A stretch of 48,201 nucleotides of DNA, taken from Prevotella sp. (GTDB lineage Bacteria > Bacteroidota > Bacteroidia > Bacteroidales > Bacteroidaceae). Below the pieces are notes generated by a model. That model saw only the letters and a list, made by a program, of their open reading frames with translations, was not told the DNA's origin and made no database searches. Positions within the stretch are counted from its first letter, which is position 1. Every line of letters starts with the position of its first letter. The translations under genes and the position numbers were made by a program. Below are positions 1-48,201 of the stretch, in pieces. The DNA lies in the NCBI GenBank assembly GCA_017467705.1, contig JAFUSC010000103.1:1-48201 (forward strand), read 5' to 3'.

Positions 1-1230
1 GACAAAGCCGTGGAGCGCCGCAAGCGCCAAGGCATCACGCTCGACGAGACGGACCTGCCGCAGTCGCCCAAGTACATGAAGGAAATCAGCCGGCTGCCCG
101 GCGTGCAGCTCATCGGCGGCAGCCGCTGGCTCAACACCGCACTGGTGCGCGTGACTGACACCACCAGCATGAACCGCGTGGAGGCCCTGCGCTACGTGAA
201 GGGCATACACCGCGTGTGGACAGCGCCCGCTCAGGAGGAAGCCATGCCCGAACGTGGCAAATATGAGACCGGATTCTCAAAGTATGACACGCTGAAGAAC
301 GTGCCCTACGGCAAGGGATTCCATCAGCTTCGCGTCATGGGTGGCGACAGTCTGCATGCCGCAGGCTTCCGCGGAAAGGGCATGACCATCGCCGTCATTG
401 ACGGCGGGTTCTGCAATGCCGACGTCATTCCCGCCATCAAGAACATCAACGTGCTGGGCAGCCGCGACTTCGTCTGCGAGCCGCGCCCCAACATCTTCTT
501 TGACACCAGCCACGGCACGGGTGTGCTGTCGTGCATGGGACTGAACGCCCCTTACGTCTTCGTAGGCACGGCGCCCGAGGCCAGCTACTGGCTGTTGCGC
601 AGTGAGGACGGACGCACGGAGCAGGAGGTGGAGGAAGACTACTGGGTGATGGCTGCTGAGTTTGCCGACTCGGTGGGCGTCGACGTCATCAACACCTCGT
701 TGGGCTACAACAACTTCGACGACAAGGTGACCAGCCATAAGTATAAGGAACTGGACGGACACACCGCCTTCATCTCACGTGCCGCCTCGATGGTGGCCAG
801 CAAGGGCATGGTGCTCGTCTGCTCAGCAGGCAACAGCGGCGACGAGCCTTGGAAGAAGATCACGCCGCCGGCTGATGCCGAGAACGTGCTGACCGTCGGT
901 GCACTGACACGCGAACTGACCAACGCCAACTTCAGCAGCCTCGGTCCCTCACAGGACGGACGCATCAAGCCTGACATCATGGCCATCGGCAACCCGTCGT
1001 ACCTCATGTACGGCGAGGGAGAAATCATCCGCGCCAACGGCACGTCGTTCTCGTCGCCCACGGCCTGCGGCATGGTGGCCTGTCTGTGGCAGGCACTGCC
1101 CCACCTCACCGCCTTTGAACTGATGGACATCATCCGCCAGAGCGGTGACAATGCCGAACATCCCGACAACGTCTACGGCTACGGACTACCGAACTTCTGG
1201 CACGCCTACATCAACAACAAGACCCGATAA
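1..1230 (+). CDS. S8 (subtilisin-like) serine peptidase, 5' end outside the window
   Basis: The reading frame is open from base 1, so the gene starts upstream and only its 3' part is visible; the first in-frame GTG is at position 10 and residues are counted from it. The subtilase catalytic triad is readable: Asp131 in AVIDGG, His168 in DTSHGTGVLS and Ser346 in NGTSFSSP. The oxyanion-hole Asn lies in VCSAGNSGD. About 110 residues precede the catalytic domain, as in a propeptide or fervidolysin-like N-terminal domain. Family knowledge says such enzymes hydrolyse peptide bonds and in Bacteroidota are usually exported; the signal peptide, if any, lies off the window. The stop codon is 9 bp before xseA, so the two are probably co-transcribed, with no obvious functional link. 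Confidence 0.9.
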   Translation, partial: DKAVERRKRQGITLDETDLPQSPKYMKEISRLPGVQLIGGSRWLNTALVRVTDTTSMNRVEALRYVKGIHRVWTAPAQEEAMPERGKYETGFSKYDTLKNVPYGKGFHQLRVMGGDSLHAAGFRGKGMTIAVIDGGFCNADVIPAIKNINVLGSRDFVCEPRPNIFFDTSHGTGVLSCMGLNAPYVFVGTAPEASYWLLRSEDGRTEQEVEEDYWVMAAEFADSVGVDVINTSLGYNNFDDKVTSHKYKELDGHTAFISRAASMVASKGMVLVCSAGNSGDEPWKKITPPADAENVLTVGALTRELTNANFSSLGPSQDGRIKPDIMAIGNPSYLMYGEGEIIRANGTSFSSPTACGMVACLWQALPHLTAFELMDIIRQSGDNAEHPDNVYGYGLPNFWHAYINNKTR

Positions 1231-1239
1231 AGCAGACAC

Positions 1240-2502
1240 ATGCAGCTTCAGGCTCTGACACTCCGACAGCTCAACCTCATGGTGCGCGACGCCATTGCGT
1301 CGTGCCTGCCCGACGAATACTGGGTACAGGCCGAGTTGTCGGAGTGTCGTGAGCATGGCGGCCACTGCTACATGGAGCTCATAGAGCGCGACGAGCAGTC
1401 ACACACGCCCGTGGCCCGCGCCTCGGCCAAGTGCTGGCGGCAGACGTGGCAGATGCTGCGCCCCCACTTTGAACGCGCCACCGGACAGCCGCTGCATGCA
1501 GGACTGAAAGTGCTGGTGAAGGTCTACGCCCAGTTTCATGAGGCTTACGGCTTCTCATGGATAGTGACCGACATTGACCCCACGTTCACCATTGGCGACC
1601 AAGCCCGCCGCCGTCAGGAAATCATCAAGCAGCTGAAGGACGAGGGCGTCTTTGACCTGCAACGTGAACTGCAACTGCCTTTGTTCTGCCAACGCATTGC
1701 CGTCATCAGTGCCGCCGGTGCCGCCGGCTACGGTGACTTCTGCCGGCAGCTGGAGGACAACGAGCACGGTTTCCGCTTCAACGTGACGCTCTTCCCCGCC
1801 ATCATGCAGGGTGAACAGGTGGAACAGTCGGTCATTGCTGCGCTGAACGAAATCTTCAAGTCTTATGAGTTCTATGGGGCCAATGGGCCTTATAAGCCCT
1901 ATGACTGCGTCGTCATCATCCGTGGTGGCGGTGCTGCCGCTGACCTCAGCGGATTCGACACGCTGGCACTGGCCGAGAACGTGGCACAGTTTCCACTGCC
2001 CATCATCACCGGCATCGGGCACGACCGCGACGAAAGCATCCTCGACATGGTGTCATGTATCCGCGTCAAGACACCGACAGCCGCAGCAGCACTGCTCATT
2101 GACCATCTGGCCGAGACGCTCCACCGCATTGAGGAGTCGCAGCGCCGCATTACGATGTCTATAACCACGAAAATCTCAAATCACAAATCTCAAATCTCAA
2201 ACCTCTCCACGCTCATCCCCACGCTGGCGATGCGCTCTGTGACCAATGGACGCCACCGCATTGAACTGTTGGAAAGCCGTCTGCCCGTAGCCGTTGAGCG
2301 ACGGATGACCGACCAAAAGCACCGCTTGGAGCGTATCGGTTTGCAGTTGCAAGGCTTCGACCCCCAGTTGCTGCTTGCCCGAGGCTATAGCATCACGCTG
2401 CACAATGGCCGCGCTGTGCGTGACCCTCAGCAGTTGAAAGCAGGTGATGAGATTGAGACGCGCGTGGAAAAAGGGTCCTTTAAGTCAACGGTAAAAGGGT
2501 AA
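1240..2502 (+). CDS. xseA: Exodeoxyribonuclease VII large subunit
   Basis: This is the catalytic subunit of exonuclease VII, which degrades single-stranded DNA into acid-soluble oligonucleotides with XseB. An N-terminal OB-fold (residues 1-100) is followed by the nuclease domain with RGGGAAADL, GIGHDRDESILD and VKTPTAAAALL, the conserved XseA signatures. The C-terminal part is a predicted helical extension. At 420 residues it is near the usual family length. Two short repeat arrays are embedded in frame: a 9-bp array (residues about 208-222, repeated xYx tripeptides) and a 7-bp array (residues about 311-322). The last codons lie in an 8-bp array that runs to the xseB start. The ATG is 9 bp after the subtilase stop. 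Confidence 0.95.
   Translation: MQLQALTLRQLNLMVRDAIASCLPDEYWVQAELSECREHGGHCYMELIERDEQSHTPVARASAKCWRQTWQMLRPHFERATGQPLHAGLKVLVKVYAQFHEAYGFSWIVTDIDPTFTIGDQARRRQEIIKQLKDEGVFDLQRELQLPLFCQRIAVISAAGAAGYGDFCRQLEDNEHGFRFNVTLFPAIMQGEQVEQSVIAALNEIFKSYEFYGANGPYKPYDCVVIIRGGGAAADLSGFDTLALAENVAQFPLPIITGIGHDRDESILDMVSCIRVKTPTAAAALLIDHLAETLHRIEESQRRITMSITTKISNHKSQISNLSTLIPTLAMRSVTNGRHRIELLESRLPVAVERRMTDQKHRLERIGLQLQGFDPQLLLARGYSITLHNGRAVRDPQQLKAGDEIETRVEKGSFKSTVKG
1861..1905 (+). repeat. 9-bp tandem array inside xseA
   Basis: Five contiguous 9-mers: TCTTATGAG, TTCTATGGG, GCCAATGGG, CCTTATAAG, CCCTATGAC. They follow the pattern NNN-TAT-RRS and encode SYE-FYG-ANG-PYK-PYD in the nuclease domain just before the conserved RGGG segment. 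A 9-bp unit keeps the reading frame at any copy number. Confidence 0.75.
2171..2205 (+). repeat. 7-bp tandem array inside xseA
   Basis: Five contiguous heptamers: AAATCTC, AAATCAC, AAATCTC, AAATCTC, AAACCTC. They encode the low-complexity stretch ISNHKSQISNLS in the C-terminal helical half of XseA. Neighbouring codons are GC-rich, so the tract is compositionally foreign to the gene. Confidence 0.85.
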
Positions 2503-2530
2503 AAAAGTAAGAAAGAAAAAAGGTAAAGCG
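2491..2530 (+). repeat. 8-bp tandem array between xseA and xseB
   Basis: Five contiguous octamers: GTAAAAGG, GTAAAAAA, GTAAGAAA, GAAAAAAG, GTAAAGCG. The array begins in the last codons of xseA, contains its TAA stop and ends at the base before the xseB ATG. The purine-rich segment AAAAAAGG about 8-12 bases before the ATG may help ribosome loading. Confidence 0.8.
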
Positions 2531-2725
2531 ATGAATGAAGAACTGAAATATGAAGAGGCACTTGCCCAACTGGAAACCATCGTCCGCAAGATGGAAGCCA
2601 ACGAATACGATATAGATGAAATCGCTGCACAACTGAAGGTTGCACAGCGACTCATTAAGTTCTGTAAGGACAAGCTAACCCATACAGAGGAGGAACTCCT
2701 AAAAATACAGGCCGAACGAGAGTGA
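2531..2725 (+). CDS. xseB: Exodeoxyribonuclease VII small subunit
   Basis: This 64-residue, highly charged and probably all-helical protein has the XseB signature YEEALAQLETIVRKME near its start. It is the small subunit that assembles with XseA into active exonuclease VII. The ATG is 28 bp after the xseA stop and immediately follows an 8-bp repeat array. Length is within the usual XseB range of about 60-80 residues. The last 27 bp overlap the 3' end of the convergent minus-strand gene at 2699-3544, so both coding ends share DNA and no terminator fits between them. Confidence 0.93.
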   Translation: MNEELKYEEALAQLETIVRKMEANEYDIDEIAAQLKVAQRLIKFCKDKLTHTEEELLKIQAERE

Positions 2726-3544
2726 GTGGAACTGAGGTCCACGGTCGCTCTTGAGCACGCTCATCGGGCAATACTTGCAGTAGAGTCCTACGCCGTAGAG
2801 TTTCAGGATACCCATGAAGTCAACCGTCACAGGACGTTGACCAATCTTCTTGGTCGTCAGTTCTGTTTGCACATCTCCCATTTCATATTCTGACGTGAGA
2901 CTGCCGTGCACATTGAAGTTAACAACAGGACCGACACTCAACTTGATGTCGCCCTTGCGGTCAAAGCGCTGCGTAAAGAGCAAGGGAATAGAGATGTTAA
3001 ACACATTGATAGATGAACACCTGTGACCAGCATTAGCGGGATAGTCAGCCAGTCCTATCACCCCTGCATCATCTTTCATAAACATCTTCTCCGTGCTAAG
3101 CCCGTAGTGATGCCAACCAAGCTGGAAACCAGCAGAATAAGTCTGCCATGCGCACTTCGGCGTATAGTCGTACTGGAGAATAGTCCACATAATCTCCCAC
3201 GACTTGAACGGAGCAAAGCTCATACCATCAGGAACATTCGTCGGAGTTGCAATACCAACACCGAGATGCATGGACAAATCATGTACCTTGCAGGTATCAT
3301 CATCCTCCTTATACTCACGTGATGTCGTTACTAAATCATTACCAGAAAGACTTACAGTTGACTCATAAACGTTCTGCCCCTCTTCATTATAACCACGAAC
3401 AACCTTCACCTTCTGCGAGGTGTTGTCGTTAATGATAATCACCTCCTTGGCATGTCTGATAATGGTCGTGTCATTCGGTTCGAAATCATGCGCTGCAGCG
3501 CTCATACTGACTACCAACGCCATCAATGTTAATAGCTTTTTCAT
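2699..3544 (-). CDS. Putative outer-membrane beta-barrel protein, function unknown
   Basis: This 281-residue protein starts with a clear signal peptide (MKKLLTLMALVVSMSAAAH). Residues 20-90 are polar and look like an N-terminal extension. The rest alternates hydrophobic and polar residues with many aromatics and Gly, as in transmembrane strands. It ends in LSFGLYF, and a C-terminal Phe is the usual outer-membrane barrel insertion signal. I do not recognise a specific family; many Bacteroidales genomes carry such porin-like proteins. It has its own promoter (-7 box TACCTTTG at 3592-3599, minus strand) and is divergent from ilvE. Its stop codon lies inside the 3' end of xseB. Confidence 0.75.
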   Translation of the reverse strand: MKKLLTLMALVVSMSAAAHDFEPNDTTIIRHAKEVIIINDNTSQKVKVVRGYNEEGQNVYESTVSLSGNDLVTTSREYKEDDDTCKVHDLSMHLGVGIATPTNVPDGMSFAPFKSWEIMWTILQYDYTPKCAWQTYSAGFQLGWHHYGLSTEKMFMKDDAGVIGLADYPANAGHRCSSINVFNISIPLLFTQRFDRKGDIKLSVGPVVNFNVHGSLTSEYEMGDVQTELTTKKIGQRPVTVDFMGILKLYGVGLYCKYCPMSVLKSDRGPQFHSLSFGLYF

Positions 3545-3591
3545 TTTCTTGTCTGTTGTTTAATGAATTGATATTGTTCTATTTTCGGCTG

Positions 3592-3599
3592 CAAAGGTA
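3592..3599 (-). promoter_or_regulatory. -7 box TACCTTTG for the barrel-protein gene
   Basis: The plus strand reads CAAAGGTA, giving TACCTTTG on the minus strand and matching the Bacteroidota -7 consensus TAnnTTTG. It lies 48 bp before the ATG of the 2699-3544 gene. No clear -33 TTTG is present. Confidence 0.7.
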
Positions 3600-3662
3600 A
3601 GCATAAATTATAAAAAAGAAGACTTTTTGCGTTATTTTGTTGTCAATGTGCAAGATTTTGTG

Positions 3663-3670
3663 TACTTTTG
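3663..3670 (+). promoter_or_regulatory. -7 box TACTTTTG for ilvE
   Basis: TACTTTTG matches TAnnTTTG, and a TTG at 3640-3642 lies 20 bp upstream as a likely -33 element. The ilvE ATG is 38 bp downstream. Confidence 0.75.
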
Positions 3671-3708
3671 CACGGTCATTAAGAATAAAAGGATAAAACC
3701 GCAAGTAT

Positions 3709-4725
3709 ATGAAGAATTTAGATTGGGGTAGCCTTTCGTTTGGCTACATGAAGACCGATTACAATGTCCGCTGCTACTATCGCGACGGAAAATGGGGCGA
3801 GATAGAAGTCTGCTCCGATGAGTATCTGAACCTGCACATGGCAGCTACCTGCCTGCACTATGGCCAGGAAGCCTTTGAGGGATTGAAGGCCTACCGATGC
3901 AAGGACGGCAAGGTGCGCATCTTCCGCGTTGACGAGAATGCAGCCCGCCTGCAGTCAACCTGTCGCGGCATCATGATGCCCGAAGTCAGCACAGAGCTGT
4001 TTACGGAAATGGTTAAGAAGGTTGTACGACTGAACCAGGAGTGGATTCCCACTTACGAGAGTGGTGCCACACTTTATATCCGTCCATTGCTCATCGGTAC
4101 GAGCGCACAAGTTGGCGTTCACCCTGCCAAGGAGTACTGTTTCCTCATCTTTGTCACGCCCGTAGGCCCGTACTTCAAGGGCGGATTCGCTGCCAATCCA
4201 TACGTCATCATCCGCGACTACGACCGCTCGGCTCCCCTCGGCACAGGTAAGTACAAGGTGGGTGGTAACTATGCAGCTTCACTCTTTGCCAACAATCTGG
4301 CACACGAGAAGGGCTACGCCTGCGAGTTCTATCTGGACGCCAAGGAGAAGAAATACATGGACGAGTGCGGTGCAGCTAACTTCTTCGGTATCAAGAACAA
4401 CACTTACATCACACCGAAGTCAACCTCCATCCTACCCTCCATCACCAACAAGAGTCTGATGCAGGTAGCTGAGGACTTGGGGATGAAGGTGGAACGCCGC
4501 CAGATTCCCGAGGAAGAGCTGGAAACTTTTGAAGAGGCAGGTGCCTGCGGCACGGCTGCCGTCATCAGTCCCATCAGCTACATCGACGACTTGGACACCG
4601 GCAAGCGCTACAGCTTCGGTGATCAGCCCGGCCCTGTGTCGAAGAAACTCTACGACACACTGCGCGGCATCCAGTACGGCGAAATAGAGGACAAGCACGG
4701 CTGGACCACGGTGGTCATTGAGTAA
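3709..4725 (+). CDS. ilvE: Branched-chain amino acid aminotransferase
   Basis: This pyridoxal-phosphate enzyme (fold type IV) exchanges amino groups between valine, leucine or isoleucine and 2-oxoglutarate, the last step of their synthesis and first of their breakdown. The motif YKVGGNYAAS carries the Schiff-base lysine, Lys183. Other class IV signatures are HYGQEAFEGLKAY (residues 50-62), RIFR, LYIRPLLIGT and a C-terminal GTAAVISPI. The 338-residue length matches bacterial BCATs of the longer, eukaryote-like type. It is probably co-transcribed with trmB 59 bp downstream. The gap between them is almost entirely a 7-bp repeat array. Confidence 0.93.
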   Translation: MKNLDWGSLSFGYMKTDYNVRCYYRDGKWGEIEVCSDEYLNLHMAATCLHYGQEAFEGLKAYRCKDGKVRIFRVDENAARLQSTCRGIMMPEVSTELFTEMVKKVVRLNQEWIPTYESGATLYIRPLLIGTSAQVGVHPAKEYCFLIFVTPVGPYFKGGFAANPYVIIRDYDRSAPLGTGKYKVGGNYAASLFANNLAHEKGYACEFYLDAKEKKYMDECGAANFFGIKNNTYITPKSTSILPSITNKSLMQVAEDLGMKVERRQIPEEELETFEEAGACGTAAVISPISYIDDLDTGKRYSFGDQPGPVSKKLYDTLRGIQYGEIEDKHGWTTVVIE

Positions 4726-4780
4726 TTGAAGATTGAAGATTGAAAAGTGAAAATTGAAAATTGAAAATTAAAGATTGAAG
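4725..4780 (+). repeat. 7-bp tandem array between ilvE and trmB
   Basis: Eight contiguous heptamers of the form ATTGAAR (variants AGTGAAA, ATTAAAG) start in the ilvE stop codon and end 4 bp before the trmB ATG. The whole intercistronic gap is repeat. Changes in copy number would alter the spacing upstream of trmB. Confidence 0.92.
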
Positions 4781-4784
4781 ATTC

Positions 4785-5549
4785 ATGAGCAAAGGCAAGT
4801 TAGCGAAGTTCGCTGATATGGCTACCTACGATAACGTGTTCCAGTACCCTTACGGGGCGCTGGAACACGCTGATTTTCCACTGCGTGGACGCTGGCACGA
4901 GGATTACTTCCACAACCAGAATCCCATTGTGCTGGAGTTGGGCTGCGGCAAAGGAGAGTACACGGTGGGGCTGGGTAAACTGTTTCCTGACATGAACTTC
5001 ATCGGCGTCGACATCAAGGGGGCCCGCATGTGGACCGGTGCCACGCAAGCCACGCAGGACGGCATGACGAACGTGGCTTTTCTGCGCACCAACATTGAAA
5101 TCATCGACAAGTTTTTTGCTGAGAATGAGGTGCAGGAAATATGGCTCACCTTCAGCGACCCGCAGATGAAGAACCCACGCAAGCGCCTGACGTCAACATA
5201 TTTTCTGGAGCGCTACCGCCGTTTCCTCGTTGACCAAGGCATCATTCACCTGAAGACAGACTCCAACTTCCTGTTTACCTATACGTCGTATGTAGTCGAC
5301 TGCAACGCCCTGCCCGTCTTAGCCAAGACCGAAGACCTCTATGGCAGTGACACATGCCGCGACAGCGTCGCAGCTTCTATCCAGACTTACTACGAGGGCA
5401 TGTGGATAGAACGCGACCTCAACATCCGCTACATGCAGTTCCGTCTGCCGCACGACGGCGAACTGACGGAACCTGACATTGAGATTCCGCTGGACGACTA
5501 CCGCAGCTATCACCGCGATAAACGCAGTTCAAAGGAAAGCGCAAAGTAG
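4785..5549 (+). CDS. trmB: tRNA (guanine-N7)-methyltransferase
   Basis: TrmB methylates N7 of G46 in the tRNA variable loop using S-adenosylmethionine. The SAM-binding motif ELGCGKGEY lies at residues 51-59 and the acidic GVDIKGARM at 74-82. The family signature [12 protein letters not shown] (residues 123-134) corresponds to DPWPKKRH-type sequences of other TrmBs and includes the conserved Asp125. The C-terminal [10 protein letters not shown] and the family-type tail are present. The length of 254 residues is slightly above the usual 210-240. The chosen ATG directly follows the heptamer array; no better upstream start exists because the ilvE stop is close. The stop codon is TAG. Confidence 0.93.
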
Positions 5550-5557
5550 CACTGGAT

Positions 5558-7735
5558 TCAAAGTGCTACGACCTGCTGCACTTCCGACTCTCCGCCTTTA
5601 TACAGAATATCAACACGGAAACTGGCCATGTCGCTGTAGATGAACAACGGCAGCAGTTCCTCGTTCTGCGGTTCATAGTCGAACTGCAAGTGAATAACCA
5701 TGCCTGACAGATAGTTTTCCTCGGGTGACAGGGCGTCTTCACCGTCAATGGCATGAAGCGAGAACACGGGGTCGAGCATGGTCAGCACACGCGGCAGTTC
5801 TATCTTCAAATCGTTGTCAGGCCTTGAGAACCAGCCGCAGAACTGGTCCCACCACGAACGCTCCTCTGCCGGATTCTCTTCAGGCTGCAGCACTTTGACG
5901 CCTTCCTTCAGCGTCTGGCGCAACTTGTCGGGACTGAGCGAGTAGTTTTTGAGGAACTCCTCACGGTCCTGCCGCTGCTGTGCGGTGGCGTCAGTACGTC
6001 CACTACGCAGCTGGTCCAGCACATGCGAGCGCTTGTACTTCACGTCGTCCACCCAGCAAATGCGGTTGTCGGTCACAGCAATGGCACGTATGCGGGTGAT
6101 ATCATCATACTTCTTATCACCGTAGCTGATGCGCAACGTGTCGAAGTCTGCCGTCGAGTGCTTGGGAATGATGTTCACCGTGCGCGGAACCTTCACAATG
6201 TCGTACTCATCCTTATACATATCCGTGTAGTGTATGCAGAGGAAGAGCCGCACGTTCTCCAGATTAATGTCGCTGCGGTTGTTGATTTTCACGTTAAGCA
6301 GGTCGTCACTGTTCCAGAAGAGCCATTCTGACTCAGGTTCGATTTCGACGTCGAGGTAGGCGCTCTCAATGAGCAGCTGCTTGAACGGACCGTAAAGATG
6401 CTCCTCGCAGAACTGCATGTCGCTAAGCAGTCCGTCGTAGATACCCTGATTGCTGCTGCGGAAGAAGTGATTGAAGATCTCATCGCTGCTGCGTTCCTTA
6501 TCACCTTGGTCAGCATAGTACTTCGCCTTCAGCAGATTCGGGCTGAACATGCCATAGCCCTCCATGGTCGACGCATAGAGCCGCTGCAAGTACTGTCCTT
6601 CGGTGGTCTTATTTAAATAGGTACGCGTGCGATAGGAGTCCAACATGTCTGTCAGCTGCACTGCCTGCCGCGGATATTCCATAGAGGCCTGATCAAAATA
6701 TGACAGCGCTGCCTGTTCGTTTCCGAGTTTCTGTTCCAGCAGTCCCTTCATGAGCAGTGCCGGGGCCGTCTTGCCCGGGTTCTGCTCCATGTAGTTGTTC
6801 AGCATATTGTTAGCTTCTGCGAAACAGACGTTCATGTTCTGCGGCTGCGGGTTAAGCGTGTCAGGAAGCGTCAGTTCCGGCTGATTGCTCACAGGCAGCT
6901 CCTGCCGGTTCTGCACGGGTTGCGTAGAGCCTTTCACGATAAGCGCCATCGACTGCAACAGCTGCGTCTCTGAGTTATTGGGATACTTTTTCAGAATCTG
7001 GCGCGTGTGGCTCAGCGCATCGTCCGTGCGACCGCTATACAGGTCAAGATAAGCCTTATCCTTCTGTACGCAGATAGCGTCATATTCCTTCATGTACTTG
7101 TGATAGATGGGAGCGTAGTCGGTCAGGTATTTCAGGTAGGAGCCATGCAGCTTCTCGATGTCGCTCTTCATCTTCGACTTCAGTTTTTTGTCTTCCTCAT
7201 ATTTGGTAAAAGCCGCCTCGGTCGCCTTCGATGCGTCTTCGCTGTGGCGAATGTCAAGGATGGCAAAGGGGTTACCGGCAATGACGCCCACCAGCTTCAT
7301 GGGGTCGTCTATGGCTGTAGTGCCCTTAGCGGCACTGCGCGCCAGCATCCACATGTCGTTGAGCTGCTTGTCCTTGCCTTGCAGTTTATACATGTACTGC
7401 AACAGCGGCAGCAGCTTCTGCTTGGCCTCCAGCACGTCAGGAGCCACGCCGGTGTAGTCCTGCTTGGCCATGTACTCCAAGAACTCGTTAAAGTCCTTCG
7501 ACTTCACCTGTGCTATTTCCAGCGCATTGATGATGCGCACCGTCTTCTCGATGTCGTAGTCCTGATTACTCGTCAGGTCCGTGCGATTGGTCAGTGCCTC
7601 GTATGCCGGCACGAACTTGTCAACGGGCTGATAGTTCGACAGGTCCAGCTCGTCGCTGGTGAGCGGGGTGTCACAACCGACAACCACGGCCATCAGCAGG
7701 GAGAAACAGAAAATGTGGAATTTGGTTTGTTTCAT
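5558..7735 (-). CDS. TPR-type lipoprotein, function unknown
   Basis: This 725-residue protein has a lipoprotein signal ending in AVVVGC, with Cys21 the likely lipidated residue. The next 430 residues are helical and rich in TPR-like patterns, for example DAKYYADQGDKERS and ALLMKGLLEQKLGNEQAALSYF. The C-terminal third looks beta-rich, with segments on unpaired Asn/Asp and RISYGDKKYDDITRIRAIAV. I do not recognise a named family; comparable large lipoproteins occur in Bacteroidales. It lies 19 bp downstream of the PAS-like gene and shares its promoter, suggesting a common envelope role. It converges on trmB with 8 bp between the stop codons. Confidence 0.75.
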   Translation of the reverse strand: MKQTKFHIFCFSLLMAVVVGCDTPLTSDELDLSNYQPVDKFVPAYEALTNRTDLTSNQDYDIEKTVRIINALEIAQVKSKDFNEFLEYMAKQDYTGVAPDVLEAKQKLLPLLQYMYKLQGKDKQLNDMWMLARSAAKGTTAIDDPMKLVGVIAGNPFAILDIRHSEDASKATEAAFTKYEEDKKLKSKMKSDIEKLHGSYLKYLTDYAPIYHKYMKEYDAICVQKDKAYLDLYSGRTDDALSHTRQILKKYPNNSETQLLQSMALIVKGSTQPVQNRQELPVSNQPELTLPDTLNPQPQNMNVCFAEANNMLNNYMEQNPGKTAPALLMKGLLEQKLGNEQAALSYFDQASMEYPRQAVQLTDMLDSYRTRTYLNKTTEGQYLQRLYASTMEGYGMFSPNLLKAKYYADQGDKERSSDEIFNHFFRSSNQGIYDGLLSDMQFCEEHLYGPFKQLLIESAYLDVEIEPESEWLFWNSDDLLNVKINNRSDINLENVRLFLCIHYTDMYKDEYDIVKVPRTVNIIPKHSTADFDTLRISYGDKKYDDITRIRAIAVTDNRICWVDDVKYKRSHVLDQLRSGRTDATAQQRQDREEFLKNYSLSPDKLRQTLKEGVKVLQPEENPAEERSWWDQFCGWFSRPDNDLKIELPRVLTMLDPVFSLHAIDGEDALSPEENYLSGMVIHLQFDYEPQNEELLPLFIYSDMASFRVDILYKGGESEVQQVVAL

Positions 7736-7754
7736 ATTTGATTCATGATAAGGT

Positions 7755-8243
7755 TTACTTACATTCTTTCACTCTGACAATCAGGTGGGGCTCGCCGCCG
7801 ATGTAGACCAGTTCACCCGACAGGCTCACGTCAACCGATGCTGCTTCATCGTTATTGTCGTAAAGCGTCATGGTGGCCCTCACGTCGCTGACATTGCGTT
7901 TCTGCTGAAAAGCATTCTTCAGGCAAAACCGCACCGGACACGTATTGCAGGCAAAGCCCGTTCCGCAGAGTCCGCAGTCAGTTCCGGTCTGACAGTGCAG
8001 CACATTGCCAAGCATGAAAGGCGGTTCACGCTTGCGCCCGGGGTTCAGGTCATAGTAGTTGGTTTCCTTCACCTCAAGGTTCTTGTCAATCAGAAACACA
8101 TAACCGCCATCTTCAGCGTCGTGCATCTTAGCACGGGCTGCACGCAGGTCGCGGCGCCTCGCCATCATTCTGTTCACTTGCTGCAAGAGCACACACAAAA
8201 CGACGATGACAGCCAATACAATAGCCAGAAGCTGATAGTTCAT
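7755..8243 (-). CDS. Membrane-anchored PAS-like protein with a six-cysteine cluster
   Basis: This 162-residue protein starts with one transmembrane segment (residues 4-22), then a basic stretch. It continues with a PAS-like fold: GGYVFLIDKNLEVKETNYYD near residues 46-65 and VDVSLSGELVYIGGEPHLIV at the end. In between, residues about 83-108 hold six cysteines spaced C-x5-C-x2-C-x5-C-x2-C-x4-C. The local text CGTGFACNTC resembles cysteine motifs I associate with PAS-type sensor proteins of anaerobes, where a bound metal or iron-sulfur centre is plausible but not shown here. It is the first gene of a two-gene operon with the TPR lipoprotein. Confidence 0.7.
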   Translation of the reverse strand: MNYQLLAIVLAVIVVLCVLLQQVNRMMARRRDLRAARAKMHDAEDGGYVFLIDKNLEVKETNYYDLNPGRKREPPFMLGNVLHCQTGTDCGLCGTGFACNTCPVRFCLKNAFQQKRNVSDVRATMTLYDNNDEAASVDVSLSGELVYIGGEPHLIVRVKECK

Positions 8244-8288
8244 GTTCGCGGGTATTTCGTTTTAAGTTTTTTGTCTGCTTTCTGCGTG

Positions 8289-8296
8289 CAAAGATA
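8289..8296 (-). promoter_or_regulatory. -7 box TATCTTTG for the PAS-like/TPR operon
   Basis: The plus strand reads CAAAGATA, which is TATCTTTG on the minus strand and fits TAnnTTTG. It lies 46 bp before the ATG at 8243. A TTG-type element lies 22 bp upstream on the minus strand. Confidence 0.65.
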
Positions 8297-8383
8297 CAAC
8301 ATTTATTTGAAATACACACAAGAAAATTGCCCTTCTTTTGTTTTTTTATAGGTGTCCACTGCCCGTGGTTCGCAATTATTTCC

Positions 8384-8391
8384 TACCTTTG
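8384..8391 (+). promoter_or_regulatory. -7 box TACCTTTG for the Mrp gene
   Basis: TACCTTTG is a perfect match to TAnnTTTG, 42 bp before the Mrp ATG. No convincing -33 element was seen. Confidence 0.7.
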
Positions 8392-8433
8392 CACCTAAAT
8401 AACAAACCGAACAATCAGTAAATGTAAATAAGA

Positions 8434-9552
8434 ATGACTCTCTATCCGCAACTCATCATCGATGCGCTGGCCACTGTGACCTACGCCGGCACGAAGAAAA
8501 ACTTAGTAGAAAGCCAGATGGTGGCTGACCAGCCTGTCTGTGTTCCCCCTGCCGATACACAAGGCAGCTGGACCGTCAAGATTGTGTTGGAGTTCCCGCG
8601 CGACACTGACCCTTTCCTGAAATCAACCGTCAAGGCAGCCGAGGCTGCCGTCAAATATCACTGCGGCAAGGACGTGGTGGTGGAAATTACGACTGAGTTC
8701 AAGTCGAAGCCACGCCCTAAGGTGGGACAACTGCTGCCTCAGGTGAAGAATATCATTGCCGTCAGTTCAGGCAAGGGTGGCGTCGGCAAGTCGACCGTGG
8801 CGGCTAACCTCGCCATTGCGCTGGCCCGGTTGGGCTACAAGGTCGGCCTGCTTGACTGTGACATCTTCGGTCCTTCCGTTCCCAAGATGTTCCAAGTGGA
8901 GGATGCCCGCCCCTACGCTGTCAATGTGGACGGGCGCGACCTCATCTGCCCCATTGAGAAATACGGCGTCAAACTGCTCAGTATCGGTTTCTTCGTCTCG
9001 CCTGAGACGGCAACGCTCTGGCGTGGGGGCATGGCCACCAGCGCCCTGAAGCAACTCATCGGCGACGCCGACTGGGGCGAACTGGACTATTTCATCCTTG
9101 ACACACCACCGGGCACCAGCGATATTCACCTGACACTGCTACAGACGCTCCCCATCACGGGTGCCGTCATCGTCAGCACGCCGCAACAGGTGGCACTGGC
9201 CGATGCCCGCAAAGGCATCGACATGTATCGTAATGAGAAAGTCAACGTGCCGATTCTCGGTCTCGTGGAAAACATGGCATGGTTTACGCCAGCCGAACTG
9301 CCAGAGAACCGTTACTACATCTTCGGACGTGAGGGCTGCAAACAATTAGCCGAAGAAATGCAGCTGCCTCTGCTGGCTCAGATTCCGCTGGTGCAGAGCA
9401 TCTGCGAAAGTGGTGATGAAGGCCAGCCCGTTGCTGTCAACAGCGACAGCATGACGGGGCTTGCCTTCATCAATCTGGCCCAAAGCGTGGTCACCGTCAC
9501 CAATCGTCGCAACCGCGAACTGGCAGCCACGAAGATTGTGGGGGTGAAATAA
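8434..9552 (+). CDS. Mrp/ApbC-type P-loop ATPase, iron-sulfur cluster carrier
   Basis: This 372-residue protein has an N-terminal MIP18/DUF59-like domain (residues 1-100) and a MinD-like ATPase domain. The deviant Walker A SGKGGVGKST is at residues 112-121. LLDCDIFGPSVPKMF is the switch region, and ILDTPPGTSD is the Walker B-like motif of the Mrp/NBP35 family. Members carry and transfer [4Fe-4S] clusters to target enzymes. The CxxC pair that bridges the cluster in many homologues is not visible; the matching region reads ENMAWFTPAELPENRYY. From memory this is usual for Bacteroidota Mrp proteins. The gene stands alone, with its own promoter. Confidence 0.9.
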   Translation: MTLYPQLIIDALATVTYAGTKKNLVESQMVADQPVCVPPADTQGSWTVKIVLEFPRDTDPFLKSTVKAAEAAVKYHCGKDVVVEITTEFKSKPRPKVGQLLPQVKNIIAVSSGKGGVGKSTVAANLAIALARLGYKVGLLDCDIFGPSVPKMFQVEDARPYAVNVDGRDLICPIEKYGVKLLSIGFFVSPETATLWRGGMATSALKQLIGDADWGELDYFILDTPPGTSDIHLTLLQTLPITGAVIVSTPQQVALADARKGIDMYRNEKVNVPILGLVENMAWFTPAELPENRYYIFGREGCKQLAEEMQLPLLAQIPLVQSICESGDEGQPVAVNSDSMTGLAFINLAQSVVTVTNRRNRELAATKIVGVK

Positions 9553-9558
9553 GATTCA

Positions 9559-9870
9559 TCAACGCTTGTCGGGCACGCCGTATTCAGCCCACTGCTCCTG
9601 CGGATAGTAGCCCTTCAGGATTTTCTTCTTTTCGGCATAGGCACTCTTGACCATGGCCAGCACCTCGTTCATGTGTTTCACCTTGGGCGAGAGTTCTGCA
9701 CGCAGACGGTCACACTCGGCGTTGGCGGCAGCCAACTCGCTGAGTGCCTGTTCCATGTGGTCAATCTCTGCCGGTGTAAAACCGCCACCCACACCGTGAT
9801 TCAAGTGCTTGCGTGCGCCCTCAATGAGGTTACGACTTTTCTCAATTTGCAGTTCAACTGTCTTTGCCAT
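9559..9870 (-). CDS. Small coiled-coil protein, function unknown
   Basis: This 103-residue protein is charged and helical. Residues 1-80 show heptad-like spacing (MEQALSELAAANAECDRLRAEL) suggesting a coiled coil, and the C-terminus reads GYYPQEQWAEYGVPDKR. There is no signal peptide, so it is probably cytoplasmic. I do not recognise the family. A promoter box TAACTTTG at 9914-9921 (minus) sits 43 bp upstream, so it is monocistronic. It converges on the Mrp gene with 6 bp between the stop codons. A strong palindrome at 9952-9992 lies just upstream of its promoter. Confidence 0.7.
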   Translation of the reverse strand: MAKTVELQIEKSRNLIEGARKHLNHGVGGGFTPAEIDHMEQALSELAAANAECDRLRAELSPKVKHMNEVLAMVKSAYAEKKKILKGYYPQEQWAEYGVPDKR

Positions 9871-9913
9871 ATTCTTCTGTTTTTTAAAGTTGTTAATGTG
9901 ATTGATGTCACTG

Positions 9914-9921
9914 CAAAGTTA
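9914..9921 (-). promoter_or_regulatory. -7 box TAACTTTG for the coiled-coil gene
   Basis: The plus strand reads CAAAGTTA, giving TAACTTTG on the minus strand, a match to TAnnTTTG. No -33 TTTG is visible at the usual spacing. Confidence 0.65.
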
Positions 9922-9951
9922 ACGAAAAAAGTCAATTTTACGAATACAGAC

Positions 9952-9992
9952 AATGGTGATATTTGGGTATTTTTAACCTAAATATCACCATT
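9952..9992. promoter_or_regulatory. 17-bp-arm palindrome (operator or terminator hairpin)
   Basis: Arms AATGGTGATATTTGGGT and ACCTAAATATCACCATT pair at 16 of 17 positions around a 7-base AT loop. It lies 62 bp past the stop of the 10055-10999 gene and about 30 bp upstream of the next gene's -7 box. No T-run follows on the minus strand, so an intrinsic terminator is not clear; an operator is equally possible. Confidence 0.6.
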
Positions 9993-10021
9993 ATTTTAAC
10001 CAATTTTCAGAATTCTGTGCA

Positions 10022-10043
10022 AGAATTGCCCGTTCTCAACGCG
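10022..10043 (+). repeat. Stray single unit of the 22-bp repeat family
   Basis: The segment starting AGAATTGCCCGTTCTCAACG matches the array unit at 29247 (AGAACTGCCGATTCTCAACG) with three mismatches, and the identity continues through CGCGAG. It lies 12 bp beyond the stop codon of the minus-strand gene at 10055. Confidence 0.6.
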
Positions 10044-10054
10044 AGCCCTTTATA

Positions 10055-10999
10055 CTACCGAAAGCGGTAGATGCGCCGTGGCGCTCCGATGGAGTCAGGC
10101 AGTCCTTGGGTGAAGTCAATCTCCTGAGTGTCTGCCATGAGGTGACCTGCCGCATTGATGCGCAGGAACGGGCGGTGCAACGGTCCATAGCTGGCAAGGG
10201 TCCGCTTCTGATAAAGCAGCACTACATGATGGACCGTGTCAGTAGTTATGTGCTGGTCATCGTAGACTTCAAGCGAATCATTGCCTGCCCACTGCACGCG
10301 GCCGACATAGGATGCACGATGCTGGGCGTTGGCATCCTCGCGGTACATCATGTTATGAACGTAGTTGGTCACGTCACCGGTATTCAGGAACAGGTCATAC
10401 GGACGATCTTTGCGCAAGAGTCCCCTGCCAATGAACTGCAACGAGAACGAGATATTGACATCCTCCAAGGAAGGTATGCTCACTTGAACACGGGCTTCCG
10501 TTGTGTCTGTCTCAGTTGTCAGCGTCCATGCTCCCATCAAGTAGTTTGAGCCGTCATTGTCAGGCACTTTGGGGTCAACCCAATTGTAGTCAGCCACGAA
10601 ACACGAGCCGTCACGGTTGAAGACGAGCGTAGCCCCTTCATCGGTTTTCCACTCACCAATGACATCCTCCATGTGCGGGCCGTCGGTGTTGACGCTGATC
10701 AGGTTATCATTCGCCATCAGCATGCCGACGAGCTTGGTCACGCCCACCACGCCGACATAGAAGCAGAAGCAACCGACGGAGAGCAACGCCGTCAGCAGTA
10801 TGCCGATAATGCGCAGCTTCTGCCGCCGGCCAATGGCTGCGGCAAACAGCACCAGCTGCAACGCGATGAGCAACACGGCGACGATGACAAAGGCCATCGG
10901 CGACATCCACGACATGAGTTGGGCCAGCAGTGCAAGCACAAGCATGGCTACGGTAAGCAGCGGCCAGAGCCACCAAAGTTTCAACAGTCTCTCCATCAT
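10055..10999 (-). CDS. Membrane protein with a large soluble C-terminal domain, function unknown
   Basis: This 314-residue protein has three hydrophobic segments in the first 95 residues (about 9-30, 35-55, 64-92), then a soluble domain of about 220 residues. The soluble part is beta-rich, with stretches such as VIGEWKTDEGATLVFNRDG and LMGAWTLTTETDTTEARV that look like a lipocalin-type or immunity-like barrel ('GxW' starts). No family name can be assigned with confidence. A -7 box TACCTTTG at 11026-11033 (minus) gives it its own promoter, divergent from topB. A 7-bp repeat array lies between the two promoters. Confidence 0.7.
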   Translation of the reverse strand: MMERLLKLWWLWPLLTVAMLVLALLAQLMSWMSPMAFVIVAVLLIALQLVLFAAAIGRRQKLRIIGILLTALLSVGCFCFYVGVVGVTKLVGMLMANDNLISVNTDGPHMEDVIGEWKTDEGATLVFNRDGSCFVADYNWVDPKVPDNDGSNYLMGAWTLTTETDTTEARVQVSIPSLEDVNISFSLQFIGRGLLRKDRPYDLFLNTGDVTNYVHNMMYREDANAQHRASYVGRVQWAGNDSLEVYDDQHITTDTVHHVVLLYQKRTLASYGPLHRPFLRINAAGHLMADTQEIDFTQGLPDSIGAPRRIYRFR

Positions 11000-11025
11000 T
11001 CTACATTTGATTAGCTTTACGGCTA

Positions 11026-11033
11026 CAAAGGTA
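11026..11033 (-). promoter_or_regulatory. -7 box TACCTTTG for the 10055-10999 gene
   Basis: The plus strand reads CAAAGGTA. It lies 27 bp before the ATG on the minus strand. The position expected for its -33 element falls inside the 7-bp array at 11040-11074. Confidence 0.7.
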
Positions 11034-11039
11034 GAAAAT

Positions 11040-11074
11040 AATTATGAATTAAGAATTAAGAATTAAGAATTATT
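11040..11074 (+). repeat. 7-bp tandem array between divergent promoters
   Basis: Five heptamers: AATTATG, AATTAAG three times, AATTATT. The array ends 3 bp before the topB -7 box and begins 7 bp past the divergent -7 box, so it fills the -33 regions of both promoters. Confidence 0.88.
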
Positions 11075-11077
11075 TTG

Positions 11078-11085
11078 TACCTTTG
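11078..11085 (+). promoter_or_regulatory. -7 box TACCTTTG for topB
   Basis: TACCTTTG is a perfect TAnnTTTG match. It overlaps the in-frame TTG at 11083, which rules that codon out as a start and supports the ATG at 11131. Confidence 0.75.
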
Positions 11086-11130
11086 CACTTCCAAACCGAA
11101 AATTTGTCAATTCGTAAATCTCAGATAAGC

Positions 11131-13026
11131 ATGATAGTTTGCATCGCAGAGAAACCCAGCGTGGCACGTGACATTGCCCGCATCATCGGTGCCAGCAGCC
11201 AGCGTGACGGCTACATGGAGGGCAACGGCTATCAGGTGACGTGGACCTACGGCCACCTCTGTACGCTGAAAGAGCCGGGCGACTACACTCCTGCATGGCG
11301 CCCGTGGGCACTCACACAGCTGCCCATGATTCCGCCGCGCTTCGGCATCAAGCTCATTCAGCAGGAGCACATCACCAAACAGTTTGCCGTCATTGAACGA
11401 CTGATGCAGCAGGCTGACGGCATCGTCAACTGTGGTGATGCCGGACAGGAAGGTGAACTCATCCAGCGCTGGGTGATGCAGAAAGCACAGGCCAAGTGCC
11501 CCGTGAAGCGACTGTGGATTTCGTCCATGACCGACGAAGCCATCCGCGAGGGTTTTGCCAATCTGAAAGACCAACAGGACTATCAGCCACTCTACATGGC
11601 GGGCCTTTCACGCGCCATCGGTGACTGGCTGCTCGGCATGAACGCCACGCGGCTCTACACGCTGAAGTACGGCCAGAATCGCCAAGTGCTCAGCATCGGA
11701 CGTGTGCAGACACCGACGCTCGCTCTTATTGTCAACCGCCAGAAAGAGATTGACAACTTCAAACCGGAGCCTTACTGGGTGCTGGCCACCGTCTACCGCG
11801 ACACCACGTTCACCGCCACCAAGGGAAAGTTCACGAAGAAGGAGGAAGGCGAACAGGCGTTTGCCACCATTGAGGGCAAACCGTTCGTCATCACGAAAGT
11901 AGAGAAGAAAGAGGGAAAGGAACAGCCGCCACAGCTCTACGACCTGACATCACTACAGGTGGACTGCAACCGCAAGTTCGGTTATACGGCCGAACAGACA
12001 CTCAACCTCATCCAGTCACTCTACGAACATAAGTACACCACTTATCCGCGTGTTGACACACAGTTCCTGAGCGACGACGTCTACGCCAAGTGTCCACAGA
12101 CCATGAACGGACTTTATCAGGTGAAGTTTAACGGGGTGGCGCCTTACGCAGACCTCATCCGTCCCATTGGCGGCAAGCCGCTGAAGAAATCGAAGCGCGT
12201 GTTCGACACATCGAAGGTGACCGATCACCACGCCATCATTCCTACGGGCATCATCCCGCAAGGACTGAGCGACGCCGAGCGCAAGGTGTTCGACCTTGTG
12301 GCACGTCGCTTCATCGGCGTGTTCCTGCCTGACTGCAAGTTCTCCACGACAACGGTAATAGGAACCGTCGAGGGAGATGGGACTGCCATCGAATTCAAGG
12401 CAACAGGTAAGGAAATCCTGGAACCGGGATGGCGCGTCGTGAGAGAAAAGAGCCCGGAACCCCCGGAATCTCCGGAAAGCCCAGACAGTCTGGATAAGCA
12501 GGAAAAACCTGACGAAGAAAAAACGCTCCCCACTTTCACCAAAGGCGAAAGCGGCCCCCATCAACCCACGCTGACAGAGAAGATGACCACGCCCCCACCC
12601 TACTACAACGAGGCATCGCTGCTACGCGCCATGGAGACGGCAGGCAAGTTCGTGGAGGACGAGGAACTGCGCGCGGCCATGAAAGAGAACGGCATCGGGC
12701 GCCCGTCGAGCCGCGCCAGCATCATCGAAACGCTGTTCAAACGAAAATACATCAAGCGTGAACGCAAGCGACTGGTGGCCACGCCGACGGGTATCGAGCT
12801 CATCGACCTCATACGCGAAGAGCTGTTGAAGAGCTGCGAGCTGACCGGCATCTGGGAAAAGAAGCTGCGCGACATTGAGCACCAGAAGTACGACGCCGCA
12901 CAGTTCATACAGGAACTGAAGCAGCAGATTACGGACATTGTCAACGAGGTAATAACCGACCCCAGCAACCGCCGCGTGACGGTCATGGCCGACGAAGAGA
13001 AAAAGCCGGCGAAGAAGAAGCAATAA
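11131..13026 (+). CDS. topB: DNA topoisomerase III (type IA)
   Basis: This 631-residue type IA topoisomerase cuts and rejoins one DNA strand and resolves recombination and replication intermediates. It starts MIVCIAEKPSVARDIA, the typical TopB Toprim start; the catalytic Toprim acidic motif NCGDAGQEGELI follows. SIGRVQTPTLAL is the DNA-gate signature and TTYPRVDTQ holds the active-site Tyr305. A C-terminal helical part ends in a basic AKKKQ-type tail. I chose the ATG at 11131 because the earlier in-frame TTG lies in the promoter. A linker at residues 441-452 is made of Pro-Glu-Ser repeats from a 9-bp array, before LTEKMTTPPPYYNEASLLRAME. Confidence 0.93.
   Translation: MIVCIAEKPSVARDIARIIGASSQRDGYMEGNGYQVTWTYGHLCTLKEPGDYTPAWRPWALTQLPMIPPRFGIKLIQQEHITKQFAVIERLMQQADGIVNCGDAGQEGELIQRWVMQKAQAKCPVKRLWISSMTDEAIREGFANLKDQQDYQPLYMAGLSRAIGDWLLGMNATRLYTLKYGQNRQVLSIGRVQTPTLALIVNRQKEIDNFKPEPYWVLATVYRDTTFTATKGKFTKKEEGEQAFATIEGKPFVITKVEKKEGKEQPPQLYDLTSLQVDCNRKFGYTAEQTLNLIQSLYEHKYTTYPRVDTQFLSDDVYAKCPQTMNGLYQVKFNGVAPYADLIRPIGGKPLKKSKRVFDTSKVTDHHAIIPTGIIPQGLSDAERKVFDLVARRFIGVFLPDCKFSTTTVIGTVEGDGTAIEFKATGKEILEPGWRVVREKSPEPPESPESPDSLDKQEKPDEEKTLPTFTKGESGPHQPTLTEKMTTPPPYYNEASLLRAMETAGKFVEDEELRAAMKENGIGRPSSRASIIETLFKRKYIKRERKRLVATPTGIELIDLIREELLKSCELTGIWEKKLRDIEHQKYDAAQFIQELKQQITDIVNEVITDPSNRRVTVMADEEKKPAKKKQ
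12453..12488 (+). repeat. 9-bp tandem array inside topB
   Basis: Four 9-mers: CCCGGAACC, CCCGGAATC, TCCGGAAAG, CCCAGACAG. They encode a PEP/PES/PDS-type linker. A very similar CCGGAAATT-type array lies in the acyl-CoA synthetase gene at 40991-41017. Confidence 0.75.
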
Positions 13027-13054
13027 AATGCAATGTTGCGCGTTATTATAGAGT

Positions 13055-15094
13055 ATGAACCGTCGGTTTCACTATCATATATATATAATAGGTATGGTGC
13101 TGCTCCTCACATCGTGCGGAGCAGATCAGGCTATGAAGAAGGGTGACAACTTCTTCGCATTGGGCGAATATTATGACGCCGCAGCACAATACCGGAAAGC
13201 CTACAACGCCACTCCTACCAAGGAACGCACGCTGCGCGGACAGCGGGCACTGAAGATGGCGGACTGCTATCGCCGCATCAACTACACACAGCGTGCCATT
13301 GCCGCTTACGCCAATGCCATACGCTACAAGCAGACCGACAGCCTCACCTACCTTTATCTCGGACTACAGCAACTGAAGAACGGCAGTTACAAGGAAGCCG
13401 CCAAGACTTTCCAAACAGCCATTGACTCAGCCGTCAACGACGACATACGCCAACAGGCACGCATAGGACTGCGCTCAGCGCAGCAGGCACCGCGCTGGAA
13501 AGAAGGCGGCTCGCGCTACACCGTGAAGCGCATGGCCGTGTTCAACTCACGCCGTGCCGACTATTCACCCATGCTGGCCGGCACCGACTTCAACCAGCTC
13601 TACTTCACGTCGACCCGCAACGAGGCACAGGGCGACGAATATAGCGGCATTACAGGAACGAAGAACGGTGACATTTTCCTGTCGACCAAGGACGAGCGAG
13701 GCAACTGGACCAAGCCCGAAGTCATTGACACGGAGCTGAACTCTGCTGAGGACGAAGGCGCATGCTGTTTCAGTCCTGACGGAAAGACCATGTATCTCAC
13801 CGTCTGCAAGACCGACGAACAATATCCCCGCTATGCAACCATAGCCTCGTCACCACGCAGCGACGCCGCATGGGGAAAGCCCATCGCCGTGGAAATCAGC
13901 CGCGACACGCTGTCACTCTATGCGCATCCTGCCGTCAGTCCTGACGGCAACTGGCTTTACTTTGTCAGCGACATGCCCGGCGGCATGGGCGGGCTGGACA
14001 TCTGGCGCGCCATGATGACAAGTCACGGTGTCGTCGGTGTGGAAAACTTAGGCGCTCCCATCAACACTGCCGGCAATGAGATGTTTCCCACGTTTCGCCC
14101 GAACGGTGACCTCTACTTCAGCAGCGACGGACACCCCGGCATGGGCGGACTGGACATCTACATTGCCAGACCCGTCCAGACCACCGCCGAAGAGGGGACG
14201 GGCTGGACTATCGAACATCCCGGCTATCCGCTCAACTCCAATGCTGACGATTTCGGCATGACGTTCGAGGGGCTGTATAACCGTGGTTACTTTTCAAGTA
14301 ACCGTGGCGACGGACGCGGTTGGGACCACATCTACTCGTTTGAGAATCCGGAAATTGTGCAGAGCGTCAAGGGATGGGTCTACGAGAAAGACGGCTACGA
14401 ACTGCCTGCTGCCCAAGTCTACATGGTGGGCAACGACGGTACGAACGTAAAACTCAGCGTGCGCGGTGACGGTTCATTCACGCAGCAGGTGCGCCCCGGC
14501 GTTGACTACGTGCTGCTGGCCACGTGCAACGGTTACCTGAACCACAACGAACAGCTGCACATCGTTGAGGTGGAAGAGTCAGAAGAGCACGTGCTACAGT
14601 TCCCGCTGGCCAGCATCACAGCCCCCGTGCTGATTGACAACATCTTCTACGACTTCGACCGTGCGACGCTGCGCCCCGAGTCGAAGACGGCACTCGACGA
14701 ACTGATCAAGCTGCTGAACGAGAACCCGAACGTGACCATTGAGCTGGCCGCCCATTGTGACTACAAGGGTTCGGCAGAATACAACAAACGACTCTCGCAG
14801 CGACGCGCAGAGTCGGTTGTCAACTATCTGATTGAAAACGGCATCAAGAAAGAACGCCTGACGCCCGTAGGCTACGGCAAGGAACGTCCGAAGACCATCC
14901 GCAAGAAGCTCACCGAGCGCTTTCCTTACTTGAAGGAAGGCGACGTGCTGACCGAAACGTTCATCCAGACCTTGAAGCCTGAAGAGCAGGAACAGTGCAA
15001 TCAGCTGAACCGCCGCACGGAGTTCCGCGTGCTGCGCACGACGTTCGGTCTGGCTACATCACCTCTCGATACGCCCAACGCGACAGGGCAATAA
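13055..15094 (+). CDS. PorE-like outer-membrane lipoprotein (TPR, beta-propeller, OmpA domain)
   Basis: This 679-residue lipoprotein has the lipobox LLTSC (Cys21). TPR-like helices cover residues 25-150. PD40/WD40-type strands with repeats such as SPDGKTMYLT, SPDGNWLYFVSD and RPNGDLYFSSDG cover about 160-430. A carboxypeptidase-regulatory-like segment lies at 445-520 and an OmpA-type peptidoglycan-binding domain at 535-665, with YDFDRATLRPES and NRRTEFRV. This order matches PorE of the type IX secretion system, though related proteins with the same order exist outside it. It lies 28 bp after topB with no promoter box seen between them. Its last 41 bp overlap the convergent DUF5056-like gene. 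Confidence 0.8.
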   Translation: MNRRFHYHIYIIGMVLLLTSCGADQAMKKGDNFFALGEYYDAAAQYRKAYNATPTKERTLRGQRALKMADCYRRINYTQRAIAAYANAIRYKQTDSLTYLYLGLQQLKNGSYKEAAKTFQTAIDSAVNDDIRQQARIGLRSAQQAPRWKEGGSRYTVKRMAVFNSRRADYSPMLAGTDFNQLYFTSTRNEAQGDEYSGITGTKNGDIFLSTKDERGNWTKPEVIDTELNSAEDEGACCFSPDGKTMYLTVCKTDEQYPRYATIASSPRSDAAWGKPIAVEISRDTLSLYAHPAVSPDGNWLYFVSDMPGGMGGLDIWRAMMTSHGVVGVENLGAPINTAGNEMFPTFRPNGDLYFSSDGHPGMGGLDIYIARPVQTTAEEGTGWTIEHPGYPLNSNADDFGMTFEGLYNRGYFSSNRGDGRGWDHIYSFENPEIVQSVKGWVYEKDGYELPAAQVYMVGNDGTNVKLSVRGDGSFTQQVRPGVDYVLLATCNGYLNHNEQLHIVEVEESEEHVLQFPLASITAPVLIDNIFYDFDRATLRPESKTALDELIKLLNENPNVTIELAAHCDYKGSAEYNKRLSQRRAESVVNYLIENGIKKERLTPVGYGKERPKTIRKKLTERFPYLKEGDVLTETFIQTLKPEEQEQCNQLNRRTEFRVLRTTFGLATSPLDTPNATGQ

Positions 15095-15473
15095 CCGAAA
15101 GCACCATCAGCGTGAACAGCCCCGCCAGCAGCTGCCACAGTGCCGTGCCATAGACGGTTGCCGAATAGTCTATGAGCGACGACAGGTCGAACGATGTCGG
15201 CAACGTGCGCAGCAGCACTTCGACATAGGTCAGCGTAGTCATCAGCCCCTGCATCACGACCTGCCACCCCTGCAACATGATGAAGGCGACCACGCCCGCC
15301 ACGACGCAGAACACCGTCCATGCCCGCGACCACCACCTGAGCCGCACCGTCAACGGACGCGCTGCTTCAGGCAACTGCTGCATCACCCGTTCCGTAAATC
15401 CGTCGTCAGCAATCTGCTGCTGCACGTTTTCCTTGAAGAACTGCTCTAAGAGTATGTTGTCATTTTCGTTCAT
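15054..15473 (-). CDS. DUF5056-like membrane protein, possible anti-sigma partner
   Basis: This 139-residue protein has a soluble N-terminal part (LLEQFFKENVQQQIADDGF), followed by two hydrophobic segments at about 52-72 and 108-130. The start pattern with FTERVMQQLPE is like that of the DUF5056 family, found beside ECF sigma factors in Bacteroides. The ATG lies inside the end of the sigma factor gene (14-bp overlap), so translation is probably coupled. By position and topology it could be an anti-sigma factor or a stress partner; no anti-sigma motif is seen directly. The 3' end overlaps the PorE-like gene by 41 bp. Confidence 0.75.
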   Translation of the reverse strand: MNENDNILLEQFFKENVQQQIADDGFTERVMQQLPEAARPLTVRLRWWSRAWTVFCVVAGVVAFIMLQGWQVVMQGLMTTLTYVEVLLRTLPTSFDLSSLIDYSATVYGTALWQLLAGLFTLMVLSVIALSRWAYREVM

Positions 15474-16026
15474 ATCCGTTTTGTTTTAAGTAGATTGTCA
15501 GTTTATCCTTGCCGCGCTTGAGGTGCGACTTCACCGTGCCTACAGGCAATCCGGTGATGTCGGCGATTTCGTTGATGGGGAAACCATCAACGAGCTGCAA
15601 CGTGATGCACGTGCGTTCGTCAGGTTTCAAGATGGCCAGGGCAGCATAAAGGTCAAGCTTCACCCCCGGCCCCTCCCCGACCGGAGAGGACAAGGAATTT
15701 TCCGCCTGTTCCATCACCTTACTTCCCTCTCCCGTCAGAGCGGGATTGGGGGCGAGGCTCCTGTTATAGTCATAGAACACATTGTAGGCTATGCGCATGA
15801 GCCACGTGGAGAATGATGCCGTGCCACGGAACTGGCGGATGTTGACGTAAGCCTTGATAAACGTGTCCTGTGCCAGGTCGTCGCTCAACTGACTGTCTCC
15901 CAAAGTCAGGTGCATGAGAAAACGTCGGACAGGCGACTGGTATTTGACAACCAACTGGTCAAAGGCCTTCCGGTTGCCAAACACCGCCACCTGCGTGACA
16001 AGAGAGATGTCAGTGAGATAAACCAT
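15460..16026 (-). CDS. ECF RNA polymerase sigma factor
   Basis: This 188-residue sigma-70-family factor has region 2 (residues 12-85; DDLAQDTFIKAYVNIRQF and STWLMRIAYNVFYDY) and region 4 (residues 120-180; INEIADITGLPVGTVKSHLKRGKDKL, with its helix-turn-helix). It would direct RNA polymerase to a stress or envelope regulon. The linker between the two regions (residues about 89-122) is enlarged by an inverted pair of GC-rich palindromes that encodes APNPALTGEGS and SSPVGEGPGV. It directly follows the PspC gene and overlaps the DUF5056-like gene, so all four minus-strand genes form one operon. Confidence 0.9.
   Translation of the reverse strand: MVYLTDISLVTQVAVFGNRKAFDQLVVKYQSPVRRFLMHLTLGDSQLSDDLAQDTFIKAYVNIRQFRGTASFSTWLMRIAYNVFYDYNRSLAPNPALTGEGSKVMEQAENSLSSPVGEGPGVKLDLYAALAILKPDERTCITLQLVDGFPINEIADITGLPVGTVKSHLKRGKDKLTIYLKQNGYERK
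15660..15758. repeat. Inverted pair of GC-rich palindromes (REPIN-like) inside the ECF sigma gene
   Basis: The left arm (15660-15697) starts TCACCCCCGGCCCCTCC. The right arm (15721-15758) ends GGGATTGGGGGCGAGGC. The arms are imperfect inverted copies, each with its own internal dyad, separated by 23 bp. They belong to the same family as 18435-18588, whose arms start GCCTCACCCCCAACCCC. Confidence 0.8.
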
Positions 16027-16215
16027 TTACAATGTCTTCGGGGGCATGATAGCCCATGCAACGATGTAGAATAAGACTCCGCTGAAAGCGGTAAAGAACG
16101 TAAGCGCAGCAAAGGCGACACGCACAACGGTGGGGTCAATGTCCATGTATTCAGCGAAACCGCTGCAGACGCCTGCTATCATCTTGTTGTCTGAACGTGT
16201 GAGTTTCTTGTCCAT
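16027..16215 (-). CDS. PspC-domain membrane protein
   Basis: This 62-residue protein reads KLTRSDNKMIAGVCSGFAEY at its start and then a hydrophobic stretch ending in YIVAWAIMPP. This is the whole PspC domain. PspC-type proteins sit in the inner membrane and take part in phage-shock or envelope-stress responses. The stop codon abuts the sigma factor start with no gap, and the upstream gene ends 9 bp before its ATG, so it is part of the four-gene minus-strand operon. The regulatory link to the sigma factor is inferred from context only. Confidence 0.88.
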   Translation of the reverse strand: MDKKLTRSDNKMIAGVCSGFAEYMDIDPTVVRVAFAALTFFTAFSGVLFYIVAWAIMPPKTL

Positions 16216-16224
16216 AATTATGCT

Positions 16225-16956
16225 TTATTTAATGTCTGGGGTTTGAGTGTTATCTGCTTGAGCCGTCGGCTGATCAACGGGCGGAGGCGTCGGGCGCACG
16301 GGGGGAACATAGCTGTCCGTCTCCGACTGGTGTTTGTCAAGGAGTGCAATGACCAGCTTGCCCAGTCCGAGGAAGAACACCAGTGCACCGATGCCGAAGC
16401 CTAACTTGCCGAGGAACGTGATGCCCAGCAATATCATCAGGCCGATGCCTAAGAATATCTGCTTCACGCCACGGCGAAGATTCATTTCATACAGGGCCGA
16501 CCGCGGACGCGCCACCGGTTCGGGCATGGGCTGACCGTTGCGCATGGCCATCTCTGCCAGCTTCATCTTGTCCTTACGGTTCTTGTTGATGAAATAGAAA
16601 ATCATAGCCATGATGAGCAGGGGTGAGAGGAGAAACACGATGGCTACGATGCAGACTATCATGAACATGCCGGCAATGTCTTCAAAGTCAATATTATCCA
16701 TGAGGCGGTCAAGGTCTATGGGGGCGTGAACCTGCACGTTGGTGTGCGTATGGTACGCGGGCAGCGAGTCCTGCTCGGCCGTTGCCGTGGTGTCAGAGAA
16801 AACCTCAACGCCTGCAGTGTCTGCAGCAGTGGTTGTGGGGGTGACTGTCGGTGCCGTCACTTTCGGATGGTGGCGGTGCTTCTGCGCTGCAGCCTGCGTC
16901 GTCGTGGCAAGCGTGAGCAGCATGAGAGTTGCAATCAGATACTTCTTCATATTCAT
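16225..16956 (-). CDS. Exported or membrane protein, DUF6249-like
   Basis: This 243-residue protein has a signal peptide (residues 1-24), then a Thr/Ala- and His-rich stretch. Transmembrane segments lie at about 98-126 and 166-200. The cytoplasmic-type loop INKNRKDKMKLAEMAMRNGQ between them resembles the DUF6249 family, which I recall from Bacteroidota; the name is tentative. The C-terminus is Pro-rich. It is the first gene of the operon with PspC, the ECF sigma factor and the DUF5056-like protein, under a -7 box at 17024-17031 (minus). It probably takes part in the same envelope response. The start could be this ATG or the second ATG (residue 3). Confidence 0.75.
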   Translation of the reverse strand: MNMKKYLIATLMLLTLATTTQAAAQKHRHHPKVTAPTVTPTTTAADTAGVEVFSDTTATAEQDSLPAYHTHTNVQVHAPIDLDRLMDNIDFEDIAGMFMIVCIVAIVFLLSPLLIMAMIFYFINKNRKDKMKLAEMAMRNGQPMPEPVARPRSALYEMNLRRGVKQIFLGIGLMILLGITFLGKLGFGIGALVFFLGLGKLVIALLDKHQSETDSYVPPVRPTPPPVDQPTAQADNTQTPDIK

Positions 16957-17023
16957 TACTCGTTTTTAAACATTCTGTTTGTTCGTTTCTGTCTGTTTGA
17001 CGTAACTCGCAACTAAGAAGTTG

Positions 17024-17031
17024 CAAAGATA
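17024..17031 (-). promoter_or_regulatory. -7 box TATCTTTG for the sigma-factor operon
   Basis: The plus strand reads CAAAGATA. It lies 68 bp before the first ATG of the operon (16956). The 22-bp repeat array begins about 55 bp upstream of it. Confidence 0.65.
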
Positions 17032-17085
17032 GTCATTTTTTTTCATAAAAAACTAAACACAAGTCGTGTCTTTGTGTTCTTTAGT

Positions 17086-17343
17086 TGGCAAAGTGCTGAT
17101 AATCAGCTGTCAAAACGGTGCTTTACGATTGACAAAAGGGCACTATTGATTTGTAATATAGTCTATATTGCATTGTAATATAATCTATTTTACGTTGTAA
17201 TATAGTCTATTTTACAATGTAATATAATCTATTTTACAATGCAATATAAACTATATTACAAATATAAGAAAGCGCATTGACAATCGTTTAACAGCCATTT
17301 GGCAACTGAACTATTACTTATTGCCCATCGGAAATCGTCAGTT
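17086..17343 (+). repeat. 22-bp tandem array, AT-rich type
   Basis: A TG dinucleotide recurs every 22 bp at 17086, 17108, 17130, 17152, 17174, 17196, 17218 and 17240. After a 38-bp step it recurs at 17278, 17300 and 17322. The five central units are close relatives (TGTAATATAGTCTAT followed by TTTACAA), each with a dyad TGTAA / TTACA. Outer units are more diverged (TGTCAAAACGG, TGACAAAAGGG, TGGCAACTG). It fills most of the 553-bp gap between the divergent operons at 16956 and 17510. No spacers separate units. Confidence 0.88.
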
Positions 17344-17494
17344 TACAACATGGTAATAAAGTAAGGCTTACCCCGAACTCACGAACTTATGTTGTTGAAG
17401 TGCGAGGCATGGAGCAGGAAGCCCAATAAAAGCCAAATGAAGGTCCAGGAAAAATAAAATGAGAGAAAATGATGGTTAATTCGTTTTTTTGCTG

Positions 17495-17502
17495 TATTTT
17501 TG
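17495..17502 (+). promoter_or_regulatory. -7 box TATTTTTG for the RsmF-like gene
   Basis: TATTTTTG fits TAnnTTTG and ends 7 bp before the ATG at 17510. The expected transcription start is within a few bases of the start codon, so the mRNA may be leaderless. Confidence 0.65.
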
Positions 17503-17509
17503 CACAACA

Positions 17510-18829
17510 ATGGTAAAACTACCCGAGGAATTCATCAGCACGACACGCCGCACGATGGGCGACGAACGCTTCGAACGCTACATGCAGTCGTTCGAAGAGG
17601 AACCGCCTGTGAGCATCCGCCTGAATCCCCGTAAGGTGGAAAGCGGGCAGTGGAGCGTCGAAGGCGGTGAGCCTGTGCCTTGGTGCAGTCACGGCTATTA
17701 CCTGAAGCAACGCCCCCAGTTCACCATGGACCCGTTGCTGCACGCCGGCTGCTACTACGTGCAGGAAGCAGCCTCGATGTTTCTCGACGAGGTGCTACGT
17801 CAATTCTCCATTTTCCATTTTCAATTTTCAATTGACCTGTGCGCTGCGCCGGGCGGCAAGTCCACGCTGCTACGGTCAGCATTGCCCGAAGACTGCATGC
17901 TCACGTCGAACGAGCCAAACGCCAAGCGCTGTCAGGTGTTGGCTGAGAACGTGGAAAAATGGGGCTATGACAACCACATCGTCACGAACAACTATCCGCA
18001 CGACTTCGTGAAAGCCCGCCAGCGGTATGACCTGATTCTGTGCGACGTGCCTTGTTCGGGCGAGGGCATGTTCCGCAAGGACGCTGCCACCATCAGCGAG
18101 TGGAGCCCTGCACAAGTGGAGAAATGCTGGCGGTTGCAGCGCGAGATTGTGAGCGATGCATGGCAATGTCTGAACGACGGCGGTATTATCATATATAGTA
18201 CCTGTACTTTTAATACGCGCGAGAACGAGGAGAACGTACGCTGGTTCATGGAGCATCTGGGCGCCGAAGTGGTGCCCGTCAACGGCGTAAAACCCGAATG
18301 GAACATCACGGGCTCACTGCTCGAAGGCTTCACAGAGCCCGTCTATCGGTTCATTCCCGGCATCACCCGCAGCGAGGGACTATTTATGTGTGTGATGAGG
18401 AAAAGTAGTAGCCTCAGCACCGAAAGCCTCGACAGCCTCACCCCCAACCCCTCTCCAAGTGGAGAGGGGAGTGAATACACTCAAGGCAGGAATGGGCACA
18501 AGAATAAGCGCAAGAAAAAAGATGTGAACTCGGAGATCTTGAAGGTAATCACTCCCCTCTCCTCTCGGAGAGGGGTTGGGGGTGAGGCTTTCGGGGGTGA
18601 GGCTACTGCCGAACTCACCTACCAGCAGGCTCTTCAATATCTACGGCACGAGGCATTGGTGCTGCCGCCTGAAACGCCACGCGGCGAGTTGACCGTCACC
18701 TTCATGGGGCAGGCACTCGGTCGGGTGAAGAACATCGGCCCACGCGCCAACAACCTCTACCCCAAAGAGTGGCGCATCAAAACCACGCATACACCCGACA
18801 ACTATGAACCGGTGATTATTAAGCATTAA
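17510..18829 (+). CDS. RsmF/YebU-like 16S rRNA cytosine-C5 methyltransferase
   Basis: This NOL1/NOP2/Sun-type RNA m5C methyltransferase has 439 residues. The N-terminus MVKLPEEFI and SIRLNPRK are family-typical. The SAM-binding motif DLCAAPGGKST lies near residues 109-119. DVPCSGEGMFRK holds the conserved cysteine of motif IV, and YSTCTFNTRENE the catalytic cysteine of motif VI. A C-terminal RNA-binding region follows. Two repeat insertions enlarge it: a 7-bp array at residues 98-108, just before the SAM motif, and a palindrome pair at residues 309-360, between methyltransferase and C-terminal domains. The start is placed at 17510 because it opens the conserved N-terminus. The last codons lie in a 7-bp array. 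Confidence 0.88.
   Translation: MVKLPEEFISTTRRTMGDERFERYMQSFEEEPPVSIRLNPRKVESGQWSVEGGEPVPWCSHGYYLKQRPQFTMDPLLHAGCYYVQEAASMFLDEVLRQFSIFHFQFSIDLCAAPGGKSTLLRSALPEDCMLTSNEPNAKRCQVLAENVEKWGYDNHIVTNNYPHDFVKARQRYDLILCDVPCSGEGMFRKDAATISEWSPAQVEKCWRLQREIVSDAWQCLNDGGIIIYSTCTFNTRENEENVRWFMEHLGAEVVPVNGVKPEWNITGSLLEGFTEPVYRFIPGITRSEGLFMCVMRKSSSLSTESLDSLTPNPSPSGEGSEYTQGRNGHKNKRKKKDVNSEILKVITPLSSRRGVGGEAFGGEATAELTYQQALQYLRHEALVLPPETPRGELTVTFMGQALGRVKNIGPRANNLYPKEWRIKTTHTPDNYEPVIIKH
17801..17835 (+). repeat. 7-bp tandem array inside the RsmF-like gene
   Basis: Five heptamers: CAATTCT, CCATTTT, CCATTTT, CAATTTT, CAATTGA. On the opposite strand this is the ATTGAAA type seen before trmB. It encodes QFSIFHFQFSI just before the conserved SAM-binding motif. 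Confidence 0.88.
18435..18588. repeat. Inverted pair of GC-rich palindromes (REPIN-like) inside the RsmF-like gene
   Basis: Two 39-bp arms, 18435-18473 and 18550-18588, are inverted copies of each other. The arm starts GCCTCACCCCCAACCCCTCT, and the two differ essentially only in the 4-base loop of the internal hairpin (AAGT against GAGA). A 76-bp spacer encodes a Lys/Arg-rich peptide. The element encodes TPNPSPSGEGS at one end and SSRRGVGGEA at the other. A partial copy of the arm end follows at 18594-18604. Confidence 0.92.
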
Positions 18830-18907
18830 GCATTACAAATTAAGCATTAAGAATTAAGCATTAAGAATTAAGCATTAAGAATTAAGCATTAAGAATTAAG
18901 AATTAAA
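18817..18907 (+). repeat. 7-bp tandem array before thyA
   Basis: Thirteen heptamers, mainly alternating AATTAAG and CATTAAG, begin in the last codons of the RsmF-like gene (IIKH-stop) and end 3 bp before the thyA ATG. This is the longest heptamer array in the window and forms the entire intercistronic gap. Confidence 0.93.
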
Positions 18908-18910
18908 ACA

Positions 18911-19723
18911 ATGAAGCAATATTTAGACATTCTGAACCGCATCCTGACCGAGGGCACCCAGAAGGGCGACCGCACGGGAACAGGCACCATCAGCATCTTC
19001 GGCACACAGTCACGCTACAACCTCGCCGACGGCTTTCCGGTGCTCACGACGAAGAAACTGCATCTGAAAAGCATTATCTATGAACTGCTCTGGTTCTTGC
19101 AGGGCAACACCAACGTGCACTGGCTGCAAGAGCACGGCGTGCGCATCTGGAACGAGTGGGCCGACGAGAACGGTGAGCTGGGGCCTGTCTACGGACACCA
19201 GTGGCGCTCATGGCCCGACTACAACGGCGGCACCATTGACCAGATAGAACAAGTGGTGGAGCAACTGAAGCATAACCCCGACTCGCGCCGCATGATGGTG
19301 TCAGCTTGGAACGTGGCAGAGGTGAACAAGATGGCGCTGCCGCCGTGCCACACCATCTTCCAGTTCTACACTGCTCCCATTGAAGGCAGCGAGAAGCGAC
19401 GCCTGTCGTTGCAGCTCTATCAGCGCTCGGCCGACACGTTTCTCGGCGTACCGTTCAACATCGCCTCGTATGCCCTGCTCTTGCAGATGATGGCACAGGT
19501 GGTGGACATGGAACCCGGCGACTTCATACACACCACGGGCGACACCCACCTCTACCTGAACCACTTGGAACAGGCCCGCCTGCAACTGACACGCACCCCA
19601 CGCCCGCTGCCCCGCATGAAGCTTAACCCCGACGTGAAGTCCATCTTCGACTTCCGCTACGAGGACTTCGAACTCGAAGGCTATGACCCGTGGCCGCACA
19701 TCAAGGCAGAGGTGAGCGTATAG
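18911..19723 (+). CDS. thyA: Thymidylate synthase
   Basis: ThyA makes dTMP from dUMP using methylene-tetrahydrofolate and releases dihydrofolate. The 270-residue sequence is colinear with the classical family: GDRTGTGT at residues 19-26, [18 protein letters not shown], and the catalytic cysteine Cys146 in [25 protein letters not shown] and GDTHLYLNH are the dUMP-binding signatures. It is followed 36 bp downstream by folA, which regenerates tetrahydrofolate, so the pair forms a functional unit. The ATG comes right after a 91-bp heptamer array, so the region preceding the start is entirely repeat. Confidence 0.97.
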
Positions 19724-19759
19724 ATGAAGAGGATAAAGAAAAGTTAATCGTGAAGAGTT

Positions 19760-20284
19760 ATGATCAATATGATTGCTGCCGTGGCGCGCAACCGTGCCAT
19801 CGGCTTTGAGAACAAGTTGCTCTACTGGTTGCCCAACGACCTGAAGCGTTTTAAGCAACTGACCACGGGGCACACCATCCTGATGGGACGCCGCACGTTT
19901 GAGAGTCTGCCCAAAGGGGCACTGCCCAACCGTCGCAACTGCGTGCTGACCAAAAAAGGAATAGAGGGAGTTGAGGAATTCATCAGTGCCGACAAAGCGA
20001 CATCGCTTGAGTTTTTCGGCAGTTGGGATGAGTTTCTGATTACCTGCATGCCTGACGAGGAAATCTTCATCATCGGCGGGGCCACGCTCTACAACAACCT
20101 GCTTGACAAGGCTGACCGCCTCTGTCTGACAGAGATTGACGACGTGCCCGCACAGGCTGATGCGTTCTTCCCCGACTTTCCCCGTGGCAATGGACGAGGT
20201 GAGTGGCACGAGACATCGCACGAAGAGCATGCGGCCGACGAGCGTCACGCCCACGCCTACAGCTTTGTGGACTACGAACGGTGA
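19760..20284 (+). CDS. folA: Dihydrofolate reductase
   Basis: This 174-residue enzyme reduces dihydrofolate to tetrahydrofolate with NADPH. Visible family features are MIAAVARNRAIGFENKLLYW at the start (with the NADPH/substrate loop), LPNDLKRFKQLT, GHTILMGRRTFESLP and EIFIIGGATLY. It follows thyA closely, consistent with recycling of the dihydrofolate made by ThyA. An alternative start is the second ATG at 19769. Its last 13 bp overlap the convergent ispH gene. The C-terminus has a His/Glu-rich stretch (HETSHEEHAADERHAHAY). Confidence 0.95.
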   Translation: MINMIAAVARNRAIGFENKLLYWLPNDLKRFKQLTTGHTILMGRRTFESLPKGALPNRRNCVLTKKGIEGVEEFISADKATSLEFFGSWDEFLITCMPDEEIFIIGGATLYNNLLDKADRLCLTEIDDVPAQADAFFPDFPRGNGRGEWHETSHEEHAADERHAHAYSFVDYER

Positions 20285-21168
20285 ATAATGGCGTCACGGC
20301 ACTGCTCCATGAGCCACTTCGGTGTGCTCGTGGCACCACAGATGCCGATGGAGTTGATGCCCTCAAGCCATGAGAAGTCAATCTCATCAGGTCCCTCAAT
20401 GAGGTGTGTATTGGGATTGACGCGCAGACACTCGTTGTAAAGCACACGCCCGTTACTGCTCTTGCGCCCGCAGACAAAGAGAATGAGGTCATGGCGGGTG
20501 GCAAACTGTGAGATGTTTGGCATGCGGTTAGCCACGGAGCGGCAGATGGTGTCGAACGAACGGAACGTCGCCGTAGGTGAGATGTGCTGCTGTATATAGT
20601 CAATGATACGGTGAAACTCGTCAAGCGACTTCGTGGTCTGTGAGTAGAGATAGATGTCACGCTGATAGTCGAGCCGCTTGGCGTCTTCGAGACTTTCAAT
20701 GACGATGGCCGTGCCCTGCGTCTGCCCGACGAGTCCAAGCACCTCAGCATGACCTTTCTTGCCGAAGATAACAATGGAAGCCTCCCCTCGGGGAGATTTG
20801 GAGGGAGCTTCCGCTTGGAGGGGCTTGGAGGGGGCTTCATATTGCCGCTTGATGCGCTTCTGCAACTGAAGCACAACAGGACAGGTGGCATCAATGATCT
20901 CAATATTGTTCTGGCGAGCCAGTTCATAAGTGGCGGGCGGTTCGCCGTGGGCACGCAGCAACACCGTCACGTCGTGCAGCTGGGACATCTGCTCATGGTC
21001 GATGGTGACAAGCCCCATGCGGCGCAGACGGTCACACTCCATGCCGTTGTGCACAATATCACCCAGGCAGTAGAGCTGTTTGCCCTCTGCCAGTGTCTCT
21101 TCAGCCTTCTTGATGGCGGTGGTCACACCAAAACAGAAACCGCTGCCATTGTCAATCTCTACTATCAC
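20272..21168 (-). CDS. ispH: 4-hydroxy-3-methylbut-2-enyl diphosphate reductase
   Basis: IspH makes IPP and DMAPP in the last step of the MEP isoprenoid pathway, using a [4Fe-4S] cluster. The three cluster cysteines are visible: Cys12 in GSGFCFGV, Cys96 in DATCPVV and a third near residue 210 in FDTICRSVANR. RAHGEPP and the C-terminal GATSTPKWLM are also conserved. Length is 298 residues. About 20 residues at positions 109-130 (PSKPLQAEAPSKSPRGEA) are an insertion encoded by a GC-rich palindrome, between KRIKRQYE and IVIFGKKGHAEV, which normally sit close together. It follows meaB by 9 bp and converges on folA. Confidence 0.95.
   Translation of the reverse strand: MIVEIDNGSGFCFGVTTAIKKAEETLAEGKQLYCLGDIVHNGMECDRLRRMGLVTIDHEQMSQLHDVTVLLRAHGEPPATYELARQNNIEIIDATCPVVLQLQKRIKRQYEAPSKPLQAEAPSKSPRGEASIVIFGKKGHAEVLGLVGQTQGTAIVIESLEDAKRLDYQRDIYLYSQTTKSLDEFHRIIDYIQQHISPTATFRSFDTICRSVANRMPNISQFATRHDLILFVCGRKSSNGRVLYNECLRVNPNTHLIEGPDEIDFSWLEGINSIGICGATSTPKWLMEQCRDAIIHRS
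20777..20843. repeat. GC-rich palindromic element inside ispH
   Basis: The segment begins GGAAGCCTCCCCTCGGGGAG, continues with TTTGGAGGGAGCTTCC and a second imperfect copy CTTGGAGGGGCTTGGAGGGG. The core AAGCCTCCCCTCGGGGAG recurs at 40430 and, inverted, at 32533. It adds about 20 residues to IspH in frame. Confidence 0.8.
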
Positions 21169-21177
21169 TTTTCTATC

Positions 21178-22293
21178 TTATAATTTGGATGATGCATTTT
21201 TGAGCGTGTCGTAGTAGGCATCTAACAGCTGCTGCGCTGCGGCGAATGATGTCTTCTGTCCGGCCAGCACGGTGTGCTCGACTTCCGTCAGGCGCTGCTG
21301 GATGAGCGGATTATTATAGAACGACAGGCGCAGGTGCTCGTTGATGCTTTCATACATCCAGTACTTGGCCTGCTCGTTGCGGCGATAGTCGAAGTAGCCG
21401 TTGGCACGCACGAAGTCGAAATACTGGTAAATCATATCCCAGATTTCCTTCACGCCCGTTCCGTAGAAGCCACTATAGCAAAGCACCTTTGGCAACCAAC
21501 CGCTCTCAGGCATGGGGAAGAAGTGGAGCGCATTACGGAAGTTCGTGGCTGCCATCTGGCAGCGGTCCACGTTCTCACCGTCACACTTGTTGATGACAAT
21601 GCCGTCAGAGATTTCCATGATGCCGCGCTTGATGCCTTGCAGCTCGTCGCCTGTACCGGCCAGCTGAATGAGCAGGAAGAAGTCCACCATGGAATGACAC
21701 GCCGTCTCGCTCTGCCCCACTCCGACGGTCTCCACGAAAATCTTGTCGAAACCGGCAGCCTCGCAGAGGATAATCGTCTCACGCGTCTTGCGGGCCACGC
21801 CGCCTAACGAACCGGCCGTAGGGCTGGGACGGATGAACGAGTCAGGATGTTGCGACAGCTTCTCCATTCGTGTCTTGTCGCCGAGGATGCTGCCCTTGGA
21901 GCGTTCGGAACTGGGGTCAATGGCCAACACTGCCAGCCTTCCCCCTTTCTCACGAAGTACGTGCATGCCAAACTCGTCAATGCTCGTCGACTTACCGGCA
22001 CCGGGCACGCCGCTGATGCCAATGCGCACGGAGTTGCCGCTGTAAGGCAGGCACTTCTCTATCACCTCCTGCGCACGCTGCTGGTGCTGGGGATTCACAC
22101 TCTCAACGAGCGTAACAGCCTGACTCAGCACAGTCACGTCGCCACGACGGATGCCCTCCACCATCTCGTCCACCGTCAGTTCACGACGACGAAAGCGGCT
22201 ACGCTTCATGTAGGGGTTGATGATACTGGGCTGTTCAACGCCACTGTTCACTTGCAGGCCGGCATACTCGGCACTATTCTCGGGATGCTCCAT
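21178..22293 (-). CDS. meaB: MeaB/ArgK-type GTPase, methylmalonyl-CoA mutase chaperone
   Basis: This G3E-family GTPase has 371 residues. The Walker A GVPGAGKS is at residues 95-102. AIDPSSERSKGSILGDKTRM and the switch VETVGVGQSE (with MVDFFLLIQLAGTGDELQGIKRGIMEISD) are the MeaB signatures, and NKCDGEN is the guanine-specific NKxD motif. MeaB protects and reloads B12-dependent methylmalonyl-CoA mutase, used in propionate metabolism. No mutase gene lies beside it here. It sits 48 bp downstream of the DUF1573 gene and 9 bp upstream of ispH in a minus-strand run. The first 35 residues are variable. Confidence 0.93.
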   Translation of the reverse strand: MEHPENSAEYAGLQVNSGVEQPSIINPYMKRSRFRRRELTVDEMVEGIRRGDVTVLSQAVTLVESVNPQHQQRAQEVIEKCLPYSGNSVRIGISGVPGAGKSTSIDEFGMHVLREKGGRLAVLAIDPSSERSKGSILGDKTRMEKLSQHPDSFIRPSPTAGSLGGVARKTRETIILCEAAGFDKIFVETVGVGQSETACHSMVDFFLLIQLAGTGDELQGIKRGIMEISDGIVINKCDGENVDRCQMAATNFRNALHFFPMPESGWLPKVLCYSGFYGTGVKEIWDMIYQYFDFVRANGYFDYRRNEQAKYWMYESINEHLRLSFYNNPLIQQRLTEVEHTVLAGQKTSFAAAQQLLDAYYDTLKNASSKL

Positions 22294-22341
22294 TCCTTTT
22301 TATTTATTTGTTCCGCTTTGCTTGACTTCCCAAAAACAGAA

Positions 22342-23403
22342 CTATTTTACATTAATCTTGACGACAACCTTCGGATGGTCGGGGTCGTTGGTGATCATCA
22401 GCACACGAGGCTGGGTGCGCACTTTCGAGAGTTCCTTACGATAACCCGTTATCTTCAGTTTCGTGTCCTTACCCGGCTTCAGTTCGCTCTTGCCAAGCGT
22501 CACCTTCAAACCGTCAGTAAACATCTGCAATGACGTAATCTTCAGCACCGAGTGTCCACGGTTGGTGATATAGATGTCGTCCTTCAGCTTTGACTTCGAA
22601 CCGAAATCAAACGTAATCTCATCAGCTGACAGTTCCAGCTTCGGGGCATAAGCCCGCTCTGTCTCATTAGCATAAGTGAAAGCAGGCAACAGCACGGACG
22701 ACACGCCGATCTCGGTCTCACGGCTCACCTTGTCACCGGGATTCTCGGCCAGATAGACGGAGGTCTTGTTCAGGCCGTAATCGCGCAACAGCTGCGAATT
22801 AAGCTGCACGAGAATAACTCCCGAACGGCCCGGGGCCAACTGCGACGGCGTCACCGTCGCCGTGAGATACGACGGCAGATGCATCAGGTTGGGGTTACAC
22901 GTCTTCGTTCCCGCATTGACAATGTGTATCTCCTGCACAGGATTATCGCCACGGTTCACGTCGTCGAACTCCAAGTCCACCTTGTCAAGACGGATGTTGC
23001 CCATCGTGTAGTCGTAGGTGCCGGTGTAGTCGCGCACCTCAGCCGACACGACACCCGTCATGGTCAGATAGATGGGCTGGTCGGAGCCGTTGCTATAGAC
23101 AGCAGCTGTCTTGTAGAAATGTCCCAGCTGACGTGCGTCATAGGTCACGTTCACATTGAAATCTCCCCCGGCGGGAATGGCCGAATGGGGGTAGTCCACT
23201 GCCAAACAGCCGCAGCTGGCCTTCACGTCACTGATGAGCAGGCTCTTGCTGCCCGTGTTCTTCAACTCAAAGGCTGCCGTGATGGGCACTTCATAGCCCA
23301 CGCTGCCACAGTCAATTTCTCCTTTACTTACTTCCAAAGTCTGCGCTGACGCCGGCAGCATGGCCAGCATCAGCAATGATGATAACAATATCTTCTTATT
23401 CAT
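22342..23403 (-). CDS. Exported DUF1573-domain protein
   Basis: This 353-residue protein has a signal peptide (residues 1-20, ending ASAQ). It has Ig-like beta domains with the DUF1573 signature: VPITAAFELKNTGSKSLLISDVKASCGC (residues 42-69) followed by AIPAGGDFNVNVTYD. A second copy-like region near residues 230-350 reads FDFGSKSKLKDDIYITNRGHSVLKI. DUF1573 proteins are abundant exported proteins of Bacteroidota with unknown function. It lies 29 bp downstream of the alpha-2-macroglobulin gene and is probably in the same transcript, suggesting an envelope role. Confidence 0.85.
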   Translation of the reverse strand: MNKKILLSSLLMLAMLPASAQTLEVSKGEIDCGSVGYEVPITAAFELKNTGSKSLLISDVKASCGCLAVDYPHSAIPAGGDFNVNVTYDARQLGHFYKTAAVYSNGSDQPIYLTMTGVVSAEVRDYTGTYDYTMGNIRLDKVDLEFDDVNRGDNPVQEIHIVNAGTKTCNPNLMHLPSYLTATVTPSQLAPGRSGVILVQLNSQLLRDYGLNKTSVYLAENPGDKVSRETEIGVSSVLLPAFTYANETERAYAPKLELSADEITFDFGSKSKLKDDIYITNRGHSVLKITSLQMFTDGLKVTLGKSELKPGKDTKLKITGYRKELSKVRTQPRVLMITNDPDHPKVVVKINVK

Positions 23404-23432
23404 AATTCTAAATTAATTCTCCTTTATTACAC

Positions 23433-26400
23433 TCAACGCTCAACATGCAGCACCACCGACTTCGTCGTGGCCCGATATTCAGGCGAATAAGCGCACTGCA
23501 CGGTGCAGGTGCCCGTCTCGTAAGTGCCTTCACGGTCAATGAAATATTCGGTTTCAATGACGCGCTGTCCCTTGCGCAGCAAGTCGAAATAGTAGTTCGT
23601 GGAATAATCCTTCGGCGAGCAGTAGGCTCCGTTGCGGTAGCCGCTGAGCTGCTTGACGGGCTCCATGCAGGCTGCACGACGGTCAAGCACCTGCATGAAG
23701 TCAAGATCACGCTCGCTGTCAATGGTGATGCGCACCTTGATGCGGTCACCGACCTTGAGCGCAATGGGGGAACCCGTGGCGTTAACGGGGGAACCGTTAA
23801 CCACGATTTCGCGCTTCACGGTCAGGCCGCTGCCGCTGTTCTCTATGTCACGGACGGGCTGCATGAACTGTGCATAGACAGCACCCCACGACGTACCCGT
23901 TGAGGTCTTCTTCGCCGTGAACTCACGACCCTTGGGCTGATCAATGGCAGTCTTCACGTAGCCGACACCAGCCGTCGATTGCGGCAGTTCGAGTTTCTTG
24001 CCGTCAATAGCCAACACCGTCTGTTCCTGAGCATCAAGCAGGTGCGTATTGTCAAACAAGAACGCATAGACGGCATTGACGCTGTTGATGGGCGTGTCCC
24101 ATGCCTGCGTACGCTTTTCCTGCAACAGCCAGCGCTGCATCTCTTCCACCGTCTGCTGGTCAGCAGGCGTGATGACCTTCAGGGCTTCAATGGCCATGAC
24201 CTCCGTCGGAATCTTGTAGTCGTACCATGAATAACCGGCACGTGGTGTGTCGTAGTAACGCCCCTTCTCCTCCGTGAAGACGGTGTACTCCTTCAGACTC
24301 TGGGCATACTCCTCGCTGCGTTTCTTTTCGCCGATCTTGTTGAGGATGATGGCCGAGAGTGCCTTCTCGTAGATGGTCTGGTTCTTGATGTCCTTCTTCA
24401 TCTTGCCGATGAGATAGTCATTGGCGGCCTGTACGTCCTTCGGCAGCTTGCGTCCGTCGAGCGCACATATATATAGGTATTGCAGCGCCTTGAACGAGGG
24501 GAAGCCCACCGTGTGGCCTTCTTTCTCCCGTTTCTTCAGCTCAGCTACTTCTTTCACCATTTCACTGCCCATGAACGTAAAGGCTTTGTTGAGCATCGCC
24601 GTGGTCTCCTGCTGCTTGCCCGCCATGACGTTCAGGCGTGCCAGCATCTCACTGATGCTGACGGTCATGTAGAAACTGCCGCGCATGCCAGGCCACCAGC
24701 TCCAAGAGCCGTCGCCGTTCTGCAAGCCACTGAGCTTCTGCTTAGCTTCATTGATACGGTTGTTGATGGTGTTGTCATCGAAGAACTCACCCAGCCGCTG
24801 TTTCTGCTCGTCCTCACGGTCGGCATCAACCACCCACGGCGTCTCCTGTAACAGGATGTCTTTCAGCTCCTCATTCTTCGAGAGGTTACTGGTCAGCGAA
24901 CCGTTGTCAGCCTCGCGCTTCCACTGCTCAAACACGTTCTTGATGTCGGCACCCTGGCTAATGAGCGTGCGGGCAATGATGGTTGAATAGAGCGTGGCAG
25001 CCTGATCGATGGCATTTTCGTCACGCGGATTACCCACTGAAGGCAATGCCTGCACCATGAGCCAGACGGGATTATTGGTGTATTCCACGGTAAGCTTCTG
25101 ACGGCTGGTGCCTGCAGGGAACAGGCGTGCAATGTCAATGGCTTTCGTGCCCGGCTCATGCTGCGTGAACGGCACCGTCACAGTGACACGCTCCACATTG
25201 GGCAGCACGGCCAGATAATGCTGTTCGCCGTCGCTGAATGTCTTGCCCGCAGCTGACACCTGACAGATGTAAAGGTCGCACGAACCATCGGGCACGACGT
25301 TGAACGTGGCAACGAACGTCTCACCGGCCTTCACGCTGAACGGCTGGTTCTGCTTGAGCACGGTCTTATTGGTACGCGGGTCTATCAGCTGTAGCGTTGA
25401 CGTACCGCTGACGGTCTTTTCTGACGTATTGAAGATGCGGGCGGCTATCTGCGCCTGATCTCCCGTGCGCAGGAATCGCGGCATGTTCGGCTGCACCATG
25501 ACCTCCTTCTGGGCCACGGCCTCGCCTTCCAGCATGCCGAACTTCATATCCTTCGTCGTGGCCAGTCCCATGAAGCGCCACGTGGTAAGACTTTCAGGCA
25601 ATGTGAACTTGATGCTGACCTGTCCCTTCTTGTCAGTCAGCAACGTAGGATAGAAGAATGCGGTCTCGTTCAGGTTTTCACGCATCTGCACGCTGGCTGT
25701 CTCCGCCTCGGCTGTCTCGCCGGCATTGCCATCAGCAGTTGCTACAACGACTTCACTCAAATACTCCTCCTTGGCCTCAGCCATGGCCATCGGCTCGGCG
25801 TTGACCATCATCACACGCCCTGCCACACTGTTCTTGCGCATGGTTCCATAACCTAAAACAACGGCATCATCATAGACAGACTCGAAATCAGAGCGGAACA
25901 ACCAGCCGATGCCGGCAAAGTGATTGAACACCATGTCTGGAACGTCCAAGGGCGTCCAGCTACGATTACCACTGCAACTCATAGAAGACCATGATGAGCC
26001 TCTCCATGAAGTACTGGGCACCGGTATATGTATGTAGGGAGCAAACGACCACTGATGACCATTGATCTGGTCGAGCGACTTGTCATAAAGCGTTGCCATC
26101 AGCTGTGCGTCGGCAGGTGTGCCGTCGGGGTTGAGCACGGTCAGGCGCCACTCTTCCTTCTGTCCCGGTGTCAATCGGTCGCGGAAGGTGTCCCAACGCA
26201 GGGTCAGTTTCTTCTTAGGCAGCGGTCGTTTGATGCTTTCGGCATGTCGGTAGAGCTTGCCGTCTTTCACCCATGCGAAGGTGAGCAGCAGGCCGTTGCC
26301 ATAGTTTTCCTGATAAGTGAACTTGCGGTTCCAGATGGCGTTCGACTGGTCGAACGCGCCACTCTCAATCACATCGTCGCCGGCCACGATAGTGTAGACG

Positions 26401-28976
26401 ACGTGCACGTCACTGTCACTGGAACCTACCTGCACGGTGACGGGCGTGCCCTCATTGTCAAACTGCTGAGCACTGACATAGAACCAGTCCTTGGTCTCCT
26501 CGCAGGGCACGGTGTCATCAAGACTGAAGATGACACACTGCTGCTTCAGCGTGTCAGTGCCGCAGACGGCTTCCAACGTGTGACGACCGCTGGTGAAGGG
26601 TGAAGGGTGAAGGGTGGAGGGATGAAGGGTGATGGGTGTGTTGGCTGTGGCTTTCTGCCACTCGCCGCCGTCAAGACGGTAGTCGACGGTCTTTCCCTCG
26701 ATGTCCTTGCCTGCGGCATTATAGACGTGGAAGGTGACATCCGTCAGCGTCTCCTTCAGCGCCTTGTCGGGCAAGTTGCTGGTCAGCACCGTCTCGCGCG
26801 TGCCCAAGGGCAGCGACATGGACCCCTCGCGGCTCTCGCCGGCCTGATCCGTCACGTCAGCTTCGACGACATAGTGATAGAACATACAGGAACGGCGCTC
26901 CGATGCGGACAACGCCAGCGGCACGTCAACCGTGAACGCACCTTGCGCATCGGTCGTGGTCTCGCCCGATGTAATCTCTTCGTCATTACGCCCGTAGCCG
27001 TAATAGCCGTCCTGCCAATAGCGCGAATAGCTGAGCCACCAGAAGGCCACACGGCGCTTGACGGTGTACTTCACCGCTGCACCCTGCACGCCGACGCCGG
27101 CATACGAACGGGCCTGTCCCTTGACGCTGACCGTGTCGCCGGCCTTATAAGCCTGCTTCACCTCGTCGAACGTGACCTCGTAAGTCGGGCGCTTGTAGTC
27201 CTCGACGCGGAAATAGCAGTTGCCCTCATCGGTCTCGATGAAGAAGCGTCCGTTGAGTCCGCCTGTGGGCAGGATGAACTGCACGGCAGCCTTGCCGTAC
27301 TGGTCTGTGACGGCCTGCTGCTCGGCCACCACCTTATAATTGGCATTGCGCAGACGGAACGTCAGCTGTTTTCCTGACACGGCGCTGTTCTCAATGAAGT
27401 GCTCTGTCTTGTGCACCAGCGCGGCAGCGTAGACTGTCTGTCCGGGGCGGTAGATGCTGCGGTCGGTAAAGAGATTGGTATTCTCGTCCTCACTGTCACG
27501 GCCGTAATAGCTGAACGAACCGTATGGCGAGGTTTTCTTGTAACCGCAATCAGTGTCGGTGCAGGCATAGACATAGCGCGGATTCTCCTTCACGCAGATG
27601 GCTTCTCCCTTGCTGTCGCAAGTCAGTTGCAGCGTCGTGCCCGTGTTACGCTGCGGCGTAATGGTCAGCCGCGCACCGGGCACGGGCTGGCCCGTCGTGC
27701 TGTTCACCACGACGATGCGTGTGCGGTTCTGCGGCAGTGCCTCCGTCATGACAAAGAGGTCGCTCACGTAGAGCAGCAGACGGGAAGTCTCGGTGGTGGG
27801 CTGCGTCTGTACTTCCAACAGGTAGACGCCACAAGGCAGACCGGCCAAGTGCAGCGTGTCTTCGAGCAGTTCGTAAGGCGCACGGTCACCGAAGCTACGA
27901 ACCTGCGTCAGCTCTGGCATCAACGTCAGGCGCCGTTGCAGCGTCTTGAATTTCTCTGTGTCATTGAAGTCGCCGTCATCCAAGTCGTCGTTGCCCGTCA
28001 GGTCAGTCTTGTAGACCCGAAGCGTCAGCTCCTGCAAGTTGCGGATGTCACTGAACTTCAGGTCTATGGGCGTGCCCGACGTAAAGAGACGGTTGTTAAC
28101 CCTGAGCTGGAACTGCGGGTTGGTCATCTCCTGCTCTGCGTTACGCAGCTGGTTCATGCGGGGCCACTTTTTCCAACGGTCCGTGGCTTGGTGTATGTAG
28201 TCAAGCAGTTCGCCTTTCGGGGCTCCGCTGTGGTTCTTCATATAGCTGTAACGCTCCAGCGCCAGCTCGGCTGACACGTCAAGATCGCCGTAGCGTGCAA
28301 TGAGCGAGTCGAGCTGATGCACGTAGGGTGACTCACGATAGTCATAGTAATAGTTCTTCGTTTCTTCTTGCAGCAGCCACAGGGCCGAGAGGCAGGCACC
28401 TGCACGGTTGCCGCTCTTCACGTACTGGGCGTGCATGGCGTCGTAGTTGCTCAGCGCCCGACCAATGAAACTCAGCAGGTCATTGTCGAAGTAACGGCTG
28501 TCCTTGCCCTTGATGATAAAAGGCTCGTAGTTAGTGGCTTTCGTTGCGGCCAACAGCTTGGGGTTGGCCAGTGCCAACTCAGCGTAGGCCTTGCTCTTCT
28601 GCTCTGCCGAGTCGAGTCGGCTGCCTGAATAACCATCATACAGACGGCTGAGCACGGTGGCATAGACCGCCTTCAACGCACCATCATTCGCACGCTGGCA
28701 CTCAGCCTCAAGGCGGTTGATCTCGGGCTTCAGCGAGTCAGGAGCCACGCTGAACTGTGTTTCCATGCGCAGCAACTGCGCTTTCAACAGGTGACCATAC
28801 TCTTTTTCACGCCGGGCCTTGTCGGCTATCTTGTCGGCCAACTGCATGGTCTGTTGCGGCAGGTCTTTCTCCTGTGCTTCCTCCAACTGCTGCCAGAGTT
28901 TCTTATAGCTCTGACCAAAAAGGACTACGGGCATTGTCATCATCAACATGAATGTTAGGAACAAACTCTTCTTCAT
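23433..28976 (-). CDS. Alpha-2-macroglobulin family protein, thioester-less
   Basis: This 1847-residue exported protein has a signal peptide (residues 1-21). Helical repeats cover residues 25-290. MG2-type beta domains follow, with FTDRSIYRPGQTVYAAALVH near 505-525. An A2M domain has LTDKKGQVSIKFTLPESLTTWRFMGLATT near 1105-1135. A C-terminal alpha/alpha toroid has NGDGSWSWWPGMRG near 1415. In family members with a thioester a CxEQ motif precedes the toroid; here the matching segment NPRDENAIDQAATLY lacks it. Bacterial A2M proteins are periplasmic protease traps or protective factors. A segment near residue 1045 reads VVLGYGTMRKNSVAG, like the TonB-dependent receptor N-terminal motif. A 7-bp array is embedded at about 781-795. 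Confidence 0.88.
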   Translation of the reverse strand: MKKSLFLTFMLMMTMPVVLFGQSYKKLWQQLEEAQEKDLPQQTMQLADKIADKARREKEYGHLLKAQLLRMETQFSVAPDSLKPEINRLEAECQRANDGALKAVYATVLSRLYDGYSGSRLDSAEQKSKAYAELALANPKLLAATKATNYEPFIIKGKDSRYFDNDLLSFIGRALSNYDAMHAQYVKSGNRAGACLSALWLLQEETKNYYYDYRESPYVHQLDSLIARYGDLDVSAELALERYSYMKNHSGAPKGELLDYIHQATDRWKKWPRMNQLRNAEQEMTNPQFQLRVNNRLFTSGTPIDLKFSDIRNLQELTLRVYKTDLTGNDDLDDGDFNDTEKFKTLQRRLTLMPELTQVRSFGDRAPYELLEDTLHLAGLPCGVYLLEVQTQPTTETSRLLLYVSDLFVMTEALPQNRTRIVVVNSTTGQPVPGARLTITPQRNTGTTLQLTCDSKGEAICVKENPRYVYACTDTDCGYKKTSPYGSFSYYGRDSEDENTNLFTDRSIYRPGQTVYAAALVHKTEHFIENSAVSGKQLTFRLRNANYKVVAEQQAVTDQYGKAAVQFILPTGGLNGRFFIETDEGNCYFRVEDYKRPTYEVTFDEVKQAYKAGDTVSVKGQARSYAGVGVQGAAVKYTVKRRVAFWWLSYSRYWQDGYYGYGRNDEEITSGETTTDAQGAFTVDVPLALSASERRSCMFYHYVVEADVTDQAGESREGSMSLPLGTRETVLTSNLPDKALKETLTDVTFHVYNAAGKDIEGKTVDYRLDGGEWQKATANTPITLHPSTLHPSPFTSGRHTLEAVCGTDTLKQQCVIFSLDDTVPCEETKDWFYVSAQQFDNEGTPVTVQVGSSDSDVHVVYTIVAGDDVIESGAFDQSNAIWNRKFTYQENYGNGLLLTFAWVKDGKLYRHAESIKRPLPKKKLTLRWDTFRDRLTPGQKEEWRLTVLNPDGTPADAQLMATLYDKSLDQINGHQWSFAPYIHIPVPSTSWRGSSWSSMSCSGNRSWTPLDVPDMVFNHFAGIGWLFRSDFESVYDDAVVLGYGTMRKNSVAGRVMMVNAEPMAMAEAKEEYLSEVVVATADGNAGETAEAETASVQMRENLNETAFFYPTLLTDKKGQVSIKFTLPESLTTWRFMGLATTKDMKFGMLEGEAVAQKEVMVQPNMPRFLRTGDQAQIAARIFNTSEKTVSGTSTLQLIDPRTNKTVLKQNQPFSVKAGETFVATFNVVPDGSCDLYICQVSAAGKTFSDGEQHYLAVLPNVERVTVTVPFTQHEPGTKAIDIARLFPAGTSRQKLTVEYTNNPVWLMVQALPSVGNPRDENAIDQAATLYSTIIARTLISQGADIKNVFEQWKREADNGSLTSNLSKNEELKDILLQETPWVVDADREDEQKQRLGEFFDDNTINNRINEAKQKLSGLQNGDGSWSWWPGMRGSFYMTVSISEMLARLNVMAGKQQETTAMLNKAFTFMGSEMVKEVAELKKREKEGHTVGFPSFKALQYLYICALDGRKLPKDVQAANDYLIGKMKKDIKNQTIYEKALSAIILNKIGEKKRSEEYAQSLKEYTVFTEEKGRYYDTPRAGYSWYDYKIPTEVMAIEALKVITPADQQTVEEMQRWLLQEKRTQAWDTPINSVNAVYAFLFDNTHLLDAQEQTVLAIDGKKLELPQSTAGVGYVKTAIDQPKGREFTAKKTSTGTSWGAVYAQFMQPVRDIENSGSGLTVKREIVVNGSPVNATGSPIALKVGDRIKVRITIDSERDLDFMQVLDRRAACMEPVKQLSGYRNGAYCSPKDYSTNYYFDLLRKGQRVIETEYFIDREGTYETGTCTVQCAYSPEYRATTKSVVLHVER
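26592..26634 (-). repeat. 7-bp tandem array inside the alpha-2-macroglobulin gene
   Basis: Three exact GGTGAAG heptamers, then GGTGGAG and two degenerate units (plus-strand reading). It encodes ITLHPSTLHPSPFTSG on the minus strand, in a loop of an MG domain. Confidence 0.83.
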
Positions 28977-29005
28977 ACCTGTACGTTTTTTGCGTTACGA
29001 TGCTA

Positions 29006-29013
29006 CAAAGGTA
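29006..29013 (-). promoter_or_regulatory. Promoter of the alpha-2-macroglobulin gene
   Basis: TACCTTTG on the minus strand (plus strand CAAAGGTA), with TTTG at 29033-29036 exactly 19 bp upstream. This is a full Bacteroidota -33/-7 promoter, 29 bp before the ATG at 28976. Confidence 0.82.
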
Positions 29014-29104
29014 CGAATAAGTGAGCAAAATGCAAAAGAAAAACAAGTTTTTCTTTTCATTTTCGAACGAAAGTACCTTCGACCGCAGGTCAAAGGTATA
29101 CAAT

Positions 29105-29139
29105 AATTAATAATAAAGAATTAAGAATTAAGAATTATT
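29105..29139 (+). repeat. 7-bp tandem array in the 28977-29437 gap
   Basis: Five heptamers: AATTAAT, AATAAAG, AATTAAG, AATTAAG, AATTATT. This is the same type as the arrays before topB and thyA. Confidence 0.88.
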
Positions 29140-29180
29140 TGTTTTTCTTATCGTCTTTCAAACTTTTTACCCCCATTTTT

Positions 29181-29290
29181 AGAACTGCCGATTCCCGAAA
29201 TGAGAACTGCCGATTCCCGAAATGAGAACTGCCGATTCCCAACGCGAGAACTGCCGATTCTCAACGCGAGAAACGGCGGTTTTCAAACCA
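29181..29290 (+). repeat. 22-bp tandem array, AGAACTGCCG type
   Basis: Five contiguous 22-bp units start at 29181, 29203, 29225, 29247 and 29269. The core is AGAACTGCCGATTCCC; unit 4 has the dyad GAGAAC / GATTCTC, and unit 5 is degenerate (AGAAACGGCGGTTTTC). Weaker in-phase units may flank it (29159, 29291). It lies in the 461-bp gap between the alpha-2-macroglobulin gene and the 29438 gene, ending 48 bp before a -7 box. The remainder of the gap is AT-rich with no gene seen. Confidence 0.92.
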
Positions 29291-29338
29291 AGCAAACACT
29301 TTTTTCATTTTCCTTGCTGCAAACTCAAAAACATTTTG

Positions 29339-29346
29339 TACCTTTG
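29339..29346 (+). promoter_or_regulatory. -7 box TACCTTTG for the 29438 gene
   Basis: TACCTTTG matches TAnnTTTG, with a TTG at 29314-29316 about 22 bp upstream. The ATG is 91 bp downstream, leaving a long leader. Confidence 0.72.
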
Positions 29347-29437
29347 CAAACGTATTCCGAAAGGAACGCAAGACATAGTTGCTCAATAGCCTCACTTCAC
29401 CACCACGAGAAAGAGCAAATTCACTAAACTATAAATT

Positions 29438-29878
29438 ATGAAAAGATTTTTTGTTTCTACAGCATTGTTAGTAGCCACCTCAAGCGGTTTTGCATCAAGC
29501 AGTTATTCGTCATCAGAACTGGAAATGCCGGGCTGGTTGCTTTTCATCGCTCTGTTAATGATTACTTGGGGAGTATTGGAGATTATTCTTTTCTTCAAAA
29601 TTTGGGGAATGACTAACGACGTTCGGCGATTGACCAATCAGTTTTGTCCAAAGGCTCCAATGGAAACACCCGCACCTAAGCCCATCAATCCAGACAAATA
29701 CGAGGTAGGAGAATATGACCGCCGGCTTGATAACGTCAAGATTGGCGACAAAGTGCGTCGCCTGTCTGATGGAAAAATTCTTGAAGTGGTGAGCATTGGA
29801 GAAAACTCATTAGAGTGTCGCGGCGGTATGCTTGACGGCATCCTCTCCTACCCCAAGGACTCACTTGCTGCCATATAG
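29438..29878 (+). CDS. Small membrane protein with a C-terminal KOW/SH3-like domain, function unknown
   Basis: This 146-residue protein has a signal-like N-terminus (MKRFFVSTALLVATSSGFAS), a Ser-rich stretch, and a transmembrane segment at residues 31-54 (WLLFIALLMITWGVLEIILFF). After a Pro-rich linker, residues 95-140 form a small beta domain: NVKIGDKVRRLSDGKILEVVSIGEN. The pattern 'GDKV..L.DGK...V' is typical of SH3/KOW-like barrels. I do not know the family. It has its own promoter downstream of a 22-bp array. The next gene starts 77 bp on. Confidence 0.65.
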   Translation: MKRFFVSTALLVATSSGFASSSYSSSELEMPGWLLFIALLMITWGVLEIILFFKIWGMTNDVRRLTNQFCPKAPMETPAPKPINPDKYEVGEYDRRLDNVKIGDKVRRLSDGKILEVVSIGENSLECRGGMLDGILSYPKDSLAAI

Positions 29879-29955
29879 ATAAATAAAGATTTTTAAACCT
29901 TTGAACGTCGTGTGCGTCTAAGTGAGGAAGACAAACAATTAACAGAAACAGCATC

Positions 29956-30594
29956 ATGACAATGACGAAGACACTCGTGGCCGCGGCACTGATGGCGCTC
30001 GGCACACTGACGGCACAGGCACAGGACTGCTGCCAGAAGAAGGAAGCACAAGCCTGCTGCCAAATGAAAAAGGGAAATCCTACAGTAGAGAACATCCTGA
30101 CACGCACGTCGATACGCAAGTATCAGGCACGGGCCGTGGAAGCAGGCAAGATAGACACACTGCTCCGAGCAGCAATGGCTGCTCCGACAGCCATGAACAA
30201 ACAGCCGTGGCATTTCGTGGTCGTAACGGACAAAGAGGTGCTGAAGGCCATCGGCGGTGAACGCGGTGCAGAGCGCTTTGCCAACGTGCCGTTAGCCATC
30301 GTCGTCTGCGGCGACCTGAACAAGGCTCCACAAGGTCCTGGCCGCGATTTCTGGATACAGGACACATCGGCTGCCACAGAAAACATCCTGTTAGCCGCTC
30401 ACGCCATGGGACTGGGAGCCGTATGGACCAGTTCATACCCGCGCGAGCAACGCTACAAAGAGATACAGGCGGCCATCAATGCACCTGAACACATCGTACC
30501 GCTCTGCGTGGTGCTCATCGGCTACCCCGACGAGCAGCCCGCACCGAAACAGAAATACCTGCAAGAGAACGTTACGTACAACCAGTTTAAGTAA
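29956..30594 (+). CDS. Exported nitroreductase-family flavoprotein
   Basis: This 212-residue protein has the nitroreductase fold: TRTSIRKYQARAVEAGKIDTLL (FMN-binding Arg), AAPTAMNKQPWHFVVV, DTSAATENILLAAHAMGLGAVW and VLIGYPDEQPAPK. Family members use FMN and NAD(P)H to reduce nitro compounds, quinones or related substrates. Unusually it carries a signal peptide (residues 1-22, LMALGTLTAQAQ), followed by two di-cysteine motifs (DCCQKKE and ACCQMKK) before the domain. Export to the periplasm is therefore predicted, and the cysteine pairs could bind metal or form disulfides. The start could also be the second ATG. The gene converges on the MATE gene. Confidence 0.85.
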   Translation: MTMTKTLVAAALMALGTLTAQAQDCCQKKEAQACCQMKKGNPTVENILTRTSIRKYQARAVEAGKIDTLLRAAMAAPTAMNKQPWHFVVVTDKEVLKAIGGERGAERFANVPLAIVVCGDLNKAPQGPGRDFWIQDTSAATENILLAAHAMGLGAVWTSSYPREQRYKEIQAAINAPEHIVPLCVVLIGYPDEQPAPKQKYLQENVTYNQFK

Positions 30595-30600
30595 GTCGCA

Positions 30601-31947
30601 TCATTTTCTGATGATGGTCTGCACCACGCCGCGCGTGAGCAGATAGAGCAACATGGAGAGCCACAAGCCGTGGTTCTCCATTGTTTTTGTCAGCATGAAG
30701 GTGCCGACGAAGAAGACCACGGCGGCGATGAAGGAGGAAATGAGCATGCCGCGCGTCTGCGTGGTGCCGATGAAGATGCCTTCCCAGATGAACGCCGCCA
30801 CACCTGCGACAGGAATGAGATAGGCCCACCAGACGTAATCGCGCGACGCTTCGACCACCGAAGGCTCGTCGGTGAGCAGATGCAGGAAAGGCATGCCGCC
30901 AAGGACATAGACCGCCGTGAAGAGCAACGTCATGGCTGCTCCCCAACCAAACAAGCGGCGCACGACGGCACGATAGGCAGGCATGTCCTGAGCTCCCCAA
31001 TAGCGTCCGCCAAGAGCTTCGCCAGCATAGGCAAAACCATCCATGACGTATGAGAAAAGCAGATAGAGCTGCATCAGCAGCGTGTTGACGGCCAGAATGG
31101 TAGCCCCCTGCCGGGCACCCGCACGGGTGAAGTAGAGGTTCACCGCCACGAGGAAGAGCGTGCGCAAGAAGATGTCACGGTAGGTCTTGAGCGTGGAGGG
31201 GGGAAGGTGGAAGGTCTTTCTGGTGGAGAGTGGAAGGTGGAAGGTGGAGGGAGAATACATCAAGCGCTTGAACATTTCTCCTTTAACCCTCCACCTTCCA
31301 CCTTCCACCAAAACAGCCTTCCACCCTCCACCTTCCACCTTTACCCCGGCCATCACTACTCCTGCGTACTGTGCAATGACCGTGCCGAGGGCTACACCCT
31401 CGACCTTCATGTCTAATCCATAGACCAGCAGCAGGGAGGCCAGAATGTTGACCACGTTCTGCAGGATGCTGACCATCATCGGCGTGCGTGTGTCCTGCAT
31501 GCCGATGTACCAGCCTGTCAGGGCGAAGAGCCCCAACGACGCAGGAGCTCCCCAGACGACGATATAGAAATAAGTAGCTGCCAACGGGCGCACATCAGCC
31601 GTCGGGCCAATGAGCTCAAGCATCAGCTCGCACAACGGCCATTGCAACACCAACAGCACTGCCGACACCACCACTGCCACAAGTACTGAACGACGGAGCA
31701 GCGCACGCGCCTCAGCAAAATCACCCCGGCCGTAAGCCTGTGCGGTCAGGCCGCTGGTGCCCATGCGCAGAAAGCCGAACACCCAGTAGACCAGATTGAA
31801 GATCATGGAGCCCACGGCAATAGCCCCGATGTAGGCTGCATCGCCCATGTGTCCCACGATGGCAGTATCAACCAAGCCCAGCAGCGGCACGGTGATGTTC
31901 GTGACGATGGCAGGCAGCGCTATGCGGAGTATCTGTCGGTTCATCAT
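30601..31947 (-). CDS. MATE-family efflux transporter (DinF-like)
   Basis: This 448-residue MATE transporter has about 12 hydrophobic segments. The N-terminus ILRIALPAIVTNITVPLLGLVDTAIVGHMG is characteristic of the DinF-like branch. It would export drugs or metabolites using a Na+ or H+ gradient. Residues about 202-253, the cytoplasmic loop linking the two six-helix halves, are an insertion of two inverted 7-bp arrays encoding KVEGGGW/VEGGRW and PSTFHLPLST/FHLPPSTLKT. It is the last gene of the MFP-RND-OMF-MATE operon: its ATG overlaps the OMF stop by 4 bp (31944-31947), so translation is coupled. Confidence 0.92.
   Translation of the reverse strand: MMNRQILRIALPAIVTNITVPLLGLVDTAIVGHMGDAAYIGAIAVGSMIFNLVYWVFGFLRMGTSGLTAQAYGRGDFAEARALLRRSVLVAVVVSAVLLVLQWPLCELMLELIGPTADVRPLAATYFYIVVWGAPASLGLFALTGWYIGMQDTRTPMMVSILQNVVNILASLLLVYGLDMKVEGVALGTVIAQYAGVVMAGVKVEGGGWKAVLVEGGRWRVKGEMFKRLMYSPSTFHLPLSTRKTFHLPPSTLKTYRDIFLRTLFLVAVNLYFTRAGARQGATILAVNTLLMQLYLLFSYVMDGFAYAGEALGGRYWGAQDMPAYRAVVRRLFGWGAAMTLLFTAVYVLGGMPFLHLLTDEPSVVEASRDYVWWAYLIPVAGVAAFIWEGIFIGTTQTRGMLISSFIAAVVFFVGTFMLTKTMENHGLWLSMLLYLLTRGVVQTIIRK
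31193..31340. repeat. Inverted pair of 7-bp arrays inside the MATE gene
   Basis: The left array (31193-31251) is built of GGTGGAA/GGTGGAG heptamers, four exact in-phase units at 31222-31249. The right array (31288-31340) is the reverse complement type (TTCCACC). They flank a 36-bp spacer holding CAAGCGCTTG, itself a palindrome, so the RNA could fold into a long hairpin. Confidence 0.87.
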
Positions 31948-33410
31948 CTCAGCTGTCCTGTGGCCTGTCGGTAGGCCGTTAGTTTGAGGTGGCAGTCAGC
32001 CATGGCGTCCACGCGGGCGTCGCAGGCCTGCTGATAAAGCAGCTGCGCCTCCAGCAGGTCCGTCATCTTCGACGTGCCGGCACGGTAGTAGTCACGGTTC
32101 AGGCGCAGGTTCTCCTCCGCCTGTTCCACACTGCGCTGGGCTATCTGCAGCTGCTGGCGGCTTTCCTGCACGTCGTTCCACGCCTTTTGCATGCGGATGC
32201 GCAACAGTTCGGCATTGTCGGCCAACTCGTCCTGCGCCTTCTGCAACTCAATCTTCTTACGCTTCATGGCATGCGACCCACCCCACCAGTCACTGATGGG
32301 AACGCTGACCGTGGCAAACACCATTCCAAATGACATGTTACGGTCCATCAGGTTATTGTAGTTATAACCTGCACCGACAGCCACCGACGGCAGCCTGCTG
32401 CCCAGCTCCATGCGCCGTTGCAGCTCAGCCGCCTCCACCTGTTTCTGCAACAGCTGGTATTCAGGGAGCAGACTCACGCCCGACTCTGAGAAAGCCTCCC
32501 TGTCGTCCCCCCCGAGTGAGAGCCCCCTCCCAACCTCCCCGAGGGGAGGCTTTGCTGCGCCAGAGTCAGGGACGACCACATTGAAAGAGTATCCACTCCA
32601 CTCTCTGCCGTAGGCTCCCCCCTCGCCCGTTGGAGAGGGGGCGGGGGTGAGGCCCGCATACTGCCCTAAGAGCATGCGGACAATCTGCATGCCATTCTGC
32701 AATTTCACCTTCTGGCTCTCCACCTCGTTCTGTCGCAGCTGCACCTGCAACAGGTCGTTGCGCATGGCTACGCCGGCACGGACAGCCACGTCCACATCCT
32801 TATGAATGTCGGCCAACAGCTCTTCAACAGCGCCGACGGTCTTCATCTTCTCTTCAAGTGACACCAACTGCCAATAGTACTGCTCCGTCTGCATCACCAC
32901 CTCGTTCTCCGACAACTGCAACTTCAGTCGGCTCACGTCCTCGCCGACCTTGGCCAGACGGTTGCCATTGACCATCTGGCCACCGGCAAAGACGGGCTGC
33001 ACCGCATTGATGCCTGCCAGCGTGCCGTTCTTCAGCATGCTGATGCTGATGGGACTGCTCAGCGCGGCCAAGGCCTCGGCAGGCAAGGTCTGCGCCAGCG
33101 TGGCTGCGAGCGACGACGGCAGATAGTCGCCGGGGTTGACATCGGTGGACACCAGATGTTTTGAGGCATTAAACCATGCCGCCGTCCCGCTGACCGTGGG
33201 GAAATACTTTGTGAACGCCTCGCGGCGCTGCTCGCTGGCAGCGGCGATGTCGTAACGCGCCGCCTGCACAGCGTTGTTATGCAGCAACGCTGAGTCTGTG
33301 AGCTGCCTGAGGGTGTAGGTCTGTGCTGTTGAAGGTAGACAGGTAAAAGGGTAAAAAAGCAAAACACCGATTACCCTACCCCAAACCTTGTTAATAACTC
33401 TTGCTTCCAT
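31944..33410 (-). CDS. TolC-family outer-membrane efflux protein
   Basis: This 488-residue protein has a signal peptide (residues 10-31, to STAQT) and two long helical repeats typical of the outer-membrane efflux family (TYTLRQLTDSALLHNNAVQAARYD; EENLRLNRDYYRAGTSKMTDLLEAQ). It forms the trimeric channel for the MFP-RND pump encoded upstream. Residues about 251-307, between the two halves, hold two GC-rich palindromic insertions (TPAPSPTGEGG; AAKPPLGEVGRGLSLGG). The hydrophobic part of the signal peptide (LLFYPFTCLPS) is encoded by an 8-bp array at 33335-33366. Confidence 0.9.
   Translation of the reverse strand: MEARVINKVWGRVIGVLLFYPFTCLPSTAQTYTLRQLTDSALLHNNAVQAARYDIAAASEQRREAFTKYFPTVSGTAAWFNASKHLVSTDVNPGDYLPSSLAATLAQTLPAEALAALSSPISISMLKNGTLAGINAVQPVFAGGQMVNGNRLAKVGEDVSRLKLQLSENEVVMQTEQYYWQLVSLEEKMKTVGAVEELLADIHKDVDVAVRAGVAMRNDLLQVQLRQNEVESQKVKLQNGMQIVRMLLGQYAGLTPAPSPTGEGGAYGREWSGYSFNVVVPDSGAAKPPLGEVGRGLSLGGDDREAFSESGVSLLPEYQLLQKQVEAAELQRRMELGSRLPSVAVGAGYNYNNLMDRNMSFGMVFATVSVPISDWWGGSHAMKRKKIELQKAQDELADNAELLRIRMQKAWNDVQESRQQLQIAQRSVEQAEENLRLNRDYYRAGTSKMTDLLEAQLLYQQACDARVDAMADCHLKLTAYRQATGQLR
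32489..32561. repeat. GC-rich palindromic element inside the OMF gene (larger copy)
   Basis: It contains CCCCGAGTGAG and the hairpin AACCTCCCCGAGGGGAGG, followed by CTTTGCTGCGCC. Its reverse complement starts GGCGCAGCAAAGCCTCCCCT. The copy in the acyl-CoA synthetase gene at about 40420 has the same sequence with one extra A, so the two share more than 25 bp. Confidence 0.82.
32612..32653. repeat. GC-rich palindromic element inside the OMF gene (single arm)
   Basis: GGCTCCCCCCTCGCCCGTTG followed by GAGAGGGGGCGGGGGTGAGG. This is one arm of the family found doubled at 18435-18588 and 15660-15758. It encodes TPAPSPTGEGG. Confidence 0.8.
33335..33366 (+). repeat. 8-bp array in the OMF signal-peptide region
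   Basis: Four octamers: GTAGACAG, GTAAAAGG, GTAAAAAA, GCAAAACA (plus strand). Read on the minus strand they encode the hydrophobic core of the signal peptide. Confidence 0.75.
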
Positions 33411-33417
33411 ATTCTTA

Positions 33418-33483
33418 TTTTTTTACTCTTTCACTTTTTTACTTTTACTCTTTTACCTTTTTACTTTTTTACCTTTTTACCTT
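33418..33483 (-). repeat. 8-bp array between the RND and OMF genes
   Basis: On the minus strand about eight units of GTAAAARR (mostly 8 bp, one of 6) run from the last codons of the RND gene (KGKKVKK-stop) to about 8 bp before the OMF ATG. The whole 50-bp intercistronic gap is repeat. Confidence 0.82.
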
Positions 33484-36400
33484 TCAAATTGACCTTCCAA
33501 TAAACGACGGGCAGCATAGTAACCACCATGATGAGTGAGCCGATGCCTCCGGCAAAGATGGTGACGCCCACGGGCATCCAGAACGACGACTGCGCAATGA
33601 TCATCGGCAACACACCGACAGCCGTCGTCGCCGTGGTCAGGAAGATGGGCACCATGCGCCGCTTGCCAGCTTCGTAGGCGGCCTGGCGCACTGCCTCGTT
33701 GTGTAGTTCATAGTTCATAGTGCATAGTTCATAGTTGGACTGCGCACCATCCTTTTGCGATGAAGCGCTCGGCTCTGTCGCTTGGCTTTGCCAAGAACTA
33801 TGAACTATGAATTGTGAACTATGAACTAAGTTGTTCGCATGTTCCAAGATGAGTATCTCATTACGCATGATCATACCCATCAGCGTGATAAGCCCGAAGA
33901 TGCTGGTCAGTCCGAGGGCGCGGTCCATCAGCCCGAGGCCAATCAGTGCACCGGGAATCATCAGCCCGAGGGCAGCCATGCAAATAGTGGTAATGCCGTA
34001 CTTCTTGAAGTTGAACAACAGGAAGAAGAACACGATAATCATGGCAACGACGATGCCACCGATTATCTGCGGCATGGCCTCATCGCCATATTCAATCTCG
34101 CCGCCCACTTCACTGCGCACGCCCTCAGGCAACGGTATTTCCTGCTGCATGATTTCAGCAATGCGCTGCTCCACGGGAGCCGTATAGACGCCCTGTGCAA
34201 ACTGTGCCGTCACTGTGATGCAGCGCTCGCCGCCACGGTGCACGATGCGGCTCTCGCTCCACTGGGGGCTGACCTTTGCCACCTGACGTAACGGCACCGT
34301 CGTGTTCGAGTTGTTCAGCGCGGCTGATGCCATGCTGACGGGCGTGGCAACGCCGATGTTCTCAATGTCGGAGAACGTCATGTCACTGTCGTCCTTCACC
34401 ACGATGGGCAGTTCGTAGTTACCCTTCCACAGCTGACCGACACGCAGGTCGTTGGTGGTGGCGCTGAGGGCTAAGGCTGCCGTGGTGCGTGTGATGCCCA
34501 GCTGGGCTGACGCAACGGGGTCGAGCTCGACATTGATCAGCGGGAAAGGCTCATTATAATCCGTGTGCACCCACTCCAGCTCCGGCATCTGGCGCATGCG
34601 TTCCATCAGCCGTTCAGCCACCACATGCAGCGAGTCGAGGTCGTCACCATAGAAGCGGTACTCCAGTTCGTTGACTTCCAGATAGTCAAGCCGTTTGAAC
34701 TTGACGTATGCATCAGGGAACGACTCACTGAGCTGTGGCTGATACTGTGCCAACAGCTCAAGCGTAGCCTTGTCGCTCTCGGTGTTGACGATGAACTGGG
34801 CGTAGTTGCGGCCCGCCATCTGCGGTGCGTAGGCATCCATGAAACGGGGCGACGAACAGCCGATGAAACCGGTGATGCCGGTGATGCGCTCGTCGTGCGC
34901 CAAGACGTGGCGAACAGAATCTGCCACCACTGTGGTCTCAGTCAGTCCCTTGCCGTCAGGCAGGAAGATTTCCACGGCAAACTGGTCGCGGTCAGCATAG
35001 GGGAAGAGGCGTATCTTCAGCGTAGGGGCAATGAGCGTGGACAGTGCTATGACGCCCAGTCCGCCGACGATGGTCAGCCACGGATGAGCAAACGTCCATT
35101 CGAGCACACGGTTGTAAGTCTGCTGCACCCAGCCGACCAGCCCACCCCCAGCCCCTCCTGAGGGGAGGGGAGTTGGATTACCTGTATCAGCTGAAGAACC
35201 ATCTAAGCTCCCCTCCCTTGGGGAGGGGTTGGGAGTGGGCTTTTTGATAATCAGCACTTCCAAGAAAGGTATGACGGTCACGGCTAAGATGAGCGACACC
35301 ATGAGATTGATGGTGATAGTCCACGGGAAGTCACGCAGGGCATCGTGGAACGTGCCCTTCATGGTCAGCAGGAACGGGAAGAAGATGGCACAGATGCAGA
35401 CGGTGGCCAGCATCATCGGCATGAAGTACTGACGGGCGGACGCTATGGCAGCCACCTTCGGCTCGTAGTCTTTGCCAAGGTATTCCAGATAACCGTCAAT
35501 GACGACGATGCTGTTGTCGACGATCATACCCAACACGACAATGAGCGCCGCCAGCGTGACGATGTTCAGTTCAATGCCTGCCATATACATGATGGCCACG
35601 CTGACGAAGGTGCTGAGCGGGATGGTGATGGCTGCCACGATGGCCGACCGCAGGGGGAACAGCACCATCATGACAAGGATGATGACAATCATGGAGATGA
35701 TCAGGTCACGCAGAAACGAACTGACGCTCAGTGCCACCACCTTGGGCTTATCGGCAATGCGGGTGATGTGCACGTCGTCAGGCAGTTCTTCTGCTATAAA
35801 ACTGCTAAGCACGCTTTCCACCTCTTCGCCGTACTGCACCACGTTGTTGCCGGGCGTCATTTCCATTGACAGCAGCACACAGGGGTGCCCGTCCTGCTCG
35901 ATGCGTCCGCTCATGGTGTCGTATTCGCGCACCACACGGGCCACGTCGCGCACACGGACTACCTTGCCCGTCTGCGGGTCGCTGAAGATAATCTGGTTGG
36001 CAATCTCCTCTTCGTTGTTTTCCGCAGCCGCAATGTGGATGGGCACCTGCTGGTCAGCATCACTGATGCTACCGCTCATGGTGGTGATGCCTTGTGCCTG
36101 CAAGCGGCTGAAGAGTATCTGCTGGCCGATGCCGTAGGCTTGCAACCGCTGGCGATCGACGTAGAGTGATATCTGCTCCTTCTGTTCGCCGTAGAGCTTG
36201 ACGTTAGCCACTGACGGGATGCGGCGCAGACGGTCACTGAGTCGGTCGCTATAGTCCTTCAGCTCACGATAGCTGCGCTCAGCACTCTCAATGGCAATGA
36301 GCAGCGCCGACGTGTTGCCGAAGTCGTCGTTCACCACAATGGCCAGCACCCCCGACGGCAGCTGTCCCTTAAAGACGTTCAGGCCGTGCTTCAGCTTGCT

Positions 36401-36784
36401 CCACACCTCGTCTTTGTTGTTCACGTCGTCGTTCAGCTTCACCATCACGATGCACATGCCGTTCTGCGACGTGGTGGTGGTCTTGACGCGGTTGACCTCA
36501 CCATACGTGAAAAGGTAACGCTCCAAGGGACGCGCCACCTGCTGCTCCACTTCCTCGGTGGTGGCACCGGGATAGACGGCAACGACTACACCCTGCCTGA
36601 TGGTGGTATGCGGAAATTCGACCTTCGGCATGACATACATGCCGTAGATGCCCATCACGAACAGAATAACGATGATGAGCAGTGTGATGGAATAGTGCTC
36701 CAACGGCCACTTGAGCCAACCTAAGCCCCCTAAGTTAGGGGGTTGGGGGTCTGAACCCGCGTTTTTATAATTCTTATTTTCCAT
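33461..36784 (-). CDS. RND-family efflux transporter, inner-membrane pump (HAE1-type)
   Basis: This 1107-residue RND pump has 12 transmembrane segments and two large periplasmic loops. Family features include PHTTIRQGVVVAVYPGATTEEVEQQV near residue 55, ALIVVLGMIVDNSIVVIDGYLEY in TM4 with the proton-relay Asp, and GLITLMGMIMRNEILILEHAN near 965-985. It drives proton-coupled export through the MFP and TolC partners. Length exceeds the usual 1020-1050 because of three in-frame repeat insertions: residues 9-21 (PQPPNLGGLGW), 515-548 (TPNPSPREGS to GGAGGG) and about 985-1027 (VHSSQFIVHSS to NYELCTMNYEL). All are near the N-terminus or on cytoplasmic loops. Confidence 0.93.
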   Translation of the reverse strand: MENKNYKNAGSDPQPPNLGGLGWLKWPLEHYSITLLIIVILFVMGIYGMYVMPKVEFPHTTIRQGVVVAVYPGATTEEVEQQVARPLERYLFTYGEVNRVKTTTTSQNGMCIVMVKLNDDVNNKDEVWSKLKHGLNVFKGQLPSGVLAIVVNDDFGNTSALLIAIESAERSYRELKDYSDRLSDRLRRIPSVANVKLYGEQKEQISLYVDRQRLQAYGIGQQILFSRLQAQGITTMSGSISDADQQVPIHIAAAENNEEEIANQIIFSDPQTGKVVRVRDVARVVREYDTMSGRIEQDGHPCVLLSMEMTPGNNVVQYGEEVESVLSSFIAEELPDDVHITRIADKPKVVALSVSSFLRDLIISMIVIILVMMVLFPLRSAIVAAITIPLSTFVSVAIMYMAGIELNIVTLAALIVVLGMIVDNSIVVIDGYLEYLGKDYEPKVAAIASARQYFMPMMLATVCICAIFFPFLLTMKGTFHDALRDFPWTITINLMVSLILAVTVIPFLEVLIIKKPTPNPSPREGSLDGSSADTGNPTPLPSGGAGGGLVGWVQQTYNRVLEWTFAHPWLTIVGGLGVIALSTLIAPTLKIRLFPYADRDQFAVEIFLPDGKGLTETTVVADSVRHVLAHDERITGITGFIGCSSPRFMDAYAPQMAGRNYAQFIVNTESDKATLELLAQYQPQLSESFPDAYVKFKRLDYLEVNELEYRFYGDDLDSLHVVAERLMERMRQMPELEWVHTDYNEPFPLINVELDPVASAQLGITRTTAALALSATTNDLRVGQLWKGNYELPIVVKDDSDMTFSDIENIGVATPVSMASAALNNSNTTVPLRQVAKVSPQWSESRIVHRGGERCITVTAQFAQGVYTAPVEQRIAEIMQQEIPLPEGVRSEVGGEIEYGDEAMPQIIGGIVVAMIIVFFFLLFNFKKYGITTICMAALGLMIPGALIGLGLMDRALGLTSIFGLITLMGMIMRNEILILEHANNLVHSSQFIVHSSWQSQATEPSASSQKDGAQSNYELCTMNYELHNEAVRQAAYEAGKRRMVPIFLTTATTAVGVLPMIIAQSSFWMPVGVTIFAGGIGSLIMVVTMLPVVYWKVNLKGKKVKK
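33706..33826. repeat. Inverted pair of 7-bp arrays inside the RND gene
   Basis: Four GTTCATA-type heptamers (33706-33733) are matched by four inverted TATGAAC-type heptamers (33799-33826). The spacer holds CGCTCGGCTCTGTCGCTTGG and CTTTGCCAAGAAC, also found at about 36832-36865. The element lies in a loop near the end of the transporter. Confidence 0.88.
35140..35240. repeat. Inverted pair of GC-rich palindromes (REPIN-like) inside the RND gene
   Basis: Two 35-bp arms, 35140-35174 (GCCCACCCCCAGCCCCTCCT...) and 35206-35240 (...GGGGTTGGGAGTGGGC), are inverted copies with a 31-bp spacer. Each arm also contains an internal hairpin. In frame, they add about 34 residues in a cytoplasmic loop. Confidence 0.9.
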
Positions 36785-36876
36785 ACTTGTTTCTTTGTTA
36801 CGACAGGGGCTTGTTCAGACCCCCATCCCCCTCGCTCGGCCTTGCCGCTTGGCTTGTCCAAGAACTTAGGGGGCTA
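36721..36876. repeat. Inverted palindrome pair spanning the RND translation start
   Basis: The left copy (36721-36756) reads TAAGCCCCCTAAGTTAGGGG then GTTGGGGGTCTGAAC. The right copy (36814-36876) is inverted and carries a 30-bp-class extra module in its hairpin loop. The RND ATG (36782-36784) lies in the 57-bp spacer, and the MFP stop codon TAG (36874-36876) lies in the right end. Confidence 0.85.
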
Positions 36877-37917
36877 AAAAACCACCCTCGTCCCTTCACT
36901 CAGCTTCTGATACCCCTCGGTGACTATGCGCTGGCTGCCGCTGACACCGCTGTTGACGGTGACGCGGTTTCCCTGCGTGGCACCGAGGGTGACAGCGGTG
37001 CGGTGAGCCGTGCTGTCCTGTGCGACGGTCCACACAAAGAGTGTGCCGTCAGCCCGGCGCTGCACAGCCGTCACGGGCACCGTCACTTCAGGTGCTGCCG
37101 ACGGCGACGAGGCGGCAGAGGCTACGGAGGAGGCTCCGAACCGAACGGAGGCCACCATGCCCGGCAGCAGCTGACGGTCGCCGTTTGCCACGTTGATGCG
37201 CACGTCGTAGGTGTGCGTCAGCGCGTCGGCCTGCACGCCTTTCTCTATTTTCCCGCCGTCGTAGCTGCGGTCAATGGCCTCCACCCTGATGACGGACGAC
37301 GTCAGCGGCTGCACACGGCTGACCTCCGTCTCAGGCACGGCGACCTTCACCTTGACGCTGCTGATGTCAAGGATGGTCACCACGGCCTGCGAAGGCAGGG
37401 CGGTCTCCCCTGCCCCTATGAACTTCTTGCCGATGACGCCGCTGACAGGAGCCACGAGACGACAGTCAGACAGATTCTTACGTGCCACCTCCAGCTGCGA
37501 CTTGGCCTGCGCCACCTTGCTTTGTATTTCCACCCACTGCACCTCAGGCAGCGAACCGTTGTCGTGCAACATGCGGTAACGCTCCAGCGCATCGTTGGCC
37601 TGCGTCATCTGTGCTTCGGCACCGCTCATCAGGTTACGCGCCTGCGTGTCGTCCATGACAGCCAACAGCTGTCCGCGGCTGACCGCCTGTCCCTCACTGA
37701 CCAGCACGCGGCGCACCACGCCCATGCCCGTGAAACTGACGGCCGTGGCCTCACGCTCCTCTACGATGCCTACATAGCTCTGCCCGCCGTCAGCGGCAGA
37801 TGCTGATACCACCTCTGTCTGCACCCGCGTGGGCGACTTGGCTTCACGCGCCTTGTTCTCACTGCAACTGCACACGACCAACAGGGCCGACAGCAGTCCT
37901 AAAACACTTCTTTTCAT
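36874..37917 (-). CDS. RND efflux periplasmic adaptor (membrane fusion protein)
   Basis: This 347-residue lipoprotein bridges the RND pump and the TolC channel. The start is placed at 37917: an upstream in-frame ATG overlaps the promoter, and this one begins MKRSVLGLLSALLVVCSC, a signal peptide with a lipobox. HlyD/AcrA-type features are GVVRRVLVSEGQAVSRGQLLAVMDD (lipoyl half-motif), a helical hairpin around QTQANDALERYRML, and CRLVAPVSGVIGKKFIGAGE (second lipoyl half). A beta-barrel and membrane-proximal domain follow. It is the first gene of the efflux operon and divergent from an AraC-type regulator. Confidence 0.92.
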   Translation of the reverse strand: MKRSVLGLLSALLVVCSCSENKAREAKSPTRVQTEVVSASAADGGQSYVGIVEEREATAVSFTGMGVVRRVLVSEGQAVSRGQLLAVMDDTQARNLMSGAEAQMTQANDALERYRMLHDNGSLPEVQWVEIQSKVAQAKSQLEVARKNLSDCRLVAPVSGVIGKKFIGAGETALPSQAVVTILDISSVKVKVAVPETEVSRVQPLTSSVIRVEAIDRSYDGGKIEKGVQADALTHTYDVRINVANGDRQLLPGMVASVRFGASSVASAASSPSAAPEVTVPVTAVQRRADGTLFVWTVAQDSTAHRTAVTLGATQGNRVTVNSGVSGSQRIVTEGYQKLSEGTRVVF

Positions 37918-37940
37918 CGTTCTTTGATTGATTTTGGCTG

Positions 37941-37948
37941 CAAAAGTA
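37941..37948 (-). promoter_or_regulatory. -7 box TACTTTTG for the efflux operon
   Basis: The plus strand reads CAAAAGTA. It lies 24 bp before the MFP ATG at 37917. The 120 bp up to the divergent AraC-gene -7 box is the likely place for regulator binding sites. Confidence 0.75.
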
Positions 37949-38068
37949 GTGGAAATTTCCCTAAACGACATGTCCTATTCAGCGCAACATACCGCCATTT
38001 TTTCCTTAAAGTGACAAAATAACGTACAAAACATGCCAAAAGGAACATCCGCTTTCGCAGGAAATGCG

Positions 38069-38076
38069 TAACTTTG
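38069..38076 (+). promoter_or_regulatory. -7 box TAACTTTG for the AraC-type gene
   Basis: TAACTTTG matches TAnnTTTG. It overlaps the in-frame ATG at 38064, which argues for the downstream start at 38100. Confidence 0.72.
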
Positions 38077-38099
38077 CATCCGAAATCAAACATACACGT

Positions 38100-38984
38100 A
38101 TGCAACAAGAAGAGATTACCCTACAGACACTGACCGACAGCGAGGACATCAACATCGGCTACTCTGACAATGACATCGTGGTGGTGGACAGCATCCAGCA
38201 GTTTACCGAAATCAACGCCGCCCACGTCTCCATGAGCGCCATTGCCATCTGCACCTGCGGGCGCGTTCAAGGATACATGAACGGGCACCCCATAGAGCTG
38301 CGACAGAATCAGGTGGGAGTGATTCCGACTAACGCGATGGTGACCGACCTGATGATCAGTCCTGACTTCAACCTGAAGGCCATGTTCTTCACCAACCAGA
38401 TTATACAGAGCTTCCTGCGCGAGAAGATGAGCGTGTGGAATGAGATGATGTACGTCCAACGGATGCACATCATCACGCTCAACGAAGACGAAATGCGCTT
38501 CTACACGCACTTCTACGACATGCTGCGGCTCTGCTTCGAGTATGGCAAGGACAACCCTTACAACAATGACGTCATCAAGTCGCTGCTGCGCTGCGCCGTG
38601 CTGGCACTCTGCGGCGCCATGAAACAGATGCTGCCAGAAGACACATCCATAGCTGAGACCAAGTCGGTGGATAACCACTTCCAGCGCTTTCTCGACCTGC
38701 TCAGCCAGAGCAAGGTGAAGCACCGCAAGGTGGAGGCTTACGCCAGCGAGCTCTGCATATCGCCCAAATATCTGTCGGTCATCTGCAAGAAACATTCGGG
38801 CAAGACGGCCAACGAGTGGATTGCGGAGCACGTGCAGGAAGACATACGCTACTACCTGTGCCACACCGACCTGAGCGTGAAGCAGGTCAGCTACCGGCTG
38901 GGGTTCCCCAACCCGTCGTTTTTCGGTAAGTACGTGAAAGAGCACTTCGGCCTGACGCCGACGCAACTGCGCAAAAGCAAATAA
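38100..38984 (+). CDS. AraC-family transcriptional regulator
   Basis: This 294-residue regulator has an N-terminal cupin-like sensing domain (residues 20-115; AICTCGRVQGYMNGHPIELRQNQVGVIPT). A C-terminal double helix-turn-helix (residues 190-290) has YASELCISPKYLSVICKKHSGKTANEWI and VSYRLGFPNPSFFGKYVKEHFGLTPTQLR, the AraC/XylS signature. It is divergently transcribed from the MFP-RND-OMF-MATE operon with a 182-bp intergenic region. Regulation of that operon, in response to an exported compound, is the natural inference. The start at 38100 is chosen because the upstream ATG lies in the promoter. Confidence 0.9.
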   Translation: MQQEEITLQTLTDSEDINIGYSDNDIVVVDSIQQFTEINAAHVSMSAIAICTCGRVQGYMNGHPIELRQNQVGVIPTNAMVTDLMISPDFNLKAMFFTNQIIQSFLREKMSVWNEMMYVQRMHIITLNEDEMRFYTHFYDMLRLCFEYGKDNPYNNDVIKSLLRCAVLALCGAMKQMLPEDTSIAETKSVDNHFQRFLDLLSQSKVKHRKVEAYASELCISPKYLSVICKKHSGKTANEWIAEHVQEDIRYYLCHTDLSVKQVSYRLGFPNPSFFGKYVKEHFGLTPTQLRKSK

Positions 38985-39104
38985 TGTGCCAGTTTGTTCA
39001 CGATGCCGGGATTTAACATTTGGCGGTCAATTTATTAACACGGAGAAGGGCCTCGTTCTGAAAAAAAGTTCTTTCGCCGCCAAATACGCGAATTTTGAGC
39101 CACT

Positions 39105-39310
39105 TTGTAAGTCGCTGATAATCAATACTAAACGAAAAAGAGCGATTTTTCTCCTTGCAAAACACGCCGTTTCAGGTGGCCAAACGCACCGTTTCAGGTG
39201 ATGAAACGCGCCGTTTTGCGATGCGAAACGCGGCGTTTTGCGAGCTGAAACATGCCGTTTCGCACGTCGGGAGCCGCCGGTTCACGACCCGAGAACCGGC
39301 AGCTCTCGCT
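39105..39310 (+). repeat. 22-bp tandem array, GAAACGCGCCG type
   Basis: Seven contiguous 22-bp units start at 39157, 39179, 39201, 39223, 39245, 39267 and 39289. Cores include GAAACGCGCCGTTTTGCG, and the last unit reads GAGAACCGGCAGCTCTC, like the 29.2-kb array. Each has a small dyad (AAAC / GTTT). A leading unit at 39105 (TGTAAGTCGCTGATAATCA) shares GCTGATAATCA with the first unit of the 17.1-kb array. The array fills much of the 490-bp gap between the AraC gene and the acyl-CoA synthetase gene. Confidence 0.9.
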
Positions 39311-39319
39311 CAAACTATA

Positions 39320-39327
39320 TAGTTTTG
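39320..39327 (+). promoter_or_regulatory. Possible -7 box TAGTTTTG for the acyl-CoA synthetase gene
   Basis: TAGTTTTG fits TAnnTTTG and lies 10 bp past the 22-bp array. A second candidate, TACCTTAG at 39441-39448, has one mismatch and is closer to the ATG at 39475. Confidence 0.45.
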
Positions 39328-39474
39328 CATCACTGTTGAATTGTGGTTACACCAAAAATCCCGGAGAAAATTTGCCCCGAAATTTAACTCAATTAACAGA
39401 AATTCACAGTACCAATGACTGCTGGTTCATATTTTTTTTGTACCTTAGCGGCCAAAACAGAGATTATTCGACCT

Positions 39475-41646
39475 ATGATTAACAGAGAACTACTCGATCC
39501 GCAGTCAATCGTCATTGTCGGCGGCTCCAACAATCAGCACAAGCCCGGCGGCGCCATCGTGCGCAACCTGATACAGGGCGGCTACAAAGGTACATTGCGC
39601 ATCGTCAATCCCAAGGAAGACGAAGTGCAGGGCATCAAAGTGTTTCACGACGTCAAGGAGATTCCGCCCACGGAGCTGGCGGTGCTCGTCATTCCGGCCA
39701 AGCTGTGCCCCGACGCGGCTGAGGTGCTGGCACGCGACAAGGGCGTGCGGGCGTTCATCATCATCTCTGCCGGGTTCGGCGAGGAGACGAAGGCCGGTGC
39801 CGCGCTGGAACAGCGCATACTGGACACGTGCCAACAATACGGCGCTGCGCTCATCGGCCCGAACTGCATCGGACTGCTCAACCGACAGCACCACTCGGTG
39901 TTCACGCAACCCATTCCGAAGCTCAACCCACAGGGCGTCGACTTCATCAGCGGCTCAGGCGCCACGGCGGTGTTCATTCTGGAGAGTGCCGTCATCAAGG
40001 GCCTGCAGTTCAACTCGGTGTGGTCAATAGGCAACGGCAAGCAGATAGGCATTGAGGACGTGCTGCAATACATGGACGAGCACTTCGACGCCGCACACGA
40101 CTCCCACGTCAAGCTGCTCTACATTGAGAACATCAGCAATCCCGACAAGCTGCTGTTCCACGCCGCCAGCCTCATCCGTAAGGGGTGCCGCATAGCCGCC
40201 ATCAAGGCCGGCAGCAGTGAGAGCGGCAGCCGGGCAGCCAGCAGTCACACCGGAGCCATTGCCTCCAGTGACTCAGCCGTCGAAGCCCTGTTCCGCAAGG
40301 CGGGCATCGTGCGCTGCCACTCGCGTGAAGAGCTGACCACCGTGGGCTGCATCTTCAAGAGTTTAGAGTGGAGAGAGGGAGCCCCCCTGTCGTCCCCCGA
40401 GGGGGACACGGATGTGTCAGGCGCAGCAAAAGCCTCCCCTCGGGGAGGTTTGGAGGGAGCTTGGAGGGTAGGCATTGTCACCCACGCCGGCGGACCGGGC
40501 GTCATGCTCACCGATGCGCTGTCGAAGGGCGGACTGAGCGTGCCCAAGTTGGAAGGGCCGGCAGCCGAGGAACTGAAGAGCAAGCTGTTCCCCGGTTCGG
40601 CTGTGGCTAACCCCATCGACATTCTGGCCACGGGAACGGCTGAGCAGCTCGGCACGGCCATCGACTACTGCGAACAACGGTTCGACAACATCGACGCCAT
40701 AGCCGTCATCTACGGCACGCCGGGACTGACCACGCTCTACGAGGCTTACGAGGTGCTGCACAAGAAGATTCTGGAGTGCAGGAAGCCCATCTTCCCCATT
40801 CTGCCCAGCCTCCACACGGCAGGGCCGGAGGTAGCAGAGTTCCTACAGAAGGGACATGTGAACTTCTCTGACGAGGTAACGCTGGCCACGGCGCTAAGCC
40901 AGATCATGCAGACGCCGCCCCCTGCCCCACCCGAAATTGAGCTGTTCGGCGTCGACGTGCCCCGCATCCGCGAAATCATAGGGAGCATCCCCGGAAATTC
41001 CGGAAAATCCGGACAACCCACAGCCCGTTACCTTGACCCTGACACCGTGCGGCAGCTGCTGGAGTGCGCCGGCATACCCATGGTGCCCGAAATGGTCAGC
41101 AACCGGAAAGAGGAACTCACCGACTTTGCCCAGCGCGTGGGCTATCCCGTCGTGGCCAAGGTGGTAGGCCCCATCCACAAGAGCGACGTGGGCGGCGTGG
41201 CACTGAACATCCGCACGCCCGAACATCTGGCATTGGAGTTCGAGCGCATGATGCAGATTCCCGACGCGAAAGGCGTCATGGTGCAAAAGATGCTGAAAGG
41301 CACCGAACTGTTTATCGGCGCCAAGTATGAGCAGCGCTTCGGTCACGTGGTGCTCTGCGGACTGGGCGGCATCTTCGTCGAAGTGCTGAAGGACGTGCAG
41401 TCAGGTCTGGCACCACTCAGCTACGCCGAAGCCTACTCCATGATACACTCGCTGCGCGGCTACAAGATTCTGCAAGGCACACGCGGACAACAGGGCATCA
41501 ACGAAAAGAAGTACGCCGAAATCATTGTGCGCCTCTCCACGCTGCTGCGCTTCGCCACGGAAATCAAGGAAATGGACATCAACCCGCTGCTGGCCGATGC
41601 CGACAACGTCGTAGCCGTCGACGCGCGCATCCTCATAGAGAAGTAA
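39475..41646 (+). CDS. ADP-forming acyl-CoA (acetate-CoA) ligase, alpha-beta fusion
   Basis: This 723-residue enzyme converts acyl-CoA, ADP and phosphate to the acid, CoA and ATP, a fermentative ATP-yielding step. It has a CoA-binding domain (residues 1-130; IVGGSNNQHKPGGAIVRNL), succinyl-CoA-ligase-like domains with GPNCIGLLN and SHTGAIASSD (the phosphohistidine site of the family), and a C-terminal ATP-grasp domain (residues 510-720; AKVVGPIHKSDVGGVALNI and MVQKMLKGTELFIGAKY). The ATG at 39475 is preferred over 39415, since the conserved N-terminus begins there. A GC-rich palindromic insertion adds about 34 residues at 297-331 and a 9-bp array adds residues 506-514 between domains. Confidence 0.9.
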   Translation: MINRELLDPQSIVIVGGSNNQHKPGGAIVRNLIQGGYKGTLRIVNPKEDEVQGIKVFHDVKEIPPTELAVLVIPAKLCPDAAEVLARDKGVRAFIIISAGFGEETKAGAALEQRILDTCQQYGAALIGPNCIGLLNRQHHSVFTQPIPKLNPQGVDFISGSGATAVFILESAVIKGLQFNSVWSIGNGKQIGIEDVLQYMDEHFDAAHDSHVKLLYIENISNPDKLLFHAASLIRKGCRIAAIKAGSSESGSRAASSHTGAIASSDSAVEALFRKAGIVRCHSREELTTVGCIFKSLEWREGAPLSSPEGDTDVSGAAKASPRGGLEGAWRVGIVTHAGGPGVMLTDALSKGGLSVPKLEGPAAEELKSKLFPGSAVANPIDILATGTAEQLGTAIDYCEQRFDNIDAIAVIYGTPGLTTLYEAYEVLHKKILECRKPIFPILPSLHTAGPEVAEFLQKGHVNFSDEVTLATALSQIMQTPPPAPPEIELFGVDVPRIREIIGSIPGNSGKSGQPTARYLDPDTVRQLLECAGIPMVPEMVSNRKEELTDFAQRVGYPVVAKVVGPIHKSDVGGVALNIRTPEHLALEFERMMQIPDAKGVMVQKMLKGTELFIGAKYEQRFGHVVLCGLGGIFVEVLKDVQSGLAPLSYAEAYSMIHSLRGYKILQGTRGQQGINEKKYAEIIVRLSTLLRFATEIKEMDINPLLADADNVVAVDARILIEK
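40380..40467. repeat. GC-rich palindromic elements inside the acyl-CoA synthetase gene
   Basis: The left hairpin GTCCCCCGAGGGGGAC (about 40392) and the right hairpin CCTCCCCTCGGGGAGG (about 40433) are joined by a segment with GTGTCAGGCGCAGCAAA. The first matches the element in the GH43 gene (42724-42808); the second matches those in ispH and the OMF gene. It encodes SSPEGDTDVSGAAKASPRGG. Confidence 0.85.
40991..41017 (+). repeat. 9-bp tandem array inside the acyl-CoA synthetase gene
   Basis: Three 9-mers: CCGGAAATT, CCGGAAAAT, CCGGACAAC. They encode GNSGKSGQP in the linker before the ATP-grasp domain and resemble the CCCGGAATC array of topB. Confidence 0.7.
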
Positions 41647-41655
41647 AGCGTGACA

Positions 41656-42186
41656 TCACTCCTCCCAGTGCAGCACGCTGCCGTTCTTGCGGGCAGGGTC
41701 TGCACCACGGAAATCCATAGAGTAAGGGCTTCCTGTCGTGGGGCTCTTACCTATATATAAATGCGTGCGCGTGGAAAGGAGCATGAAGTCATGATGCAGA
41801 TAGTCCTGCCACAGAAACTCCTCGGCCTTCGTCTCGTCCGTCGTCAGACGCACGTCGCCCGGCAATCCTTCGCCTACGACGAACACATAACGCCCGTCGG
41901 CACACTGGAGGATAACCTTACCCTGTCCGCGGTCAATGATGCGGAAACGGATTTGCGGGTCATCTGCGTCATGCAGGAAATCGGCAGCATATTCGTCAGT
42001 GTCATAAAGCAATCCATGGTCGAGGGCTTTCATGGGACGATTCGTAGCCAGATTGATGATGAAGACCGTCTTGCCATAGGGAATGTTGCCGCTGCGGTCG
42101 GCTTCAGGTTCTGTGACGGTAAAGTTGTCGAACTCGGCGTAGCCGCCGTTCTTTCCCTTATGGTTGAAGGCAAACAGGGCGTGGCG
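41656..42186 (-). pseudogene. C-terminal part of the GH43 protein, cut off by an in-frame amber codon
   Basis: This frame is exactly in phase with the GH43 gene and directly follows its TAG (42187-42189). It reads RHALFAFNHKGKNGGYAEFD, which continues the beta-sandwich that follows GH43 domains (typically 'F-x-G-x-R-x-A-L-F'). It then gives a domain of about 125 residues with FRIIDRGQGKVILQCADG and HLYIGKSPTTG, resembling a beta-trefoil or fascin-like carbohydrate-binding module. So the TAG is inside a formerly longer gene (984 residues with readthrough). The first internal ATG is at 42033, but translating only from there would cut into a domain, so separate expression is unlikely. Confidence 0.8.
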
Positions 42187-44610
42187 CTATCCTTGGAAGG
42201 TGATGAGCTGATAGCTCAACGGCATTTCTGCGCCTACCTGTTGGAAAGTCTGCCCGTCCAATGAATACTCATAGTGCGCTTGGTCATGGTCGAAGTCACC
42301 CACCATGCGGAGGAAGATTCTCCCGTCAGCTAAACTGATGGCCACGTCGGTGGTGTCGTTGGTACGCTGTTCGAAGCAGCGCAGGGTGAGCTGCTTGCCG
42401 TCCTTCACCATGCCGATCCATGAACAGGGCACGTTGATGTTACCCAGCCCGCAAACGTCGCCGTCCTTCATGCCCTTGGTGTAGAGCTCGACGGTGGTGA
42501 TGCTCGACGGACCGATGACGCGCTGTGTCAGGGTGTTGCGGGCCCACATCAGTTGTTCGGCAGGCATCGTCTGCAGGCGCAAACGGCCGTTCTTGATGCT
42601 CCACTTCGAGTCGTCAGGATTGTGATTCCACTGCCAGACAGGTTTGAGTGTTTTAGTGGAAAGTGGAGAGTGGAGAGTGGAGAGAGAATAGTCAAAGTCG
42701 TCGTTGCGGTCGTAAGGGGCATGAGCCCCCCCCCTTTCATCCCCCGAGGGGGACACATTACCCTGCCGCAGATCATTTGTGTCCCCCTCGGGGGACGAAG
42801 AGGGGGCTACCTGCGGCTTGAACCAAGTTCTCGGTGCCCGTCCAAGGTTGCCTTCCAGCCCCAGCATGGGCCAGCCGTCCTTCCACGTGATGGGGGCAAG
42901 GGTCGTGGTGCGCCCGATGGAGTGGAAGTCCATCATCAACAACGCCCACCACTGCCCGCTCTGGTCCTGCACGATGCCACCCTGATGGATGTTGGTGCAG
43001 GCCGTCGCGTTCTCGTCAACAGGAGTCAAGAAGAACGGAGTGCCGTCATGACCGATGCGGTATTGTTCACGAGGCACCAGAGTAAGGGAAGACGCATGGT
43101 AGCCGAAGGTCTCATCAGCCGTGATGACGCGCGTCTCGTAAGGTCCCCAGATGCTCTTCGAACGCGAACAGAGCGTGCGCCCGTTGGGGCTGTAGTCGGT
43201 GGAGATGATGTAGTACATGCCGTTGATCTTGTAGATATGATGCCCCTCGCCCACCGCCGAGCCTTGGGAAATGATGACGCGCTCTGTCTCCTCGATGGGG
43301 CCGCTCATGTCGGCCTTCAGCTCCGTGCAACGCACTTCGCCGTAGTTGTGAATGGCGTATATCTTGCCATCATCGTCGAACAGCACGGAGAGGTCGTAGA
43401 TGCGTCCCTGCATGTTGTGATGCTTCCACGGTCCGCGGATGTCCTTCGACGTGTAGCACTGCAAGCCCTTGCCGTTGATGTTGGAGAAAATGTAGAACTG
43501 CCCGTTGGCATAGCGGATGCAGGGTGCCCAGATGCCCTGACCGTAAATCTCCTGATGGTTCTTCAGCGAGAAAGCATCGTCAGGGCAGTCGAAGCGGTCA
43601 AAGCAATAGCTGACATTCTCCCAGTTCACGAGGTCGCGCGAATGGAGGATAACCAGCCCCGGCACGCTGTGCATGGTGGTGCCGGCCAGATAGTAATCGT
43701 CGCCCACACGAAGCACGTCGGGGTCGGAAAACTCATCGTAAAAGAGCGGATTGGTAAACGTTCCGTTGCCGTTGTCGGCAGTCCAAGAGAGAGCCTCCCC
43801 CCGCCCCCCTCCCAAGGAGGGGGAGGAGGTTTGAGCGGTGCATGGGGCAAGGAGCATGAACAGGAACAGCAGGGTCAGGAAGCCCTGACGCTTGAGCGTC
43901 TGGAAGAGTCCCTCTGACATGGCTTCATTGTCTTTCTTTGTATAGCGGATGTCGGTGAAGATCTGCGCCAGCGTCTCCTTCTGATTGATTTCACAGAAGT
44001 GACGGTTCTCTTCCAGCTGCTCCTTGGCGGTGTAGTAACGATCAATATCATCGGCAGAATAGTCGTGATAGGTCTCGCGGTGTACGAAACTGTCAGCGGG
44101 CAGACGGTCAGAGAGGGGCGGTTCTTCGGCGGGCCATCCTACGGTGAGCGTAGCCACGGGCATTGTCAGACGCGGCAGTTGCAGCGTGTCGATAATCATT
44201 TGGGGCATGTAGACCGTGGTGCCCAGATAGCATAGTCCCAAGCCCTCCTCTTCGGCAAGGTTACAGAATGTCTGCGTATAAAGCAGGGCGTCAATGCTGG
44301 CGTTGAAGAACGACAGCAGATTGTCGTAGCCCGGCTGCGCCTTGCGGTTCAGGCACCATTGCGTGGTGCGGTTGAAGTCGGCACAGATGGTCAGCACCAC
44401 GGGGGCCTGTGTCACCATCGGCTGGTTGAAGTGTGCAGGTGCCAGCCGCTGCTTCATCTCCTGCGAGCGTGTGACAATGACGCTGTAGAGTTGCAGATTG
44501 CCCATGGTCTGGGTACGTGCCGCCTCGGTGAGCAGCCGGTTCAGCAGTTCCTCACTCACCTCCCGATTGCTGTATTGGCGAATGGTTCGCCTCGTGTTAA
44601 TGGTCTTCAT
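42187..44610 (-). CDS. Nitroreductase fused to glycoside hydrolase family 43, truncated by an amber codon
   Basis: Residues 1-240 are a nitroreductase (TRRTIRQYSNREVSEELLNRLL start; YTKKDNEAMSEGLFQTLKRQGFL end, as in complete free-standing members). With no stop, the frame runs into a signal-peptide-like segment (TLLFLFMLLAPCTAQ, residues 246-260) and a GH43 domain. Its probable Asp base is Asp296 in FSDPDVLR and its Glu acid is Glu455 in GEGHHIYK. GH43 enzymes cleave xylan or arabinan side chains. An internal ATG at 43920 (Met231) would give MSEGLFQTLKRQGFL plus the hydrophobic core, a complete signal peptide. Palindromes and a 7-bp array sit at residues 258-273, 601-629 and 643-652. The gene ends at an in-frame TAG. 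Confidence 0.82.
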   Translation of the reverse strand: MKTINTRRTIRQYSNREVSEELLNRLLTEAARTQTMGNLQLYSVIVTRSQEMKQRLAPAHFNQPMVTQAPVVLTICADFNRTTQWCLNRKAQPGYDNLLSFFNASIDALLYTQTFCNLAEEEGLGLCYLGTTVYMPQMIIDTLQLPRLTMPVATLTVGWPAEEPPLSDRLPADSFVHRETYHDYSADDIDRYYTAKEQLEENRHFCEINQKETLAQIFTDIRYTKKDNEAMSEGLFQTLKRQGFLTLLFLFMLLAPCTAQTSSPSLGGGRGEALSWTADNGNGTFTNPLFYDEFSDPDVLRVGDDYYLAGTTMHSVPGLVILHSRDLVNWENVSYCFDRFDCPDDAFSLKNHQEIYGQGIWAPCIRYANGQFYIFSNINGKGLQCYTSKDIRGPWKHHNMQGRIYDLSVLFDDDGKIYAIHNYGEVRCTELKADMSGPIEETERVIISQGSAVGEGHHIYKINGMYYIISTDYSPNGRTLCSRSKSIWGPYETRVITADETFGYHASSLTLVPREQYRIGHDGTPFFLTPVDENATACTNIHQGGIVQDQSGQWWALLMMDFHSIGRTTTLAPITWKDGWPMLGLEGNLGRAPRTWFKPQVAPSSSPEGDTNDLRQGNVSPSGDERGGAHAPYDRNDDFDYSLSTLHSPLSTKTLKPVWQWNHNPDDSKWSIKNGRLRLQTMPAEQLMWARNTLTQRVIGPSSITTVELYTKGMKDGDVCGLGNINVPCSWIGMVKDGKQLTLRCFEQRTNDTTDVAISLADGRIFLRMVGDFDHDQAHYEYSLDGQTFQQVGAEMPLSYQLITFQG
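42656..42683 (+). repeat. 7-bp tandem array inside the GH43 gene
   Basis: Four heptamers, GTGGAAA then GTGGAGA three times. On the minus strand they encode SLSTLHSPLST. Confidence 0.88.
42724..42808. repeat. Inverted pair of GC-rich palindromes (REPIN-like) inside the GH43 gene
   Basis: The left arm 42724-42756 and right arm 42779-42808 are inverted copies ending in CCCCCGAGGGGGACAC and beginning in GTGTCCCCCTCGGGGG. The spacer is 22 bp. It encodes SSSPEGDTNDLRQGNVSPSG, similar to the insertion in the acyl-CoA synthetase. Confidence 0.92.
43792..43836. repeat. Single GC-rich palindrome inside the GH43 gene
   Basis: GCCTCCCCCCGCCCCCCTCC followed by CAAGGAGGGGGAGGAGG, a hairpin of the same general kind. 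It encodes SSPSLGGGRGEA just after the predicted signal-peptide cleavage site. Confidence 0.8.
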
Positions 44611-44651
44611 ATTTTCTTTCGCTTGGTCCGTAGTTTGTAAAGTTACGTTCG

Positions 44652-44659
44652 CAAAGGTA
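44652..44659 (-). promoter_or_regulatory. -7 box TACCTTTG for the nitroreductase-GH43 gene
   Basis: The plus strand reads CAAAGGTA. It lies 42 bp before the ATG at 44610 on the minus strand, divergent from the promoter at 44724. Confidence 0.72.
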
Positions 44660-44700
44660 CGGATAATTTCCGAAAACGGAAAATTTTACGGGAAAAATAG

Positions 44701-44731
44701 TTTGATATGTAAAATAAAAACAGTAACTTTG
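44701..44731 (+). promoter_or_regulatory. Complete -33/-7 promoter of the mini-RNR gene
   Basis: TTTG at 44701-44704, a 19-bp spacer, then TAACTTTG at 44724-44731. It is one of the two best full Bacteroidota promoters in the window. The next ATG is 40 bp downstream. Confidence 0.85.
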
Positions 44732-44770
44732 CAACAAAATAGCCCTGCCGCTCACTGAGGCAGGAGCAGA

Positions 44771-45502
44771 ATGATAAATTACCTCATTATGGAATCAACA
44801 AAAACATACACACAAGAAGAAGCGTTGGCAGCTTCAACAGCCTACTTCGGCGGTGACGAGCTGACCGCCCGCGTCTGGGTGGAGAGCTACGCCCAGCGTG
44901 ATAACGAGGGACGTCTGACGGAGTTGTCGCCGGAACAGCGGCTGGGCACACTGGTCGGAGAACTGGTGCGTGACGCAGCCATCAGGCGGAAGGCGGAGAA
45001 CGGTGCGCAGAAGAATTGGCAGAATCTGCACGCAGAAGTAACGGAAGTGCGACCACAGACATTAGAGTGCGACGTCGTACGCTTCCAGAACAACAAGGAG
45101 AAGTGGGTGGCTTTCGTCGGACTGCTGGACGGTTATCCCTACGAGATATTCACCGGATTGCAGGACGACGAGGAAGGCATCATGTTGCCCAAAAGCGTCA
45201 CAAAAGGCAAGATTATCAAGCAGCAGAACCCCGACGGAACCAAGCGTTACGACTTCCAGTTCGAAAACAAGCGCGGCTACAAGACCACCGTGGAGGGACT
45301 TTCGGAAAAGTTCAATCCCGAATATTGGAACTATGCCAAGCTGATTTCGGGCGTGCTGCGTTACCGTATGCCCATTGACCATGTCATCAAGTTGGTGGAA
45401 TCGCTGCAGTTGCAGTCGGACAACATCAACACGTGGAAGAACGGCGTTGAGCGTGCATTGAAGAAATACGTGAGTGACGGAAACGAGGTAAACGAAGAAT
45501 GA
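44771..45502 (+). CDS. Ribonucleotide reductase-derived protein lacking the catalytic barrel
   Basis: This 243-residue protein joins two ends of the adenosylcobalamin-type ribonucleotide reductase of Bacteroidales. Residues 12-75 (YTQEEALAASTAYFGGDELTARVWV) match its N-terminus, and 95-237 its C-terminal region: DVVRFQNNKEKWVAFVGLLDGYPYEIFTGL, then GYKTTVEGLSEKFNPEYWNYAKLISGVL and INTWKNGVERALKKYV. The roughly 600-residue catalytic barrel is missing, as is the final cysteine-rich zinc-type tail. Only one cysteine remains, so reductase activity is excluded. The frame is intact, a strong promoter precedes it, and its stop overlaps folB by 4 bp. An alternative start is the ATG at 44789; GGAG lies 4 bases before 44771. 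Confidence 0.8.
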   Translation: MINYLIMESTKTYTQEEALAASTAYFGGDELTARVWVESYAQRDNEGRLTELSPEQRLGTLVGELVRDAAIRRKAENGAQKNWQNLHAEVTEVRPQTLECDVVRFQNNKEKWVAFVGLLDGYPYEIFTGLQDDEEGIMLPKSVTKGKIIKQQNPDGTKRYDFQFENKRGYKTTVEGLSEKFNPEYWNYAKLISGVLRYRMPIDHVIKLVESLQLQSDNINTWKNGVERALKKYVSDGNEVNEE

Positions 45503-45879
45503 CGAGAATGCAGTCCTACATCTTTTTGCGTGATGTCCACTTCCATGCCTACCACGGCGTTCTCCCACAGGAGAAGACCGTCGGTTCGGAGTTCGTCATC
45601 AGCCTGCGGCTGGGCTACGACATCAGTCAGGCAATGCGCTCGGACAACGTGATGGAAACCCTGAACTATTCACAGGTCTATGAAGTGGTGAAGCAGGAAA
45701 TGATGCAGCCGTCCAACTTGCTGGAGCACGTGGCCGGACGCATTGTCCACACGCTCTGCAACGTTTTTCCTGACATCACATCCATAGACCTGGAACTGAC
45801 CAAAGTCAATCCCCCCATGGGAGCCGACGGCTGTCAGGCTGGCGTTGAGCTACATTTAATAAATGATAAAACTCAGTAA
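45499..45879 (+). CDS. folB: Dihydroneopterin aldolase
   Basis: FolB cleaves dihydroneopterin to 6-hydroxymethyl-dihydropterin and glycolaldehyde in folate synthesis. The 126-residue sequence has the family features FLRDVHFHAYHGVLPQEKTVG (residues 9-29), LNYSQVYEVVKQEM and LLEHVAGRI, with the C-terminal LELTKVNPPMGADG (catalytic-lysine region). Its ATG overlaps the TGA of the reductase-like gene, so translation is coupled. Pteridine synthesis fits the thyA-folA pair elsewhere in the window, though they are not adjacent. The start could also be Met4. Confidence 0.93.
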   Translation: MTRMQSYIFLRDVHFHAYHGVLPQEKTVGSEFVISLRLGYDISQAMRSDNVMETLNYSQVYEVVKQEMMQPSNLLEHVAGRIVHTLCNVFPDITSIDLELTKVNPPMGADGCQAGVELHLINDKTQ

Positions 45880-45907
45880 GAATGTTCAGTTTTTGCAAGA
45901 AAATTAC

Positions 45908-45915
45908 TACTTTTG
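45908..45915 (+). promoter_or_regulatory. -7 box TACTTTTG for the amidase gene
   Basis: TACTTTTG matches TAnnTTTG, 19 bp before the amidase ATG at 45935. The position 20 bp upstream reads TTC rather than TTG. Confidence 0.68.
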
Positions 45916-45934
45916 CAGCGTCAATTGGTGAGTT

Positions 45935-47257
45935 ATGGTAAAAAGAATCATCCTGTTCCTGTGGATAACCTTATGTCTTGCAGCGTCAGCAACAGCTGCA
46001 AGCAAGAAGTTTACACTGGTTATTGATGCCGGCCATGGCGGTCATGACGTAGGTGCACCCGGCGCCATCTCAAAGGAAAAGAACCTGACCTTGCGCTATG
46101 CGCTGGCCTTCGGACGCACGATTGAACGTAACTGCAGCGACGTAAAAGTGGTCTACACCCGTAAGACTGACGTATTCATAGAACTCTGGCAACGCGCAGA
46201 GATAGCCAACAAGGCGAAAGCCGACCTGTTTGTCTCCGTGCATATCAACGCGCTGCCCAAAGGTCGCGTTGCGCGCGGGTACCAAACTTATACATTAGGC
46301 AAGGGTCGCAACGGTACAGCCATCATCAAGAACCTTGACGTGGCTAAGCGTGAGAACTCCGTCATCTTGATGGAAGACAACTACAGACAGACCTATCAAG
46401 GCTACGACCCCAACTCGCCTGAAAGTGATATTCTCTTTGAATTCATCCAAGATAAGAACATGGAGCGCAGCGTAGAGCTGGCCAAGCAGATGCAACGGCA
46501 CATCTGTTCGTCTACCGGGCGCGCCAATCTGGGGGCACATCAGGAGAATCTGGCCGTGCTGCGTTTGACAGCCATGCCCGCCTGCCTGATGGAGTTAGGC
46601 TTTATTACGACGCCTGACGAAGAACAGTTCCTCAACAGCGACGAGGCGCTGAAGCTCTACTGCCAAGGATTCCTCAATGCGTTTCTGGCCTACAGAAACA
46701 AACTGGGACAAAGCATAACCGTACCTTATGAGCCCGAACCCCGCCAGCCTGTCGAGATTCCGTCTCTCATTCCGTCTCAGGAAGAGCCGACCCCTGCTGT
46801 AGAACAGCCACAGGCGCAGGTCGTAGAGCAACCGACAGCCACGGAGCCTGCTGCCACCGAGCAACCTGCTGTCACGGAAACGGTTGCCCGCACAGAACCG
46901 GAACATGTTGACACCCCATTGGTTGTCAAACCGGAACCGCCGAAGAAAGAGACAAAGCCTGATAACAATGCTGACGCAGACGCTCCGGTCTTCAAGGTGC
47001 AGATTACAGCCAGCAACACCAAGCTGAAGGCAAATTCACCAGAGCTTAAAGGGGTTAAGAACGTTGACTACTATCGTGACGGTGGCATGTATAAATACAC
47101 CGTGGGCGCTTCGACCAACTATAATGAGATCAGCCGCCTGCGCAAAGAACTGACCGACAAATTCCCCGAAGCATTTGTCATCGCTTTCAAAAACGGTCAG
47201 CGCTGCGACGTGCAACAAGCCATACAAGAGTTCAAGAAGCGAAAGAAAAAGAAGTAA
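45935..47257 (+). CDS. N-acetylmuramoyl-L-alanine amidase (amidase_3) with SPOR-like C-terminus
   Basis: This exported 440-residue enzyme cleaves the bond between N-acetylmuramic acid and L-alanine in peptidoglycan, used in cell separation. A signal peptide covers residues 1-21. The zinc amidase_3 domain (residues 26-250) has VIDAGHGGHDVGAPG, KEKNLTL (zinc Glu), FVSVHINAL and LMELGFITTPDEE (catalytic Glu). A Pro/Glu/Thr-rich linker covers 265-350. The last 90 residues (FKVQITASNTKLKANSPELKG, then YKYTVGASTNYNEISRLRKEL) look like a SPOR domain, which binds denuded septal peptidoglycan. The C-terminus is lysine-rich. An MlaD-like gene follows 36 bp downstream, a common Bacteroidota pairing. Confidence 0.92.
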   Translation: MVKRIILFLWITLCLAASATAASKKFTLVIDAGHGGHDVGAPGAISKEKNLTLRYALAFGRTIERNCSDVKVVYTRKTDVFIELWQRAEIANKAKADLFVSVHINALPKGRVARGYQTYTLGKGRNGTAIIKNLDVAKRENSVILMEDNYRQTYQGYDPNSPESDILFEFIQDKNMERSVELAKQMQRHICSSTGRANLGAHQENLAVLRLTAMPACLMELGFITTPDEEQFLNSDEALKLYCQGFLNAFLAYRNKLGQSITVPYEPEPRQPVEIPSLIPSQEEPTPAVEQPQAQVVEQPTATEPAATEQPAVTETVARTEPEHVDTPLVVKPEPPKKETKPDNNADADAPVFKVQITASNTKLKANSPELKGVKNVDYYRDGGMYKYTVGASTNYNEISRLRKELTDKFPEAFVIAFKNGQRCDVQQAIQEFKKRKKKK

Positions 47258-47293
47258 AGTTCAAACTAATAAATATAAAAAGAAACAACTGAC

Positions 47294-48193
47294 ATGAAAT
47301 TCTTAAGAAAGGAAGTCCAGATAGCATTAGTGGCCATTGTAGCCATCGTCGTCCTGTTTTTCGGCATGAAGTTCCTCAAGGGCCTCAGCCTGTTTTCCAA
47401 TGACCATGTCTACTTCATCAAGTTCAATGACATCAGCGGCCTGTCAGCTTCAAGCCCTGTCTATGCCAACGGTTTCCGCGTCGGCGTGGTACAGGACATC
47501 GTCTATAATTACGAACGGTCTGACGAGATTCTGGCTGTCGTCGGTCTCGACACACGTTTCCACATTCCCGAAGGCACACAGGCAGAACTGGAGAGCGACA
47601 TGCTGGGCAACATCAAGATCAACCTGTCCATGCCAGCCGACATGTCACGAGTGCTGGCTGTTGGTGACACGTTGATGGGTACGACGAATGGCGGCGCCTT
47701 GTCAAAGGCGGCTGAGATGATACCGGCCATTGAGCAGATGCTGCCTAAACTGGACTCCATACTTTCCAGCCTGAACACCATTCTGGCCGACCCGGCCATT
47801 GCCAGCTCCATGCGTAACGTGGACGTCATTACCGGCAACCTCACCACAACGACCTCGCAGCTCAACGTGCTCATGGCGCAGTTGAACCACGATGTGCCGG
47901 GCATGATGACCAAGGCCAACACCGTGCTCGACAATACCAGTCAGCTCACCGCCAACCTCAGCCAGCTTGACATAGCCTCAACAATGGCCAAAGCTGACCA
48001 GACGCTTGAAAACGTACGCCAGATGACCGCAGCGCTTAACAGCCAAGAGGGTTCACTGGGCCTGCTGATGCATGACCCGGGCCTTTACAACAACCTCAAT
48101 GCCACCATGCGCGACGCTGATTCCCTGCTCGTAGACCTGCGTCAGCATCCCAAGCGCTACGTCCATTTCTCTGTCTTCGGACGGAAGGAATAA
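47294..48193 (+). CDS. MlaD/MCE-family lipid-transport protein
   Basis: This 299-residue protein has one N-terminal transmembrane segment (residues 9-28, IALVAIVAIVVLFFGMKFL) and an MCE domain (residues 35-120; SGLSASSPVYANGFRVGVVQDI). MCE proteins form periplasmic hexameric rings that shuttle phospholipids between inner and outer membranes. The rest is a long helical region with repeats of MxxAxxxLxxxxxL type (residues 130-270), as in MlaD-like proteins of Bacteroidota. The start is the ATG 36 bp past the amidase stop, in the same operon. An MlaE/F permease and ATPase may lie past the window's edge, which ends 8 bp after the stop. Confidence 0.92.
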   Translation: MKFLRKEVQIALVAIVAIVVLFFGMKFLKGLSLFSNDHVYFIKFNDISGLSASSPVYANGFRVGVVQDIVYNYERSDEILAVVGLDTRFHIPEGTQAELESDMLGNIKINLSMPADMSRVLAVGDTLMGTTNGGALSKAAEMIPAIEQMLPKLDSILSSLNTILADPAIASSMRNVDVITGNLTTTTSQLNVLMAQLNHDVPGMMTKANTVLDNTSQLTANLSQLDIASTMAKADQTLENVRQMTAALNSQEGSLGLLMHDPGLYNNLNATMRDADSLLVDLRQHPKRYVHFSVFGRKE

Positions 48194-48201
48194 TAACTGC
48201 C

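Follow-up and report, generated by a model that had tools for sequence, protein, structure and literature searches.

GC-rich palindromes in frame in seven genes of a Prevotella contig match the ends of REP-flanked DUF559 nuclease elements

Several genes in a 48,201-nt stretch of Prevotella DNA (analysed whole and called the window here) carry GC-rich palindromes in frame, which raises the question of where such inserts come from. Repeats of the REP type are widespread among bacterial genomes, and current annotation assigns no known function to DUF559 proteins; the evidence below connects the two. Palindromes in the ECF sigma, RsmF-like, ispH, OMF, RND, acyl-CoA synthetase and GH43 genes, first proposed in a sequence-only reading, were recovered in all seven genes, where they make up nine GC-rich REP sites, most commonly in the form of an inverted REP pair (REPIN-like). 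The sites are as follows, with matches to DUF559-element flanks (L numbers denote elements).

15660..15760, minus strand: REP pair in the ECF sigma gene (15460-16026, minus); residues 89-123, APNPALTGEGS...SSPVGEGPGVKL; DUF559-element flank, marginal (15 v 13)
18434..18588, plus strand: REPIN (two inverted REPs) in the RsmF-like gene (17489-18829, plus); matches the end of element L112
20778..20840, minus strand: REP insert in ispH (20272-21168, minus); element L114, marginal (15 v 13)
32495..32655, minus strand: REP pair in the OMF gene (31944-33410, minus); residues 252-306; matches element L112
35137..35243, minus strand: REPIN in the RND gene (33461-36784, minus); residues 514-550; matches the end of element L115
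36724..36756, minus strand: single REP at the N-terminus of the RND ORF; residues 10-21; end of element L117
40378..40466, plus strand: REP pair in the acyl-CoA synthetase gene (39415-41646, plus); matches the end of element L114
42725..42808, minus strand: REP pair in the GH43 gene (42187-44610, minus); matches element L114
43790..43832, minus strand: single REP in the GH43 ORF; residues 260-274, past a signal-peptide-like segment; matches element L116

With up to 3 mismatches allowed, the pattern CCTCCCCTCGGGGAGG has 10 matches in the window against 0.35 expected, a number reached in none of 100 shuffles, and at the same tolerance CACCCCCAACCCCTCTCC is found 51 times in the genome to which the window belongs, compared with 4 times for its reversed form. 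The first pattern tried, CGAACCCCTCACCC, gave no matches, and nothing useful was found in the literature on heptanucleotide repeats. Compared with DUF559-element flanks, all nine sites scored above the best of their own 60 random window controls, which were unmatched in base composition; the ECF site (15 v 13) and the IspH site did so marginally.

The encoded peptides are more variable than first described. Four proteins do contain the proposed family-1 peptide, as APNPALTGEGS (ECF), TPNPSPSGEGS (RsmF), TPAPSPTGEGG (OMF) and TPNPSPREGS (RND); the motif is thus degenerate relative to the form (T/A)PNPSP-x-GEGS. SPRGEA was found in IspH, and SSPEGDT in both acyl-CoA synthetase and GH43. The nine window sites are open in 34 of 54 reading frames, and seven element-end cores from the same genome in 35 of 42.

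Seven of the nine sites lie in linkers or loops. By Pfam, the ECF insert (89-123) falls between sigma region 2 (25-90) and region 4 (125-176), the RsmF insert (316-367) between the methyltransferase (113-302) and a PUA-like domain (381-430), the acyl-CoA synthetase insert (322-351) between Succ_CoA_lig (174-311) and Ligase_CoA_2 (352-405, below cut-off), and the GH43 insert at 601-629 between GH43 (285-581) and GH43_C2 (652-799). The OMF insert (252-306) precedes the better (316-485) of two OEP stretches, and RND residues 514-550, presumably the loop joining the two transporter halves, are directly C-terminal of the MMPL match (362-512). The statement that all inserts occupy linkers or loops thus holds for the main inserts and fails for the RND N-terminal and GH43 260-274 sites, which lie near an ORF start or a signal-like segment.

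Placement of the main inserts in linkers and loops would suit native low-complexity linkers that drifted into repeat-like form, an origin we regard as extremely improbable. The site at 36724-36756 shares all 33 of its 33 nt with the end of an element located in another part of the genome, REP hairpins number 1568 in 60 genomes as opposed to 94 matches of the pattern in reverse, and inserts are missing from orthologues of IspH and of the ABC-F protein described below. More generally, in-frame units occur in several unrelated genes and are missing from the orthologues that were checked, those of IspH and of a helicase in genome G003. Conservation of the peptides in orthologues, which would have marked them as native, was not seen in IspH: the insert occupies a loop whose length is highly variable among relatives, with 4 to 41 residues of differing content in the window and 76 of 80 loci (at DNA level; L032, L100, L105 and L110 were covered as proteins). 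An alignment took in 35 of these 80 loci together with the window.

The suggestion that the palindromes disperse is borne out by presence/absence between sister genomes. In one case a 611-bp DUF559 element replaces 5 bp; in the other, an in-frame REPIN, 109 nt replace 22 nt (net +87 nt). Both differences are unpolarised in direction, and neither shows a target-site duplication, 5 and 22 bp of target being replaced instead. The two-genome comparison, over 123 kb of raw BLAST matches, yielded a single clear case of a REPIN inside a gene. Whole DUF559 elements also reside in frame within LeuRS, MetH and an ABC-F protein, and a search of 36 genomes for the two halves of the latter (from genome G028) showed them adjoining, with no insert, in at least 22. 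Among ten fused ORFs, chosen by eye, the sole Pfam models within the insert were DUF559 and the overlapping MTES_1575, with no splicing domain. Two other presence/absence candidates were rejected: records related to Azospirillum L185 also carry DUF559, the difference being located elsewhere, and the Sinorhizobium pair L184 and L231 represents decay rather than insertion, because a truncated DUF559 remnant was found.

The elements themselves have a simple anatomy. All seven ORFs of the own genome that encode DUF559 (PF04480, a Vsr-like PD-(D/E)XK nuclease) are bracketed by inverted REPs, and the elements have the terminal inverted repeats of classical DNA transposons and MITEs. Among relatives and the own seven together, an inverted flank match of at least 18 was found at 36 of 45 usable DUF559 loci, compared with 7 of 99 control windows of the same geometry. 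This test used 46 of 61 PF04480 rows, 45 with usable flanks; 15 fragments, broken or contig-edge copies were excluded, and loci L170-L172 stood outside it. Nine of the 45 loci score below the threshold; no convincing flanking pair was seen at L136, L158, L166, L167 or L168, nor at L128, which is barely at threshold. The DUF559 domains exceed the profile cut-off, and 89 of 91 have the motif D...E-x-(D/E)-G, the two misses (L183, L210) reading E-A-D-G.

Hairpins beside DUF559 genes recur in other phyla. A GC hairpin is present in both 300-nt flanks at 29/43 Bacteroidales loci (controls 1/39), 19/27 Bacteroidota loci (1/25) and 10/16 loci in plasmid-collection records (2/16). The test took in 43 of 46, 27 of 29 and 16 of 16 loci, respectively; the 29 further DUF559 loci were the best-scoring new ones rather than a random draw, and the plasmid-collection loci represent 16 of 38 records. 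Controls for the latter had a mean inverted-flank score of 17.6 (maximum 52, n=64); this score was not discriminating there, and only the hairpin test set the cases apart.

The REPs and the nuclease are also linked by subtype. Across 36 elements with a flank score of at least 18, REP similarity co-varies with nuclease similarity (Mantel test, rho 0.49, 0/5000 permutations). The REP subtype of element L113 recurs at no fewer than 13 further places in the genome that carries it and at no fewer than 5, 3, 1 and 1 places in four relatives, with none elsewhere among the best 11 candidates per genome. These observations bear on the view that DUF559 is a repair or defence nuclease landing beside REPs as hotspots of insertion or recombination, the REPs themselves spreading by other means such as replication slippage or template switching. 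REPs have been reported as targets of IS elements (PMC1525189, in part), the Caulobacter DUF559 protein VsrA has been read as an enzyme of mismatch repair capable of causing breaks (excerpts of PMC12907096), and weak PADLOC matches were obtained. Against this, two REPs of one subtype enclose the nuclease in inverted orientation, and the unit is there or missing as one block; we consider the hotspot account unlikely.

A second question is whether REPs are moved in trans by a Y1 (RAYT/TnpA-REP) tyrosine transposase, as is thought for GTAG REPs, with DUF559 a passenger trapped between them. RAYTs are associated with inverted REP doublets (PMC3116915, in part), and the own genome does hold a diverged RAYT-like ORF, L031, with 38.6 bits to NCBIfam REP_Tyr_transpos, below the cut-off of 80. 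This ORF, the sole Y1 match in the genome, has no flanking REPs, its flank score of 13 equalling the control mean. In 60 genomes, where counts of both enzymes include fragments, REP excess is correlated with the number of DUF559 matches (rho 0.53, p 1e-5) and not significantly with that of Y1 transposases (rho -0.17). No Y1 match was obtained in genomes G003, G019 and G026, which have 149, 136 and 168 REP hairpins; the two with 149 and 168 are 99% complete, contain DUF559 and lack Y1 at E 0.001. By eye, moreover, the REPs lack a 5' GTAG foot, and a passenger would not be expected in seven of seven cases with a matched REP subtype. RAYT was accordingly rejected as the REP partner, and movement in trans by a Y1 enzyme appears very unlikely. 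The association with DUF559 has exceptions: five genomes, including G018 (90% complete) and G032 (97%, also without a Y1 match), have a REP excess of at least 15 and no DUF559 match, and thirteen DUF559-positive genomes show little excess of the single hairpin pattern counted.

Based on these results, we propose, with a probability of roughly 0.6, that the window palindromes derive from DUF559 elements by internal deletion and are non-autonomous, in the form of ends and REPIN or MITE-like remnants. The sequence-only reading was right about dispersal and linker placement; it overlooked the inverted pairing of REPs and their likeness to DUF559 element ends. The association further suggests that DUF559 probably moves the REPs. 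The element, of about 0.45-0.65 kb, comprises a REP hairpin, a single DUF559 nuclease gene and an inverted REP hairpin; the nuclease may cut or nick DNA, and repair of the break could copy in the full element or a shortened version. The ends encode peptides rich in Pro, Ser, Gly and Glu and are often open in several frames, so that copies landing in frame in linkers could survive selection. On a wider scale, we give even odds to the idea that DUF559/Vsr-like nucleases mobilise a class of C-rich REPs that extends across bacteria (Bacteroidota, Proteobacteria, Cyanobacteria, Deinococcus), as nuclease-only, hairpin-ended mobile elements that move via break repair rather than transposase chemistry and can live in frame as an added domain in essential enzymes such as LeuRS. 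If DUF559 does move the palindromes, these puzzling repeats gain a mobiliser. The results also show that mobile DNA can provide conserved enzymes with linkers, and even with entire domains in frame, in the absence of a splicing domain. Because nuclease and REP form a matched pair, the mobility of the repeats and the function of DUF559 proteins can be tested in laboratory strains, namely E. coli K-12 (ycjD), Caulobacter crescentus (vsrA) and Sinorhizobium meliloti.

Palindromic units in frame in unrelated genes are already known from Rickettsia palindromic elements (RPE) and intragenic GTAG/CGTC REPs (PMC3733652, in part), which the units here resemble in this respect. What is new is the location of DUF559 genes between inverted REPs and the match of the window sites to those flanks; in the open-access literature we found no paper connecting DUF559 with REPs, and a word search of a recent REP survey (PMC12306157) gave no mention of endonucleases or transposases. 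The CGTC REPs, stated in excerpts of PMC3733652 to lack a dedicated transposase, differ from the REPs here, which form another, C-rich family. A CGTC tag at the hairpin foot was seen by eye next to the stem only in L114 among 36 element ends listed. The two 9-nt motifs CATTGCGAG and GAAGCAATC, which we take to be the cores of CGTC-type REPs, gave 11 scattered matches over all 91 loci and no bracketing pair, and CGTC REPs were rejected as the DUF559 partner.

E. coli YcjD is a DUF559 protein too (PMC1189080 and PMC12817139, both in part), and C-rich hairpin-like repeats lie downstream of its gene. In 3362 of 5426 E. coli genomes, coverage of the sapF-ycjD-fabI stretch reaches 80% or more. As an empty-site test the locus was discarded: strains without ycjD carry other genes there. 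In the two ycjD-free strains examined the place is occupied by an efflux operon, one (eef) being described at that position in excerpts of PMC12817139, which makes it no clean empty site.

With REPIN/RAYT systems (PMC3116915 and PMC6006769, both in part), the units here share the pairing of REPs as inverted doublets, REPs of a matching subtype on either side of the enzyme gene, and co-variation of enzyme and REP. The enzyme of those systems is an HUH tyrosine transposase, whereas here it is a PD-(D/E)XK nuclease; unlike theirs, the units here have many intragenic copies and no 5' GTAG/GTGG foot, mostly starting, by eye and outside-in, with RGCC(T/C) or similar. Some units contain a GTAG-like string, on the 3' (inner) side only. 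DUF559 has weak sequence similarity (E = 0.0099) to PDB 3r3p ('Mobile intron protein', Vsr-like fold), which we take to be a homing endonuclease, and such a selfish nuclease is a natural model for the DUF559 element. In contrast to intein or intron homing, the DUF559 element shows no splicing domain, stays in frame, has hairpin ends and occupies many sites.

In-frame GC-rich palindromes had been proposed by a sequence-only reading for seven genes of the window (ECF sigma factor, RsmF-like, ispH, OMF, RND, acyl-CoA synthetase and GH43), and we found them in all seven. Nine sites were counted across these genes, the majority carrying two short palindromes (REPs) in inverted orientation, as in the RsmF insert, where GCCTCACCCCCAACCCCTCTCCAAGTGGAGAGGGGAGTG forms the first REP and its inverted partner follows. 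Single REPs occur at two sites, the start of RND and the GH43 ORF near a signal-like segment. This ORF (42187-44610) combines a nitroreductase domain, a signal-peptide-like segment, GH43 and GH43_C2; because the REP at 43790 directly follows the signal-like segment, GH43 may really begin inside this ORF. REPs exceed chance expectation: one 16-nt palindrome (up to 3 mismatches) has 10 window matches against 0.35 expected, an 18-nt REP arm matches the draft genome to which the window belongs (2.53 Mb in 170 contigs, 77% complete) at 51 places and its reversal at 4, and the hairpin CCCCTCN{2,14}GAGGGG occurs 1568 times in 60 genomes, compared with 94 occurrences of its backward reading. The proposed placement in linkers and loops held for the main inserts. 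By Pfam matches, they separate two domains of the ECF sigma factor, RsmF, acyl-CoA synthetase (where one of the two bracketing domains scores under its cut-off) and GH43, and stand directly before or after a matched domain in OMF and RND; the IspH insert sits in a loop.

The alternative that such peptides are native, conserved segments was checked on IspH, whose nearest relatives are from Prevotellaceae, many of them rumen-derived. Across Prevotellaceae loci (76 of 80 measured, plus the window), the loop, bounded by QY(E) and IVIFGKKGHAEV, is anywhere between 4 and 41 residues long, and its content varies by species between almost nothing, REP-type peptides (SPSGEG, SPEGDT, SPNLPKGEE) and 7-nt-repeat peptides. 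These differences among species mark the loop contents as inserts. The 7-nt repeats occupying the loop in other species (SLTSHLSPLTSQ, ITNYENN) are similar to four AT-rich arrays in the window (AATTAAG and kin), one of which lies in frame within the RND gene (NYELCTMNYELHN); the window also holds two arrays of 22-nt units.

11026-11075, 7-nt AT-rich repeat array
17129-17260, tandem array of 22-nt units, TTGTAATATAGTCTATTTTACA-like
18810-18908, 7-nt AT-rich repeat array
29091-29140, 7-nt AT-rich repeat array
29159-29290, tandem array of 22-nt units, AGAACTGCCGATTCCCGAAATG-like
33782-33831, 7-nt AT-rich repeat array

REP pairs traced on contig C77 pointed to genes for DUF559 (PF04480), a Vsr-like nuclease. 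The draft genome has seven DUF559 genes, and every one is bracketed by a pair of inverted REPs of a subtype particular to that gene. An inverted-flank score of at least 18 was reached by 36 of 45 usable DUF559 loci from this genome and its relatives, versus 7 of 99 control windows. Hairpins were present in both flanks at 58 of 86 DUF559 loci versus 4 of 80 controls, in sets comprising Bacteroidales, best matches from wider Bacteroidota, and 16 of 38 plasmid-collection records (Proteobacteria, Cyanobacteria and Deinococcus); when the plasmid-collection records were taken by themselves, cases and controls could not be told apart by the inverted-flank score. A Sinorhizobium meliloti locus (L195) has one REP pair on either side. 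The association extends to the window: scored against the flanks of the seven genes, each of the nine sites outscored all of its 60 random control segments from the window, which were not matched for base composition, seven of them clearly (19-35, controls at most 16) and the ECF and IspH sites marginally (15 against 13).

REP excess in 60 genomes rises with DUF559 number (rho 0.53, p 1e-5) and does not track the number of Y1 transposases, the enzymes proposed to move GTAG REPs (rho -0.17). Three relatives, G003, G026 (both 99% complete) and G019 (91%), carry 149, 168 and 136 REP hairpins, respectively, all with DUF559 and no Y1 match. REP and nuclease also co-vary in sequence (Mantel rho 0.49, 0 of 5000 permutations; within-genome pairs, rho 0.45, n = 36). 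The catalytic motif was found as written in 89 of 91 domains, the two misses differing in a spacer residue only, and DUF559 shows close similarity to a solved 'Endonuclease-Like Protein' (3hrl, E = 6.7e-19) and distant similarity to a 'Mobile intron protein' (3r3p, E = 0.0099). These data suggest, from sequence comparison, that the DUF559 nuclease is probably a REP mobiliser. Against this, however, five of the 60 genomes have REPs and no DUF559 match, thirteen have DUF559 but few of the counted hairpins, and some DUF559 loci are without REPs. The draft genome also encodes a 441-aa Y1-like protein (L031) that has an additional region at its C-terminus and an insert rich in Pro, Thr and Ala; no REPs were found flanking its gene. 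C-rich repeats also lie downstream of E. coli ycjD, a DUF559 gene of the sapF-fabI interval that PMC12817139 handles as a hypothetical gene replacing the eef operon. A Caulobacter DUF559 protein causes an SOS response in cells that lack a cytosine methyltransferase, and the authors of that work propose a role in mismatch repair (PMC12907096).

Whole elements are present or absent at otherwise matching sites. Five bases of G003 correspond to a DUF559 element of 611 bp in G026, with flanks 98% identical; we take the bordering genes to encode an electron-transfer flavoprotein and an acyl-CoA dehydrogenase. The element upstream of ispF (L113) is found only in the draft genome, the flanks adjoining without it, 19-204 bp apart, in the 16 relatives listed. 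Scoring the best 11 candidates per genome, which gives lower bounds, its REP subtype recurs in at least 13 other places in the draft genome, at least 5 in G019, at least 3 in G016 and at least 1 each in G003 and G011, with none in the others among those candidates. Separately, a further palindromic family (GTAGGGACAGACGCCCTCGTCTGTCC...) lies in a 202-bp stretch of G026 (contig C9, near 26164-26367) where G003 has 4 bp. In Sinorhizobium meliloti Ak57, a DUF559 gene that sits between smc and a dsbA-like gene has been shortened and a partial REP unit is left, which is a decay route from whole elements towards bare REPs.

In-frame tolerance extends to whole elements. DUF559 with REP-encoded linkers lies in frame within LeuRS (L126 and L135; at a different site in L225), MetH (L214, L219), an ABC-F protein (L130), an AAA helicase (L142) and HsdR (L204), and at the N-terminus of guanylate kinase (L141). 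In a DegT/DnrJ aminotransferase (L167) the in-frame domain has a REP-like peptide, TPNPSPEGNG, on one side only, and the flanks fall below the REP-pair score threshold. Alignment to solved structures passes from 752 to 772 of methionine synthase (9ssp) across a 164-residue insert, and from 236 to 242 of leucyl-tRNA synthetase (2v0c) across 142 residues. Of 36 genomes searched, at least 22 have an unbroken ABC-F gene; the insert measures 456-459 bp. Because many relatives are without the insert at the ABC-F and ispF-neighbour sites, the direction there is clearly insertion. ORFs extend at least 100 codons upstream or at least 60 downstream of the domain at 17 of 46 Bacteroidales loci and, among the best-scoring loci of the wider set, at 12 of 29, although some upstream stretches may be non-coding.

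The sister genomes G003 and G026 also differ by an in-frame inverted REP pair, in a comparison that covered parts of two contigs from each (raw BLAST matches over 123 kb, with blocks 82-98% and mostly 91-98% identical). Within a gene whose helicase domains are AAA and UvrD_C_2, G003 has APHNPPERGEAQAAGEGMQGKATSNKGLSSFRGIEGG in place of EKQAEGLS in G026 (109 versus 22 nt, net +87 nt, frame preserved); the direction of change is not clear from this pair. With the 611-bp element this gives two close-genome cases; the insert takes the place of 5 target bases in one and of 22 in the other, and no target duplication was seen. The DUF559 nuclease would break target DNA, probably with the hairpin ends serving for recognition, and repair would copy in the whole element or a shortened REPIN (inverted REP pair). 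Linker insertions can survive, since a unit often has more than one open reading frame (34 of 54 frames were open across the nine window sites) and the encoded peptides are flexible and rich in Pro, Ser, Gly and Glu; insertions outside linkers would presumably be lost.

A DUF559 nuclease as REP partner was not found in the open-access articles searched; subscription papers and preprints are outside this scope. REPIN/RAYT pairs are already known (PMC3116915; PMC6006769), as are in-frame palindromic inserts in Rickettsia and intragenic REPs elsewhere (PMC3733652).
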